DNA of 64,000 nucleotides from Bursaphelenchus xylophilus (taxonomy: Eukaryota; Nematoda; Chromadorea; Rhabditida; Aphelenchoididae): positions 12,338,001 through 12,402,000 of the forward strand of contig CAJFCV020000003.1 of the NCBI GenBank assembly GCA_904066235.2, in the 5' to 3' direction. A program made the position numbers and the translations under genes. The notes beneath the pieces were generated by a model. The model did not search any database and had not been told where the DNA came from. It saw nothing but the letters and a program-made list of their open reading frames with translations. The first letter of the stretch is position 1, and each line of letters begins with the position of its first letter. Positions 1-64,000 of the stretch are shown here, piece by piece.

Positions 1-147
1 ATACATGAACTTTTCAAACGTTTTCGAACTCCCATCTGAAACTTAATCAAAATTTCCCAAAACTCCCCCATAAAACGAATAAAACAGGCGAATGATTGGG
101 GAGAAACGCGGCTTCCGATATGCAAAAACTGCGATCGCATTGTTTAA

Positions 148-1384
148 CCCTTTCCGGACGAGTCGGCACCTCCATGCAGAAATGAAAGAGGGTACCCTAC
201 TGAGTAACGGCATAATAGTGGTTCAGCCCATCGAAGCGTTATTTGGGACTTATGACAAAAAATGTCCTAAAAAGTACCCCAGTTGACATAACCCTTATAA
301 AATTTTGCTAACGACCTGTAAATTAGAAACTACCCCTAAGGTAAAGTCTAACACTCCTACTACTGTTACATCCAAGAACTGTCCAAATTGGACCACTACG
401 GGATTAGTTATCGACTTTTGGAAATTGAATTTTAAATTTCGACCAATTTTTGGCCCAAAATTGAGTATATCTTCCGCCGGAATCAACCATTTCAGTCTAA
501 ATGTGGTTTTTCTGAATCTAGAGTGACGCTAGCTTCTTCCCAGAATGTTTCCAGAAAAAACCTACAGGGCACGTTTCTGTAAAAAGCGAAAAGGTTGAAA
601 GCGTAAAGGTTTCAGCGTATAAAATGTCGCCGCAAGCCGAGAAGGGTCGGGCGCAGCTCAAAAGGCGAAAATAATATTTTTTCTTCGAAAAATATTATTT
701 TAGTGTCGACAAGCTGAATTCAGATGAAATACAGACAGACAGAGCACGCAAACATTAACTCAATGTCATTTTAATATTTTTAATGCGTTTTCAGGCAATT
801 TCATTGGATTTTGCTTTAGTTTCACACTAAAATAGTATTTCTCAAAAAAATATATATTATTTTCGCCTTTTGAGCTGCGCCCGACCCTTCTCGGCTTGCG
901 GCGACATTTTATACGCTGAAACCTTTACGCTTTCAACCTTTTCGCTTTTTACAGAAACGTGCCCTGTAGGTTTTTTCTGGAAACATTCTGGGAAGAAGCT
1001 AGCGTCACTCTAGATTCAGAAAAACCACATTTAGACTGAAATGGTTGATTCCGGCGGAAGATATACTCAATTTTGGGCCAAAAATTGGTCGAAATTTAAA
1101 ATTCAATTTCCAAAAGTCGATAACTAATCCCGTAGTGGTCCGATTTGGACAGTTCTTGGATGTAACAGTAGTAGGAGTGTTAGACTTTAACTTAGGGGTA
1201 GTTTCTAATTTACAGGTCGTTAGCAAAATTTTATAAGGGTTATGTCAACTGGGGGTACTTTTTAGGACATTTTTTGTCATAAGTCCCAAATAACGCTTCG
1301 ATGGGCTGAACCACTATTATGCCGTTACTCAGTAGGGTACCCTCTTTCATTTCTGCATGGAGGTGCCGACTCGTCCGGAAAGGG
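148..1384. mobile_element. piggyBac-type foldback element with TTAA duplications
   Basis: Two arms of about 560 bp (148-706 and 824-1384) are inverted copies of each other around a loop of about 117 bp. The outer ends read TTAA-CCCTTTCCGG and CCGGAAAGGG-TTAA, with TTAA at 144-147 and 1385-1388. A TTAA target duplication and C-rich termini are the signature of the piggyBac superfamily. The outer parts of the arms differ by only a few substitutions and single-base indels (for example one extra G near 1254), while the part next to the loop is more diverged. No transposase is encoded; the short frames in the arms are mirror images of each other. This is a non-autonomous element, or one whose interior was replaced by arm extension. 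Confidence 0.85.
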
Positions 1385-1388
1385 TTAA

Positions 1389-1752
1389 AGCGGAAAAATG
1401 GGGAATGCCTGCGGAAATAAAGAAAAATTGGAACGTTCCTTTCATTTCTTCGCACTTTTGTTCTGTTCGATTTGCATTTTTGTGGGGGGAATTAGACTGA
1501 ATATTTTATGATTTATACGATAAAAAGACATTACTTTTTAGGGAAAAGGAGGGTAACTGGGGTGAAAATTGGAAAGGTTTTGCACTGAAAATTGAGGAAA
1601 AAGATGAAAAATCGGATTTTTCAAAAAAAAAATAAATAAAAAAAAATAGAAAAATAAAAAAATTGTATTTTTTTGTCGCGGTAAAAAGCTCTTGCATTTT
1701 TTCGCGGCCCCAAAGTTTGATCGCATTCCAAAAAATTGCTTTGTCGCTGTGA
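1389..1752. other. AT-rich interval, no gene seen
   Basis: The interval contains an A/T low-complexity tract (about 1600-1675). Short frames exist on both strands but none has recognisable composition, motifs or splice sites. Confidence 0.5.
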
Positions 1753-1760
1753 AAAAAGAG

Positions 1761-2154
1761 GGTAAAAGTTCCTTATTTTGGCCACAACTTATAACTTTGC
1801 GGAAACTGGTCGGAATTAGCCCAAATTTAGCGTGCACGCTCAATTCATCGTTGTCAATGCAAGGACAGTGGATTTATTTAGTGAGGTACCTTCTTTTTTA
1901 CGTACCACCCTTCAAAAACGGCTGCAGCCTGTGATTTTACACTTTATACGATGAAACATATCCGGAACTAAATTTATTGCCTCCGTATGGAGCTAAATGA
2001 GTCCTCACAGCCTTCGTCGGTATCCTTAAAACTATAGAGCTATTATAGTAATTCAGTTCCAGCTAGGTCGAAGCGTGTTTTCCTAACTTTAGTGCCCAAG
2101 CTTGGGCGCAGTTCGCGGAGTACCTTTGTTGTGGCCAAATAAGGAACTTTTTCC
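1761..2154 (+). mobile_element. Family F MITE, copy 1, 8-bp target duplication
   Basis: The terminal inverted repeats are GGTAAAAGTTCCTTATTTT... and its complement, with GGCCACAAC just inside both ends. The copy is flanked by AAAAAGAG at 1753-1760 and 2155-2162, an 8-bp target duplication. About 390 bp long, non-coding, and shared with copies at 5095-5495 and 19116-19514. The 8-bp duplication suits hAT, P or Merlin transposases; the GG terminus makes Merlin worth testing. Confidence 0.8.
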
Positions 2155-2344
2155 AAAAAGAGAATTGCGGGCGATGCAAGACAAAAAAAGCAAAATTGCA
2201 CTGTGCAAGCCCACCACTGCACGGTGCAAAATGTTTTTTCGCGTTCATAAAACTGTGCACCGAAAATTGCAATTTAACATATTTTCTAATTTTTTTTGTC
2301 CAAAAAATAATCTTTTCTCGATTCTTGATCAAGTGTTAGGAATA

Positions 2345-2498
2345 TCAGTCTGTCGGGAAAATAATGAGCACTCTGTCGCATCGAAATACGCAGCGCCGCC
2401 GATAAAAAGAATTGTGTTACGGCAAAAATCAATTCTTTTCACTTCAACAACGCGATTTACGCGGCGACACTGTTCTTATTATTTTCCCGACAGACTGA
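2345..2498. mobile_element. Family A MITE (TCAGTCTGTCGGGAAAATAA ends)
   Basis: Inverted ends TCAGTCTGTCGGGAAAATAA at the left and the complement at the right, with TA on both sides (2343-2344 and 2499-2500). About 154 bp. The TA duplication points to mobilisation by a Tc1/mariner-superfamily transposase. The interior carries the family-typical AATTGTGT stretch. Confidence 0.85.
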
Positions 2499-2950
2499 TA
2501 GGAATGTCAATCAAACCTCAAACGAAAACAAGGATTTTTTTTTGATTTTGAATGGCATTTCGGTGGGAAGAATTTCGACAAGGACAACAAAGATGATGAA
2601 GAATTTCCGTATTTTTCTTGATTTTTATTGTTTTTTAAGATAATAAAGAAATATATGTTCGTATTTTACCCTGTTTCCAATCAGAAATTCTTTTTTTTCA
2701 ATAAAAAAAAACTATTTTTGGAATTTACAGAATTAATTAAAAAAATAAGAAATAAAAATTATACAAAAAATTTTCAACGATTTCGCTAACATCAAGTCTA
2801 CTCTAAAAAAAGAGAAAACGAATCAAAGAAACAGACAAAAAAGAGGAGAAAACTCAATGGAACTGACACAGAAATTCCCATTTTCCGCTACACTTTACGT
2901 GTCTGAAAAAAAAACTTTTCACAAAACGTCAGGATGATAATATATCATAT
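2499..2950. other. AT-rich interval, no gene seen
   Basis: A/T-rich spacer with homopolymer runs. No exon-like composition or transposon ends were found. Confidence 0.5.
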
Positions 2951-3100
2951 TATTAGCATTTTCATAAAGTGTATGGACATTTCGTTTCCGCACATTGATT
3001 TTTTCTTTTTTCGCACATTTCGAAAAAGTTGTTGCCCGGAAAATAGGGTTTTTGTGCACAGATTGAAAAGAAGTACATGCACTTTATGAAAACCCTAATA
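2951..3100. mobile_element. Family D MITE, short copy
   Basis: Left end TATTAGCATTTTCATAAAGT and right end the complement of TATTAGGGTTTTCATAAAGT, beginning and ending in TA. About 150 bp with no perfect palindrome inside. This is the simplest copy of the family whose larger copies (28578-29250, 29727-31784, 32705-33672) carry the GCAC-N-GTGC arrays. Confidence 0.7.
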
Positions 3101-3364
3101 GTAAATTTTCTGCAATACCAAAGATCGAAGGGTGGCGAAAGGACTTGAGAAATTATGTTTGGAAAAGCTCTTGACCATAGGCAAGAAAGAAGTGATCGTT
3201 TTTAGTAGGATTTTGAAAGGATTTTTTTGAAGTCCGGAAGATCAAAGGTTGAAAAATTTGGAATAAAAATACTATTTATAAATTTATCACCCAGTTTTCA
3301 GAAAATTCATGGAAGCTCCATTATATGTGTATACTAGTTGGACGGTACATATTTTTTGTTGTTT

Positions 3365-4110
3365 GCACTGCGCAACATTAATTTTGCGATATTCCCGGAA
3401 AGTTTTGCTGCACGGTGCGGATTTCGCGACTTCGGAGAGGATAACAAATTGCACTGTGCAGAGATAAAAACTGGCTGCACTGCGCAAAAAAAATGATTGC
3501 ACTGTGCAAAAGAAAAGGTTGGTTGCACTGTGCAAAGAGCCGGTTTTTTGACCGAATCGTGCAAAAGTTGCGACCTTTCCCGAAAGCTTTGCTGCACGGT
3601 GCGAATTTTGCGGAAAGTTTGGGGAGCAAACAAATTGCACTGTGCAAAAGAAAAAATTAATTGCACTGTGCACAGAGCCGGTTTTTTGACCGCACCGTGC
3701 AAATGCTGCGACATTTACTAAATGGGAAGTTTGGAAAACAAACAAATTGCACTGTGCAAAAATAAAAACTGGCTGCACTGTGCGAAAATAAGTAGTGTTT
3801 GCACTGTGCAAAAATAAAAATTGATTGCACTGTGCACAGAGCCGGTTTTTTGACCGCACCGTGCAAAAGCTGCGACATTTACGAAATGTTTTGTTGCACG
3901 GTGCGGATATCGCAGGAAGTTTGGAGAATAAACAAATTGCACTGTGCAAAAATAAAAATTGATTGCACAGTGCAAAAGATAAAAATTGCCCTTGCACTGT
4001 GCATGGAAAGTTTTGCTGCACGGTGCGGATTTCGCGACAAGTTCGGAGAAAAAACAAATTGCACTGTGCAAAGATAAAAATTCATTGCACTGTGCAAAAT
4101 TCCGAAAAAA
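3365..4110. repeat. GCAC-N-GTGC palindrome array
   Basis: About 25 copies of the palindrome, including GCACTGTGC, GCACGGTGC and GCACCGTGC, in a semi-regular pattern. A block around GAGCCGGTTTTTTGACCG recurs near 3535, 3677 and 3839, giving a loose higher-order period of about 150 bp. The spacing keeps several frames open, so frames of up to 256 codons here are artefacts. Confidence 0.85.
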
Positions 4111-4622
4111 AATCTCGAAACTTGTTTTTTCCTGACTTATGAGGGCCATAAAAAACTCGAGTATCAATTTTCAGACAGGTTACAAATTGTTTTTCGCCAA
4201 GAAATTATTTCCGGCCATTTCTATCCCCAAAACTTGGCCATTTCCACTTGAAAAAGTAAAAAATCTCAAAAATTTGGCCAAAAAATGGAAAAAAAATTAT
4301 TTATTTTTTCCAATATTGGCCATGTAAGAGACCTAATTAATTCAATTTTCATTTAAAAAAGTCCAAAATCATCGGGGCCAACTCAAAATCTCCCCGTCAA
4401 AAGTTGACTTCAAAAAATTGCGTCTTCAAAGAAAATGAATTTTCAGTCTTTGGCCACACAGGAAAAAAACGGATGAAGGGACAGTCCGACTTCGGAGAAA
4501 GGGGCCATTCTTTTGTATAAAGACCATTTTAATCGAAATTCAAACATAAAATTAACGGAAATCGAATTGCGACATCGCCACATGTGGGGTGAAAAGAGCA
4601 AAAAAGCATTTTTTTACAGTAA

Positions 4623-4700
4623 ATTACAGTATTTACTGCGATTTTTGGATCAAAATTACAGTATTTACTGCTATTTTTGGATCAAAATTACAGTAAATTC
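4623..4700. repeat. 32-bp tandem repeat, about 2.5 copies
   Basis: The unit starts ATTACAGTATTTACTGC and recurs at 4623, 4655 and 4687. It is followed by two GCAC-N-GTGC palindromes (about 4700-4742). Confidence 0.8.
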
Positions 4701-5007
4701 TGCACTGTGCAATTTTTTTTTTAATTTTTTTGCACAGTGCAAAATTTTTTTTTCACAAAAAAATTAAAAAAATCCCAATTCCCGACTCCCAAAGAGACCC
4801 GCGTCTTTTGTTGCAAAAAAATTTGCAAAATTGTTTTTTTTTTCGGTTGCGATTTCGGCTATTCTTTGGAGATGAGATCACTACGTTTATACAAACCCCA
4901 CAAACAATCCGTTTCCCAGATGTTTTGGAAAACCGAGAGCAGAGGAGCACAAGGAACACACCCTGATTTACATTCCTTGAGATAAAATAAAAATTTCAAA
5001 TTTTGCA

Positions 5008-5094
5008 TGTTAGTCTGTCGGGAAAGTAATGGGCACAATGTCGGATTGATCATCAAAGAAAAGAATGAATTGTGTCATGGTCCAAGCTGGAATT
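5008..5094. mobile_element. Family A MITE, left part only
   Basis: The left end (GTCTGTCGGGAAAGTAATG) and the internal AATTGTGT stretch are present, but the right end is missing. A family F element begins immediately after, at 5095. Confidence 0.65.
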
Positions 5095-5495
5095 GGAAAA
5101 AATTTTCTTATTTTGGCCACAACAGAGGTACTCCGCGAACTGCGCCCAAGCCTGGGCATTAAAGTTAGGAAAAAACGCTTCGACCTAGCTGGCACTGAAC
5201 TACTATAATAGTTCTATAGTTTTAAGGGTACCTACGAAGGCTATGACGACTCATTTAGTTCCATACAAAGGCAATAAGTTTAGTTCCGGGCATGTTTCAT
5301 CGTCTAAAGTGTAAAATCACAGGCTGCAGCCGTTTTTGAAAGGTAAGGTGGTACGTTAAAAAGAAGGTACCTCACTAACTAAATCCGCTGTCCGGGCATT
5401 GACAACGACGCATTGAGCGTACACGCTAAATTTGGGCTAATTCCGACCAGTTTCCGCAAAGTTTTAAGTTGTGGCCAAAATAAGGAACTTTTACC
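5095..5495 (-). mobile_element. Family F MITE, copy 2, 8-bp target duplication
   Basis: Inverted relative to copy 1 and about 401 bp long. CTGGAATT lies on both sides (5087-5094 and 5496-5503), a perfect 8-bp target duplication. The interior matches copy 1 through the whole length, including GGCTGCAGCC and the paired GGTACC sites. Confidence 0.85.
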
Positions 5496-5715
5496 CTGGA
5501 ATTGTGCCAGCAGCATGGAATCCAGAGCGTTCGTGGAGTAAGGTGTCATAATTAACATCGGCGAGACGACCTCAACTCTGTCGTGCTCCCATTAGCTCAG
5601 TGGCACTTCGGCGAGACAAATTTAACAAGGCAAAAACCACTCAAAGCCAAGAAAGGCACCGATTTTCCCAATTTCATTAATTTCATTCCGTTTACAGTAA
5701 GGGACCGGATCCAAT

Positions 5716-5920
5716 GGCAAAAACGTCTCATTTTGCATCCCGGAGGGGACCAAAATGTCTCCAAACCCTTCCCTTCTCTAAGCTAAAGAACCCCGCTTTG
5801 AAGGGCCCTAAGCCTTGAAGGAAAGGGCGCGCTTTTCAAAGCGGAGTTTTTTAGCTTAGAGAAGGGAATGGTTTGGAGTCATTTTGGTCCCTTCTGGGAC
5901 GCAAAAGGAGACGTTTTTTG
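5716..5920. repeat. Long hairpin (about 87-bp arms)
   Basis: Arms 5716-5802 and 5835-5920 are inverted copies with few mismatches, around a 32-base loop. The left arm includes CTTCTCTAAGCTAAAGAA and the right arm TTTTTTAGCTTAGAGAAG. No clear target duplication was identified, so it may be a foldback MITE or a locally generated inverted duplication. Confidence 0.75.
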
Positions 5921-6048
5921 TACAAAAACGGCCACTTTCTCAGTCCGATGGGCAACTTTTTTTCAATTGAAAGCTTACATTTGCACTGTACGCCGCAAAG
6001 GCTTGAACTCGCAAAGATTGTCGATGAAGGCAAGGGTGAGAATAAATG

Positions 6049-6398
6049 CGTCTGTCGGGAAAATAATGAGAACTTTGTCGCTCGAAAATCTCATCGCAGC
6101 TGAGAAAATGAATTGTGTCGCATGTCAAAGAAAAAGTGAAAAAACAAGGAATCTCTTGTCGCTGAATTATCGAGTCACAAAAGAAGACTTTCCCAGAGAA
6201 AAAGTTTTTTTTCGAAGAGAAAAATCATTTTTCTATCTTCATAATTCTGTGGCACTTCGCAAAAAAATCAATGATCCGAGATTCCATGTCGTTTCAATTT
6301 TCCGAAAGATTTTTTTGGCGTGTGTCGCTGCAAAATCAAATTTATTTTCACTTCAGAGACGCGTACACGTTTGCCCATTATTTTCCCGACAGATTGAT
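6049..6398. mobile_element. Family A MITE, long variant
   Basis: Left end GTCTGTCGGGAAAATAATGA and right end CATTATTTTCCCGACAG, about 350 bp apart. Most other copies are about 150 bp, so this copy holds roughly 195 bp of extra sequence, centred near 6130-6330. Confidence 0.7.
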
Positions 6399-6399
6399 A

Positions 6400-7270
6400 T
6401 ATTATATTTCATCATGCTTATGTTTATTTTCAGCTGTTATTTTTCTCTTATTTTTGCTTCCAACTCCAAAGTTCGGTTCGTTGAACCCAAGCTTTTTTTA
6501 TTACGATTGCGACCACAGCAGTTTGTATCCTGATGCCATTCCAAAAACCCATTTCTGTAGATTCTCGGAAGCCTCGGCGATTCTTTCGACGAAAATTTTT
6601 TTTGCTCTTCCTTGTTTACTCAATCTGCCTGAACCTTGCGACTTTCTCGTCGCCCTTTCCAATAACTGACTATGTGACTAGTTGAACTCTCGAAAATAGT
6701 CACTCGATAAAGACGGAACGTCGGGAGAAACGTGTATTTTTTAACATAAAATTGGCTTCGAAAAAGGAACGAGAGAATTACAGTTCGGTTTATAAATTAC
6801 AACTGGTAAACACATCATTTTACAGCGAGCGGTCGCAAGAAAGTTCGGGTCGGCCGTTGATTGAAGCGAAAAAAGGTTCAGCGAAGATGACCGGACTTCC
6901 TGAAAACAAACGATGAGTTTGAGTTGATCAAAGAGGAGAGCATTGGTCGAAATGAGTTGAAGAAGTCAAGGAATGAGGTGGAAATTATTCGAAAACAAAT
7001 AGTTTGTGACTCACAGGGCACGGAAAACCGAAATTTGTAGAACAAAAATGTCTCCCGCCCACTTTTGAGTTTCGTCCGAACGAAGTGTCACAACTGACAA
7101 AAGCAATAAAATAATTTTGAGAAAAATATTTTTCCATCGAAAAACCACACGAAAAATACTGTTGTGACATTTCGTGTGAATTTGACCGATACTGGGTGTA
7201 CGAAGTGAAGGGAGACTCCCTGGTTTGCCGTGCAGGGAGTGCTAGAAATGCGACGCTCAGGATTGGATAG
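6400..7270. other. Interval without a recognisable gene
   Basis: Frames of up to 132 codons occur, but none shows a known domain, and their composition does not differ between frames. Nothing further can be supported. Confidence 0.4.
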
Positions 7271-7273
7271 TTT

Positions 7274-7469
7274 TATTAGCATTCTTCACAATGTGCCTGG
7301 ACGTTTTTCTGCTTCGCACAGCAGAGAGTAGACTTTTTATCGTAGGATGCACCGTTGACAAAAGCCCTTTTTCGCTCGTGCATTTCAATTTCTGCACAAT
7401 CGGGCTACATGCACTGTGCGGTGAGAAAAAAGGTCGAAAAGGTCTACGCACTTTCTGAAACGACTAGTA
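7274..7469. mobile_element. Family D MITE, degenerate copy
   Basis: Left end TATTAGCATTCTTCACAA and right end complementary to TACTAGTCGTTTCAGAAAG. It carries one perfect GCACTGTGC (near 7410) and several broken palindromes. Confidence 0.6.
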
Positions 7470-7504
7470 GTCGGTTAGAAAAGTCGCCAGAGTGATCTTT
7501 GCGA

Positions 7505-7545
7505 CAGGTACTGTGTCCACATTATTTTCCCGACAAACTAGCGCA
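7505..7545. mobile_element. Family A MITE, right end fragment
   Basis: Only CATTATTTTCCCGACAAACT and a little interior remain. Confidence 0.5.
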
Positions 7546-8225
7546 TTTCATTTATTTTTAAACACATTTTCAAGAGCCTCTGAAATTTGGTTATTACACA
7601 AAACAGTGATTCTCGGATCATGAACTTTCGAACTTACTCGTTAAAAATTGAATCACCTTCTGACTTGTAGCCGAAAATAACTGAAAATACACAGTTTGCC
7701 GAACTCTCTTCGCCGATGCCTTTTCGCAATGCAATCTCGGTTACATCCCACGTCCTGAATTGTCATCAAATTTTAATTTTTCTCTTTATTTTTATTTATT
7801 TTGCAGTAATTTTTACTTTGTCCTTGAGTTTGATCCGTGTTTGAACCCTGGTTCCGATTTGAACTTGCCTTTTTTTAAACTCGACCCGAATTTGATTCGA
7901 AACCCGCGTCATTTCGGTGTAAGATCGCTTCAGGTCGTCCGGGTCGGTTGACGGACCCGCAACGTTTCGTTGAAATTGTTCTCTTCGTTGATTTCTCTTC
8001 TCCTTTCAGTCAATTAAATATTGCGAGAAAAGGGTGGTGACGTCGTTGGTCAAGAAGAGTTCGGACGGAACGTTCGGATGGAAAGGGACGAGAGAGGGTT
8101 GAGAGAGAGAGAGATGGGTAGGGTAAAAAAAGACCTCAAAGCAGTTGGTAATGGTGAGGTAAAATACGGCGAAGATCTCTGTTAGTTTCTCACGCAGACT
8201 CTCCTCATCTCTCATACTCTCTAAA
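7546..8225. other. Interval without a recognisable gene
   Basis: No transposon ends, palindromes or exon chain were found. A short GAGAGA run lies near 8100-8115. Confidence 0.4.
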
Positions 8226-8226
8226 T

Positions 8227-8374
8227 TCAGTCATTTGGGAAAATAATGAGCACTCTGTCACATCGAAAATCACATCGCTTCTCGAGAAAATGAATTGTGT
8301 CGTAAATTGCGTCTTCATTTCAGCAACGCAATCGGCGCAGCAACGTTGAACGCATTATCTTCCCGACAAACTGA
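8227..8374. mobile_element. Family A MITE
   Basis: Left end TCAGTCATTTGGGAAAATAA (mutated) and right end ATCTTCCCGACAAACTGA. The AATTGTGT core is present. A family B copy starts only six bases further on. Confidence 0.75.
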
Positions 8375-8379
8375 CAATA

Positions 8380-8518
8380 TCAGTCTGTCGGAAAAATGAC
8401 GGCGGCTCGTCGCAGCAAAAGCTATCGCGCACCAAATCCCAAGCCGCGGCTTGCAGTCGCAAAGCGATGATGAGCGATTCCGTGGCTCGACGATCCGCCG
8501 TTATTTTCCCGACAGACT
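8380..8518. mobile_element. Family B MITE
   Basis: Ends as in family A (TCAGTCTGTCGG), but with a different GC-rich interior containing GCGCACCAAATCCCAAG, GCAAAGCGATGATGAGCGA and GACGATCCGCCGTTATTTT. TA precedes the left end; the right terminus is slightly mutated (ACTTATAG). Confidence 0.8.
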
Positions 8519-8879
8519 TATAGACCATGAGGAAAGTCGCTTTTTTTGATTTTTGACGTCTGCAGTGTGCGAAAAGTCAGCGCAGCAGCCCAAAAAAGCC
8601 ATTTGCACAGTGCAAAATGAAATTTTGTTTATGCACAGTGCGTATTACCGAAATCGGTCCGATGACTTCTTCAGACAAAAAAGCGGACCTTTGCAATGCA
8701 ATGAAGGTAAAATACGTTCATTGGAAGTGCGTTTTTTAAACAATGCCAATGCATTTACCAAAAATGGAAAGTTTATTAGCGGTAAGGGATAGGGAAAATC
8801 GAAAATTGAAAAAATGATGACAATTCATGATTGTACATATATAGTAACCAAAGACGTTATATTTTCTTTAAAAAATCGC

Positions 8880-8984
8880 TGAAGTGAAGGGCAATTTCAT
8901 TTTGCTGCGACACAATTCATTTTCTCGGCGAATATGCGTTTTTCACTGCTACTGAGTGTTCATTATTTTCCCGACAGACTGATA
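8880..8984. mobile_element. Family A MITE, right half
   Basis: Interior GCGACACAATTCATTTTC and the intact right end TCATTATTTTCCCGACAGAC followed by TGATA; the left end is absent. Confidence 0.65.
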
Positions 8985-9404
8985 TTGTAAACTTATCCTA
9001 CTGAGAATTCCTGCAAAAATAGAAATGCCATTCCAAATGCTTCCAGCAAGCCTGCAAACCCCGAAAAGCCATGAAACTTTACACTAGCTGTGCTATAAAA
9101 AAACCGACTTTTCGAAGAAAAACGATTACAAAGTGCATGTTACAAAAAAACAGCCCCGTTCCCGAAGTCGCCTCCCCTCTTTTTTTTCTCCTTTTCGGGT
9201 TTAAATCAAAATCGACTCAAGAGTCGACCCGTTCGCCCAACGGAGAAAAAACAGAAAAAAGCGGGCTTAAAAAGCTGCAAACTTTTCGGGTTTCGCGCAC
9301 TTTTCCCGGTTCGGGGCGTTGTGGTCAGTTTCGTGTGGTTCCCGTTTTATATTTATTGTTGGATCGTTTACTTTGCAGTGGAAAGTTATGGAAATTTTTT
9401 GTGC

Positions 9405-10130
9405 ACTGTGCGGAACATTTTTTTGCACCGTGCACTGTGCAGACGAAATTTTCTTTGCACTGTGCAGAAAAAATTTTCTTTGCACTGTGCAGACGAAATT
9501 TTCTTTGCACTGTGCAGACGAAATTTTCTTTGCACTGTGCAGACCAGATTTTTTTGCACTGTGCAGACCAAATTTTTTATTGCACCGTGCAGAAAAAATT
9601 TTTTTTGCACTGTGCAGACCAAATTTTTTATTGCACTGTGCACTCAAATTTTGCGGCTGATTTTTGGCTTTTACACTGTGCAAAAAAAGCCAAGGTGCAA
9701 GCGACATTGCACTGTGCACTCAAATTTTGGGGTTGCACGGTGCGAAATGCCACAACATTTTTGACTGCACCGTGCAGATTTTTTATTTCTCTGATTACAC
9801 AGTCCAAGCAAAATTTATGAACGCACAGTGCAAAATATCGCAAAGGTTTCGATTGCACTGTGCAATTTTTAAAATGTTCTTCTGACTGCACTGTGCAATT
9901 TTAAAATTGTTTTTTTGACTGCACTGTGCAGTTTCCAATTTCTCTTTGCACTGTGCATCTTCCATTTGACCGCACAGTGCAATCTTCCCGTCGCTTTCGC
10001 ACGGTGCAAAAGTCAAAAATTGAAATTTTTGACTGCACGGTGCGGTTACAATTGTTTTGACTTTTGCACTGTGCGCTTTCTGACTTTAGCACTGTGCGTT
10101 TTCTGACTTTTCCCTGGCACAGTGCATTAA
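9405..10130. repeat. GCAC-N-GTGC palindrome array with 25-bp repeats
   Basis: About 30 palindromes. Between about 9457 and 9560 they form a tandem repeat with a 25-bp unit (GCACTGTGC at 9482, 9507 and 9532, spacer AGACGAAATTTTCTTT). From 9700 on the spacing is irregular and the palindrome variants are mixed. Confidence 0.85.
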
Positions 10131-10437
10131 TAACAATTTCTTGGAATACCCGCAAACTTTAGAACTTGTAGTTTTGCGGTCAGTAATTCGGTTAAAATCA
10201 CGGAATTCCAGTTCGTTTCGTTTTTTTTCAAAAAGGTTTTTTTCGGATCGTCTTTTCGCGGGTCTTGAAGTATTGGGATGGATATGTTTGCTGTGATCGG
10301 GCGTTTGTGTTTCGCGGGGTTTGGTTTGTGACAATGGTGAGCGTTTTGTAGTAATGCGGTTGGAATTAGGTTTGCAGGAGTTTTAATTTTTTTTTCATGA
10401 AATCTGGATTTTTAATATTTTTTGAATATATTTCTTT

Positions 10438-11120
10438 TCGCACTGTGCAGTCCGAACTTATTTGTTTGCACAGTGCAAAATATTTTTTTTTGGTGCATAA
10501 TGCAATATTCCTATTTTTTGGGTGCACAGTGCAATATTTTTTATTTTTTTTTCGCACGGTGCAGTATGAATGTTTGATTGCACAGTGCAAAAAAAATATT
10601 TTTGGGAGCACAGCGCAATATTTTTTGTTTTTTTTCCGCACGCTGCAGTCTGAATATTCGATTGCACAGAAAAACAAATTTGGGGGCAGTTTTATTTTTT
10701 TGCACAGTGCAGTCTCAAATAGTTGATTGCACAGTGCACAATTTTTCATCTTTTTTGCACCGTGCAGTCAGAAATCTTTGATTGCACGGTGCAAAGAAAT
10801 TTTTTTTGGCGCACTGTGCAGTATTTTTTATTTTTTTTTGCAAATCTCAACTAGTTGATTGCACAGTGCAAAAAAAATATCTTTGGGTGCACAGTGCAGT
10901 CTCAAATAGTTGATTGCACAGTTCAAAATTTTTCATTTTTTTCGCACAGTGCAAAAAAAATTTTTTTGAGTGCACAGTGCAGTATTTTTTTTATTTCATT
11001 TTTTTTGCACCGTGCAGTCAGAAATCTTTGATTGCACAGTGCAAAAAAGGTTTTTTGGCGCACTGTGCAATATCCTTTATTTTTTTCGCACAGTGCAAAA
11101 TTAATTTATTTTTTGCACAG
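10438..11120. repeat. GCAC-N-GTGC palindrome array
   Basis: About 25 palindromes, many in pairs with spacers such as CAGTCTCAAATAGTTGATT, repeated with small changes (10708, 10900). Includes decayed sites (GCACAGCGC, GCACAGAGC). Confidence 0.85.
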
Positions 11121-11696
11121 AGCGAAAAACAATTTGTCATGAACAGATTTTTTTTCCAAAAGTCCAAAAATTTGTAAAATTCCATATAAAATTCCCACAC
11201 TTACGTGCTGAACCCATTACAAAACTGCTTTTTTTTGCGAAAACAATAAAAAAATTATAAAATTCTAGCTCCAATTTTGACCTCCAATCTCAGTTTTTGA
11301 CCTGAAATCTAAAATTCAGCGAGTTGGAATACTCAAACAACTATTTCAATATGCAGCCGCCTCCAGGAATGGTGATACAAGATATGTTTGAGGGGAAAAA
11401 ACAAACAAATATCCAAATTAGTGGCATAATTAATATTAAATATGTGGGTGGAGGGGTAATTTATAGGCGGCCAAGTTGACGTCCTGAAGATTTGCGTGAC
11501 TTTTTGAGTTGGTTTCGCTTTAATTTCTCGCCTTAAATAGCTGATTAGGAACGTTTTCAGCAGTCTTTTTTGTGACATTGTCGGTTAATAGGGATTTATT
11601 TTATTTTTGCCTTAATGCAACGAAAGATTTGTGGGAAAAGAGATTCTTGAGTTGTACTGGGCCAAGAATTACTTTAGGGTGATTGCAAAAAGCTTA

Positions 11697-12145
11697 CAGG
11701 GGAACTACTCCAAGTGCGACGCTCAGATTTTCTTTAAATTTTGCACACACGTCGGGTATGGACTAAATATCAATTCCTGAAAGTTTTAGCTCGCGCTTTG
11801 CGGGCGCCGCCGAGATATCGAAAGATTGTTGCCGCCGAGAGAGCACGCTAAACGTGGAGAGCGGTCAGAGAGAAAAACTCTTTTTGGCCATAACTTTGGC
11901 AGTTTCGTGCGGAAAAATTTGTTTTTTTGTAGAAACATTATCCTTTACGGTAGAAATAGGTATGAAACTTTTCGTGCCGAAATTCGGCAAAAAGTCCGAA
12001 ATTTTCGCCAACTTTCGATCTAAAAATCTCGGTTGTTTCTGCAAAGCGCGAGCTAGGATTCTCGCATAAATCTTAAAGAAAATTATTCTAAATTTGTGCC
12101 AAGTTTCATCAAAATCTAAGCGTCGCACTTGGAGTACTTCCCCTG
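11697..12145. mobile_element. Family E MITE (CAGGGGAA... ends), flanked by 20-bp repeats
   Basis: Inverted ends CAGGGGAACTACTCCAAGTG and the complement of CAGGGGAAGTACTCCAAGTG, continuing into CGACGCTCAGATTT. TA precedes the left end and TG follows the right. The interior has GCAAAGCGCGAGCTAG and GTATGAAACTTTTCGTGCC, shared with the fragments at 15455-15856, 16548-16700, 18475-18670, 23850-24228 and 24586-25279. A 19-20 bp direct repeat, GGGTGATTGCAAAAAGCTT, lies on both sides (11677 and 12149). Confidence 0.8.
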
Positions 12146-12343
12146 TGAGGGTGATTGCAAAAAAGCTTCTATTTGTAGTTGCATTTTTCCCTATTTTTAT
12201 TTATATTTCTTTTGAAAGCTCTCCGTTTGGACTTGAAATACGACTCTATGATTCGCACTGCTATCTTATTCTCAATAATATTTAAAATTTGTCGCGACCA
12301 CCTAGTCCACTTTGGCCGAGTTATTTTGTTTTTTTTGAAAAAA

Positions 12344-12355
12344 GGGGGGGGGGGG
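12344..12355 (+). repeat. G12 homopolymer
   Basis: Twelve consecutive G following an A run. Confidence 0.95.
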
Positions 12356-12371
12356 TAAACTTGATTCGCAG

Positions 12372-12468
12372 AGTTTACATAGATGCGGTTTGGTGGTCTA
12401 AACCTCTCCCGCACCTCGTCATCGGGTCATGTCCGAACGCTGAGCCCGAATTCGAATACAATTACGAG
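12372..12468 (+). CDS. Possible exon, unknown protein (weak)
   Basis: A CAG acceptor at 12369-12371 and a GAG-GTCAGC donor at 12468/12469 bracket an open frame reading VYIDAVWWSKPLPHLV... to ...EFEYNYE. The peptide has a natural look, with tryptophans, prolines and an acidic end. The second frame (RFGGLNLSRTSSSGHV...) is also open, so frame choice is not secure. No neighbouring exon could be joined to it. It may be a relic of a gene or transposon, or chance. Confidence 0.18.
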
Positions 12469-12651
12469 GTCAGCGGGTGGGCGGATTGAGTGGGTGTCGA
12501 CTACGGTCTGTTCTGTTTTTTTTTGGAACGTTTTGCTCTCTTTTGCAACAGAGCAAACAAAAAACGTCAGCAAAAGTTCGAGAATGGGGGGAATTTGCTG
12601 TTTGATAAGGGGGAAATTAGGAATAAAACTTGAGAGGGAAAGACTGCGGGA

Positions 12652-12659
12652 TGACGTCA
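12652..12659. promoter_or_regulatory. CRE/ATF palindrome TGACGTCA
   Basis: A perfect TGACGTCA, the consensus for CREB/ATF bZIP proteins. No gene with a supported start lies close by, so function is unproven. Confidence 0.3.
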
Positions 12660-12764
12660 TTTCCGATTGGGAATTGAAAGAAAACAAACAGCGGCTAGTT
12701 TTGGCGATAAAAATTTGAAAAACCATAGGAATTTTTGCGTGATCAAAAGTCGTGATGGGCATGA

Positions 12765-13430
12765 GAAATTATGCAAATTTTGGAAGTGAAAAAAAATTAG
12801 CGGTAAATATGCAAATTTAAGAAAATATTGGAAACTATGCAAATTTTTGAAAATGTTGGGAACTTTAGGAAAATATGAAAATTTTTGAGACATTACGCAA
12901 AAATTAAAAAAAAAATTATGCAAATTAAAAAAAAATTTTCTATTTTTTTTTTTTTTGAAAATGACACAAGCTGTTGAAAAATTGGTAAATTTAAGGGGTA
13001 TTATAAAAATCGCAAAGATTATGCTAATTTTGAAATTTATGCAGATTTTAAAAAATTATGTTGATTTTTGAATTTCTTTGCATTTTAGGAAAAACGTGAA
13101 TTTCAGGGTGCATATTTTAAAAATAAGTTTTTGAAACTTATGCAAATTTAAAAAAATAAGCAATTTTTTTGAAAATGACATAAACTGTTGAAAATAGATA
13201 CATTTAGGGGGTATTACAAAAATTGCAAAGTTTCAAAATTATGCTAATTTTGAAACTTATGCAAATTTTAAAAAATTATGCAATTTTTGAAATTTTTTGA
13301 GATTTTTGGAAAAAAAACGTGAATTTCAGGGATATTATGCATATCTTAAAAATAGAGAAACTTCAAAAAAGTGGACGGATTTTGAAACTTATGCAAATTT
13401 TAAAAATCATGCAAATTTTCCAAAATTCCA
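12765..13430. repeat. AT-rich degenerate repeat rich in ATGCAAAT
   Basis: The octamer ATGCAAAT occurs eight times (near 12770, 12808, 12837, 12918, 13140, 13260, 13390 and 13409), mostly as TTATGCAAATTT, in A/T low-complexity DNA. ATGCAAAT is the POU-domain octamer, but the context looks like a decayed simple repeat. Confidence 0.6.
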
Positions 13431-13559
13431 AATTTTTTTATTTTTTCAACTCAATTTTCTAAAATTCCCCAAAAAATCAAAGAGATCACAAAATTTCGAA
13501 TTGATTGGTCGCCAAAAGGTATATCAAACGTTTTAAAGAGCAAATAAAGACGACCTTTT

Positions 13560-13875
13560 CCCATTATTCAACAGTTGCAACGTTTACTGTGTTTACTCGC
13601 CACTTCCGGTCGCGGACCTTACAATTGATCGCAAAAAAAGTTTGCATTTCTTCCTTGCGATTGTACACACCGTGCGAACCGAATTTTAGAGTGGCGCGCT
13701 CCCCCCACGAATTCGCAAAATACGTATTTGAGTGGTTTGGGGTGTGGGTCCAAGCGGGTCGAGAAGTCTTGACAAGCTTCGCGCACGGTGTGGTCGACGG
13801 CTTGGAGGGGCTTTGCGCGGCGAAAAAATTGGCTTGTTGCGAGTTTGGAATGCACGTGCATTTTTGTCGCGCGAC
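13560..13875. other. GC-richer unique segment, uncertain
   Basis: This segment is richer in GC than its surroundings and is open in several frames on both strands (one + frame reads FAKYVFEWFGVWVQAG...). Because both strands are open, coding cannot be assigned. The solo LTR is inserted at its right edge. Confidence 0.25.
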
Positions 13876-13880
13876 ATATT

Positions 13881-14061
13881 TGTGAGGCGGAACGACCGAA
13901 CTGCGAGCCTGAATTCCCACGGAAATCATCTTTTATTATACAAATTTGATTGTACTTTCCTACGTGGGATTTCCCTATATAAGGGCCGCTTTTCACTCAA
14001 TAAATCACTTGATCTCGAGCTCTTGTCGTATGTGTGTAGTTGTCTCCCGGGCCTCTCGACA
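13881..14061 (+). mobile_element. Solo LTR with 5-bp target duplication ATATT
   Basis: A 181-bp unit starts TGTGAGGCGG and ends CCTCTCGACA (TG...CA termini). It is flanked by ATATT at 13876-13880 and 14062-14066. It has a TATA box (TATATAAG, 13976-13983) followed 23 bases later by a polyadenylation signal (AATAAA, 13999-14004), the expected U3-R order. No gag-pol remains nearby, so it is best explained by recombination between two LTRs. Five-bp duplications fit Gypsy, Copia or Bel/Pao elements. Confidence 0.8.
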
Positions 14062-14066
14062 ATATT

Positions 14067-15400
14067 CCTTGATAGAATCTTTTTGAAAAAGATGCTACTA
14101 TACTGGTTGACAAAATTTTCTTTCCACCTCGTATCTCGGGAACCGCTGGGCCTAGAACTTCCAAATTCGGCATAGAAACATCCTGGGACAATCCAACACC
14201 ATACCCAAAAAATCATACCATTTGATGCACTTTCAGCTTTCTTATCCAAACGGCAAAAAACGGATGACAAAATTTTCTTTCCACTTTGAAAAAATGTTTG
14301 CAAATCATAAGCCAGAGGACGCTAAGACATGATTTGGGTATCGTTGTATTCGCGAAGAAGTCCTCTCTCGACCCGTGTCACAATTTAACAGGAATTTTCG
14401 TTTGTTCGCCCTTGGGCGTCTGTTCATCGTTGCCGTGTCCGTATCATACAGTGCGTAGAGTTTTACGCCGTGAATTTCGCTTTTCTCGCATTCTTTTTTT
14501 TGGAAAGCGCTAGCCTAAATTTGGAAAAATTGATAGGCAGCCTAGGCTCAAGATGTGTGCAAAAAATTATGAAAAAATTAGTGTCGTATGTTGAGAAAAC
14601 AACTTATTTTGACTTGTCATTCTCCAACGTTACTTGTCTTCAATATAGTTGAATATCTCGGAAGCCACTGTAAATTTCGAACTGAAATTTTTAGCAATTA
14701 CTATGTGCCCTGCTGAAAGCATAATTGTTGAATTTGAAGAAATTTCTATGTTCGTATCTTGCAATGTAAGCGAAACTTTTGCCTCAGGTTGACCTCAATA
14801 TCAAATCTGAACTTTTGTGGTTTAAAATTTGCTCACTTGTAGTTTTGCCTCTTTTAACAACTGTCTAAATACACCACTATGTTGTCCATACAAGACTTGT
14901 TTCCTATCCCCCACAAAACCGCTGTAAAAACAACGCTTTTTGACTTGTAATCGCGGCTTCCTGCAGCATTCCCCACGGCCATCTGCCCAAACACGCTGCT
15001 GCCGCGGATTTGCTCAGACGCAATCTCCGCAAATCCCTGAGTCATCAAGCTTGATTGCCTGAGGCGAACGGTCCAGCTAGCTCCACCCTCGCGGGCCCTG
15101 TTTGATCAGCGGGCCGTTTCGAGATTTTAATCCCTCATTAAAAGCGACCCCGGTTTTTGGACCGCTCGCACTCCAACGGTGGGGGTGGATGCGGGTGGAG
15201 GATCAGTACAAAGTGGTTCGTTATGATGTAGGCTTGTTGTTTGAAGTGGGCTCAAAGTGCGGGCGGCGAGGGGGTTTTCTCAAACAATCAAATTTTTGTT
15301 GAAATTTTAATTTTGCGGGTTTAAAAAGGATGATTTTGGATACTATAGGATGGATTTATAATATTTAGAAATGGATTTATAATATTTTTGTAGTGAGTTC
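14067..15400. other. Interval without a recognisable gene
   Basis: Mixed AT-rich DNA. A phrase GACAAAATTTTCTTTCCAC occurs twice (about 14109 and 14267). No exon chain or transposon termini were found. Confidence 0.4.
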
Positions 15401-15454
15401 GACAAACTGCACTGTGCAAAAACAAGTTGGCGTTGCACTTAATGGTGTTTGCAC

Positions 15455-15950
15455 CGGGATTTCGTAAGGTTTTTAGCGGCCCCGCGTCAACACAATCGGG
15501 ATTTTTAGGGAAAAAAGCAAAAAATAATAAATTTTCTCACATTTTTTTGCCGAATTTCGGGAAGAAATTTGCACTTTTTTCGCATGTTTTTGTCGCTATC
15601 TTTGCCAATTTCGAACGGAAAAAAATGATTCTTTGCAGAAACACTAAATTCTTCTGTAGAACTCGCATGAAACTTTGCATGCTAAAATTCTTAAAAAAGT
15701 TTTTTTTTTCAACTTTCGACCCAGAAAAATCTCAAATCTCGGTCATTTGAGCAAAGCGCGAGCTAGAAATCTTGCACATTTCCTTGAAAAAATAGTATAA
15801 TATATGTGCTAAGTTTCATTAAAGTCTGAGCGTCGCACTTGTAGCACTTCTCCTATGAGAATACGGCTAAACTTGTAGCAATTCCCCTCTAACATAAGTC
15901 TCTCCCAAGTTCCTCAATCTGAGCGCCGTTTGGAACACTTCCCCCGTTAA
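15455..15950. mobile_element. Family E fragment(s)
   Basis: Interior GCAAAGCGCGAGCTAG (15752) and right end TCTGAGCGTCGCACTTG... to about 15856, followed by a second right end (GAGCGCCGTTTGGAACAC, 15923) ending near 15950. Left ends are not intact. Confidence 0.6.
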
Positions 15951-16092
15951 AAAAACACGTTTCATTTTTTTGCTTCAGCTACGTATATGTTTTCTTTAGG
16001 CGTTCTACTATAAAAAGTGAAGTGATTTGTCATCCAATCGCGTTATTTTTAATTTTGATATTGTTTGCTTCAAAATAGCCGTTATTTTCTTT

Positions 16093-16238
16093 CATTCTGT
16101 CGGGAAAATAATGAGCATAATGTTGTTGGGCCGATCGCGTCGCTGAAGTGAAAAGCAGCTCGACTTTGCGACACAATTTATTTACCCGGCAGCGATGTAT
16201 TTTGCGAAAGAATGCTCATTATTTTCCCGACGGTTTGA
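16093..16238. mobile_element. Family A MITE
   Basis: Left end TTCTGTCGGGAAAATAATGA, right end TCATTATTTTCCCGACGG, interior GCGACACAATTTATTT. Confidence 0.8.
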
Positions 16239-16429
16239 TAGATGAGGTTCAAATTCTTCGTGCAAAAAAGCAATTTCTTTTCAGCGCAAATCAAAACATC
16301 ATAATAAAGTTTCTTTGCGCTTGATTGTTTGGTTGTTTGGGTTTAACAATTCAGCTGCAATCTATGCTCTTCGTTTCCTGTGATGGGCAAAGGTGAAGTA
16401 GTCAAAACTTCTGGGGAAGGTCGGTCACT

Positions 16430-16715
16430 ATTTGCATTTTCACAAAGTACCTGGACATTTGTCGCGGCCCGCACCGTGCCCAAAACTCCCCGATTTTTTG
16501 CACAGTGCACTCACATTTTTTTGGTTTTGCACTGTGCATTTGAGAACTAAACGTGGAGAGCGGTCAGAGAGAAAAGCGCTTTTTGGCCATAATTTTGGCA
16601 GTTTCGTGCGGAAAGATTTGATTTTTTGTAGAAACATTATCCTTTACGGTTGAAATAGGCATGAAACTTTTCGTGCCAAAATTCGGCAAAAAGTCCTAAA
16701 TTGCACCGTGCAATT
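16430..16715. mobile_element. Family D left end with an inserted family E interior
   Basis: TTTGCATTTTCACAAAGTAC at the left resembles the family D terminus and is followed by palindromes at 16482, 16500 and 16527. From 16548 to 16700 the sequence is nearly identical to the middle of the family E element at 11850-12005 (CTAAACGTGGAGAGCGG...). A palindrome (GCACCGTGC) follows directly. The E segment has no E termini. Confidence 0.55.
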
Positions 16716-16793
16716 CAAAAGTCGCTGCGACATAAGCTTTTTTAACTATTATATAATATATCGCGCCGCAAAAAAAGTCTTCTCACCTGACTA

Positions 16794-16949
16794 TCGGTCT
16801 GTCGGGAAAATAACGGCGGATCGTCGCGCCTGGGAATCGCCGATCATCGCTTTGCGACTACAAGCCGCGGCTTGGGATTTGATGCGCGATAGCGGCGAGG
16901 CGAGACGTTTTGATGCGACGATCCGCCGTTATTTTTCCGAGAGGCATGA
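16794..16949. mobile_element. Family B MITE, first of a tandem pair
   Basis: TA at 16792-16793, left end TCGGTCTGTCGGGAAAATAA, interior GACGATCCGCCGTTATTTTT, slightly decayed right end (GAGAGGCATGA). The TA at 16950-16951 is shared with the next copy. Confidence 0.85.
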
Positions 16950-16951
16950 TA

Positions 16952-17106
16952 TCGGTCTGTCGGGAAAAAAACGGCGGATCTTCGCGCCTCGGAGTCGCTC
17001 ATCATCGCTTTGCGACTGCAAGCCGCGACTTGGGATTTGGTGCGCGATAGCGGCGAGGCGAGACATTTTGCTGCGACGATCCGCCGTTATTTTTCCGACA
17101 GACTGA
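16952..17106. mobile_element. Family B MITE, second of a tandem pair
   Basis: Same orientation as the first copy and separated from it only by TA. The right end is intact (TTTTCCGACAGACTGA) and followed by TA at 17107-17108. Confidence 0.85.
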
Positions 17107-17108
17107 TA

Positions 17109-17296
17109 GTCCGTTCTTAAAGTCGCTGGAATGTTTTCGGCGACATGCACTCCGCGAAACCGAAAGTTCACTTTGCACTGTGCAATTTTTGGCTTTTTGC
17201 ACAGTGCAATAGGCTTTTTGGGGCTGTCGCTCGCACCCTGAGTTTTCTTGCACAGTGCACATCGACAAAATCATTCCAGCGACTTTACGAACGGAC
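17109..17296. mobile_element. Family C MITE carrying palindromes
   Basis: Inverted ends GTCCGTTCTTAAAGTCGC and the complement of GTCCGTTCGTAAAGTCGC match over about 42 bp. TGATA flanks both sides (17104-17108 and 17297-17301), though the left copy is also the end of the preceding family B element. The interior holds GCAC-N-GTGC palindromes at 17174, 17200 and 17250. Confidence 0.7.
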
Positions 17297-17659
17297 TGAT
17301 AAGAGTTTCACACACTTTGTTGCATTCATCCCTAAAAAAAATCAAAAAATTTTTGTTTACCTTCAAAATTCGCAAAAAACAATCTGATAACATGAACCCA
17401 TTGCGCCGAAAAAAAACTGTACCGCGTCTTGTTTCAATTTCTCCCCCCATTCCGCGATTTTACTTCCGCACCGCGTCTTGGTCGGCTTTTTTCGAACGGG
17501 GGGTAATAAACGCCGCGACTTTTCCAGGAAAGCCCCCAGAACGTCGTAAAAAGTTTTTGGTCGTATCAGCGGAAATTAACTCACCTTATTCCTGGAATTC
17601 TCCATGCTTAAGTTATGTGTTTACGCGCTGCGCGCGCACCTCACTTTCGACGGCTTGAG

Positions 17660-18460
17660 GAGGGAAGGCAGGTACGGTAAATTTAGTTTGTTGTAACACA
17701 AATTTTGAGGAACTTGTTTTTTAAGGAACTGTGGGGTTTTTTGGGAATTTTTAAGGGAATTTGTGGGAATATCATATGAAAAGGCAAAAAATAAAATAAA
17801 AATTTGTTTTTGATTTTTTATTGATACTCAAAAAAAGTTTTTTTTTTTTAATTTTAGATACAAAAAATTTATTTTTTCTGGGTACATGATAGCTGGAAAA
17901 ATTATAGAAATCCCATTTTTGATGATTTTTTTGTATTAAAAAACTTTTTAAAATATCGAAAATTGATCTTTTTTAACTTTATTTTCTAGAAATCAACCGA
18001 AAAAATAAAAAATAATAGCAAATTATAGAATTTTTGAACTAAAAATCAAAAAATCTCGTGTTGAAGACTCAAAAAAAAAAAAAAAAAATTTCCAAATTTG
18101 TGAAAAAATCAAAAAATCTCGTTTAAGATTTTTTTGTCGATATTCAGAATTTTTACGCAATTTTTAAAACATCAAACTTTCTTAAATTTCTACGTAATTT
18201 TTAGGAATGTGCTAAAAAATAAAAAAATATATTTTTTAAATAAACAAAACCTGGAAAAACAAAACAAAAAATTGCGTTTAAAAAGACTTGAATTCGGTAG
18301 TTTCTTTCTAGGTCAAAAGCACTTTTTAGCGCTGGATTTTTCAGACCCAGTTCAAAAAACCAAAAAATCTCGGTTCAAAGAAATCTTTTTTTTTATCCAA
18401 AATAATTTTTTTGCATTTCATATCCCAAAAATATTAAAATACCTTTACAGTACTACTTAA
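17660..18460. other. A/T low-complexity interval
   Basis: Long A and T runs, including an A run near 18070-18088. No gene seen. Confidence 0.5.
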
Positions 18461-18474
18461 TTTACAGGGGAAGT

Positions 18475-18670
18475 ACTCCAAGTGCGACGCTCAGATTTAG
18501 ACGAAACTTGGCATATATTTAGAATAATTCTTTCTAAGATGTATGCGAGAATCCTTGCTCGCGCTTTGCAGAAACGACCGAGATTTTTAGATTGAAAAGT
18601 CGGCGAAAGTTTCGAACTTTTTGTCGAATTTCGGTACGAAAAGTTTCATGCCTATTTCAACTGTAAAGAT
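18475..18670. mobile_element. Family E MITE, left half
   Basis: TA then CAGGGGAAGTACTCCAAGTG at the left, continuing into CGACGCTCAGATTT and CTCGCGCTTTGCAGAAAC. The right end is missing. Confidence 0.65.
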
Positions 18671-18985
18671 TTATTAGCGGATTTTCTTGATGATCAAGGG
18701 CAGACCTTTTTGTAGACTATAAATTTAAAATTTTCGAAAAAAAAACTTCGAAAAAACCCAGCGAAAGATCTGAAAACCCCCTTTTCTCTCGGATAAGCCT
18801 CTAAACAAGTGATCAGGTTCAACGTTTGATCTGCGTTAAAATTTTATCAGCTTTGTCGTGGAAGACTCAAGGGTAGGCGGAACTTTTTTTATCCGAAGTT
18901 AGGGCAATTAAAATAAAAAATTTGTGAGTTTGTAGTTATTTGAATATTTAGAATTTGTTTTTTTTAATTTACAATTAGAAGAGAG

Positions 18986-19798
18986 GTAAAAAATAATGTG
19001 GATTTGTCGCGCTTTGGAATCGGCCATCATCACTTTGCGACTGCAAGAAAGAGATCTATTTCTCGTCAACACGATCAGACACCGGGTCTCCTAATACGCT
19101 GTCCTAGACAAGCTCGGTAAAAGTTCCTTATTTTGGCCACAACTTATAACTTTGCGGAAACTGGTCGGAATTAGCCCAAATTTAGCGCGCACGCTCAATT
19201 CATCGTTGTCAATGCCCGGGCAGTGGATTTAGTTAGTGAGGTACCTTCTTTTTTACGTACCACCTTACCCTTCAAAAACGGCTGCAGCCTGTGATTTTAC
19301 ACTTTATACGATGAAATATGTCCGGAACTAAACTTATTGCCTCCGTATGAAACTAAATGTGTCGTCACAGCCTTCGTAGGTACCCTTAAAACTATAGAGC
19401 TATTATAGTAATTCAGTGCCAGCTAGGTCGAAGCGTTTTTCCTAACTTTAGTGCCCAAGCTTGGGCGCAGTTCGCGGAGTACCTTTGTTGTGGCCAAAAT
19501 AAGGTACTTTTTCCAACCAGGCCAGCACACTCGATGTATTCCAATTGTCCACACGCGCTGACGGCCAACCGCTCGCTCAGGCTGCGACTTCCCAACTATG
19601 ATCTTCCTTTCCTTCCAAATCCTCGGTTCGGTTGATTGCGGTGTCCTTTCGGGTTTCGTGGCGAGGCGCAGCGACCGGTTGAAGGCTGTTGCGGCGGCCG
19701 TGGCCTCACGCAAGCCGCGCCTTGCGATTTGAGGCGCGATAGCGTCGAGGCGAGACATTTTGCCGCGACAACCCGCCGTTATTTTCCCGACAGACTGA
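18986..19798. mobile_element. Family B MITE split by a 662-bp insertion
   Basis: The left portion (18986-19047) ends ...TTTGCGACTGCAAG and the right portion (19710-19798) resumes GCAAGCCGCGCC... and runs to the normal end CCCGACAGACTGA. GCAAG is present on both sides of the insert (19043-19047 and 19710-19714), and intact copies have it once. The insert therefore made a duplication of at least 5 bp. TA follows at 19799-19800. Confidence 0.7.
19116..19514 (+). mobile_element. Family F MITE, copy 3
   Basis: Starts GGTAAAAGTTCCTTATTTT and ends GGTACTTTTTCC, about 399 bp, same orientation as copy 1. Unlike copies 1 and 2 it has no matching 8-bp flanks, so it probably moved as part of the larger 19048-19709 insert. 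Confidence 0.75.
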
Positions 19799-20059
19799 TA
19801 CTACATATACAGTATGCGTCATAATTATAACCGCACTTTAAAAATGAGTGTAACTTTTGTGGTTGTTAATATAAATGTGTCATATTTGGCACCAATGTGC
19901 ATCAGTGTACTAGAAATGACGTCCCAAGAAATTATTTCGAAAGCTTTCCGTATTTTAGAAAAAAGCTGCAAAAACCAAAATTTTGGTACTTTTTGGTGCG
20001 TCAAAATTATAACCGCACTCGCGAATTTTGGCTATTAGTCTAATGAAAACACAGAATAT

Positions 20060-20990
20060 CAATAACTGATGTTTAGCTACGCTTCCTGAGGCCTCAATAA
20101 CGCCCATCACACGACTCGGAACCCTCTGGGCAAATTTTTTTGGCGCATCCTGGCCCATCTTGTGCCTGAATCGGAAAACGGCAGATTTTCGCTCAGTTAC
20201 GGTAGAATACCGCTTGTTGTAGCGACGCAATTAACGAGGGAGGAGGCCCCACAAGTTTCCTATTGGATTTAAACCTAGGGAATATACGAGAGAATCTATG
20301 GTGGCAAATGCCTTGCTGTTAAACGAACTGGTATGCCGACCTGCAATGGTGGACGTGGGCATTCTCCAACAAAAGTATAGCCAGGTTGCCGGTACGATAC
20401 CAGATGTTCGATTAAGACTTCGTAGTACTTAAGGCTATTCATTTGAGTCGCTGTGGCCGTCAACGGAAGGCCTCCGGCTTTTTTGAAGGCGCCCCAAACC
20501 ATCAGCCGGCGGCCTCTATAATTACGGCATAAGAAGTAACGCGATTCGTTTTTAATCCCATGCCATTGGTATGTAAAACCGTCAAGGCTATCACGCGACT
20601 ACCCAATCTACAAGGAATATTGTACTGCAACGGTCAAACCTCGGTTTCAGCGATCTTTCACTAGTCAACCTCTGTTGTGAATGTATCCTTGGCAACTTTC
20701 GGCCGCAGGTTGCCGTAAACTGGGGTCAGCTGGGGTCCCAACGTCACATAATGCCTTGTGATGACGTCGCTGTGTTTTCCGACCCTCAGCACGGTGATCC
20801 CGTTACTACTGGAGCTCAGATCTTGATTTAAGTGAACCCCAGAGATGGCAGAGTTAGAAGCCCGGCGGATTATTTCTTTTCAACCGGAAGCAGTGGTAAA
20901 CTTTTGTCTGCCATAACATTTAGATTTGTTAAAAGCTTCCGAGGCGACCAGAAAGTTACTCACAACTTGGGCCTAACGGTCTAACTGCGC
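20060..20990 (-). pseudogene. Tc1-family transposase, decayed
   Basis: Read on the minus strand. The 5' part (about 20990-20760) looks like the paired helix-turn-helix region, with KSKCYGRQKFTTASG, a stop, then KEIIRRASNSAISG. The catalytic core follows, with DGFTYQWHGIKNESRYFL at about 20600-20540 (first catalytic Asp kept) and LMVWGAFKKAG then MNSLKYYEVLIEHL at 20502-20400. The block expected to carry the second Asp (family pattern FxQDNA) reads GYTFVGECP, so that residue is lost. The C-terminal block DAPKKFAQRVPSRVMGVIEA lies inside the left inverted arm (about 20150-20090). Several stops and frame breaks make the gene non-functional. Confidence 0.75.
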
Positions 20991-20991
20991 G

Positions 20992-21226
20992 AAAATCTGC
21001 CGTTTTCCGATTCAGGCACAAGATGGGCCAGGATGCGCCAAAAAAATTTGCCCAGAGGGTTCCGAGTCGTGTGATGGGCGTTATTGAGGCCTCAGGGAGC
21101 GTAGCTAAACATCAGATATTGATATTCTGTGTTTTCATTAGACTAATAGCCAAAATTCGCAAGTGCGGTTATAATTTTGACGCACCGAAAAGTACCAAAA
21201 TTTTGGTTTTTGCAGCTTTTTTCTAA
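20992..21226 (+). pseudogene. Mirror copy of the transposase C-terminus in the right arm
   Basis: The right inverted arm encodes, on the + strand, MGQDAPKKFAQRVPSRVMGV... to ...SVAKH, the same peptide that ends the minus-strand transposase in the left arm. There is no upstream coding region for it in this orientation. It is a by-product of arm duplication, not a second gene. Confidence 0.7.
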
Positions 21227-21505
21227 AATACGGAAACTCTTCAAAATAATTTTTAGAGACATCATTTCTAGTACACTGATGCACATTGGTGCCAAATATG
21301 ACACATTTCTATTCACAATCACAAAAGTTACACTCATTTTTAAAGTGCGGTTATAATTATGACGCATACTGTAGTTTGTACTAGGCTGGCGGTGCAAGAT
21401 AATTCTTATCAAAAAGGCAGTCAATGCTTTCGTTATCGCGAACCAAACTACACAGTGCCTTGTTCTTGTCGCTCAAAGCCATTTAGCGATAACTACCGCA
21501 AAAAA

Positions 21506-22031
<526 letters not shown>

Positions 22032-22289
22032 AAGACATGTCCAGACTTTTTTTGAAGCTTCTTTTCCGGGCAATTTACTAAAATTTTGGCGATTTGTCGG
22101 GCAAAAAAGTCGTAAAAGTAAAAAAATAAATCAAAATAAATTTTCAAAATATTTTTTTTTATTTTTTTCCGATCTTTTTTGTGACCTCAATTTTGCTTTT
22201 AAAAATCGAAAAAATAAATTCGATACCATTATTTCTTCTAACTGTTAAGAAAAACGTTTTTTTGATACACTTATATCTCGTCGTATTTA

Positions 22290-23539
22290 TTAGGTTGTCC
22301 CATAAATAGTGTCCCTCTTCGAGAGGGGCAAAATCAAACGTCTATAAAAAACGTCAGCATCAGCCAAATTTCGCAATGTTACTACCATTTTATAGCTGCG
22401 ATCTCAGGCTTTCGTTTAATGTATCGCATGCTATATTTGGGAGAAATTACAGTAATCTAGCGCCAATTCAAAATTGTGGAAAAAAGGTAGATCCGTGCCA
22501 TCAACTTGTGTGAGTAAAAACAGGGTGCTGAGGTTTCAGAAGCTAAACGAAATATCAACATCATGTTTAGCTAGTGTGTTATGAGCCCGGTGACGGTGAA
22601 ACGATGGTTTTAAAAAATTCGACCTGGCCGCGGGAACCCACAAGACAAAATGCGTCCTCTCAGCTTTGCGAATTTACCCTGAGGTCATTGGTAGACAAAA
22701 ATCATGAAATCAACATTCGACGCCTTTCTGGGATCGTGGTGGTATCATAATTACCAACGGTTAACAGTTCGATGTCGATAGTTTCAAGAAAAAGCTCGAC
22801 AAATTCTTCCCATATTAGTGGACCAAAGCCCAGAATGAAGGCACCGGGTTTTTTGCTTTTCCGAACCAAACATCCATATTTCCTCGATCGTATCATTGCT
22901 TGTAGTGAAAAGTGGATTAACTACGACACCTAGACAAGATTTGGTCAATGAAGCACCCCGGAGTACTACCACAGCACTTCGCAAATTCTAAGTTCCACTA
23001 GAAGACGGTCACGACCACTTTTTGATGGCGCAACGTTTGCTTCGCACAGTACAAATTCCTAGAACCTAGGCAAACAGTAAATAGCATCCTCTACTGTATC
23101 TACACAGACAATTTGTGGCACAATCTGCCTTCAGCAATACACTGCAGAGGTCCGAAAGTTCTTGATGGGAACGCGCAACCTTACCTTGCACAAATGACCC
23201 TCCGGAATCCAAATTAACAGAGATACGAGACTCTCCCCCATTAGGCGTATTCGTCAAACGTAGCCTATACAGATTACAACCTGTTCAAGGATCTAACACG
23301 TTTCATCCGTGGTAGGGAATTCGTCAATTAAGACACCCTTCAAAAGGCCTTTGAAAGTTTCATCGGCTCCAGAATCCGGAGTTTTGAAGCTACCGGCATA
23401 AGAAAGCTCTTGATACATTCTACTAAACCTGCTCAAACAGATGATAATCATTTTGATTAAATAGATGGCTGTTACTGCGGTAAATTTTGTAGTTTAAGGA
23501 AATATTCGGAAGAGGGACACTATTTATGGGACAACCTAA
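22290..23539 (+). mobile_element. mariner element, full length, decayed
   Basis: TA at 22288-22289 and 23540-23541 brackets perfect 31-bp inverted ends starting TTAGGTTGTCCCATAAATAG. Length 1250 bp, typical of a complete mariner. The perfect ends contrast with the badly decayed gene inside. Confidence 0.9.
22480..23460 (+). pseudogene. mariner transposase, inactivated
   Basis: Recognisable family blocks remain in order on the + strand. Near 22520 the DNA-binding part reads KQGAEVSEAKRNINIMFS, a stop, then SPVTVKRWF. Near 22873-22930 PYFLDRIIACSEKWINYD matches the block around the first catalytic Asp (family ...DEKWI.YD), but the Asp is replaced by Ser. Near 23260-23320 YTDYNLFKDLTRFIRGREF matches the block after the third Asp (family SDYHLFRSL..FL.G). 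The end GIRKLLIHSTKPAQTDDN then HFD and a TAA at 23458-23460 matches the mariner C-terminus. Stops and frameshifts occur throughout. Confidence 0.8.
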
Positions 23540-23849
23540 TATCATCGTTTAGCCTACACGCTTCGAATCACACCAATCACAAACTTAGTTCGCATTCGTG
23601 TCGCGGTTTCCTCTGTTTGCACTAGGTTTAACCCGACCGATTTATTGGCCCTTTTTGATTAGAATTTGTAATATTTCGATGGCTAGGACTGTAGTCTGAA
23701 CTGTTTTGGTCATTGTTTGCGTAATCTTTTTTTGAAACTCAAACTATTATACAAGACTAATCGTAAAAATATAAATTAGGGATCTCAGAAATCGGCTGTT
23801 TTTTTCAGTTTTATAGGGGTTTTCACGGTTTTTTTACAAGTAGAAATTG

Positions 23850-24228
23850 TAGGGACTTTCGTCAATGTGCGACGCTCAGATTTCATTAAAACCTGGCTTA
23901 TATACGAGGTTAGTAGACCGAGATTTTTTGGCCGAAGATCGACAAAAATCTAAAAAAAAAGGTTCATTTTTTCGAATTTTGGCATGAAAAGTTTCATGTC
24001 TATTTCTACTGTAGAGAGTAATGTTTCCACAAAAAATCATTTTTTCCCTCACGAAACTAGCAAAGTTATAGTCGAAAAATGTTGTTCTCAGTTCATATTT
24101 TGTGCGATCTCTCCTGGGCTAAAAATCGTTGAATATCAAAAACAAGAATTTTTTAGGCTAGTTCTGACGTGTATGTAAATAAAATATTATAAAAATAAAA
24201 ATCGTTTCACCTCGAGCACTTCCCTTGT
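23850..24228. mobile_element. Family E element, diverged
   Basis: Left end TAGGGACTTTCGTCAATGTG then CGACGCTCAGATTTCATTAA, right end CTCGAGCACTTCCCTTG followed by TTA. The interior phrase GAAAAGTTTCATGTCTATTT is shared with other family E copies. Confidence 0.65.
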
Positions 24229-24585
24229 TACTCGGAAAAAGGTGAAAAATGGGGAATTTCGAATAAATTTGCCTTATAGTTTTGTCGGAACTGGGGGGTT
24301 TCCACACTTTTTTTAGCGACCAATAGTGTTTTGCTAGACATCCGGACTTTTTGAACCATCAAAAAATGATTTTTTGGATTTTTAAAATTCACGGAAAGTG
24401 CAATGCTTAGATTTTTTGAAGTATAGACCATAATAAGACCACGTTTTATAGCTTTATTTCAATTTTTGAAAAGTTTAGCTCAGCCGAAATATTTTGTTGG
24501 CCATATCTCTGCCATCTTTCCTCGAAGAAAGTTGATTTTTTTATAGAAACGATCATTCTATTATATTTTATATCATAGAAAATAT

Positions 24586-25279
24586 ACCCCAATTGCGATG
24601 CGCAGATTTCGATAAAACTTGGCACAAATTTAAAATAACGTTTTTTAGAATATCTGCGAAAGTTTTAGATCGCGCTTTGCAGAAACAACCGAGATTTTTA
24701 AATCGAAAGTCGGGAAAAATTGACACTTTTTACCGAATTTTGGCACTAAAAGTTTCATACCTAATTCTACTGCAGAGAGTAATGTTTTCAGAAAAAATTA
24801 ACTTTTTTCATCCGAAATTGGCAACGTTATGGCCAAAAAGTGTTTTTCTCTTACCGCTCTCCGCGTTTTGCCTACTCTCTGCTAGGCATGGCTCCGGGCC
24901 GGGCTTTCCAAAATTTTCCGGCCCGGGCCGGGCCGACTAATTTCTCGGCCCGACCCTGGGCTTGGATTTTCAGGCCTGGCCCGGGCCGGCTCGGTTTTTT
25001 TGAAGTCTGAGTTTTGCCCGGAAAAAAGGGAAAAAAATGAGCTTTTTCGACAGAATTTTAAATTTTTTCGAACACAATGCTTATAGCGAACGTAAAGTAA
25101 CCTTATTTACCACTCGCCCAAATTTTGCGGCCATGCTTACTCTCTGCCGCTAAGATTTGTGAATATCTGCGCCTGCAAAGCGCGAGCTGAAACTTTTGCA
25201 AAATGATATCTAGTGTATTTCCGGCGTGTGTGCAAAATTTAAAAAAAATCTGAGCGTCACACTTGGGCTACTTCCCTTG
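24586..25279. mobile_element. Family E element, long, with GC-rich insert
   Basis: Left part ATACCCCAATTGCGATGCGC, interior TAGATCGCGCTTTGCAGAAAC and GTTTCATACCTAATTCTACTG, right end GAGCGTCACACTTGGGCTAC...CTTCCCTTG then TA. About 694 bp, some 240 bp longer than the copy at 11697, owing largely to the GC-rich tract at 24885-25001 and flanks. Confidence 0.7.
24885..25001. repeat. GGCCCGGGCC-rich tract
   Basis: CCGGGCCGGGC, CCGGCCCGGGCCGGGCC and GGCCTGGCCCGGGCCGGC occur within about 115 bases in otherwise AT-rich DNA. The composition is unlike the element around it. Confidence 0.75.
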
Positions 25280-25679
25280 TAAAGTTTCCTAAACTTTCCT
25301 AGGAATAAGCTGGCGAAAAAGTTTTTAACCCTTTTTTTACTAAAAATCTCGATAATTTCTGCAAACCGCGGGCTTTAAAATTCACAACCAAACATCGTTG
25401 ACCTTTCTCATCCCTTTACAGACCGCCTATTTATGACTAATTTGTTTGTAAACACCAAAAATTAAAAATAACCATCAAAATTTACAATTAGATAAGCTCA
25501 AGGAATCATTAGTCATCATATGAATTCATGACCTACTCTCTGACAATTCAATAATAGGTCGTACAGTCATCCCTGCAAAAGGCTTTTTTTTTTGCTGATA
25601 AAGATTTTTTTAAAAGTCGCACCCTTATATGTATAAATAAGAATTGCGAGGGAGAGAAAGGAAATGAGTGAGTGAGTTA

Positions 25680-25844
25680 TCAGTCTGTCGGGAAAATAGT
25701 GAGCGCTCTGTCGAATCAAAAATCGGATCGTCGACGATGTTGTTTTGAAAATGAATTGTGTCGCGACAAAATCAAATTGCTTTTCATTTCAGCGATACGA
25801 TTGGCGCAGCGAGATTTTGCTCATTACTTTCCCGACAGACTGTT
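25680..25844. mobile_element. Family A MITE
   Basis: TA then TCAGTCTGTCGGGAAAATAG at the left, TCATTACTTTCCCGACAGAC at the right, AATTGTGTCGCGAC inside. Confidence 0.85.
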
Positions 25845-25939
25845 ATAGGAGGGGTAAAGATTGAAAAAAATATTGGCCATAATTGGCCATACACCTTTTT
25901 TCATCGCTATTTTCAACGTAAGAAAAAAAAATTTTCTTG

Positions 25940-26000
25940 TCTGCACAGTGCGGATTAAAAAATAGGCTAAAAATGGACTTGCACTGTGCAGATTTTAGTT
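25940..26000. repeat. Isolated GCAC-N-GTGC pair
   Basis: GCACAGTGC near 25943 and GCACTGTGC near 25981, with no array around them. Confidence 0.8.
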
Positions 26001-26004
26001 TAAA

Positions 26005-26800
26005 AAATCAAGGGTATTTCTCCAAGATGGCCGGGCGGATTTTTTTGAAATTTTGTGGAGATTGTCTTTATAGGTCGTATTTTAATTCCTGGAAATTGCA
26101 GCTTACGTGTTTTATTTGCCGCTGAGATATTCAAGAATTTTTTTCAGCCGAAAAAATATTTTTTGATGAGGGAAAAAATGTTTTTTCTCAACATTTTTCA
26201 GCGATTTTCAGCGAAGAAAATTCTTATTTTGATAAAGGCATATAAAATTTCCTCAAAAAATAAATTTTTTTCATTATTTTCTTCATGCTTTATCAAAATT
26301 CCTCCATTTTTAATCATAATCCCAAGGCTAGTCGAACCGACTACCCCTTCCTTCCTCTGACGTATTTTATCGACTTTACGCGCTCTCTGATTAATGTCCT
26401 GAGGGCCTATCCCCGGTCACAGTGCCCATGATTCAACCGACCCACTCGATTTTTGTGTTTTTTTTATCAATCTCCGAAAAGTGAGTGGGTTAGTCGGCGA
26501 AGAATTGCGCCGGAAGTTTTAGCATAAATTTTTTTGTTTCGAGGAAATGAAAAGCGAGGAGTGAAAAGGGCAATCAGTGTGTAGATCGGAGCCGATTGAG
26601 AGGGAAATTTGTTGAGTTTGTGAGGGAAAGAGGAAGGGGAATTTTTGAGTTTTTGGTCATTGATAGCCATAATTTTACTTTTTCATTTGAAAAAATGTTT
26701 ACTGCCAAAGTAATATACGTATACGGTATATAAAATTTTTTCCACCCAACAATCTTTTCCTATAGAAATTTTGTTTAATTTTACTTCAAAACACGTTGGT
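26005..26800. other. Interval without a recognisable gene
   Basis: AT-rich, with frames up to about 100 codons but no domains, splice chain or transposon ends. Confidence 0.4.
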
Positions 26801-26814
26801 TTTTTCATCTTTTT

Positions 26815-26969
26815 TCAGTCTGTCTGGAAAATAATGAGCAAAATTTTGTTGCGCCGATTGTGTCGCTGAAGTGAAAAGCAATTTGATTTTATCGCGACAA
26901 AATTGATTTTTTCGGCGGCGATGCGATTTTCGCTGCGACAGAGTCCTCATTATTTTCCCGACAGACTGA
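26815..26969. mobile_element. Family A MITE
   Basis: Left end TCAGTCTGTCTGGAAAATAA, right end TCATTATTTTCCCGACAGAC then TGATA. The left TA is mutated. Confidence 0.8.
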
Positions 26970-26994
26970 TAACATGTTTTTTTGGCATAGTGCA

Positions 26995-27565
26995 GCCATC
27001 AACTCAAAAAACTAGTTTCGCACCGTGCAGCATGCTTTTTTTTGTCTCAAAAAGTGATCTGCACAGTGCAAAGAGCTTTTAATTTCCTTGCACAGTGCGG
27101 AATTTCCCTGAGTTTATGCACAGTGCAAAACGAAAAAGTTTTTCTTCTGCACTGTGCAAGGTTTTGTCCCGGTGTTTACAGTGCAAACAGCAAAATTTTT
27201 TTTATTGCACCGTGCAAAATCTGTCGCGCACATTGCACAGTGCAAGTTTCATTTTTGCTTTCTTGAAATTTGGCACTGTGCGAACAGCAAAAGTTTATTT
27301 ATCGCACCGTGCAAAATCTGTCGCGCACATTGCACTGTGCAAAATCTGTCGCTCACATTGCACAGTGCAAAATCTGTCGCGCACATTGCACTGTGCAAGT
27401 TTAATGTTTCCTTTCTTGAAATTTTGCACCGTGCGAACAGCAAAAGTTTATTTATCGCACCGTGCAAAATCTGTCGCCCACATTGCACTGCGCAAGTTCA
27501 TTTTTTTTCTTTCTAGAAATTTTGCACGGTGCAAAAAATCAAATTTTTTTTGCATGGTGCAAAAA
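26995..27565. repeat. GCAC-N-GTGC palindrome array
   Basis: About 20 palindromes. The phrase CAAAATCTGTCGCGCACATT links neighbours repeatedly (27212, 27309, 27339, 27369 and 27466), so units were copied locally. Confidence 0.85.
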
Positions 27566-27569
27566 AGAC

Positions 27570-28310
27570 GAATTTCAAAACCACGTTGATGGGAGTGTCT
27601 ATAGAAAAGAAAAAATTATTTTTTCGAAAATTTGATGTTTGTAGCCAAGTTTTACCATTTTTTGCCCTGTCGATTCTCTGAAACACCTTTTCACTGGACT
27701 TTTAATCAATTTCCCGCCGTATCCTGTATTCTACCGTATCCCATACCACTTTTTCTCGCTATTTGATCGCGTTTTACCACTATAACTTTTATTACATCGT
27801 TGATTTCAGCGTCAATTTCCAGTTTCGCTCCCAATTTCTAGTCGCATTTCCCGAGACAGCGCTTCATTTTTACAGTAAGTCCTTTTCGATTCTCGTGCTT
27901 CCGCTTTTAGGTATACGGTGGACGCGTTTTGATTCTCCTTTCGTCTCCCCGATGTTTGCTATGTTATAGTAGGCGAATTTCCAAGGGAACGAGACGCGAA
28001 ACCTCGCGGAATTTTTGATTCATTGTAACTTTACTGACTTTTGCATTGGCTGAAAATGGGAAATATATGAGTTATATTTAGCTCATTTGGTATTTTGTGA
28101 AAATCTAGTGCAGTTTTGCGAGAAATTTTCGATTTCTTTGGGAGTTTGAGGAGGGTAAAATACGCCAAACTATGTTTTATCTTTTTACATTGTCACAGCA
28201 AAAATTTTACATCCACAGAGACTACCAAAAAAGGGTTGGGGTGCGTTATTTTCAGACAAATTCGCTTTGTTCAATGGCTGCGATGTTTCTGAAGCAATTT
28301 TTCCGCGATG
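27570..28310. other. Interval without a recognisable gene
   Basis: A segment near 27780-27900 has CAG and GTAAGT-like sites, but no frame-consistent exon chain could be made. Confidence 0.35.
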
Positions 28311-28314
28311 GGTA

Positions 28315-28435
28315 AAAATGCGCAGTGCCAAATATTCGAAGAGCCCGCGCCGTGCGAAAAAAAAGACAAAATGCACCGAGCGCTGGCGATAAATGCCGGA
28401 AGAAAGTCTACGCACTTTATGAAAAATATTATACT
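28315..28435. mobile_element. Family D right-end fragment
   Basis: AAAGTCTACGCACTTTATGA... to CTATTAG at 28435 is the family D right terminus. Decayed palindromes precede it; no left end was found. Confidence 0.5.
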
Positions 28436-28577
28436 ATTAGTCCGATAACGAGCACTTTTTCCTACCATAGCAATTTAGGTCGTATAAACACAACAGAGCC
28501 CAATTAAGAAAAATTGAAAAAAAAACATTCATTATGGGACGATCATGTACGTATTTCGGGAAGCGATATTTGACCAT

Positions 28578-29250
28578 CGGTATTTTCATAAACTCCATAG
28601 ACATTTTTCGCACCACGCACTGTGCAGAAAAATCCCCATTGGTTGCACAGTGCATTTTACTTTTTTTTTGATTTTTGCACTGTGCATTTCAATTTTTCAT
28701 TTTTGGTCTTCGCACTGTGCATCGAAACATCGCCGCGACTTGAGCTTTTTTCAACTGCTTTGAAGCTTTGCGACTCTTTTTCACAGTGCAAACGGCCTTT
28801 TTGTTTTTGCACTGTGCGAACAGAGACATTTGTCGCAGCCCGCACCGTGCACAAAAATCCCCTCTTTTTCGCACTGTGCATTTTAATTTTTCATTTTTGG
28901 TCTTCGCACCGTGCATCGATGTGTCGCCGTGTTTTTCCTAAAACTTGCACAGTGCAAACGGCTTTTTCGAGGTTTGCACTGTGCGAAAAAAAGGAAAATG
29001 CACCGTGCATTCGCGACAAGCATGGGAAAAAAGTTCAAAATGCACTGTGCGAAAGAGAATCGCACACAAACCCTTTTTCGGCGCACCGTGCATTTTTCTT
29101 CTTTTGCACTGTGCAGTTGTTGTCGCACGCCCAAAATTCGCGCGACACAGAAAACACCTACGTCGCTGCGACTTTTAAATTGCACAGTGCAAAAGGTCAA
29201 ATGCACAGTGCGAAAAAGGGCCGAAAAAAGTCTACGCACTGTTGAAAAGG
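28578..29250. mobile_element. Family D element filled with palindromes
   Basis: Left end GGTATTTTCATAAACTCC then ATAGACATTTTTCGCACC, right end AAAAGTCTACGCACTGTTGA. Between them are about 24 palindromes with stretches such as TTTCAATTTTTCATTTTTGG recurring (28686 and 28891). This links the array to a transposon with defined ends. Confidence 0.65.
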
Positions 29251-29254
29251 CGTT

Positions 29255-29725
29255 GTAAAAGTTCTCAAAAAACCGTCCGCTACACTTTTTGAGCTCTCCT
29301 TGTTTCCCATTCTTTGAACTTTCTTGGAACACCACCGTCTTTCTTTTGCGTTGTGGGGTAATAAATCTTCGGGTCACTTCCTTCTAAAACAAGGGTCCAT
29401 TAAGACCCAAGTTTACAATTCTGCTCCGAAAAAATCGCCTGTTTTCGCCGACTTCCGCGCGCAGTTCGTTGATTGGACGACGCTGCTTCGGTCACGTTTC
29501 GCAGACGGGTCTCGCTTTTCTGGGAATATGCGACAAAGCACAACAAACGTACGCGGCGCTCCCATTGCGACGTCTCCCCTCTTGTTTCGTGGTTGATAAC
29601 TTATCTTCTGGAGTGGGGCGTATCGATTTGTAGGGGTTTTTTTATTAGTCGACATGTTGATGAATTTTTGTCGTGTTACGAAAAAGGAACAGGACAACTT
29701 GGTGGTTGACTATTGTTTCGTATTT
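29255..29725. other. Unique interval, no gene recognised
   Basis: Somewhat GC-richer around 29440-29590 and open in frames of both strands, so coding cannot be decided. Confidence 0.35.
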
Positions 29726-29726
29726 T

Positions 29727-31784
29727 TATTAGCCTTTATTTTCGAACTGGACATTGTTCTCTTCCGCACAGTGCATTTTGAACTTTTTCCCGCGCTTGTC
29801 GCTAACGCACAATGCGTTTTTCTCTTTTCGCACTGTGCGAACCTCGAAAAAGGTCGTTTGCACTGTGCAAATTCCTGGCGCCGGCGCTGCGACAAAGTTG
29901 AAACTTGTCGCGGCAATATTCCGGCGCACGGTGCGAAAATCAAAAGAGCAATGTGAAATGCACGGTGCAAAGTTAGGTTTTTTGTGCACGGTGCGAAAAA
30001 TTGCATTTTGAACTTTTTCCCACGCTCGTCGCTAATGCACAGTGCATTTTCTCTTTTCGCACAGTGCAAACCTCAACACTGAAAGAAAAAACATCATAAA
30101 TTTTTGATGTTTTTCATCAGTCTATTAGATTTTGATAAAAACATCAAAAAAATTTTTTTGATGTTTCGTTTCATCAAAAAGAAAAAAATGCGATATTTTT
30201 TTTTTGATGTGGCGCACATCAAAAATTTTTGATGTTTGGAAAATCAAATATTTCTGATAATTTATCAAAAAATGATACAAATAATATTAGTTAAACGATT
30301 TATTCAAATAAACCGTTAGCCACAACATAATTTCGGCCAAATGGCTGTAATATTCAAAGAGGTTGATCATGTAGCCTTTAAACTCAATGAAACGGGTGTT
30401 TCTGGCTCTGATCCCAGACAACGATTGGAAGACAAGGCCGTTGCGTCGTGGAACATGTCATTCACCACCCCATTACCACCGGGTGTCCGCATCGCATGGC
30501 CTAAAAATCAAACTACTACAATATAAATAACTCACACGTTTGATGAATCCCGACTTCTGGAATATCGAAGCTATACTGTTTTCCATTGATCATCAAGCTC
30601 CTGGACGGCCCAGGCCTACAAATACACGATGTTAATTTTACCGTCATCAACCGCAGGCCGTCTTACCGAAAACACCATTCCAACTCTTCCATGTTAGTGC
30701 TGACGATGGAGATTATCACGGGTTGATGATGCTGGTCTTTGACGGGAAAGTCGACATCCACCTATAAATTTACACAATCAAAATTTGAAAATTCTTTAAA
30801 TATTTTATGAGCTCACCATGGATAAGATACCACGACGAGTATTCCCTAAATAGTTATAGATGTAATTCTTCTTTGAGTTCGGCGGAGCGCAAGTCCAGGT
30901 AATCCTTCACGCCCGGGCAGACCTTGCGGTAAAGCGGATAGGTCTTGAAGGTGCCAACTTCCATTACTCAGTTGATGATGTTGCTGTGTGATGGGGCATA
31001 TTCATTTTGCGGGAAAACAACACACCCAGAACGGGATTCGCTCTGAAGTCAAGTGCAATATAAAGAAAGGCCTGAAATTGAAGGAAATTCGATAAAATTT
31101 AAATCCAAAGACCTTGCAAAAGAAGTTACATAACCTTTCATTTACTGATCTAAACATAAAAGAAAACAACAACAAAATTCGCTTACCTAACCTGACAGTC
31201 ACGATCGTTTACAAAAAAACAGCAAAATTTACGAATAGAAATCCGACCGATTTCTTGTATCTTTCTTTTTGGAGTTCAATTTGCGAATTGCAATTTGATA
31301 AACCCAAACATCAAAAAAATTTTTTTGATGAAAACATCAAAATCTCCTGCTTTTGATGTCGTCGACATCAAAAATGCATGATGTTTTATTTTGATGAATT
31401 TGAATTTGATGTTTTTTCTTTCAGTGAAGAAAGGTCGTTTGCACAGTGCAGATCCTGGCGCCGACGCTGCGACAAAGTCGAAATCTGGTTATGTCGCGGC
31501 GATATTCCGGCGCACAGTGCGAAGCCAAAAAAAAGCGAAACGCACTGTGCAAATTTAGGTTTTTTGTGCACGGTGCGAAAAATTGCATTTTGAACTTTTT
31601 CCCGCCCTTGTCGCTAACGCACAGTGCATTTTTCTCTTTTCGCACAGTGCAAACCTCAAAAAAATTTTTCGCTGCACAATGCGAAAACCAAAAAGTGTGA
31701 ACTGCACGGTGCAAAAATTGGGGATTCTTGTGCACGGTGCGGGGGCGGAAAATGTATATGGACTTTATGAAAATATTGCTATAG
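29727..31784. mobile_element. Family D element interrupted by a CACTA-type element
   Basis: Left end TTATTAGCCTTTATTTTCG then GGACATTGTTCTCTTCCGC; right end complementary to CTATAGCAATATTTTCATAA. The palindrome-bearing interior (29765-30070 and 31438-31740) is split by the 1350-bp element at 30077-31426. Without it the copy would be about 700 bp, like the copy at 28578. Confidence 0.65.
30077..31426. mobile_element. CACTA/EnSpm (CMC)-type element, 1350 bp
   Basis: Ends CACTGAAAGAAAAAACATCA and its perfect complement, with AA on both sides (30075-30076 and 31427-31428). Subterminal regions at both ends carry repeated ACATCAAA / TTTGATGT motifs. CACTG termini and a 2-bp duplication fit the CACTA-Mirage-Chapaev group. 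Joining the flanks after removing the element and one AA gives CCTCAAGAAAGGTCG, matching an uninterrupted paralogue at 29851-29866. The interior (30330-31060) holds short frames, none recognisable as transposase. Confidence 0.75.
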
Positions 31785-32035
31785 CTCCAATTTTTCAAAA
31801 ACTGTATAAACGGCTACTAAATTGAAGCAGATGTTTAGTTTTCCCGACATTAGGTACATTCGCGATACATTATCCCTCATTTCATCTTTTTTATTATAGT
31901 ACTACAATTGTCGATTGTCACGAGTGCGCTCAGTCTAGTGGCTCGGTGGTCGTGGGCCCGGATTTCTCAAAATCAAAATTTTTAGTTCACGCTGAAGTTG
32001 TATTTGGGCAAGTTTTTTATCATCAAATTCATGTG

Positions 32036-32183
32036 TCAGTCTGTCGGGAAAATAATAAAATAGTAAGCACAATGTCGCTGCTCGTTGAAAAAAAAAGAAA
32101 TTTGATTTTGTGGCGACACAATTTCTCGGCGACGATGCGATTTTCAATGCGATAGAGTGCTCATTATTTTCCTGGCAGACTGA
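32036..32183. mobile_element. Family A MITE
   Basis: Left end TCAGTCTGTCGGGAAAATAA, right end CTCATTATTTTCCTGGCAG then ACTGA and TA. Confidence 0.8.
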
Positions 32184-32453
32184 TATATCAATTTTCTACA
32201 CTTTGAAAAAAGCCTTGTAATTTTTTACTGTGAGCGTTTTTGATGTCAAAAGCCCTCAAAAAAACTGAATTACATTGCCAACAAATTTGTCGTGTATGAC
32301 TAATTCTCTGCCACTCAAGAGCCATTGTAAAAGAGTCATTTGTTTTCGACCCACTCAGTTGTATAAGCGTATCATTCACGGTGTTTTCGACCCACTCAAA
32401 TGATCTTCTTTGTCTTGAAAAGCCCATTATAGTAATAATATAAACCCACTTTT

Positions 32454-32690
32454 CCTTGTTAATCCCAGCGCCGACCCGGAGTTAAGTGCCCAAAAAGCAA
32501 TTTTGTAATGGTCCTCAAGGAGCGGTGAGCTGTCGTAAACTCGTTTTTCGGATTACATTACTGAACTGATCTGCTTTTTTAGTCCGATTTATTCGTTTTC
32601 CTCGTTAATCCCGGCTCCGACCCGAATCTTGCGGGTCAAAGCGGCTTACAACTTTTCTTTGTAACAATCATTTTGATTAATCCGCGTAAC
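32454..32690. repeat. Diverged direct repeat, about 145-bp offset
   Basis: CTTGTTAATCCCAGCGCCGA (32455) recurs as CTCGTTAATCCCGGCTCCGA (32600). Confidence 0.6.
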
Positions 32691-32704
32691 AAAAAGCCCT
32701 TGTA

Positions 32705-33310
32705 AACAGCTCGCTTACTACGTCAACCTTTGCAACGAAAGTGCATGGATATTTTTTCTCTTCCGCACAGTGCATTTTGAACCTTTTCCCACGCTTGTCG
32801 CCAATGCACAGTGCATTCTGAACCTTTTCCCACGCTTGTCGCCAATGCACAGTGCATTTTGAACCTTTTCCCACGCTTGTCGCCAATGCACAGTGCACCT
32901 TTCTCTTTTCGCACCGTGCAAACCTCAAAAAAGCCGTTTGCACTGTGCAAATTTCTCGCGCCGACGAAGTTTAAATTCACTTCTGTCGCGGCGACATTTC
33001 GCCGCACAGTGCAAAAACCAAAGAACAGGTGAAATGCACCGTGCAAAAATGGGTGTTTTTTGCGCACTGTGCACTGCATTTTGAAGCTTTTCCCACGCTT
33101 GTCGCCAATGCACAGTGCATTTTTCTCTCTTCGCACCGTGCAAGCCTCAAAAAAGCCGTTTGCACTGTGCAAATTTTTTTTGTCGACGAAGTTGAAATTC
33201 ACTTCTGTCGCGGCGACATTTCGCCGCACAGTGCAAAAACGAAACAAAAAAGTGGAATGCACGGTGCAAGATGGGGGTTCCTGCGCACGGTGCGGGGCAA
33301 CAAATGCCAA
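32705..33310. mobile_element. Probable family D element with palindrome array
   Basis: The left part (AAAGTGCATGGATATTTTTT then CTCTTCCGCACAG) resembles the family D terminus. The phrase GAACCTTTTCCCACGCTTGT recurs at 32779, 32820 and 32861 (41-bp unit), and a longer block GCGGCGACATTTCGCCGCAC occurs at 32987 and 33210. The right terminus was not clearly identified. Confidence 0.55.
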
Positions 33311-33315
33311 AAAAA

Positions 33316-33672
33316 GATTTCATAAAATGTGTAGACATTTCGCCGCGAGGCAAAATTCACGGTGCAAACCTCAATTTGCACCGTGAAGTTTTCCCTTTTG
33401 CACCGTGCAAAACGCAAAATACACCAATTTTGGGACGCACTGTGCAATGATTTTTCATAAATTTTCGCACTGTGCAAGATATTTTTTGAGCTTGCACTGT
33501 GCAATAATTCAATTCTTTGCACAGTGCAAACCGCTTTTTCAAGTTTGCACTGTGCGAAAAACCAAAATGCACGGTGCGCCGCGACAAATAAGGGAAAAGA
33601 GCAAAAAACACTGTGAGCTCGTGACAAAAGGCAAAAAATGTCTGCACACTTTATGAAAACACTTATAATGAC
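33316..33672. mobile_element. Family D element with palindromes
   Basis: Left end GATTTCATAAAATGTGTAGA and right end TCTGCACACTTTATGAAAAC. About ten palindromes, some decayed (for example GCACCGTGA). Confidence 0.65.
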
Positions 33673-33679
33673 CTATTCA

Positions 33680-34160
33680 CGGCGTAAAGCGGATTTTCGC
33701 AATGCCCGCGTTCCATATTTTAGTGCCATAAGGTCCGGAAACCCGGACGGAAAAGTCAAAATTGAGCTGCTCAAAGCATGAACGTCCCTTATCTTTCAGT
33801 GTTACGAACTAAACGTTGTGACGCTTAATTCGTGGTTACCGACGAATTACCATCCCGAAAACAGAAACGTAGGCGGAGTTCCACGAAATTTGCATCAATT
33901 TTTACAACGTGGGTGGAAGCGAGCGCGCAGACAAGAGAAGCGGGTTCCTTTTACCTACAATTCAATTACCTTTACATCGAATTATTTACATTAACTTTTT
34001 CTGGGGAAAATATAAAAGGAATGCCCGAATGAAGAAAAGAGCCGGTGATACCTTATCTTAGACGGTGCGGGTAATCTTGTAAATCGAGTACAAAGGGGTT
34101 ATAACATTTATTTTTTTATGTCGTCGATTTCTCATTATGTGAATTTATAATTATTTAAAT
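33680..34160. other. Unique interval, no gene recognised
   Basis: No palindromes, transposon ends or splice chain. A 66-codon frame (33832-34032) cannot be assigned. Confidence 0.35.
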
Positions 34161-34164
34161 TTTC

Positions 34165-34580
34165 CTCACTGTGCAAAAAAGGTGATTTTTGCACTGTGTG
34201 AAGCCAAAAATAAACTATTTTTGGGCTTGCACTGTGCAACAATTTCAACTTTTTGCACAGTGCGAAAAAGTTTTTATAGAAAATTTTTGGACTTTGCAAA
34301 ATTTTTTTAAATTTTTTTGTGCCCTGTACAAAGAATTTTTTTTTGCACTGTGCGAAGCCAAAAATAGGCTACTTTTGGGCTTGCATTGTACAACAATTTG
34401 GGTTTCTTGCATAGCGCGAAAATTTTTTTTGGTATTTTTTGCGTGCACTGTGCGAAGAAAAGAGATTTTTGCACTGTTCAAAGCCAAAAATAAGCTATTT
34501 TTGGGCTTGCACTGTGCAAAGATTTGAAATTTTTGCACTGTGCAAAAAATTTTTTTGAGAAAATTTCCGCAATGTGCAAG
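34165..34580. repeat. GCAC-N-GTGC palindrome array
   Basis: A unit containing AGCCAAAAATA..CTA..TTTTGGGCTTGCA occurs three times (34202, 34351 and 34479); its AGCCCAAAAA/AGCCAAAAA parts are themselves inverted. Some sites are decayed (GCATTGTAC, GCATAGCGC). Confidence 0.8.
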
Positions 34581-34584
34581 ATTT

Positions 34585-35260
34585 TTGAGTTAAAATCTCC
34601 GAACTTTGAACTCAAATTTAACTAAAGGATATTTTTATTTTTTTCTTCTATTGCACGATACAGAAACTTTTTTTTTGCAATTTTTATTTCCTCATATTTA
34701 CGTTAATATCGATATTGATATTTCACGCAGATTATAAAATCTCGTATTCTGATTTCACGTACATAGTTTGCTCTCCGAACTTTTTCCTAATGAAATTTTA
34801 AATTTTGTTGTTGATTAATTCAATTATAGGATATTAGTTTTTCTCTCATGTTTTGCGAAATTTGTTGTTCTTTGGGGTAATTTTTATTTTTACATTTTAC
34901 ATCATACTGCCCTTGTGCCGGCCTTTTGTCGAAAGTTTATCCCATTTGCCCGTTGTTTACAGCCGTTTAATACAACAAATAGCGGACCGGAAACGTGAGA
35001 CCCGCGAATTCCCCGCAGGGCACGAAATATTTTTACCACATTTGCGCCGCTTACGCATGTCCGCACTGTACTTTTGGCGGGTTGTGTGACATTTGTGGGG
35101 CAATGGAAATTGCATAACCCGCCCCGAGGGCATGCGGCGACAGGAAATGAACTTCGGGCTTTGGGACATGTTTATACAACGCGCCCGTGCTGACGCGCTT
35201 CGGGGACCGGATCATTGACTTAAGTGCCGGTATATATAATGGCTGGGCGGTAATTGGGCG
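34585..35260. other. Unique interval with a GC-richer right half
   Basis: 35 kb is GC-richer than its surroundings and includes TATATATAATGG at 35231. The + frame 34853-35089 starts with a hydrophobic stretch (LLFFGVIFIFTFYIILPL) followed by charged sequence, but no family is recognised and T-rich DNA gives such stretches by chance. Confidence 0.25.
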
Positions 35261-35264
35261 AGCA

Positions 35265-36230
35265 TGGTGCACTGTGCGGACACAGCACAAAAAACGCACT
35301 GTGCGGCGAGTTTTTGTGGGATTTTTGGAGGTTTGCGCTCGCATTATGCGACAATTTCTTTCTTCAGATGATGCACAGTGCAGTTGCGACAGGTTTTTAG
35401 AGCGTAAAATTGCGATTCTCACTTTGCACTGTGCGAAAAAAAGGGCTGATTTCCTTGCACAGTGCAAAAAAGCAAACTTTTATTTCTCCCACTATGCGGC
35501 TCGGAATAATTTTCAATAAATTTTACATGGTGCCTTGGACTCTAATTTTGCACTGTGCATCGGAAATTTTCATTTTCTGCACTGTGCAATTGATTTTTTC
35601 GCTCTTTTTATTCTTGCACAGTGCGAAAAAAGTCGACTTTTTTTCTCGCACGGTACGGCTCGTAAGAAAGTTCAAAAAATTTCGCACGGTGCATTAAACT
35701 CTAACTTTGCACTGCGCATCGAAATTTTTTCTTTTTCGCACCGTGCAGTCGGCTGTTTCTCCTTTTTTTCTTGCACTGTGCAACTCGGAATAAAGTTCGA
35801 TAAATTTTTCACTGTGCGTTCGACTCTAATTTTGCACTGTGCCTTGGAAATTTTTGTTTTCCGCACAGTGCAGTCGACTTTTTATCCTTGTTTTATTCTT
35901 GCACAGTGCAAAAAAGCAAACTTTTATTTCTCGCACTGTGCGGCTCGGAAAAATTTTCAATAAATTTTGAACTGTGCATTGAACTCTAATTTTGCACTGT
36001 GCATCAGAAATTTTTGTTTTCCGCACAGTGCAGTCGACTTTTTATCCTTCTTTTATTCTTGCACTGTGCGAGTGCAATAAAAAGCTCTTTTTCGTTCAAA
36101 AAAATGTTTTTTAGTCTTCCAAACATCATGCACGAAGTGCACGAGCAGGTCAATCTGTTCCACACTTTAAAATAATTTATTTCCAGCACAGTGCGATTTA
36201 TTCCCGATGCACAGTGCATGTCACTTTTCG
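35265..36230. repeat. GCAC-N-GTGC palindrome array
   Basis: About 28 palindromes. A block with TTTTTATCC, TTTTATTCTTGCAC and GGCTCGGAA recurs (about 35600, 35880 and 36040), giving a loose unit of about 160-170 bp. Confidence 0.85.
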
Positions 36231-36369
36231 GCCTGAACTTGTACACTCCGTAGTTTGTGAACTTGGATCATCCGATTAGATGATGCCAAATTAGGTAATT
36301 AAAACCCAAGATTGTTGCCCAGTTGGACTTTTAAGCCTGAGGGTAAATAAACCCGGGATTTAGCTTTTG

Positions 36370-36860
36370 CACGGTGCAGTTTTTTGTGTAGTTAATTTTG
36401 AGGAAATTGCAGGGGGAAACATGGCGTTAGACTGTAGTAAAGGTAGAAAAAAGTTTATTCTCTTATTTTATACCAGTCAAAAAAGAATTTAGCTCCGCAC
36501 AGCGCAAAATCCTCGAAATTTTTATCTTGCACTGTGCATCTTCTTTCTTTGATTTTTTCGCACGGTGCAGAGATGATATGGCCCAATTTTTTTCATCGAT
36601 AATTTATTTAGACATATTCTTTCAGTTACCGACCGCTTAAAAAAATTTTCTTTGTTGCACTGTGCAAAAACAAAAAATATTTTTTTGCACGGTGCAGAAG
36701 ATTTTTTCAATTTTTTTGAAAAGTACAACTAAAAATTACATCTTTAAATGTAACATTATAAAATTTTAGATCGTATTCTATATCTTTATCACAGTTCATC
36801 CGCATTTTCCATATTGCACAGTGCAAAATTCCAAAAACTTTTTTTCGCACAGTGCACCCA
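36370..36860. repeat. Sparse GCAC-N-GTGC palindromes
   Basis: About nine palindromes, widely spaced. Confidence 0.75.
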
Positions 36861-36869
36861 AATTTTCCC

Positions 36870-37440
36870 ACACTTTTTTCTTTCAGCTCAACAAAATACG
36901 AAGCAAAATACGTAATAGACCACTCAGTTAAATTAATTGTAACGCAATTGCTCTGAGCCTCAAACATCGCCGAAAAGTTTGAGTTTTGTCTCACCGCAAC
37001 CCAATTAAAGCGGGTTCAAACGGCGGCTGGAAACATTCGAAATGACGTGACCATCAATCAAGCCGCACCCCCACCTCCCCCGCAATAACCGTTTTTTTTT
37101 GTAACAAGTACAGACAATTCGGCAAACACAAGTTTTAAGCCGCTTCGAGGGGGAATTCCTTCTTTTTTTTGAAAAAAGAATTCTTTTTCCAAACTTTGGC
37201 GGCGTTTTTGACCCATAATGGGTGTTTTTTTTGGTGGAACATTGACTCATTTGTATTGTATCATGAGGTGGATTAGACGATGATGTTTGGCCGAAAATAA
37301 TTTGAGCTGAAAGGCTTGTCTAAGAAGATTTTCGGGGGAAAACGGGTCAAATCAGGGCTTAGACTGAGCCGGGATGATGCAGAGATTATTCGCCACTCTG
37401 TTTTTGATAACGTTTTTTGAGTACGATGGATAAAAACCGG
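36870..37440. other. Unique interval, no gene recognised
   Basis: No array, transposon end or supported exon. Confidence 0.35.
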
Positions 37441-37449
37441 AATGAAAAT

Positions 37450-38240
37450 CTGCACCGTGCAAAAAAAATAAAAAAGTTTTGCGCAGTGGAAGATGACAAA
37501 AAAATATGACAAAAAATGACGTAAACATCAGAAAAATAACTGTAAATTTTTATGTTGTATAAAAAATAGGCCTTGCAGTTCTGCACTGTGCAAAATTTGC
37601 TCTCAAAATGTCTTTGCACTGTGCAAGAAAGATTTTGTGATTGCACAGTGCGGAAAAATTAAAAAATCTCGCACAGTGCAAAGCGACAAAAAAAAATATG
37701 ACAAAAAATGACCTAAACATCGGAAAAATCGCTGTAAATTTTTTCGTAGTGAAAAAATTCTTCTTGCAGTTCTGCACTGTGCAAAATTTGCTCTCAAAAC
37801 TTTTTTGCACTGTGCAAAAAAATTTTTTGTGATTGCACAGTGCGGAAAAATTAAAAAATCTCGCACAGTGCAAAGCGACAAAAAAATATGACAAAAAATG
37901 ACGTAAACATCAGAAAAATAACTGTAAATTTTTGCATAATAAAAAAATAGCCCTTTCTCTTCTGCACTGTGCAAAATTTGCTCTCAAAATTTTTTTGCAC
38001 AGTGCAAAAAAAAGTTTGTGATTGCACAGTGCGGAAAAATTTAAAAATCTCGCACAGTGCAAGGCAACAAAAATCTTGCGACAAAAAACGACCTAAACAT
38101 CAAAAAAATCGCAAAAAAGATTCACCTAGTCAAAAAATAGCTCTTACAGTTCTGCACTGTGCAAAATGGACCCTCAAAATTTCCTTGCACTGTGCAGTTT
38201 TTCAATTTTTTCGAAAATCCTCCGCACTGTGCGAATTTGT
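37450..38240. repeat. 190-bp tandem repeat built on palindromes
   Basis: CTGCACTGTGCAAAATTTGC starts units at 37581, 37772 and 37962, and a diverged unit at 38152 (spacing 191, 190, 190). Each unit has about four palindromes followed by an array-free stretch containing ATATGACAAAAAATGAC and CCTAAACATC. Confidence 0.9.
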
Positions 38241-38349
38241 TTTTATTTCCTGAACATTTTTATTTCCTCAAATTTTCCATCTAGAACAGTCAATAGCTCT
38301 AAAATACAAACGAAAATTTCGACAGTTTACTCTGAAAACTTTGTATTAT

Positions 38350-39350
38350 AGTTTTTTGCTTCCGCTACTTGACAATCTAACACTGTAAAGTACAATTTCC
38401 TTTGGTTTTGAATACATTTTTGAATGTTTTCTTCGAATTTTATGTGGCTATTGAAGTTGTGTCTTTTTCAAATGACATTTTTGGAGGTGGAACTCGAGAT
38501 TTTTGATTTTTTTGAGAATATTGGGATTTTTTGTGGTCTTTGAATATCAAAAATGAATGGAAATTTTTTAAGTATTTTTTTTTTATTTTTTTGTGATTTT
38601 TTATATTTTTTTATTGATTTTTCCAAATTTTTTAGATTTTTTTTGCGAATTTTGGGATTTTTTGGGGTTTTTGAATTTTAAAAATGAATGGATAAATTTT
38701 TAAAATATTTTTTTAAATTTCTATGTGGGTTTTTTTATTTTTTTTATTAATTTTTATCCAATTTGTTTTGATTTTTTTTATTTTTTTTATTTTTTTACAT
38801 TAAAAATAGATTTTTTATATTTATTTTCCATTTTCTTCCAAGATTTCCCCCATTTTTTATCATTTTTCTTTGACTTTTTTCTTTTTTCTCTCCCCTTTTT
38901 GCACCCTGCAAACCCACTTTCCTATTCTCATCAAATTAGCATATAATTCGTTGCAGCATTTGTCCCATTCATCAACCCGCAATCTATTTTTACCTCCACT
39001 GTTCCCAAAAATACCCGAATTGACATTGTTTCGGGTGGTTAGAGGGGCCGAAAGGAATTTATTCCCACGCCTTTTTCGGGTTATTTTTTGCATAAAGGAG
39101 TTAATTAATTACGCGTCATGGGCCCCGAAAAATTACGTGTTCCCTAAGGCCAAAAAACACAAATTCATGGGGCTCTGGGAATTGAGTGGGTTTAAGAGTA
39201 CAGTAGTCCAAACTATGAGCCGTAATTGGGCACAGGTGCTTTGTCGGCGAAGAGGTTATGAGCTGGTCTATGGTTAGATAGAATGTGAATTTACTGTGGA
39301 AAGGGCAATACTGAGAAAAAAATGTTTTTTTGAGTCTCGATGTCTCATTT
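38350..39350. other. T-rich low-complexity then unique sequence
   Basis: 38500-38880 is dominated by T runs. 38930-39280 is more complex and open in the + frame (135 codons), but without known motifs or a credible start. Confidence 0.4.
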
Positions 39351-39364
39351 TCGATAAATTTTGT

Positions 39365-39915
39365 GTGCACTGTGCGAAATTTTTTCACCCATTTTCAATG
39401 CACTGTGCAAAATTTTGGATCCATTTTTTTACAGTGCGAAATTTTCGATAAATTTTTTTGCACAGTGCGAAATTTTCGATAAATTTTATTTGCACAGTGC
39501 GAAATTTTCGGTAAATTTTGTCTGCACAGTGCGAAACTTTTTGGGCAATTTTGTTGCACTGTGCCATTTTTAAGTAATTCTTTGGTGCACAGTGCAAAAT
39601 TTTTTGGCCGTTTGATTTTGCACAGTGCTAAATTCTTTGTTTAATTTTTATTGCACAGTGCAAAAATTTCGATAAATTTTGCTTGCACAGTGCGAAATTT
39701 TTTGGTCAATTTTTTTTTGCACAGTGCAAGAATTTCGATAAATTTTGTTTGCACCGTGCGAAATTTCTTCACCATTTTTTTGCACAGTGCGAAATTTTCA
39801 ATTAATTTCGGTTGTACAATGCTGAAATTTTCGTCAATTTTGCAAATTTTTGGACCATTTTTTGATGCACAGTTCAAATTTTTATTGTTATTTTCATGTC
39901 GCACTGTGCATTTGT
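39365..39915. repeat. GCAC-N-GTGC palindrome array
   Basis: About 16 palindromes, most followed by GAAATTTT(C/T)GATAAATTTT. The spacing is about 35-40 bp. Confidence 0.85.
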
Positions 39916-40324
39916 TTCCCCAAAAATATCCTTTTACGATTCAAACTTCCCCCTTTCAATTTTAAAAAATTTCCTTATCTTTGACTTTTTCGCGACATTT
40001 CCGTGCCTTTTTGTACATCCACAACCCCCACAATGAGCACATAAATTCTATTTTTAGGCCAATTATTTCATTATGTCTCATTGCACTTGAACTTGGGGCG
40101 TTTCCCACCCTCACAAAGTATACGAAATTGGGGGAAAACACGAGAGGAACTCCTCCGTTTAGGAAGTACGTTGGATATTCGATATTGCGATGAATTTGGA
40201 AGGCGAAGTCGGCTGCAACGGGATTTTTTGGAGATTTTTTAAATTTATTTCTGAAATTTTTCATTTTTTTCATTTTAAAAATTTTTTTTTATTTTTTACA
40301 CTTTCAATTTTTTATATTTTCCAT

Positions 40325-41175
40325 TGCAATGTGCGGTTTTATCATTTTTTCTCGCCGCACTGTGCAGTTCAATATTTTTAGATTTTTGCACTGTGCATTT
40401 TTTCTTTTGCTTTTGCACTGTGCAATTTGACTTTTTTTGTACATGCACAGTGCAAGTTTGATTTTTCTCTCTTTCGCACGGTGCAATTCAATTCAACGTT
40501 TTTGGTTTTTGCACAGTGCGTTTTTGTGGGTTGTGTTTTCTTCTTTTTGTCGCTTGCATCGCAAAATCCACTCAAATCTTTTGCACAGTGCATTTCATTT
40601 TTTGGTTTTTTCGCACCGTGCATTGTTTCAGTGATTTTTGCACTGTGCATTCTTCTCCATCCGAACCTTTGCACAGTGCATTTCATTTCTTGGTTTTTTG
40701 CACTGTGCAATCAACCTTGTTTTGTCGCTTGCATCGCAAAATTCACTCAGATTTTTTGCACCGTGCAATCCAAAGGTTTTGGGCTCCTTGCACAGTGCAT
40801 TTCATTTCTTGGTTTGTTGCACTGTGCAATAACCTTGTTTTGTCGCTCGCATCGCAAAATTCCGTCAGTTTGTTTTCGCACAGTGCAATTCAATTTTTTA
40901 TCTTTTCGCACAGTGCAATCCATCGTTTCTGCTTTTTGCACAGTGCATTTCATTTCATTGGTTTTTGCACGGTGCGACCAACCTTGTTTTTCTTTTTTTG
41001 TCGCTTGCATCGCAAAATCCACTCAAAAAATTTTTTGCACCGTGCATTCAACTCTTTTTCTTTTCGCACCGTGCATTCAAAGGGTTTTTGGCTGCTGCAC
41101 CGTGCATTTCAACGTTTTTTCTCCTTGAAAAAATGTGCAGTCTCTCTCATCTTCTTCCTTGCACTGTGCGTTGCC
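40325..41175. repeat. GCAC-N-GTGC palindrome array with a conserved linker
   Basis: About 28 palindromes. The linker TGTCGCTTGCATCGCAAAAT occurs at 40547, 40722, 40839 (TGTCGCTCGCATCGCAAAAT) and 40999, marking copied blocks of variable length. All + frames across it are artefacts. Confidence 0.88.
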
Positions 41176-41359
41176 AAATGTTTGCTCCGCCGCGTTTTTG
41201 GGCCGTTCCTGTTTGCAATTCCAGGTATTCACATCTGGAAAACAACACCCAAATTTACCCAAAGGCAAGGTGTGTGGGGGTGGAGCAAGCGGTCCGATTC
41301 CAAAAGCGGCCCAAAGAACGAAACGGCGGGGTGACGTATTCCATGCCTCCCCTCCGTTT

Positions 41360-41547
41360 TTTTTTTTGATATCAAGAAGAAGGAGGGGGGAAAAACGCGG
41401 GGCTTTTCTTCGTTGGAGTGGGGAGAAAGTACGCCTACGTTTCTCCCCTCCCCTTCCACTCCATAAAAGGGCATTTGTGGACAGTTCGCTCGAGGGCATT
41501 CGGCCGAAACGGGCGGTCCGCAGATTGCACAGGGCGTTGATGGAAAG
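41360..41547 (+). promoter_or_regulatory. Candidate promoter and first exon
   Basis: A GC-rich island follows the array. It contains CCATAAAAGGG (TATA-like, 41460) and, about 75 bases later, ATG GAA AG followed by a GTAATT donor (ATG at 41540, donor 41548). This would be a first exon of two and two-thirds codons. It is 9 kb from the supported gene on the same strand, and no exon was found to join them. The open frames here read on both strands. Confidence 0.25.
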
Positions 41548-41568
41548 GTAATTTCAGTTGGTTGTGGA

Positions 41569-41880
41569 GGGGAATGGTTGGGCATGGGAGGGTTTTTGAT
41601 GGGGCAAGGGGAGATCTTTTGGGTGGATTGAGATTTTTAGGAGTGCTTTGCGGAAATTATGGTTGTTTTGGTATGGTAAACGGTAAATTTTGTATTTTTT
41701 TTGTTTTTTTCACATTGAACTGTGTGTTGACGAATAGTTTGGAAGGGGAATGGTTGGGGCTGGGAGGGTGTTTGATGGGGTAAGGGGAGATCTTCCGGGT
41801 GAATTGAGATTTTTGGGGTATTTTTTGGAAAATTGTGGCAATTTTAGGTATGGTAAGCGGTAAATTGTACATTTTTTTTT
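41569..41880. repeat. 176-bp tandem duplication
   Basis: GGGGAATGGTTGGG at 41569 recurs at 41745, followed in both copies by GGGAGAT.., GAGATTTTT and GGTATGGTAA. Two copies, diverged by substitutions and indels. Confidence 0.8.
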
Positions 41881-41884
41881 ATTT

Positions 41885-42425
41885 TTTTTTATTTCCTTAT
41901 TAAAACACACAATTTTTTTGGCAATTTCATCAACTTTAAAGCTCATTTTACTGCTGTAAATACTTTTTTTGGTTAAAACTTTCGAGATTTTTTTAATTTT
42001 CTATTTTTTTCATGGTTTCGTTGACTAAAAAAGCTCTTTTGTTGACTAATTAGTCTTTTACTATTCACTCTATTTAGTCTACACACCTTTTCAGCATAAA
42101 AAAGTTATGAAGTGACGATTATTTTTTTAGAATACAGTGAAAACATCAGCTTTTTTTCATAAATTTTCTTGTATTTACCAACCCATTCAAGACCTCTTTA
42201 TAAGACTCTTTGCAAAGTTTAAAAGTACATCCTTCAAATGGGTGATAATGTTTCTCGTTTTATGCACCAAATACATATGTTTGCAAGGCATTGAAAACGG
42301 GGTTAAATAGGAGAAAGATGGGGGAGGTTGCGGCTACAGGATGGTACTGACACTTACTATGTGAAGCATTGCCTATTTTTATTTTTATTTTTTTTATTTT
42401 TTCTGCTTTTTTATTTTTTTCTGCT
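41885..42425. other. AT-rich interval, no gene seen
   Basis: Nothing recognised. Confidence 0.4.
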
Positions 42426-42434
42426 TTTTTATTC

Positions 42435-43640
42435 CGCACTGTGCATTTTTTTTGTTGAAAATTTTGCACTGTGCAATTTTTTTCAACTTTTCTCTGCACT
42501 GTGCATTTTTTCCATTTTTTATTTTTTGCACTATGCAATTTTTTTGATTTCTATTTTTTTTGCACTGTGCATTTACCATTTTTGTTTTTTGCACGGTGCA
42601 GATTTCGCGACATCGTCAATTTTGCCTTGCACTGTGCATTTTTTGTTTTTGAAAATTTTGCACTGTGCAATTTCTTTAACTTTTCTTTGCACTGTGCAAA
42701 CCCCTATTTTTCTTCCGCACTGTGCAAAGTTCATTTTCCTTTTTTTGCACTGTGCAAGTTTCGCGACACGGTTGCTTTCCGATTTGCACCGTGCAAACCC
42801 CCATTTTTCTTCCGCACTGTGCAAAGTTCTTTTTTTTTGTTTTTGCACTGTGCAAGTTTTGCGACAACGATCTTCTTTTCTTTGCAACGTGCAAACCCCT
42901 ATTTTTCTTCCGCACTGTGCAAGCTTCATTTTTCTTTGTTTTTGCACTGTGCAGGTTCTGCGACAAGAATCTTTGTTCCTTGCACTGTGCAAACCCCCAG
43001 TTTTCTTCCGCACTGTGCAAAGTTCATTTTTTTTGTTTTTGCACTGTGCAAGTTTTGCGACATGGTTGCTTTCCGATTTGCAACGTGCAAACCCCTATTT
43101 TTCTTCCGCACTGTGCAAGCTTCATTTTTCTTTGTTTTTGCACTGTGCAGGTTCTGCGACAAGAATCTTTGTTCCTTGCACTGTGCAAACCCCCATTTTT
43201 CTTCCGCACTGTGCAAAGTTCATTTTTTTTTTGTTTTTGCACTGTGCAAGTTCCGCGACACGGTTGCTTTCCGATTTGCACCGTGCAAACCCCATTTTTC
43301 TTCCGCACTGTGCAAAGTTCATTTTTTTTTGTTTTTGCACTGTGCAAGTTTCGCGGCACGGTTGCTTTCCGATTTGCACTGTGCAAACCCCCATTTTTCT
43401 TCCGCACTGTGCAAAGTTCATTTTTTTTGTTTTTGCACTGTGCAAGTTTCGCGACAAGGATCTCCTTTTCCTTGCACTGTGCAAGAGCCTTATTTTTCTT
43501 CCGCACTGTGCAAAGTTTATTTTTTTGTTTTTGCACTGTGCAAGTTTTGCGACAAGAATCTCTTTTTCTTTGCACCGTGCAAACCCCCATTTTTCTTCCG
43601 CACCGTGCACAACTCATCTGAAATCCCTCCGCACTGTGCG
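42435..43640. repeat. About 98-bp tandem repeat built on palindromes
   Basis: The densest array in the window, with about 36 palindromes. GTGCAAACCCC recurs near 42697, 42793, 42891, 42989, 43087, 43186, 43284 and 43383, then (GTGCAAGAGCC) 43480 and 43579: ten units of 96-99 bp. Each unit has three palindromes in fixed order, with linkers ATTTTTCTTCC, a T-rich stretch, and GCGACA(A/C)GG. Adjacent units resemble every second unit in places (42891-43085 and 43087-43282), suggesting a 196-bp dimer was duplicated. Confidence 0.92.
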
Positions 43641-43649
43641 CATGACTTT

Positions 43650-45130
43650 CGGTAGGCTGTTAAACCGCCTCAAATTGTAGCTACAATGTCTGGAGACGTA
43701 GTACTTGAAAATAAACCCCGTCTTCGTCGAGCAACCTACATTTCTTCTCGAATGTCAAAAAATTAAAAAACAAAATGGACTTCCGTGAAAACAAGTCTCT
43801 CTTTTTGCATGAATATTCGACGATTCACGTCGTTGAGGGGATAAAATTGATGAGGAAACGTCAAAAAGCATGATGTTTCCTGAGTTTTTCGTCTGGATGA
43901 TGATGTAAATTCGATGTAATTAATATTTTTTTGATTAAAGAAATTCGAACATGTGTTTTCTGGGGTTTCAAAAGTCCGAAAATTAATTTTAGACCCAATG
44001 TTTCGGGTTGAGTCTCGAAATCCGGCCGTTACAACGCAATTTGGCCGGATTACCCAAGAAAAAGTATTTTTTTTGTCGTCGAACCGCTGTAAAATTACAT
44101 AAAATAAAGATTACAGCAGTCAATAATCAGATTGTGGCGTCTTGAAAACGCTTTTTTTCAATTTTTTACAATTTTTTTTATTTCGAAAAAATTTTTTTTT
44201 TTGAATTTTGAAATTTTTTGACTCTCAATTTGTTGCATATTACTCCACGACAAACCTCTGACTTCTCTGCTGTGTACTTTGAAATTTTGCGCCGCGTTTT
44301 CGGACATTTTCCGCTGATTTTATCGCAACGCGGAACTCGAACTTGACCTGCATAAAGTGAATGGATTTGAGCAAGATTTGTAGTTCAAATCAAGTTCTCC
44401 ATATAACATACATGTTGTAAAACAATTTTTCATATCAGAAACATACATTTTGCTACGTAAAATGGCCCAAAAATAGGATAAATTTTAAAATTTTGCAAAA
44501 AATCGCACTTTTTCTCCCAAAAATCAAATTTTTACCCCAAAAATCACCTCTTACTCTAGTAATTCTATATCTCCATATAAGCTAAGACCACGAAATACAT
44601 TCTTTCATCGTATATCACATCTTTTTCTCCCTGAAACACAATGTTTTCCCGACGTTTCGCAAAAAATCCCACGTTTTTCACGGAAACCCCCACCAAGAAC
44701 CAAATTTTTCATCCGAAATTCGAAGATTTCCCAATTTTACAGTAGAAAATACAATCTCCAGCTCCGAAAATACAATTCAGATTAACCAATAACCAGTAAA
44801 CAGGGGTTTTTTGTCGAGAATCTCTTCAAATCGAGGAAATGCGGGGGTTTCGAGCCGAACAGTCCGAAAATTGTTGTGCGTTTTGATGGATTGTAGGTTG
44901 TGGAGTATTTTGAGGGTTGTGGGAATGGCGGATAAATGTTTTGAGTAAATTTTTTACGCGTTTTCTGTCATTTGGGATGACTTTTTTAGGAAAAAGTTGG
45001 GGTTTTGGTTGAAAAATTGCAAAATCTCGTATAAATAACTACTTTTTTGTGTAATCTAGGCTTATCACGACGTTGAGGAACTTTTTTACTGTGTTCTTTT
45101 ACTTTTTTTTTTATTATTTTTCAATTAAAA
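43650..45130. other. Array-free AT-rich interval, no gene seen
   Basis: About 1.5 kb without a palindrome, transposon end or supported exon. Confidence 0.45.
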
Positions 45131-45139
45131 TTTTTTTTT

Positions 45140-45615
45140 TCAATTGCACTGTGCAGTCATAAAAATGTTTTTTGGATTGCACAGTGCAGTCTTAAAAGAT
45201 TTTTTCAATTGCACAGTGCAGTCAATAAACACGTTTTTGAATCGCACAGTGCAGTCATGGTTTCTTTTCAATCGCACTGTGCAGTCATAAAAATGTGTTT
45301 GGGATTGCACAGTGCGTTGTGATTTTTTATTCGAATTGCACTGTGCAGTTATAAAAATTGTTTTTGGATTGCACAGTGCGGTACAATTTTGTATTGATTG
45401 CACTGTGCAGTCTGGTTTTTTTTTTTCAATTGCAATATGCGGCCGTAATTATTTTTGGATTGCACCGTGCAGTCATGAAAGATTTTTTTGATTGCACAGT
45501 GCAGTCTAAAAAATTTTTCAGTTGCACAGTGCAGTCAATCCCACAGTGCAGTCAAGGTTTTTTTCAGTTGCACTGTGCAGTCATAAAAAAATTTTTTGAC
45601 TGCACCTAGCGGTCC
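45140..45615. repeat. GCAC-N-GTGC palindrome array
   Basis: About 16 palindromes, most with CAGTC after them and GATTG or CAATTG before them. Confidence 0.87.
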
Positions 45616-45619
45616 AATT

Positions 45620-46545
45620 TCATAAAAATCTTTTTCATCGACTTTTCGCGACTTTAAAAAAAAAATTTTTTGATATTTTATCACCCAGTGTCGATTTTAA
45701 CATCCAAAAATAATATTTTTTCCAGAAATTCCAAAATTACCCAATTTCCGATTGTTTCCAATTTTGCCATTTTTTGGGCTAAAAATACCCCTTTCCGATG
45801 TAAAATTTGGCTTTTATTGAGGTCATTGTAACCCTCTGAGATCACATCCGTTGTAAAATTTGCTCTTATTGCCTGAGTTTCAGTGGCGTGAATTTTGTTA
45901 CGTGTTTCGCTGTAAATTGGACGGACTTTACAAGTAATTAGCGAAAAAAGACATTTATAAGCAAGTTGTTTCGGGATTTTCAAATTTTTCAAAGAGTTTT
46001 TGAGACAGTTTTTGTCAGAAAAAGAATAGAAATTTTGGAAAAAATAATTAAAAAAACCTTTTTTTTTAGAATTTTTGTGATAAAAAATAGAAAAAAATGT
46101 TTTTTTTTTGAGTAAAACTTGCATTTTTTGCATTTGATTTTTTTTATTTTATCATTTTTTTGCTGAATTATACATATTATAGTATTTTTTACTCTTATAA
46201 AACAATTTTTTTGCACTTTTTCCCCTAAAAATATCAAAAAAATCAAAAAACTTTTCCTCAATGCACGAAAACTTTAGCCTCCAATTTGCCGTCATGAGTT
46301 TCCCGTATACATTTATCAGATTCGAAAAAGATTCCCGGCTCGTAGCGCAAAAATTTATGTAGATTTGAGCGGATAAACTGTTTGAAGGCTCGTCGAAATT
46401 TGATCTTTAATCGGCGAATTTTTTCTTCATTTTTATTGTACGAAATTTTCCCCAGTGTTTTGTCGCTAAACTGTGAGATTTCCAAAGCCAATTAATTTTC
46501 ACGTATTTTACAAATTCAGCCGATTTTTGGGCTAAAATTTGTAAT
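45620..46545. other. AT-rich interval, no gene seen
   Basis: Frames of up to 150 codons on the minus strand are lysine/phenylalanine-rich, as expected from A/T-rich DNA. No domain was recognised. Confidence 0.4.
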
Positions 46546-46549
46546 TTTG

Positions 46550-47375
46550 GCCCATTTTTTGAAGTTTTTCATTTTTTTCAACAAAAAATCTATTGGTCGA
46601 ACAATTTTATTACTTTATTTATCTTTTTTGAGCATTTTCACAACCTTGTTTCCCTTTTTGACCTACGAAACCATCCTAAAAAGTGATTCCGATATTCTCC
46701 ATGACCATCAGCTATTCTTGACGATTTTTTCACAAATTTGCTCAAATTTTTAATACTTTTTTGATTGATTTTATAACCAAGTCTTCTATCTGTAATTTCC
46801 GATAGTTTTCTTTACTCCGGGGGAGATATAATGTTCGTATTTTACCATTTCCCCATTTTCTTTGTACCTCTCGCTACTTTTCCATTTTTACTATTTTTCC
46901 CTCAAAAAATCGGGTTGTCAACGAAGCCCTGTGCCGTATTACACACTATTACTTGTCCTATCTTCCTTGTACATCACTTCCCAACTCATCAGGTCTTGAT
47001 CCGAACCGTTCTCGACCTTCTCCATAGTCATCAGCTGTTCTTAGTCATTTTTTTCCAAATTTTTTGTTTTCTCTATATTTTCCCCGCTGTCTCTTGCTAT
47101 ACGAAGCTTCTCTAGATTCTCTAGTCTTTGATTTTGATCCACATTCAACCAGAGTCATCATATTTTGCCCCACTTTGACATGTTTTTTGTTTTTTTCCCT
47201 CATTTTTCCAACCTCTTTTGTTTTTTCCATCAAAAAATCGAGCTGTCCGAAAAAATCTTTTTTGTACTATACTACTATTAGTCCTGCCCTGAATTTACTT
47301 CCTTTTCCAACCCATCAGCTCATGATCCGAACTGCTCCCGATAGTCTCCATAGCCATCAGCTGTTCTTTGAAAGT
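46550..47375. repeat. About 324-bp tandem repeat, three diverged copies
   Basis: CATCAGCT(A/G)TTCTT occurs at 46706, 47029 and 47354. Upstream of it each copy has CCGA(A/T).. TCTCCAT, and TTTTTCC(C/A)TCAAAAAATC earlier. Two clear units plus a partial one. Confidence 0.75.
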
Positions 47376-47640
47376 GTTGAGCGGACTTGACAAAAGCAAG
47401 TCCATTCGGCTGTTTGTCCAGTCGTTTGCACTTTCCGCGGTCTTTTCTCTCGCTTTTTGTTTTGTGTCCATTATATCCGGAAACCGGACTTTTTTGATCT
47501 CGGCCCCTCGGGCCATTCGGCTTCGATTTCGGTCGGGCGGATGGGATTGGTCTCAAAAAGCCTGAGGGATTCCCCTCAGAACTTTTTTGAGAGGGTCAGT
47601 ACATTGTAAAGTGGGCATTTGGAAGTTTTAATGAGGATTT
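47376..47640. other. GC-richer unique segment
   Basis: Open in both strands; contains the inverted pair CCTGAGGGA/TCCCCTCAG near 47560-47580. No gene assigned. Confidence 0.3.
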
Positions 47641-47644
47641 TGGG

Positions 47645-48400
47645 ATTGAACAGTGCAAAGTTTTTTTTTTTGGCCGCACTGTGCAAAATATTTTGGATTG
47701 CACAGTGCAAAATGTATTTGGATGCACTGTGCAAAATGTTTTTGCCGATTGCACAGTGCAACATTTTTTGTTGATTGCACTGTGCAAGATATTTTTGATT
47801 GCACAGTGCGAATTTTTGTTGGCTGCACTGTGCAAAACATTTTGGACTGCACTGTGCAAAATGTTTTTGGACGCACTGTGCAAATCTTTTTGCCGATTGC
47901 ACAGTGCAAAATTTTGTTGGCTGCACTGTGCGCATTGTTTCCGATTGCACCGTGCAAAGTTTTTTGTTGATTGCACTGTGCAAGATATTTTTGATTGCAC
48001 AGTGCGAAAATTTCTTGACTGCACTGTGCAAAGTGTTTTCGATTGCACCGTGCGAATTTTCGTGACTGCACTGTGCAAGATATTTGTGATTGCACAGTGT
48101 AAAATTTTGTTGGCTGCACTGTGCAAAATGTTTTCGATTGCACCGTGCAAAGCTCTTTGTTGACTGCACTGTGCAAAATATTTGTGATTGCACAGTGCGA
48201 AGTTTTATTGACTGCACTGTGCGTAATTTTTTGGCTTGCACCGTGCAATTTTTCGTCGATTGCACAGTGCGGAACTTTCTTGATTGCATTGTGCGAAATC
48301 TTTTTGATTGCACAGTGCAAAAATTTCTTGTCTGCACCGTGCAAAATATTTTGGACCGCACCGTGCAAAAATTTTTTTGATTGCACTGTGCAAAGTTTGT
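47645..48400. repeat. GCAC-N-GTGC palindrome array, short spacing
   Basis: About 27 palindromes with an average spacing of about 28 bp. Linkers alternate between forms such as AAAATATTTTTGATT and AATTTTGTTGGC. All six frames are partly open, giving spurious proteins of up to 286 codons. Confidence 0.9.
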
Positions 48401-48737
48401 GGCCTACAAAAGAATTAAAAATTGCCAAAAGCTTTGACCCAAAATATAATTTTAAGTTAGTTGAAACTAAAAAGCAACGCAACACCAAATTAAGTCAACC
48501 CGATTTTCTTAACTGAAAAGAAGTATGTTTGGTTTGCGTCTCTCGCCTCTCGCGGCCCTCTCTTTTCGCTGCGCTGTAGGTCAGTGACGTTTCTTTTATA
48601 TCTTGTGACTTTGCGTATAAGGTGTGCGATGTCTCTCGGAGATTTTTTAGCGTTTAATTACTGTAGCGGAATCGTTTTTTTTTGATATCTTTTAAGAGTT
48701 TCCGAGGCGGAATTAAATATTTTTTTGGATTTTTCTA

Positions 48738-49634
48738 TTAGGGTGGTCCAAAAGTCTTTTCGTTTTTTTAGGTGTCTTTTTGTCCAATTGTTTTTGTACA
48801 AAATAAAGACTTTTAGATGAATGTATTATATATATTCTTGAAGGTCTTGAGCTGCTTTATCATAATATATATTAAAAATTTTAATTGGTCTTTTATTGAA
48901 AATCTTTTAAGCTGTAGAAAAAACATGGAAAAATCCGAAATTCGTGTTTTTTTACGTTATTACCGAAAACAAGGCTTCAACGCAACTGCAGCAGCAAAGA
49001 AGATAAGCGAAGTTGAAGGCTACAATGTGGTCTCAGATCGTACTGCGCGATTGGTTCAAACGATTCAACGACGGCGACACGGACCTCGAGGGCAAGACGT
49101 CCTAAAAAACAATTTTGAAGGCGTAATTCACTTCGACTTCGTTCCAAATGCTCGGACTAGCGACGCAGACCTCTACTACGCTCCACTCGATCGAATGTAT
49201 GCAGCGATTGGCAAAAAATATCCCGCTTTGATCAATCGAACCCGCACACCCCTGCAACAAGACAACGCAAAACCTCGCACCGCCAAACAAACGAAGGAAA
49301 AAATCAAAACTCTCGACGCCATTGAACTTCTTCCAGATCCAGCGAATAGTCTGCACATTGTGTCACACGACTATCACCTTTTTCGCTCCATGGCACACTT
49401 TCTGCGTGGTCGTAGCTTCAATGATCTGGACGATGTCGAAAACGGGTGCCGCGAGTTTTTCGCCTCTAAGAACAAGGAGTGGTACCGCAGTGAGATCGAA
49501 CAACTTGCCGATAGATGGGTTCAAGCCATAGATTCAAATGGCCTTTACTTCGAAACTTAACTAGTTTTCGTTTGTTGTAAAATTATGTTTAAAGTTTTAA
49601 CAAAAAAAACGAAAAGACTTTTGGACCACCCTAA
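48738..49634 (+). mobile_element. mariner element with internal deletion, 897 bp
   Basis: TA at 48736-48737 and 49635-49636; inverted ends TTAGGGTGGTCCAAAAGTC and complement, about 31 bp. Shorter than the usual 1.2-1.3 kb. Confidence 0.9.
48925..49560 (+). pseudogene. mariner transposase, deleted and frameshifted
   Basis: The ATG at 48925 begins MEKSEIRVFLRYYRKQGFNA, the mariner N-terminal DNA-binding domain. Near 49045 the frame slips: the expected block RDWFKRFNDGDTDLEGK is present one frame over. The region between this block and the second catalytic block is shortened, so the part with the first catalytic Asp is missing. QQDNAKP (second Asp) is intact. The block before DYHLFRSMAHFLRGRSF reads NSLHIVSH where the family has SPDLAPS or similar, so the third Asp appears replaced by His. 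The end KEWYRSEIEQLADRWVQ... to ...LYFET is normal. The frame from 49101 to the stop at 49560 is open. A full mariner transposase has about 345 residues; this one has about 212. Confidence 0.85.
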
Positions 49635-49764
49635 TATTTCTTGATTTTTAAAAAATTTTCTTTTTTTAAAATTTTTTAAATATTTATTGTGCATATTTTT
49701 TGTCATTTTTATTTGTTTAAAAAAAGTCCATCATAAAACTGTAAAAAAAGAAAATATTTTTTTT

Positions 49765-50220
49765 CGCACTGTGCCACGCCAATTTTAGCCTATATTTCGT
49801 ATTGCACAGTGCAAAAAACGAAAATTTTTATGTTAAATTTTTGCACTGTGCAGACCTCAAAACAACAAAAAAAATATATTTTTCCGCACTGTGCAGTGCC
49901 AATTTTAGCCTATTTTTTGTACTGCACAGTGCAAAAAACGAAAATTTTTATATTAAATTTTTGCACTGTGCAGATTTCGAAACAACAAAAAAAAATATTT
50001 TTTCGCACTGTGCAACGCCAATTTTAGCCTATTTTTGGCGTTGCACAGTGCAAAAAATGAAAATTTTTATATTACATTTTTGCACTGTGCAGACTTCGAA
50101 ACAACAAAAAAATAACGTTTTCCCGCACTGTGCAATGCCAATTTAAGCTTTTTTGGGCATTGCACAGTGCGAAATTTGAAAAAAAAAAAAAAAAAAAATT
50201 GAGTTTTTGCACAGTGCAAA
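49765..50220. repeat. 120-bp tandem repeat built on palindromes
   Basis: GCACAGTGCAAAAAACGAAA at 49804 recurs at 49924 and (as GCACAGTGCAAAAAATGAAA) at 50044, spacing 120. Each unit has three palindromes and the linkers GACCTCAAAACAACAAAAA-type and GCCAATTTTAGCCTA. The array ends in an A run (50171-50188) and two more palindromes. Confidence 0.9.
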
Positions 50221-50508
50221 TTTTGAAATTTTTCCCGACCCCTTAAATTTTCAATTTTTACTTATTTTCCAGCGTTTTAACACTAAAATTTCTGAGAATT
50301 TCGTCCCGATTTATTTCAAACTCCACTTCCCCATCGCACTTCCGTGTCGGTTTATGTATTACATTTTCGACCGGTTTGTGACACCAAAACGTCCATTCAC
50401 GTCCCCCCGTTACCTTGTCCGTTCCCCCAAAAGCTGTCGTTTGCCCGAGCGCGCAGATTGCAATCAGTGGCCCCGTTTTGCTGGTTGCTGACCCAAACAG
50501 AGTGCAGA

Positions 50509-50601
50509 ATGACATCATCTTCTCTCTTCTTCAGATTCTCTCCGCTCATCCTTTTTTCCGCCTGCCATATCCAACGCCAGATTTGGAGCTCGGGAAGTGA
50601 G
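50509..50601 (+). CDS. Exon 1 (start uncertain)
   Basis: ATG at 50509 gives MTSSSLFFRFSPLILFSACH... ending SSGSE before GAG-GTGAGA. A good acceptor (CTTCTTCAG, ending 50535) lies inside, so the true exon may begin there and the ATG may be intronic. The last residues join smoothly to exon 2 (SGSE-SGPSKLDPP). Confidence 0.4.
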
Positions 50602-53600
50602 GTGAGATTAAGATTTTTTTTATTTTTTGATAGTTTTAGAGGCATTTTGAGAGATGGAAAATATGATTTTTTTGAGGTGGAATAAAAGTATTTTTTTATT
50701 ATTTTCGAAAAAAATTTTTAAATAAATTTTATTTTTTTTTATTTTTTGCGATGCTAAGATCGCAAAAAATAAAAAAATGGATTTTGGTGTGTGAAAAAAA
50801 AACAAAAAAAAATCAGAAAAATCAAAATTAAAAAAATATATTATTTGCTGATTTTTATTTTTTTTAGATTTTTTTTGATTTTAAAAAAAGTTTTTTCAGT
50901 GGATTTTACGCTCCAAAAAATTTTTTTTAGGGAATTTACAGTCAAAAAATTGTTATTTTTAAAAAAATTTATATATTTTTTTTCTTGAACTTTCCAATTT
51001 TAAATTTATTATTTTTGGAATTTCGGATTTTTCATTTTTTTTTATTTTTAAAAATTTTTCCTTTCAAAAAAAAATTATTTTAAAGAACCCCAAATTTATT
51101 AATTTTATTAATTTATAAACCTTTCACCCCATACTTCAGCCCGACCCTTCTGGCGACACATTGTTTTCGCCGCGCCCGCCGCTTTTCGCCCTCTTTCTAG
51201 TCCGGTCCAAGCAAGCTGGACCCGCCCGCGCCGACGCCCCGAAAGCAGTCCAAGCCGCGCCGCTCCACTCCAGCCACGACGACGATTGCCCAACCGCCGG
51301 TGGAGGCCTGGCCCAGGCCGGGCACACAGTCCTACCCCAATAGTGGGGCCAACTCCTTCGATGAGGCCAGCTCGTCGCTCTCGTTGCCGAATGCGTCGCC
51401 CGATCTGGCCAACTTGCATGATCTCCACATTCAAAGCCCCCAAGAGCAGGAGAGCGGGGGAATTGAGACGGTGTCGAGTTGTGGGTGAGTTGGATTTTTT
51501 GCATGGTGCAGTTTTGGGAATTACAATTTTTTTTATTATTTTTTTTTATTTTGCAATTTTTAAAATTTTTCAGTTTTTGCACAGTGCAGATTTCATTTTT
51601 TTTGCACGGTGCAGTTTTGGGAGTTACAATTTTTTTTGTTATTTTTTTTTATTTTGAAATTTTTAAAATTTCTCACTTCTTGCACAGTGCACATTTTTGT
51701 GATTTTTCGCACAGTGCAGATTTAATAAAATTTTTTTTGCACAGTGCAGATTTAATAAAATTTTTTTTGCACGGTGCAAATTTTTGTGTTTCTTTGCACG
51801 GTGCGTTTTTTTGTAATTTTTTGCACAGTGCAAGTTTTAAATTTTTTTGCACAGTACCGTGCTGATTTAATAAAATTTTTTTTGCACAGTGCAGATTTCA
51901 TTTTTTTTGCACGGTGCAAATTTTATATTTTTTTGCACGGTGCAAATTTTTGTATCCCTTTGCACAGTGCAAGTTTTATATTTTTTGCACAGTGCAAATT
52001 TTTGATTTTTTTTGCACTGTGCAGTTTCATTTTTTTGCACCGTGCAAGCTTCTTCATTTTTCGCACAGTGCAAATTTTATTATTCCTTTGCACTGTGCGA
52101 TTTTTGTAATTTTTTGCACAGTGTAAATTTTATTTTTTTTCGCACTGTGCAAAAAATTTCGAAATTCATTTTGTACCATACGGTCGTTCAAAAATAAAAA
52201 AACCCGAAAAACTAGTAATCTCTGAACCCACCCCTGCAGGGTTTACAATTTCGAACCACTTGTCACCACCTTTTTCCAACTTTTTCAATGCTTTTTAAAA
52301 CTTTTTTGGTCCAATATTACACTTGACCAACTAACCAGTGCAATCTAACTACAATTGCATTAGTTAACACATCAAGTTCTACTTGCGAAGTTCAAGTGCA
52401 ATTCTAAAATAGCTTTTGTAGTTGTTCCTTTATGTTTTTTCTCTTTTTGGCATTACAATTTTCATTTTCAGCGTCAAACATGTAAAAGAAGAGAGGCCGG
52501 TGGTCTGCCAGGCGAGGAGTTCGTCGTTTTGTCATACAATCATGCCTTCGGGATCACGTAAGTTTCTTTGTTTACTATTTTTAGCAATTTTTTGGGGTTT
52601 CGAGGGGGTTTTGAAGGATTTCCCTGATTTTCAGGGTTTTCGTGGTGGTACCTGAAATTGATGTCAATGAAAGCGGATTTTTGAAAAGTTTTTGAAAAAA
52701 ACAAATTATTATTTATTTCTAGAGGGCCAAACCTGCAATCTTTTTTTATTTCGGATGGTTTTAGGAACGTTTCCCTGATTTTCAGGGTTTTCGTGGTGTG
52801 ACCTAAAATTGATGTCAATGAATGCTGAATTTTGTGTGGGTTTTGAAAAAACAAGTTATATTTACGCCTGGAAAGCGAAACCTACGATTTTTTTATCATT
52901 TCGGATGGTTTTGGGACGTTTCCCTGATTTTCAGGGTTTTCGTGGTGGGACCCAAAAATTGTTGTGAAAAACGTCACATTTTAGAAACATGAAATAGTCA
53001 AGTTGTTGTAGGTTCTTTTTAGAGTGAATAGCATTTTTAGGTTGTTGGATTTCAAGAGGTTTTCGTGGTGGGACCAAAAAATATTAAATTTTTATTTTTT
53101 CTTACTTTTTTTAATAATATTTTTTTTGTAAATCATTGACTTTTCAGGTGGATGTCTAACCAAACGAATATGGCAGTCAGAGCAGCGAGTCTCGGTGAAC
53201 CAAGAGATTGTCAACCGAGAGATCGACTTGTACATGGAAATTGAGCGCAAAATGTCGGACGATGTGGAGTCAAAAACTGATGTTCTGGCTGCAGAAGTGA
53301 TCCGAAAAGTCCCTCCAACAAGGTCTCATAGCATGGTTGACAGCGTGAGTTGATAAAATTTTCTCAGTTTGAGGTATTTTGTTTCGCACTGTGCAATTAT
53401 TTCTAGTATTTTTTCGCACTGTGCGTGAGAAATGATTAAATTTTTTTATGAATAGTGTATACGAAGGATGCCTTTACGTATTTTACAATCAAAATAGGCG
53501 ATAGTTTTTTGTCAAAATTTCAAAAAAAAAACGAGTTTTTCGCCTTGCACAGTGCATCAAAAATTTTCATTTTTTGCACAGTGCAGTTTTAAAATTTTGT

Positions 53601-55096
53601 TGCTGCACGGTGCAGAAGAGATAAGAAGGTGAAAATTTTGTTCTTTCAGGTCATAAAACTACAGTATTTTCTGACAATACCATAAAAATTTTTATTTTGC
53701 TATTTGCACTGTGCAATTTTCAAATTTCTCTTGTTGCACCGTGCAGTCTCAAAATTTTGTTGCTGCACAGTGGGGAAGAGAGAAGAAGGCAAAAATTTTG
53801 ATTTGTCGGGTACTAAACAACAGTATCCTCTGAAAATTTTATAAAAAATCTTATTTTGCTGTTTGCACCGCGCAAACTTTCAAATTTTTCTCTCTGCACT
53901 GTGCGAAAAGCTCAAAAAATCGGAAATTGGTTTTTTGGACCCCAAAATCATCGCACATGCTTCTTCTTCTCCCATAATCTCTATTTCAATTTTTTCAGCC
54001 CTACTCCCAAGCCGGTCCATCGTCGTTTTCGCCGACGGCCGCGGATTACGAAGAGAATAGCTTCCAAAAAGACATTGCGGCGAGGATTCGAGGTGGGTTC
54101 ATTATGCATTCAGTTGAAGGGTGGTTTTGAGGGATTATGTAAAATTTCGCAGAGCACTCGAAAATTTTAACTAGCTGTCACGAGTGGGAAAATGAGAGAT
54201 AATAACGGGGTTTATGCTAATTTTTTGAAAATTTCGAAATTTCAAAAACTTGAGTGATTTATTGAATATAAATTTTTTATGAATTATTAATGATTTTTAT
54301 ATATTAAAATTAGTCAAAATGACAATTTTTTTTATAAAATTCCAAAAAAAATATTTTATGCAAATTTTTAAATTTGCATAAATTATAATTTTTCTTTGCT
54401 AAAATAGCCAAATAGGCCTGCTAAAAATATTTTTGAGCTGTTTTAACGACATTTTCAAAAAATTTTAAAATTTCAAAATTATGCAAATTTCACAAAAATT
54501 ATCATAATTCAGTATAAAACATCAATTTACAAGTCTTTCCGCACGGAATTCTGTTCTTTTTGAACTGAAATCAGCGACATGCACTGTGCGAAAACAAAAG
54601 TTTTTTTTGCACTGTGCAATTTCTGGGTTTTTGCACCGTGCATTTGGCTTTTTTTGGGCTGACTTTTTTTGCACAGTGCAAGCGCTAAAAAATAGTCCGG
54701 CGACTTTCAGGAAAGTCTTGTATTCAATTCTAATGACATTTTCTTCTTTCTGCAGTCCCTAAAATTTCAAAAAATCTCAAAAAAAAAAAAAAACAGTTTC
54801 AAAAAATTCCAAAAATTCTAAACCCGATAAATCGCTGAATCACATCGAAAATTTGAATTCATTCCACTCAAAATCAACTCGAAATGTCGGGGCGTTTAAT
54901 CCCTCCGCCGCCAAAAAGAGAAAAGTGGGCCGCATTCCGGGAAGTGTTGATCCCGAATTCGGCGGGTTTAAATTCCATTTGGCTGTCATGTACAGCAACA
55001 GTGCGTTGTACAGCATGCTGGAGCGGCGGTTTTTGGCGGCACTGAGTGGTGAGGAGGAGGTGTCGGCGAGCTCGAGTGATTCGAATATTCTTCTAG
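50509..55096 (+). CDS. Six-exon gene, unknown nuclear-type protein (partial)
   Basis: Exons: 50509-50601, 51201-51484, 52472-52557, 53148-53344, 53999-54092, 54797-55096. End phases (0, 2, 1, 0, 1, 1) match the next exon each time, which is the main support. Donors GTGAGA, GTGAGT, GTAAGT, GTGAGT, GTGGGT, GTAGGT; acceptors TTTCTAG, TTTTCAG (three times) and a weak AAACAG. About 350 residues so far, with no stop reached, so the 3' end is missing. The protein is rich in Ser/Pro (disordered), has a charged, helix-like stretch VSVNQEIVNREIDLYMEIER in exon 4, and a basic KKRKV in exon 6 that resembles a classical nuclear localisation signal. Exon 6 ends with a more structured-looking block (FKFHLAVMYSNSALYSMLER). 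I do not recognise the family. The start in exon 1 is a guess: upstream exons may exist. Confidence 0.6.
51201..51484 (+). CDS. Exon 2, Ser/Pro-rich
   Basis: Follows CTCTTTCTAG. Begins SGPSKLDPPAPTPRKQSKPR and continues through SFDEASSSLSLPNASPDLAN to ETVSSCG. GC-rich compared with its introns. A second frame is also open, but only this one joins exon 3 in phase. Confidence 0.65.
51505..52155. repeat. GCAC-N-GTGC palindrome array in intron 2
   Basis: About 22 palindromes with T-rich linkers (mostly TTTTATATTTTTT-type). It ends some 300 bp before exon 3. Confidence 0.87.
52472..52557 (+). CDS. Exon 3
   Basis: Flanked by CATTTTCAG and GTAAGTTT. Encodes VKHVKEERPVVCQARSSSFC then HTIMPSGS; phase 1 at its end. 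Confidence 0.65.
52615..53065. repeat. About 150-bp tandem repeat in intron 3
   Basis: TCCCTGATTTTCAGGG followed by TTTTCGTGGTG recurs at 52621, 52772 and 52921. The core CCCTGA-TTT-TCAGGG can form a small hairpin, and it includes TTTTCAGG, an acceptor-like sequence. Confidence 0.85.
53148..53344 (+). CDS. Exon 4, charged helix-like segment
   Basis: Flanked by ACTTTTCAG and GTGAGTTG. Encodes 65 codons beginning GCLTKRIWQSEQRVSV, with an amphipathic, charged run to ...KTDVLAAEVIRKVPPTR. Codon choice and composition are unlike the flanking introns, and it is the best-looking exon of the gene. Confidence 0.75.
53380..53910. repeat. GCAC-N-GTGC palindromes in intron 4
   Basis: About ten sites. 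A block of about 157-160 bp (AGAGA(T)AAGAAGG(T/C) after a palindrome, at 53614 and 53773) is repeated. One site is decayed to GCACAGTGG. Confidence 0.8.
53999..54092 (+). CDS. Exon 5
   Basis: Flanked by ATTTTTTCAG and GTGGGTTC. Encodes PYSQAGPSSFSPTAADYEEN then SFQKDIAARIR. Confidence 0.65.
54535..54725. mobile_element. Possible palindrome-bearing MITE in intron 5
   Basis: ACAAGTCTTTCC at the left and GGAAAGTCTTGT at the right are inverted with one mismatch or so, and four palindromes lie between. Resembles family C in having GCGACATGCAC just inside the left end. Confidence 0.5.
54797..55096 (+). CDS. Exon 6, with KKRKV basic motif
   Basis: The acceptor AAACAG (54796) keeps phase but is weak. 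The better acceptor TTCTTTCTGCAG (ending 54755) is out of phase because of the A run at 54779-54793, where a base-count error or a real frameshift is possible. The 54883-55096 part, from NVGAFNPSAAKKRKVGRIPG onward, is convincing. Confidence 0.5.
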
Positions 55097-55307
55097 GTAG
55101 GTGGAGGTGGAATTACTAAAAAATTGGTGAAAAAATGCATTTACTGGCTTGAAATAACTGTCAGCTTGCTGAATATTGATTTTTCAATATTTGTTCCGTC
55201 TTAAATTTTTATTATTTCCCCTAAAATGCGCTGATTTCCTTACTATCTTGGCTATTTTCCCCAAAAAAATAAAAAAACTAGATCATTTCCAAGTTTCTAC
55301 CGTAATA

Positions 55308-55462
55308 TCAGTCTGTCGGAAAAATAACGGCGGATTGTCGCGCCTCGGAATCGCCCATCATCGCTTAGCGACTTCAAGCCGCGGCTGGGAATTTGGTGCG
55401 CGATATCGGCGAAGCGAGACATTTTGATGCGACGATCCGCCGTTATTTTCCCGACAGACTGA
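55308..55462. mobile_element. Family B MITE
   Basis: TA on both sides (55306-55307 and 55463-55464), left end TCAGTCTGTCGGAAAAATAA, right end TTATTTTCCCGACAGACTGA. Confidence 0.88.
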
Positions 55463-55732
55463 TACTATCATAATATTCCATTCCCAGTCTGATGTAGGCC
55501 ACTACAAATGAAAACCCACTCCCTGATATTGATTATGCATTCGTAAATAACTATTTTTTGCATACACCCACAAGTTTCATCGCAATTTCGAAGTTTAGCC
55601 AGAGTTTTGTCGAACATTGCGCTACAGTAGGCTGTTGTTTATTTTGGACAATGTTTATCAGGTCCTGTAATGTGCCATGAAAATTTTATTTGGTTTTGCA
55701 CAGTGCAGTTTCGAAAATGAGCAATTAGATAC

Positions 55733-55925
55733 TAGTCGCGGAAAAAAGTCCTGGGAATTTCTCGCGGCCGTCGCGCTCCGAAAAGTTGATTTGTCGCTGC
55801 GAAACGCGGGAATCGCGCGCGACAATAAGGCAAAATCAACAAAATTGCACTGTGCAAAAGCACTTTTCGGGTTCATGCACAGTGCAGAGTCGCAGAAAAT
55901 TCCCAGGACCTTTTTCCGCGACTAG
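55733..55925. mobile_element. Family G MITE, TA duplication
   Basis: Inverted ends CTAGTCGCGGAAAAAAGTCC and complement, continuing through TGGGAATTT; TA at 55731-55732 and 55926-55927. The interior contains two palindromes (55846 and 55877). 193 bp. Confidence 0.8.
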
Positions 55926-56049
55926 TAGTAATACTCTAATAAATTTTGATTTCTTGAGTCTTCATACGACATGTGGAGGACACTCTTTAATCCTCATATC
56001 CTAATATAGCCAATTTTTCCTTGTAGGGCGAAAAAAACTGTATTTCTTT

Positions 56050-56255
56050 TATTGCACTGTGCAGTTTTTGAATTTGCTATTGCACTGTGCAAAGCATCTT
56101 CAAACTTCAAAATTTCGCTTTCATCAATTTTATGAAACCCCAGTTTTTCAAGAAACCAAATTTAGGACCCTCAGGGTATCCCCGCACCGTGCAAACATCT
56201 CTTTTATTCTCTGCACAGTGCAATTTTCCCAATTTTTGTCTGCACAGTGCAAACG
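56050..56255. repeat. Scattered GCAC-N-GTGC palindromes
   Basis: Five sites between 56054 and 56250. Confidence 0.8.
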
Positions 56256-56539
56256 TCGCAAATCGAAAGGTGAAGAAAGCATTATGACTTAGTCTAAAGT
56301 ATCATCCGGTAAAAGCACCCTTCCCATGATACAAATTAGTACAGCAATTAGAGAACTGCGTTATTGTGACGCTCCGAATTCTTTTCATTTCCAACAAATC
56401 TGATATCCCCCTTTTTGAGGCGATTAGATGGGGATGGTTAATCCGGCAAACGCGTGGAAGTTGTACGAAAAATATCTTGTTTCATAATGCCGATTACGGG
56501 TCTTTTGTGTGGAGAAAACAGTCTTAAAGGGTATTTCAT

Positions 56540-57295
56540 CTTTCGCACTGTGCAGTGGAACGTTTTCAGGAAATTGGTTTTTGCACGGTGCGATGGACAC
56601 TTTGTGTCGCGAAGGTATTTTTACTGCACTGTGCAATGTTTTCCAATTTTTGCACAGTGCAGAAAACGAATTTTTTCGTTCGCACTGTGCAATAAATTTG
56701 TTTCTAGGTTTTGCACAGTGCAGACAACAAATTTTTCTTTCGCACTGTGCAATGACTTTTTTTTAGATTTTTGCACAGTGCAGACAACATTTTTTTCCTT
56801 TGCACAGTGCGATAAGATGTCTTGGCGATTTTGCACTGTGCGAGGGACTTTTTGTGTCGCAAACATCTTTTTTCTGCACTGTGCGATGATTTCAACTTTT
56901 CGCACTGTGCAATGACTTTTTTTAGAGTTTCGCACTGTGCAGACAACAATTTTTTTCTTTTGCACTGTGCGATAAGATGTCTTGGCGATTTTGCACCGTG
57001 CGATGGACTTTTTGTGTCGCAAACATCTTTTTTCTGCACTGTGCGATGATTTCAACTTTTCGCACTGTGCAATGACTTTTTTTAGAGTTTGCACAGTGCA
57101 GACAACGAATTTTTTCTTTTGCACAGTGCAATAAGATGTCTTGGCGATTTTGCACTGTGCGATGGGCTCTTTGTGTCGCAAACATCTTTTTTCTGCACTG
57201 TGCAATGATTTTAACTTTGCGCACTGTGCAATGACTTTTTTCTGCGTTTCGCACCGTGCTGACAACACATTTTTTCTTTTGCACAGTGCAACCCC
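56540..57295. repeat. 160-bp tandem repeat built on palindromes
   Basis: GATAAGATGTCTTGGCGATT occurs at 56811 and 56971, and ATAAGATGTCTTGGCGATT at 57131, spacing 160. Each unit has about six palindromes and the linker GTGTCGCAAACATC. 56540-56800 is a looser start of the array. Confidence 0.9.
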
Positions 57296-57549
57296 CAAAA
57301 ACAGCCCACTACAGCACACTTGCGTCAAGAATGGAATAAAAATTCCGTCTATGTCCCTCGAATGTGTCATTTCGTTACCGTAGCCCTCCATGAAGTCAGA
57401 TGTTTGTGAGGTATGAGTCAATTACTGTGTTAGCTTTTAATTCTTTCGCAAAAACACACACCCCCACGCCCCCTACTTGGTATGCCGCTAATGGAGTATT
57501 CAATTAAGTCGTTGAGTTTCCGAATTCGAATTGAAATTTTCCTTTTGAC

Positions 57550-57720
57550 TCTTTGACTCGAGAAAAAAAGGGCCCAAAATGCGTGGGCTGGATGAGAAGA
57601 GAGCGGCCGAAAAAGTTTGCGGCCAAAAAGTTTTCATCGCTCCCCGAGCAGATGTGTTTTTTCAAGCGGGAAAGAACGGCTTTCGAAGCCGGATTTTCGC
57701 TAGCCGATTTTTCGAAATTA
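57550..57720 (+). other. Exon-like island, uncertain
   Basis: GC-richer than its flanks and open in two + frames (...KKFAAKKFSSLPEQMCFF... and ...KVFIAPRADVFFQAGK...). No consensus acceptor precedes it and it does not continue exon 6 in phase. Confidence 0.22.
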
Positions 57721-57779
57721 AAAAAAAATTTTTTTTCAAAAAAAAATTTTTTTCAAGATACCATAAGTAATACATATGT

Positions 57780-58450
57780 GGGTCAGCAAACATCCTGAAT
57801 AGCCTAATAAAAGGCTTTTTTTATCTTGTACCTTCAAAAAATTGATTTTTAATTGAAAATTTGCACTTTTTCGCGATTTTTGGCCAAATTTTGTGCAATT
57901 TTGGTAAAATACGTGGTTTTCAGGGTCCATAGCACTTTTATCGACAACATTTAGGCTTCGGATTACGGTAGATCCTAAAAAAATTTGGACTTTACCTTGA
58001 ATCCTTTAAAAAAAACAAAGAAAAATTCAATTTTTTGATGATTTTTTGGACTTTCAAAAAAATAGTTGATGTTTTGACCTTTATCTTCTTTCTACTGTAA
58101 TTTCCGGTCCCCCAACCATTCCTAAGCACCTCTTTGTGCGCCAAAACCGAACCAATTCGACATTTTCGGAGCAATTTTTTCATCCCCCCCTTGAGATGTC
58201 CATTCTAATCCCATGCCCTAAGGCTTCGGAATGAAGAACGGGGAATGTTCTGATATGGCAGCGCACTTTTATTTTCCGGTCGGCCACGTCAGTTTTCATG
58301 TTTTAATTTCTCGCTCTCTCCCCACTATGAATAATATAAGACGTTCGGAGCGCGTTCGTGGTGTGTACATGATTTACATACGCGCCCTTTTTGATGTTCT
58401 TGTTTGACACTTGACTTCGTTCCGATGTTCCATCGCGGCACGTGCTTTTA
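57780..58450. other. Unique interval, no gene recognised
   Basis: AT-rich left half; GC-richer right half (58190-58450) without a supported exon. Confidence 0.35.
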
Positions 58451-58464
58451 GGCAATGAGTTTTT

Positions 58465-59215
58465 GAGGTTGCACGGTGCAATTTAAAATCTAGAGGATTT
58501 TGCACGGTGCGGCGGGAAAATCTTGATTTTTCATAGTCTAAGCGACAATTTTAAGGAATGTAAAGTGTCTTAAAAAATTTTTATGTCTTTACTTCTATCG
58601 TAGATTTCATTTTTTACAGGTTTTTCCAGTGCACTATGCGAAAAATATGTTTTTATTTTTTGCACGGTGCGGCGGAAAAATCTTGATTTTTCAGGATGCA
58701 TGGGACAATTTTGAAGAATACAAAGTGTCTATAATTTTTTTAAGTGTTCACTTTTACTACAGACATCATTTTTTTACGAAATTTTTTATTGCACGGTGCG
58801 AAAAATTATTTTGAATTTCTTGCACCGTGCGGAGGAAAAAATGTTGATTTTTCATGATTCAAGCAAATATTTTGAGGAATGTAAAGGGTCTTGAAAAATC
58901 TTTAAGTCTTTACTTCTACCGTAGATAGCATTTTTTTGCAAAATTTTTCCTTGCACTGTGCGAAAAACATTTTTTAATTTTTGCACAGTGCAAGAGAAAG
59001 TTTTGAAAATTTTGCACCGTGCGGCGGAAAAATCTAGATTTTTCACGATGCAAGCGACAATTTTGAGGACTTTGAATTATCCTAGACTTTTTTTGAGCTT
59101 TTATTTCTCCCGTAGACACATTTTTTACAATTTTTTCCACCGCACGGTGCGAAAAAATTTCTTAATTTTTTGCACAGTGCGGAGTTCAAAACTCAAAATC
59201 TTGCACGGTGCAAAC
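58465..59215. repeat. About 160-bp tandem repeat with palindromes
   Basis: GCAC(G/C)GTGCGG(C/A)GG followed by AAAAATCTTGATTTTTCA recurs at 58502, 58662, 58822 and, after an insertion, 59014. CpG-containing palindromes (GCACGGTGC, GCACCGTGC) dominate here, unlike most arrays. Confidence 0.85.
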
Positions 59216-59252
59216 AAGCCGAGCAAAAATTTCGAAAATTTTTCCAGAACTT

Positions 59253-59465
59253 TGAACGCTTTGTCCAATGTTCCTCTGCACGAAGCGACAGTTCTCCCAA
59301 TGTGTTCGGATTTCCCCCGTTTGCGGCCGGAAAGCGGCCCGACGAGCCCCCCAAAAGAAATTCTCTCTCCAAACGCGGATTTGGCCCAGTGTTTCTCGGG
59401 GCCCGAGGGCGACACACACTGCGGTGTGTGTGTGCTGCGGGACGCCCGGTCTCGAGGCATATAAT
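59253..59465 (+). other. Exon-like island after TTTTTCCAG, uncertain
   Basis: A strong acceptor (TTTTTCCAG ending at about 59248) opens into a GC-rich stretch with an open frame reading FERFVQCSSARSDSSPNVFG and then KRPDEPPKRNSLSKRGFG, with two basic/Ser motifs of the sort kinases use. Another + frame and the minus strand are open too. It does not follow exon 6 in phase (a TGA would result), so if real it belongs to a later exon or another gene. Confidence 0.25.
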
Positions 59466-59469
59466 GTGC

Positions 59470-60765
59470 TTGCTCGTTTCTTTTTTTCCTTCCGCTGTGA
59501 ACGCCAAGGGGGGGGGCGATGGAGCGAGAATTTGAGAAAATTTTCTCTTCGTCTCCTGTTTTTCCTCCTTGGCCTTCGGGGCAAGTTCGGACCGAACGTT
59601 TCGGGCGGATGAAAGGAAAAGTTTTTAATGCGCGGCGTCGAATTTCGAGGGCTTGACATTGGAGACGCTGCAACGCGGTTCCGCTCTTCGAATTCGTTGC
59701 AGAACATGATGCAATGTCTCAAGAGGGTCTTCGAGTTATGTATTGTGGTCTTTAAGCTTCAATGAAATTAGAGATTTCCATGAAATAACAATTTCGTTTT
59801 ACATTAGCCATAAATTTGATGGGGTTCGGAGATTGCCAATTTTAAGTGGTTGTTGTTGGTGTAGCTGGCGGGCAATTGAACCTAGTTAGTTTTTGAAGGC
59901 TTGTCAACATACTATGAAAGTTTTTTCTGTCTGGAAGATTTTGTTTTATCAAAAAATAAGACTTTATATTATCTTATCCATCAAACTAATGTCCGGCAAA
60001 GATTTGTCGGTTTTGAGGTTTCTTCATAGAATGCCCTGCGGGAAAATAGTTTTGAAATGTAGCTAATTCCTCAATAGTTATAATTTTACAATGATTTATT
60101 GAAAGTATTGTACACTTTTTTCATTTACAGAACTTTTATCTTACCTTTCCCATCTATCTAGCCTCAATTTAAATTTTATTCTTTTTCTATGACCTGTTAC
60201 ATCTGTCATTTCCTCATACCATCTCAAAAGCTTGTTTCTGCTCTTATCTGTCAGCTAAACACTTAGTCATGTCACAGTTTGGCCATATCTTTATATTGCG
60301 ACCCCATAAAGCCCGGTTATAACCGGATGCAAAAACCAGTTGTTTTGGCCCAAATCGAATGAAAATACAAGGGCCGGAAGAGCTCAAGCACCTGGCCAAT
60401 TGGTTTTCTATCCGACTCGTCATATGCCCTGAGGGGAAATAAAATGTTTTAAGGGAGTTTCCTCTTTTTTTTTTGATTTTTTTGAGTTTACAGGGGATTT
60501 TTCACTTTTTTCCCTTTGATAGTAATCTAATAAATGCAGCTGCCTACAGACTGTTTTTTAGGCATTCAAAACAACAGTTACGCCCTCGCAACCTATTCAG
60601 ATTGAAAATTCGCAATAAATATCAAATCATCGAAAACGTGGGAATGGGTAATTGGCAGGAATGTGTGAAAATAAAATATCAAGTGTTTAGCCAGTCTTCA
60701 AGTCTACACTAAATGTTTTTTGAATTTTTAAATGCATTTGTAAGCATTTTTGATTAATTTGGAGA
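59470..60765. other. Interval without a recognisable gene
   Basis: GC-rich up to about 59700 (including a G8 run at 59510), then AT-rich. No array or transposon end. Confidence 0.35.
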
Positions 60766-60769
60766 CATT

Positions 60770-61290
60770 GCACAGTGCAATGATCACTTCAGGCTATTGC
60801 ACGGGGCAGAAGCTACATTTCTTGCGCAGTATCCGAAGAAAACACTTGATTACACCTCGCCAAGGATATTTTATCGCAGAGTGCAAGAATTTGTCGCTTG
60901 CGCACAGTGCAATATCAGTCTGTCGGGAAAAAAACGGCGGATCGTCGCAGCGAAATGTCTCGCCTCGCCGCTATCGCGCACCAAATCCCAAGTCGCGGCT
61001 TGCAGTCGCAAAGCGATGATGAGCGACTCCGAGGCGCGACGATCCGCCGTTTTTTTCCCGACAGACCGATAGTCCAAATTGTTTTTTGCACAGTGCAGCG
61101 GGAAGATTTGGCCGCACAGTGCGGAAGGCTAGATGTATCGCACTGTGCGTTTTCTGACATAGTGTACTGACATATATTTTTACATCTGCACCGTTTTTAC
61201 AGTAAAAAACGCTTTCCGCACGGTGCAATTCTCTTACAAAAGTTCGCACGGTGCAATAAACCCGACAAACTACTGCACAGTGCAGCCCCA
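60770..61290. repeat. GCAC-N-GTGC palindromes around a family B MITE
   Basis: About ten sites, some decayed (GCACGGGGC). The family B element at 60915-61069 sits between the palindromes at 60903 and 61088. Confidence 0.8.
60915..61069. mobile_element. Family B MITE inserted into a palindrome array
   Basis: TA at 60913-60914 and 61070-61071, left end TCAGTCTGTCGGGAAAAAAA, right end TTTTTTCCCGACAGACCGA. The interior is nearly identical to that at 8380-8518. Confidence 0.9.
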
Positions 61291-61299
61291 ACCCCACAG

Positions 61300-62840
61300 T
61301 TTTTTCGACATTTTTGGGCTTTCCGTAGGTGTGAGTATCACAAATATAGTTTATTGACGTCGCTTTGCGTTGTTTCGGTTACGTATTTGCTCCCACGGGG
61401 GCTAAAATTGTAAAATTTTCTCATCGGTTGTAATTGGAACTCTCTTAATTGGAAACTGTAAGTTCTCCGCAAAAAGTGTGTTTCTGAAATTCGAAGAAAG
61501 ATATCGTAGTTTAATCTTCATCTACAAAAACGAGTTTACGAAAAAATCGCCTTGTTTGCCGCTACAATAAAATGATTTTTGCCCTCAGGCGATGTTTTCA
61601 ATTTTTCGACGACAAATGTCAGCGTTGTTCGTGGCACCAAGTTTTGATGATTTCACTCACTTTTTCGCCGCATTTTGCGACAAATCCCCTCCTCCGCACT
61701 GTGCAATGACAAAGAATATCCTCCGCACAGTGCAGCCTTCTAATCGTCTTGTCGGCTTGCTCTACCATCCAAAAATTTTTACAACTTGCCGCAGACGCCG
61801 AAAATAGAATTTTTATTCTTCTTGAGTCCTCGAAATCGCGAGATAAACCCGAACTAATCATCCGCTAATTAGCCAAATGTTCTGCTTCTGGAATTATCGG
61901 CTCAAGGCGGGCTTAAATATCTTGGTATGGGCATGCCTGAGAGATTTGGTGGGCATATTTCATTTTGTGAACATAGTTGTTATGCCTTTAGATAGCTACT
62001 ATCGCGCTGGAAACGCTTAGAAATACTGTTTAAAATTTTCGGATTTTTCTGGGTTGAGGCTTTTCAGAGTGATGTTACAGTACCCGCAGTGACTCTAGGG
62101 CTTTAAATTTTTCACTGAAATTTCTGCATAGAGTCTAGTTAGTCGCTATATATCGATTTTTGACGTCAGCTCCCAACTGCATAGGATTAAACGCCATAAA
62201 ACCTGCAATCTTTTTGTTTTCAACTTTTTGTAGGTCTTCACATTGCACAGTGCAAAAATAGTACTTCCACTCGCTGTAATTCTTCAAAATTTCGAGTGTA
62301 GAACTGCCATAGTATCTACTTTTAGATACCACAATTGATTTTTAATTTTGTCCCCTCAGGGCATGAAAAATGAGCGACCTAGGAAAAGTCATCGGTTTTC
62401 GCCCAAATTTTTTTCTTTTTAATTTCCAATTGTCGCGCTGTTATAAACACCCAAAATCCGCCGTTAGCAATGACGCTAGGCAACCCTAATTCCCCCCAAT
62501 TACCTCCAACTCCCCATGCACACGCCACCACACATATTAAACTACCTCTTTGCCCCCATCTACCGGTCGCATTTCCGCTCTCAATTATCATTTTTTTTCG
62601 GCCCACGCTCCTGACGTCGACCTCACGCTCGATTTGAAATTCCCTCTCAACGAATTTCGGAAGCCCCAAAACTTTCATCCTCGAATTTTAATATTCCTTT
62701 GCTTCCGTGGACTGGGAGGGATACGCCGCGTTTTGGGCTTAAAAATAAGGAAGTGAAAATGAGCCGGACTTTTTTTTTAATCGCACTGTCTGGAATGTGT
62801 TTGGGGAGAAAATTTGAAAAGAGAATTTCATTTTCTGTTG
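61300..62840. other. Interval without a recognisable gene
   Basis: Three isolated palindromes (61697, 61727 and 62244) but no array, transposon or exon chain. Confidence 0.4.
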
Positions 62841-62849
62841 TTGGAAATT

Positions 62850-63315
62850 TTGCACAGTGCGGTGGGTTTTGAAGATTTTTGGATTTGCACTGTGCAATTG
62901 AATTTTTTTTGACTGCACAGTGCAGTAGAATTTCTTGCACTGTGCAGTTGATTTTTTTGACTGCACAGTGCGAACTTTTCCGAATTTTTTTGCACAGTGC
63001 GACAAACTCAACTATTGCACAGTGCAATAAATTTTTTTGCACAGTGCAAAAAAACAAAGTTGAAAACTGCACAGTGCAGTAAATTTTCTTGCACTGTGCA
63101 GTTGATTTTTTTTGACTGCACAGTGCATTAAGATTTTTGTCGCGCGATGCGAACATTTTTTTTTTGCACTGTGCGGTAAAAAATGATTTTCTGCACGGTG
63201 CAGTCAAACTGCTTCGACTGCACAGTGCGGTAAATTTCTTTGGCACAGTGCGAACTTTTCCGAAATTTTTCGCACAGTGCGGTAAAAAATGATTTTCTGC
63301 ACCGTGCGAAAATAA
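62850..63315. repeat. GCAC-N-GTGC palindrome array
   Basis: About 20 sites, many flanked as TGACTGCAC and GTGCAGTNAA, i.e. with longer symmetrical flanks than elsewhere. Confidence 0.87.
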
Positions 63316-63319
63316 AAAA

Positions 63320-63770
63320 AAAATTTTCGCCCTGTACTCCAGCTCCCAGAACGCTTTCCCAACCCTCCCAAAATAGCAAATGCATACCAAATAAGAAGCG
63401 ATGAATATCCCGTCTAAATTTGCATATTCCATTCGAATTCTCGATTTGCATGACGCCAAAAGGTGTCAATTTTCTTTGCGTCGGGGGTCGGATTACATTT
63501 ATCGGGAAACTCGCTTGTTTTTGTACCATAAAGAGAAGAAAGAAAAGGACGGGGGCGTCGAAAATTCATTCTATTTTGGTGAAGAATCTTTTGGTCAAGG
63601 GGCACTCCTTGATTTCCATATTAAGAATACGATTTCTCCGCTATCTGAGCGGTCTTTTATTTCTTTTACAACCGTGTTATCAGACCAGGACGTTTGCCTA
63701 CACTCAAATTCATATCAATTTAGACCTCAGACCAGAGGAAATTAAAGGTTTTATTGATAAAATTTTTTGA
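63320..63770. other. Array-free interval, no gene recognised
   Basis: Two + frames of about 115 codons overlap (63401-63745 and 63420-63770). Neither has a known motif, so coding is undecided. Confidence 0.3.
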
Positions 63771-63774
63771 TTTT

Positions 63775-64000
63775 TTGCACTGTGCAAAATTTTTTTGATT
63801 GCACTGTGCAAAAAATTTTTTTACTGCACAGTGCAATTTTTTTCACTGCACTGTGCAAAAAATTTTTCTAACCGCACCGTGCAAAATTCTTTCTCACTGC
63901 ACTGTGCGAGAAATTTTTTGAATGCACGGTGCAAAAAATTTTTGGCTGCACTGTGCAAAAAATTTTTTTCTGCACTGTGCGAAACTTTTTTTGAGATTGC
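63775..64000. repeat. GCAC-N-GTGC palindrome array, runs off the window
   Basis: Nine sites at 20-30 bp spacing with linkers AAAAAATTTTT-type; continues past the end. Confidence 0.87.

Follow-up and report, generated by a model that had tools for sequence, protein, structure and literature searches.

Divergent tandem arrays of the palindrome YGCAC-N-GTGCR on all six chromosomes of Bursaphelenchus xylophilus: putative sites for a dimeric chromosomal protein

The homologous regions of baculoviruses consist of a palindromic core that is bound by a dimer and repeated with variable linkers. Amongst nematodes, the pairing centres of Caenorhabditis elegans carry 12-base motifs that lie at one chromosome end and are bound by the C2H2 zinc-finger proteins HIM-8, ZIM-1, ZIM-2 and ZIM-3, each serving one or two chromosomes (PMC9071541). 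One study reports HIM-8/ZIM homologs in many genomes of Clade V and suggests that pairing-centre-driven synapsis may be restricted to Caenorhabditis; it also reports that every Clade IV nematode sequenced has lost Dmc1, Mnd1 and Hop2 (PMC8455136), Clade IV being the clade in which B. xylophilus is placed (PMC9071541). Species of Meloidogyne have a 19-bp box in CenH3-associated tandem repeats, which its authors (Despot-Slade et al. 2021, as described in PMC9673304) read as a likely protein-binding site, and a 17-bp CENP-B box-like motif (Box 1), known in eleven named satellites, which retains about 88% identity in satellites that are 36-74% alike (PMC3694981, PMC9673304).

We report the analysis of a palindrome in a stretch of 64,000 bases of B. 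xylophilus DNA (the window) and in the whole assembly. A preliminary description had noted several hundred copies in about 30 clusters, and both figures hold: there are 434 perfect copies of GCACNGTGC in the window, 423 of which have the form YGCACNGTGCR, and with a 500-base gap these fall into 31 groups, 22 of them with six or more copies. The earliest group begins at 2198 and the earliest large group at 3410. The groups, by motif count and with no strand assigned, are:

2198..2227, 2 motif copies
3410..4095, array, 20 motif copies
4702..4740, 2 motif copies
7411..7419, 1 motif copy
8605..8641, 2 motif copies
9403..11096, array, 43 motif copies
15409..15417, 1 motif copy
16471..17258, sparse group, 7 copies
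21583..21971, 2 motif copies
25943..25989, 2 motif copies
27020..27532, array, 15 copies, ~153-bp higher-order repeat
28617..29211, array, 16 copies
29766..30067, array, 8 copies
31441..31740, array, 8 copies
32765..33577, array, 22 copies, 222-bp higher-order repeat
34229..34543, array, 6 copies
35269..36855, array, 27 copies, ~160-bp higher-order repeat
37452..38232, array, 16 copies, 190-bp higher-order repeat
39367..41169, array, 36 copies
42436..43639, array, 35 copies, 98-bp higher-order repeat x9.5
45146..45578, array, 13 copies
47676..48391, array, 28 copies, ~24-bp spacing
49766..50217, array, 12 copies, 120-bp higher-order repeat
51579..52150, array, 18 copies
53386..53904, array, 8 copies
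54581..54679, 4 motif copies
55698..57289, array, 32 copies, 160-bp higher-order repeat
58471..59211, array, 11 copies, ~160-bp higher-order repeat
60770..61733, sparse group, 10 copies
62245..62253, 1 motif copy
62852..63980, array, 26 copies, mostly 22-30-bp spacing, nearly to the window end

The count in the window is far above that of an order-3 Markov control (mean 13.8 and maximum 20 in 40 simulations), and three motifs in a row occur 223 times against 0 in 100 shuffles; a model of order 5 fitted to the window itself (20 simulations, mean 294) memorises the motif and is therefore unusable as a control. Across the assembly GCACNGTGC is found 41,616 times against 178 for the reversed pattern, and when a single mismatch is tolerated the counts are 60,270 and 8,238, the 18,654 one-mismatch words including about 8,060 that are background. 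The one-base spacer is strict, with 434 copies as compared to 2 for a spacer of zero and 1, 1, 2, 0, 3, 1 and 5 for spacers of 2 to 8. Variants of GCAC that differ by a single step and are still palindromic number only 7 in total against the 434, so it is the sequence, rather than palindromy, that is conserved, and a hairpin or cruciform was rejected on the same ground. Counted outward, 98-99% of half-sites have a purine at position 5 on every contig sampled (C1-C6 and C8), a uniformity that would allow a single recogniser to serve all. The flanks are T-rich to the left of the site and A-rich to its right, and these preferences, as by construction the core, are alike on C1-C6 (72 to 531 copies each).

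Arrays of the motif lie on all six chromosomes. When 277 listed matches were merged within 10 kb, 135 of the resulting 195 sampled positions, among the matches listed, lay in the outer fifths, that is, in 40% of chromosome length, with both ends enriched on most chromosomes; two of the scans list 100 of 119 and 100 of 123 matches, which under-counts C6 and the end of C5. Fifteen of 19 pre-set 10-kb blocks have no copy. Repeats generally tend to accumulate in nematode chromosome arms and location alone is accordingly weak evidence. The three-in-a-row pattern was also found in viruses, in 31 stretches of which all but one had a lone triple and the remaining one had two, and in at least 119 prokaryotic stretches, mostly single triples with a maximum of three among the 80 listed; judged from tables alone, we take these as chance. 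A text search of the literature for the motif strings gave, among the matches listed, no nematode-genome paper by title.

Within arrays the copies are spaced about 30 bp apart. For 535 non-redundant linkers the centre-to-centre distance rarely drops below about 20 bp and is bimodal, with the larger peak at 24-33 bp and the smaller at 37-43 bp on either side of a trough at 34-36 bp; the spacing statistic beats all but one of 500 smoothed controls but is nearly flat, at 0.18-0.19, for periods of 9-13.5 bp, and the helical repeat is thus not singled out. Composition was analysed on linkers that were not de-duplicated. They are polar, with an A-tract at the start and a T-tract at the end, and their ratio of observed to expected TpA is 0.19 against 0.61 in GC-matched background, a deficit that is due in part to the polarity and is weaker in 200-base chunks of joined linkers (median 0.39 against 0.64). 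The arrays do not represent periodic An/Tn clusters, as an AA/TT rhythm of about 10.6 bp, analysed on the same linkers, belongs to the background and is absent from the arrays.

Scarce TpA probably also accounts for the long open frames, of up to 457 codons, that lie over the arrays. These are open in several frames at once, as expected from such a composition, and the reading of a coding repeat was rejected on this ground. A 288-codon frame had no match at E 0.001 among 897 candidates from a protein collection, and a Pfam search with 10 of 219 selected frames gave a match in one. Searches for tRNAs and, at gathering cut-offs, for Rfam families both returned none, and the COX1 family had no match in the assembly. 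Open frames of the arrays warrant annotation as genes only where independent evidence supports it.

The suggestion that the repeats are subterminal binding sites for a transposase was not borne out: flanks of 700 bases, compared for 22 of the 31 groups, have no common cluster edge, as shared ends or terminal inverted repeats would require. Overlapping neighbours aside, these flanks contain a dispersed repeat at varying distance (matches of 22-165 bp) and three other shared matches of 34-50 bp.

The preliminary description held that the core is constant whilst the linkers vary, and proposed that aligning copies by descent would show whether the core changes as fast as the linkers. In homologous array copies from the window and nine other loci (341 alignments, of which the 306 with at least 40 linker columns were kept), divergence at the eight arm bases is 0.27 times that of the linkers (95% bootstrap 0.21-0.34), the bootstrap ratios being drawn only from pairs with 2-20% linker divergence, at most 58 alignments in 31 groups, which come from eight of the loci and the window. 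L002-L005, L007 and L008 were excluded as overlapping or near copies. Of the 30 groups for which arms could be scored, four have arms that diverge as fast as the linkers or faster. In 18 further loci, picked for being tandem, 16 gave pairs below 20% divergence and in 15 of these the arms fall below the linkers, the other, L048, having zero differences anywhere; arm divergence stays at 0.030-0.048 as linker divergence climbs from 0.08 to 0.29. Cores intact in either copy were counted in both comparisons; conditioning on an intact query copy, as in the four-class comparison of centres below, flatters the arms. The core is slower overall, and selection on it, or an equivalent process, is supported by both comparisons. 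That the linkers vary around a constant core also holds, but the linkers are themselves constrained in composition. Against selection, in the two lowest-divergence bins of the first comparison, which hold little data, arms and linkers did not differ (2/54 against 7/161 and 9/127 against 38/492).

These two sparsest, youngest bins are the only place where core and linker diverge alike, as they would in a plain minisatellite that has recently expanded and drifts. Tandem structure and local duplication are also what such drift would give, yet the slower arms of both comparisons, the 535 of 1,135 linkers that are mutually dissimilar and the spread over all six chromosomes speak against a single recent expansion, which had been named as a possible explanation of the density, and we regard it as scarcely credible.

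The free centre behaves otherwise. It diverges at 2.1 times the linker rate in the homologous copies from the window and other loci, although this is not universal, the centre of the further loci being faster in 12 of 16 (one marginally), slower in three (L044, L045 and L046) and unchanged in one. As the linkers are constrained in composition, the centre may simply evolve at close to the neutral rate; a hotspot of mutation is also possible. Inversion of the palindrome was rejected as the source of variation, because A-T and C-G swaps account for 37-47% of the mismatches seen at the centre in four classes, with no excess over the roughly 49% expected from centre frequencies. Short-tract gene conversion of the core was likewise set aside, in that a conversion tract spanning the two arms would be expected to make the centre uniform as well, yet the centre outpaces the linkers.

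On balance, we consider it probable that the arrays are sites for a putative dimeric chromosomal protein and are under purifying selection. Each array would be a platform for one sequence-specific DNA-binding dimer, with YGCAC-N-GTGCR offering two identical half-sites around one uncontacted base pair, mostly every 24-33 bp on TpA-poor A-tract/T-tract DNA. From some 41,600 sites, densest in the outer parts of the six chromosomes, the protein would coat array-rich segments and confer on them a chromosome-level property. Like satellites, the arrays would expand and be renewed through tandem duplication, and copies with a broken half-site would be lost or out-competed. What the analysis shows is the motif with its numbers, spacing and trend in location, the make-up of the linkers, the extra conservation of the arms and the variability of the centre; the protein, its dimerisation, its cellular role and the choice of selection over some other process of conservation are inferred. 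That purifying selection should act on every one of about 41,600 redundant sites asks a great deal and counts against this explanation. We take the anchoring or silencing of chromosome arms to be the likeliest role, with meiotic pairing or synapsis and holocentromere function next.

It is also conceivable, though unlikely, that a process which amplifies the arrays (a recombinase, a transposase or exchange between copies) uses the motif for recognition or exchange, and that the motif has no function for the host. Were only intact copies copied, or used as deletion end points, intact copies would be over-represented. The arrays are plainly satellites with higher-order repeats; amongst 860 pairs of similar linkers the next linker is clearly different in 178 and still similar in 598, and satellite junctions are reported to lie inside conserved motifs in Meloidogyne (PMC3694981). 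Here, junctions of the kind reported at Box 1 are unsupported, the end points of alignments peaking in mid-linker with no pile-up beside the motif, albeit in a weak test as any two copies have the motif in common. The want of shared edges in the flanks of the 22 clusters also argues against amplification of this kind, which by itself leaves unexplained both the A-to-T polarity and TpA loss of the linkers and the flat divergence of the arms while that of the linkers rises.

Like Box 1, the palindrome is a motif kept amid divergent satellites with higher-order repeats, but it is shorter, occurs once per ~30 bp and is set amongst hundreds of different linkers (PMC3694981, PMC9673304). The 19-bp box, as described, is likewise short, conserved and set within short tandem arrays that diverge from one another, again in a nematode parasitic on plants; the difference is in the strict odd palindrome, free centre, ~30 bp spacing and concentration towards the chromosome ends seen here (PMC9673304). 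By analogy with this anatomy, the platform might more specifically be a holocentromere component, in which the conserved box marks CenH3 chromatin; such a component should run along the chromosome, however, and though all six chromosomes carry arrays, the 15 empty blocks of 19 and the 60 of 195 sampled positions, among the matches listed, in the central 60% of length make this rather improbable. The resemblance to baculovirus homologous regions lies in a palindromic core repeated with variable linkers; those are viral, with a longer core and few copies, and no relation is claimed.

A second special case of the binding platform, to which we give a minor chance, is that the arrays are sites of meiotic pairing or synapsis initiation in a lineage without Dmc1. 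In its favour are the reported loss of Dmc1, Mnd1 and Hop2 (PMC8455136) and the distal blocks dense in sampled positions on every chromosome, among the matches listed. The comparison with Caenorhabditis pairing centres made in the preliminary description survives as an analogy only: the short, many times repeated motif, the distal regions and the six chromosomes are alike, whereas here one palindrome serves all chromosomes, both arms being enriched on most (PMC9071541), and synapsis driven by pairing centres may be confined to Caenorhabditis (PMC8455136). Three features of a C. elegans-type pairing centre were looked for and not found. Most chromosomes are enriched at both ends instead of one, motifs specific to chromosomes are not seen, C1-C6 having the same flank preferences, and the C. 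elegans HIM-8 motif, TTGGTCAGTGCA, is not notably enriched (6 matches against 2 for the reversed control). On the side of a lineage without Dmc1, Mnd1 and TBPIP had no match in the assembly, which does not equate to absence of the genes since in 14 control genomes Mnd1 was matched in one, below its cut-off, and TBPIP in none. On the same side, Rad51-family matches occur at one place only, which is closer to RAD51 (E 2e-55) than to DMC1 (1e-37). A more elaborate version, which we hold doubtful, is a pairing or synapsis platform in which one dimeric protein and one universal palindrome would have replaced chromosome-specific zinc-finger motifs, with each site conserved through meiotic drive between arrays with more and fewer intact sites.

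The arrays may bear on what organises chromosome arms in Clade IV nematodes, and on how homologues pair there if Dmc1 is lacking as reported. A palindrome present in about 41,600 copies can serve directly as bait for the putative protein and as a microscopy probe.

The preliminary description had reported hundreds of copies of one odd palindrome in the window, and the count bears this out: there are 434 exact copies of GCACNGTGC, 423 of which have the outer Y and R of YGCACNGTGCR, whereas sequences from an order-3 Markov model hold 13.8 on average. A spacer of one base is the only spacer present in number between the arms in the window, and the centre base is T in 192 copies, A in 146, C in 52 and G in 44. 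One-mismatch words number 64 in the window, where the Markov background (about 63) is pushed up by the motif itself and about 7 are expected from the reversed control, the pattern written backwards (about 8,060 in 78 Mb genome-wide); roughly 57 decayed copies may therefore accompany the 434 intact ones. The whole assembly holds 41,616 intact motifs, and its one-mismatch words exceed the background by about 10,600.

Alignments were made between homologous copies inside arrays, with mismatches scored by class and a core counted if intact in either copy. The main comparison covers the window and other loci (31 groups, pairs at 2–20% linker divergence). Here the earlier proposal that the core is held by selection while linkers change stands overall, with arms diverging at 0.27 (0.21–0.34) of the linker rate, but not in the two lowest-divergence bins, where arms and linkers are alike (2/54 vs 7/161; 9/127 vs 38/492); arms diverged at least as much as linkers in 4 of 30 groups. 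The ratio is 2.1 (1.5–2.8) for the centre, 0.92 for position 5, the outer Y/R, and 1.05 for position 6, the next base outward. Eighteen further loci, selected for tandemness, gave the following values.

Divergence by linker bin, 18 tandem loci
Linker: 0.049, 0.081, 0.123, 0.171
Arms: 0.012, 0.030, 0.048, 0.045
Centre: 0.117, 0.199, 0.300, 0.328

In these loci arm divergence is still near 0.03 where linkers have reached 0.29; in 3 of the 16 that gave usable pairs, the centre changes more slowly than the linkers. We take the arm plateau to reflect constraint, a small and steady fraction of copies being broken. If the linkers are slowed by a composition rule of their own, no special process is required for the fast centre; a mutation hotspot where the motif is bound is a possible alternative.

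Each of the 22 larger groups in the window contains 6–43 copies. By a 6-mer test, 535 of 1,135 linkers (window and other loci) are mutually dissimilar. Their spacing, measured centre to centre, bottoms out near 20 bp, is commonest at 24–33, drops sharply at 34 and rises to a second mode at 37–43. That this mode lies about one helical turn beyond the main one hints that sites may favour one face of the DNA; the spacing statistic was matched by 1 of 500 smoothed controls, yet is nearly flat over 9–13.5 bp. An odd palindrome whose centre is free usually marks a homodimer contacting two half-sites, and a putative homodimer would here touch both, leaving the centre free. With both strands symmetrised, a T-rich flank precedes YGCACNGTGCR and an A-rich flank follows, and every linker shifts from A-rich to T-rich. 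The spacing floor, these A/T tracts and the abundance of arrays hint at a protein that would coat chromosome segments. Separate arrays with different linkers also share a higher-order period of about 160 bp, perhaps a chromatin unit.

Arrays with the ~160-bp period
35477–36069
53574–53891
56738–57289
58498–58991

TpA observed/expected is 0.19 in 1,098 linkers and 0.61 in 67 GC-matched background windows; in 200-base chunks the medians are 0.39 for joined linkers, whose joints introduce extra TpA, and 0.64 for background. Because TpA is scarce, long open frames arise in several frames simultaneously, reaching 457 codons in the array at 42307–43680 and others, and are likely to be mis-annotated as genes. 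A coding repeat is probably not the explanation, and neither is a hairpin. Off the arrays, in the window background and at loci L009–L051 elsewhere in the genome, AA/TT has maxima near 10, 21, 32–33 and 42 bp, a rhythm that resembles C. elegans periodic An/Tn clusters and is absent from the arrays.

The flanks of 22 clusters, over 700 bases, have no common edge; the arrays are thus probably not part of a transposon, and the transposase-binding subterminal repeats suggested earlier find no footing. One recent satellite expansion, named in the preliminary description as an account that would dispense with selection on the core, is probably not the case either. Among the matches listed, judged from tables, there was no obvious sharing of arrays with viral or prokaryote records. 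The window also contains the following.

Other features of the window
48817–49557 (+): Mariner/Mos1-type transposase fragment, flanked by two arrays (HTH_48, E 4e-6; Transposase_1 match also, score below family cut-off)
21685–21818: perfect GA microsatellite, 134 bases
8360–8523, 16791–17108, 55291–55464, 60904–61074: ~158-bp repeat, matches listed 81–97% alike; tandem at 16792–17098, dispersed elsewhere, no motif units
1759–2156, 5093–5497, 19116–19516: ~400-bp dispersed repeat, both orientations, 91–94% alike

The assembly comprises 8 contigs with 78,253,340 bases in all, and six (C1–C6) measure 12.1–15.1 Mb; C1 starts with a telomere-like TTAGGC/GCCTAA array, and the window (12,338,001–12,402,000) lies about 330–390 kb from the end of C3 (12,730,644 bases). 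Genome positions were sampled with motif-plus-rare-flank patterns and merged within 10 kb. Among the matches listed, the outer 40% of the chromosomes by length takes in 135 of 195 merged positions and the central 60% takes in 60.

Sampled positions (left fifth, middle, right fifth)
C1: 9, 19, 19
C2: 4, 9, 16
C3: 7, 9, 20
C4: 12, 7, 5
C5: 8, 8, at least 19 (C5 end under-sampled)
C6: at least 8, at least 8, at least 8 (under-sampled)

Of 19 blocks of 10 kb chosen beforehand, four contain motif copies (36, 3, 2 and 60), and flank preferences are similar across C1–C6. The unplaced 14.5-kb contig C8 (locus L026) has 60 copies in 10 kb, so part of the arrays is without a place in the assembly.

Short conserved boxes within divergent nematode satellites are already known from Meloidogyne, in the portions consulted of PMC3694981 and PMC9673304. 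In the literature searched, partly titles and abstract openings and with few subscription papers, we met no array that combines a strict odd palindrome in such numbers with TpA-poor linkers, a free centre and arms of measured constraint.

The main rival to a chromosomal role is selfish amplification driven by the motif, with which it agrees that the next linker is clearly different in 178 of 860 similar-linker pairs (similar in 598), although alignment end points show no concentration at the motif. A role in pairing is attractive because loss of Dmc1, Mnd1 and Hop2 is reported, in the part consulted of PMC8455136, for all sequenced Clade IV nematodes, and because this genome has a single place with Rad51-family matches (L202, C5:5.064–5.066 Mb), whose open frame is nearer RAD51 than DMC1, and no match to Mnd1 or TBPIP, neither profile having a good positive control. 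The same part reports HIM-8/ZIM homologs from many Clade V genomes, Clade IV going unmentioned in this respect. Its suggestion that synapsis driven by pairing centres is possibly confined to Caenorhabditis counts against a pairing role. Because of where the arrays lie, our tentative first choice of chromosomal role is the anchoring or silencing of chromosome arms.
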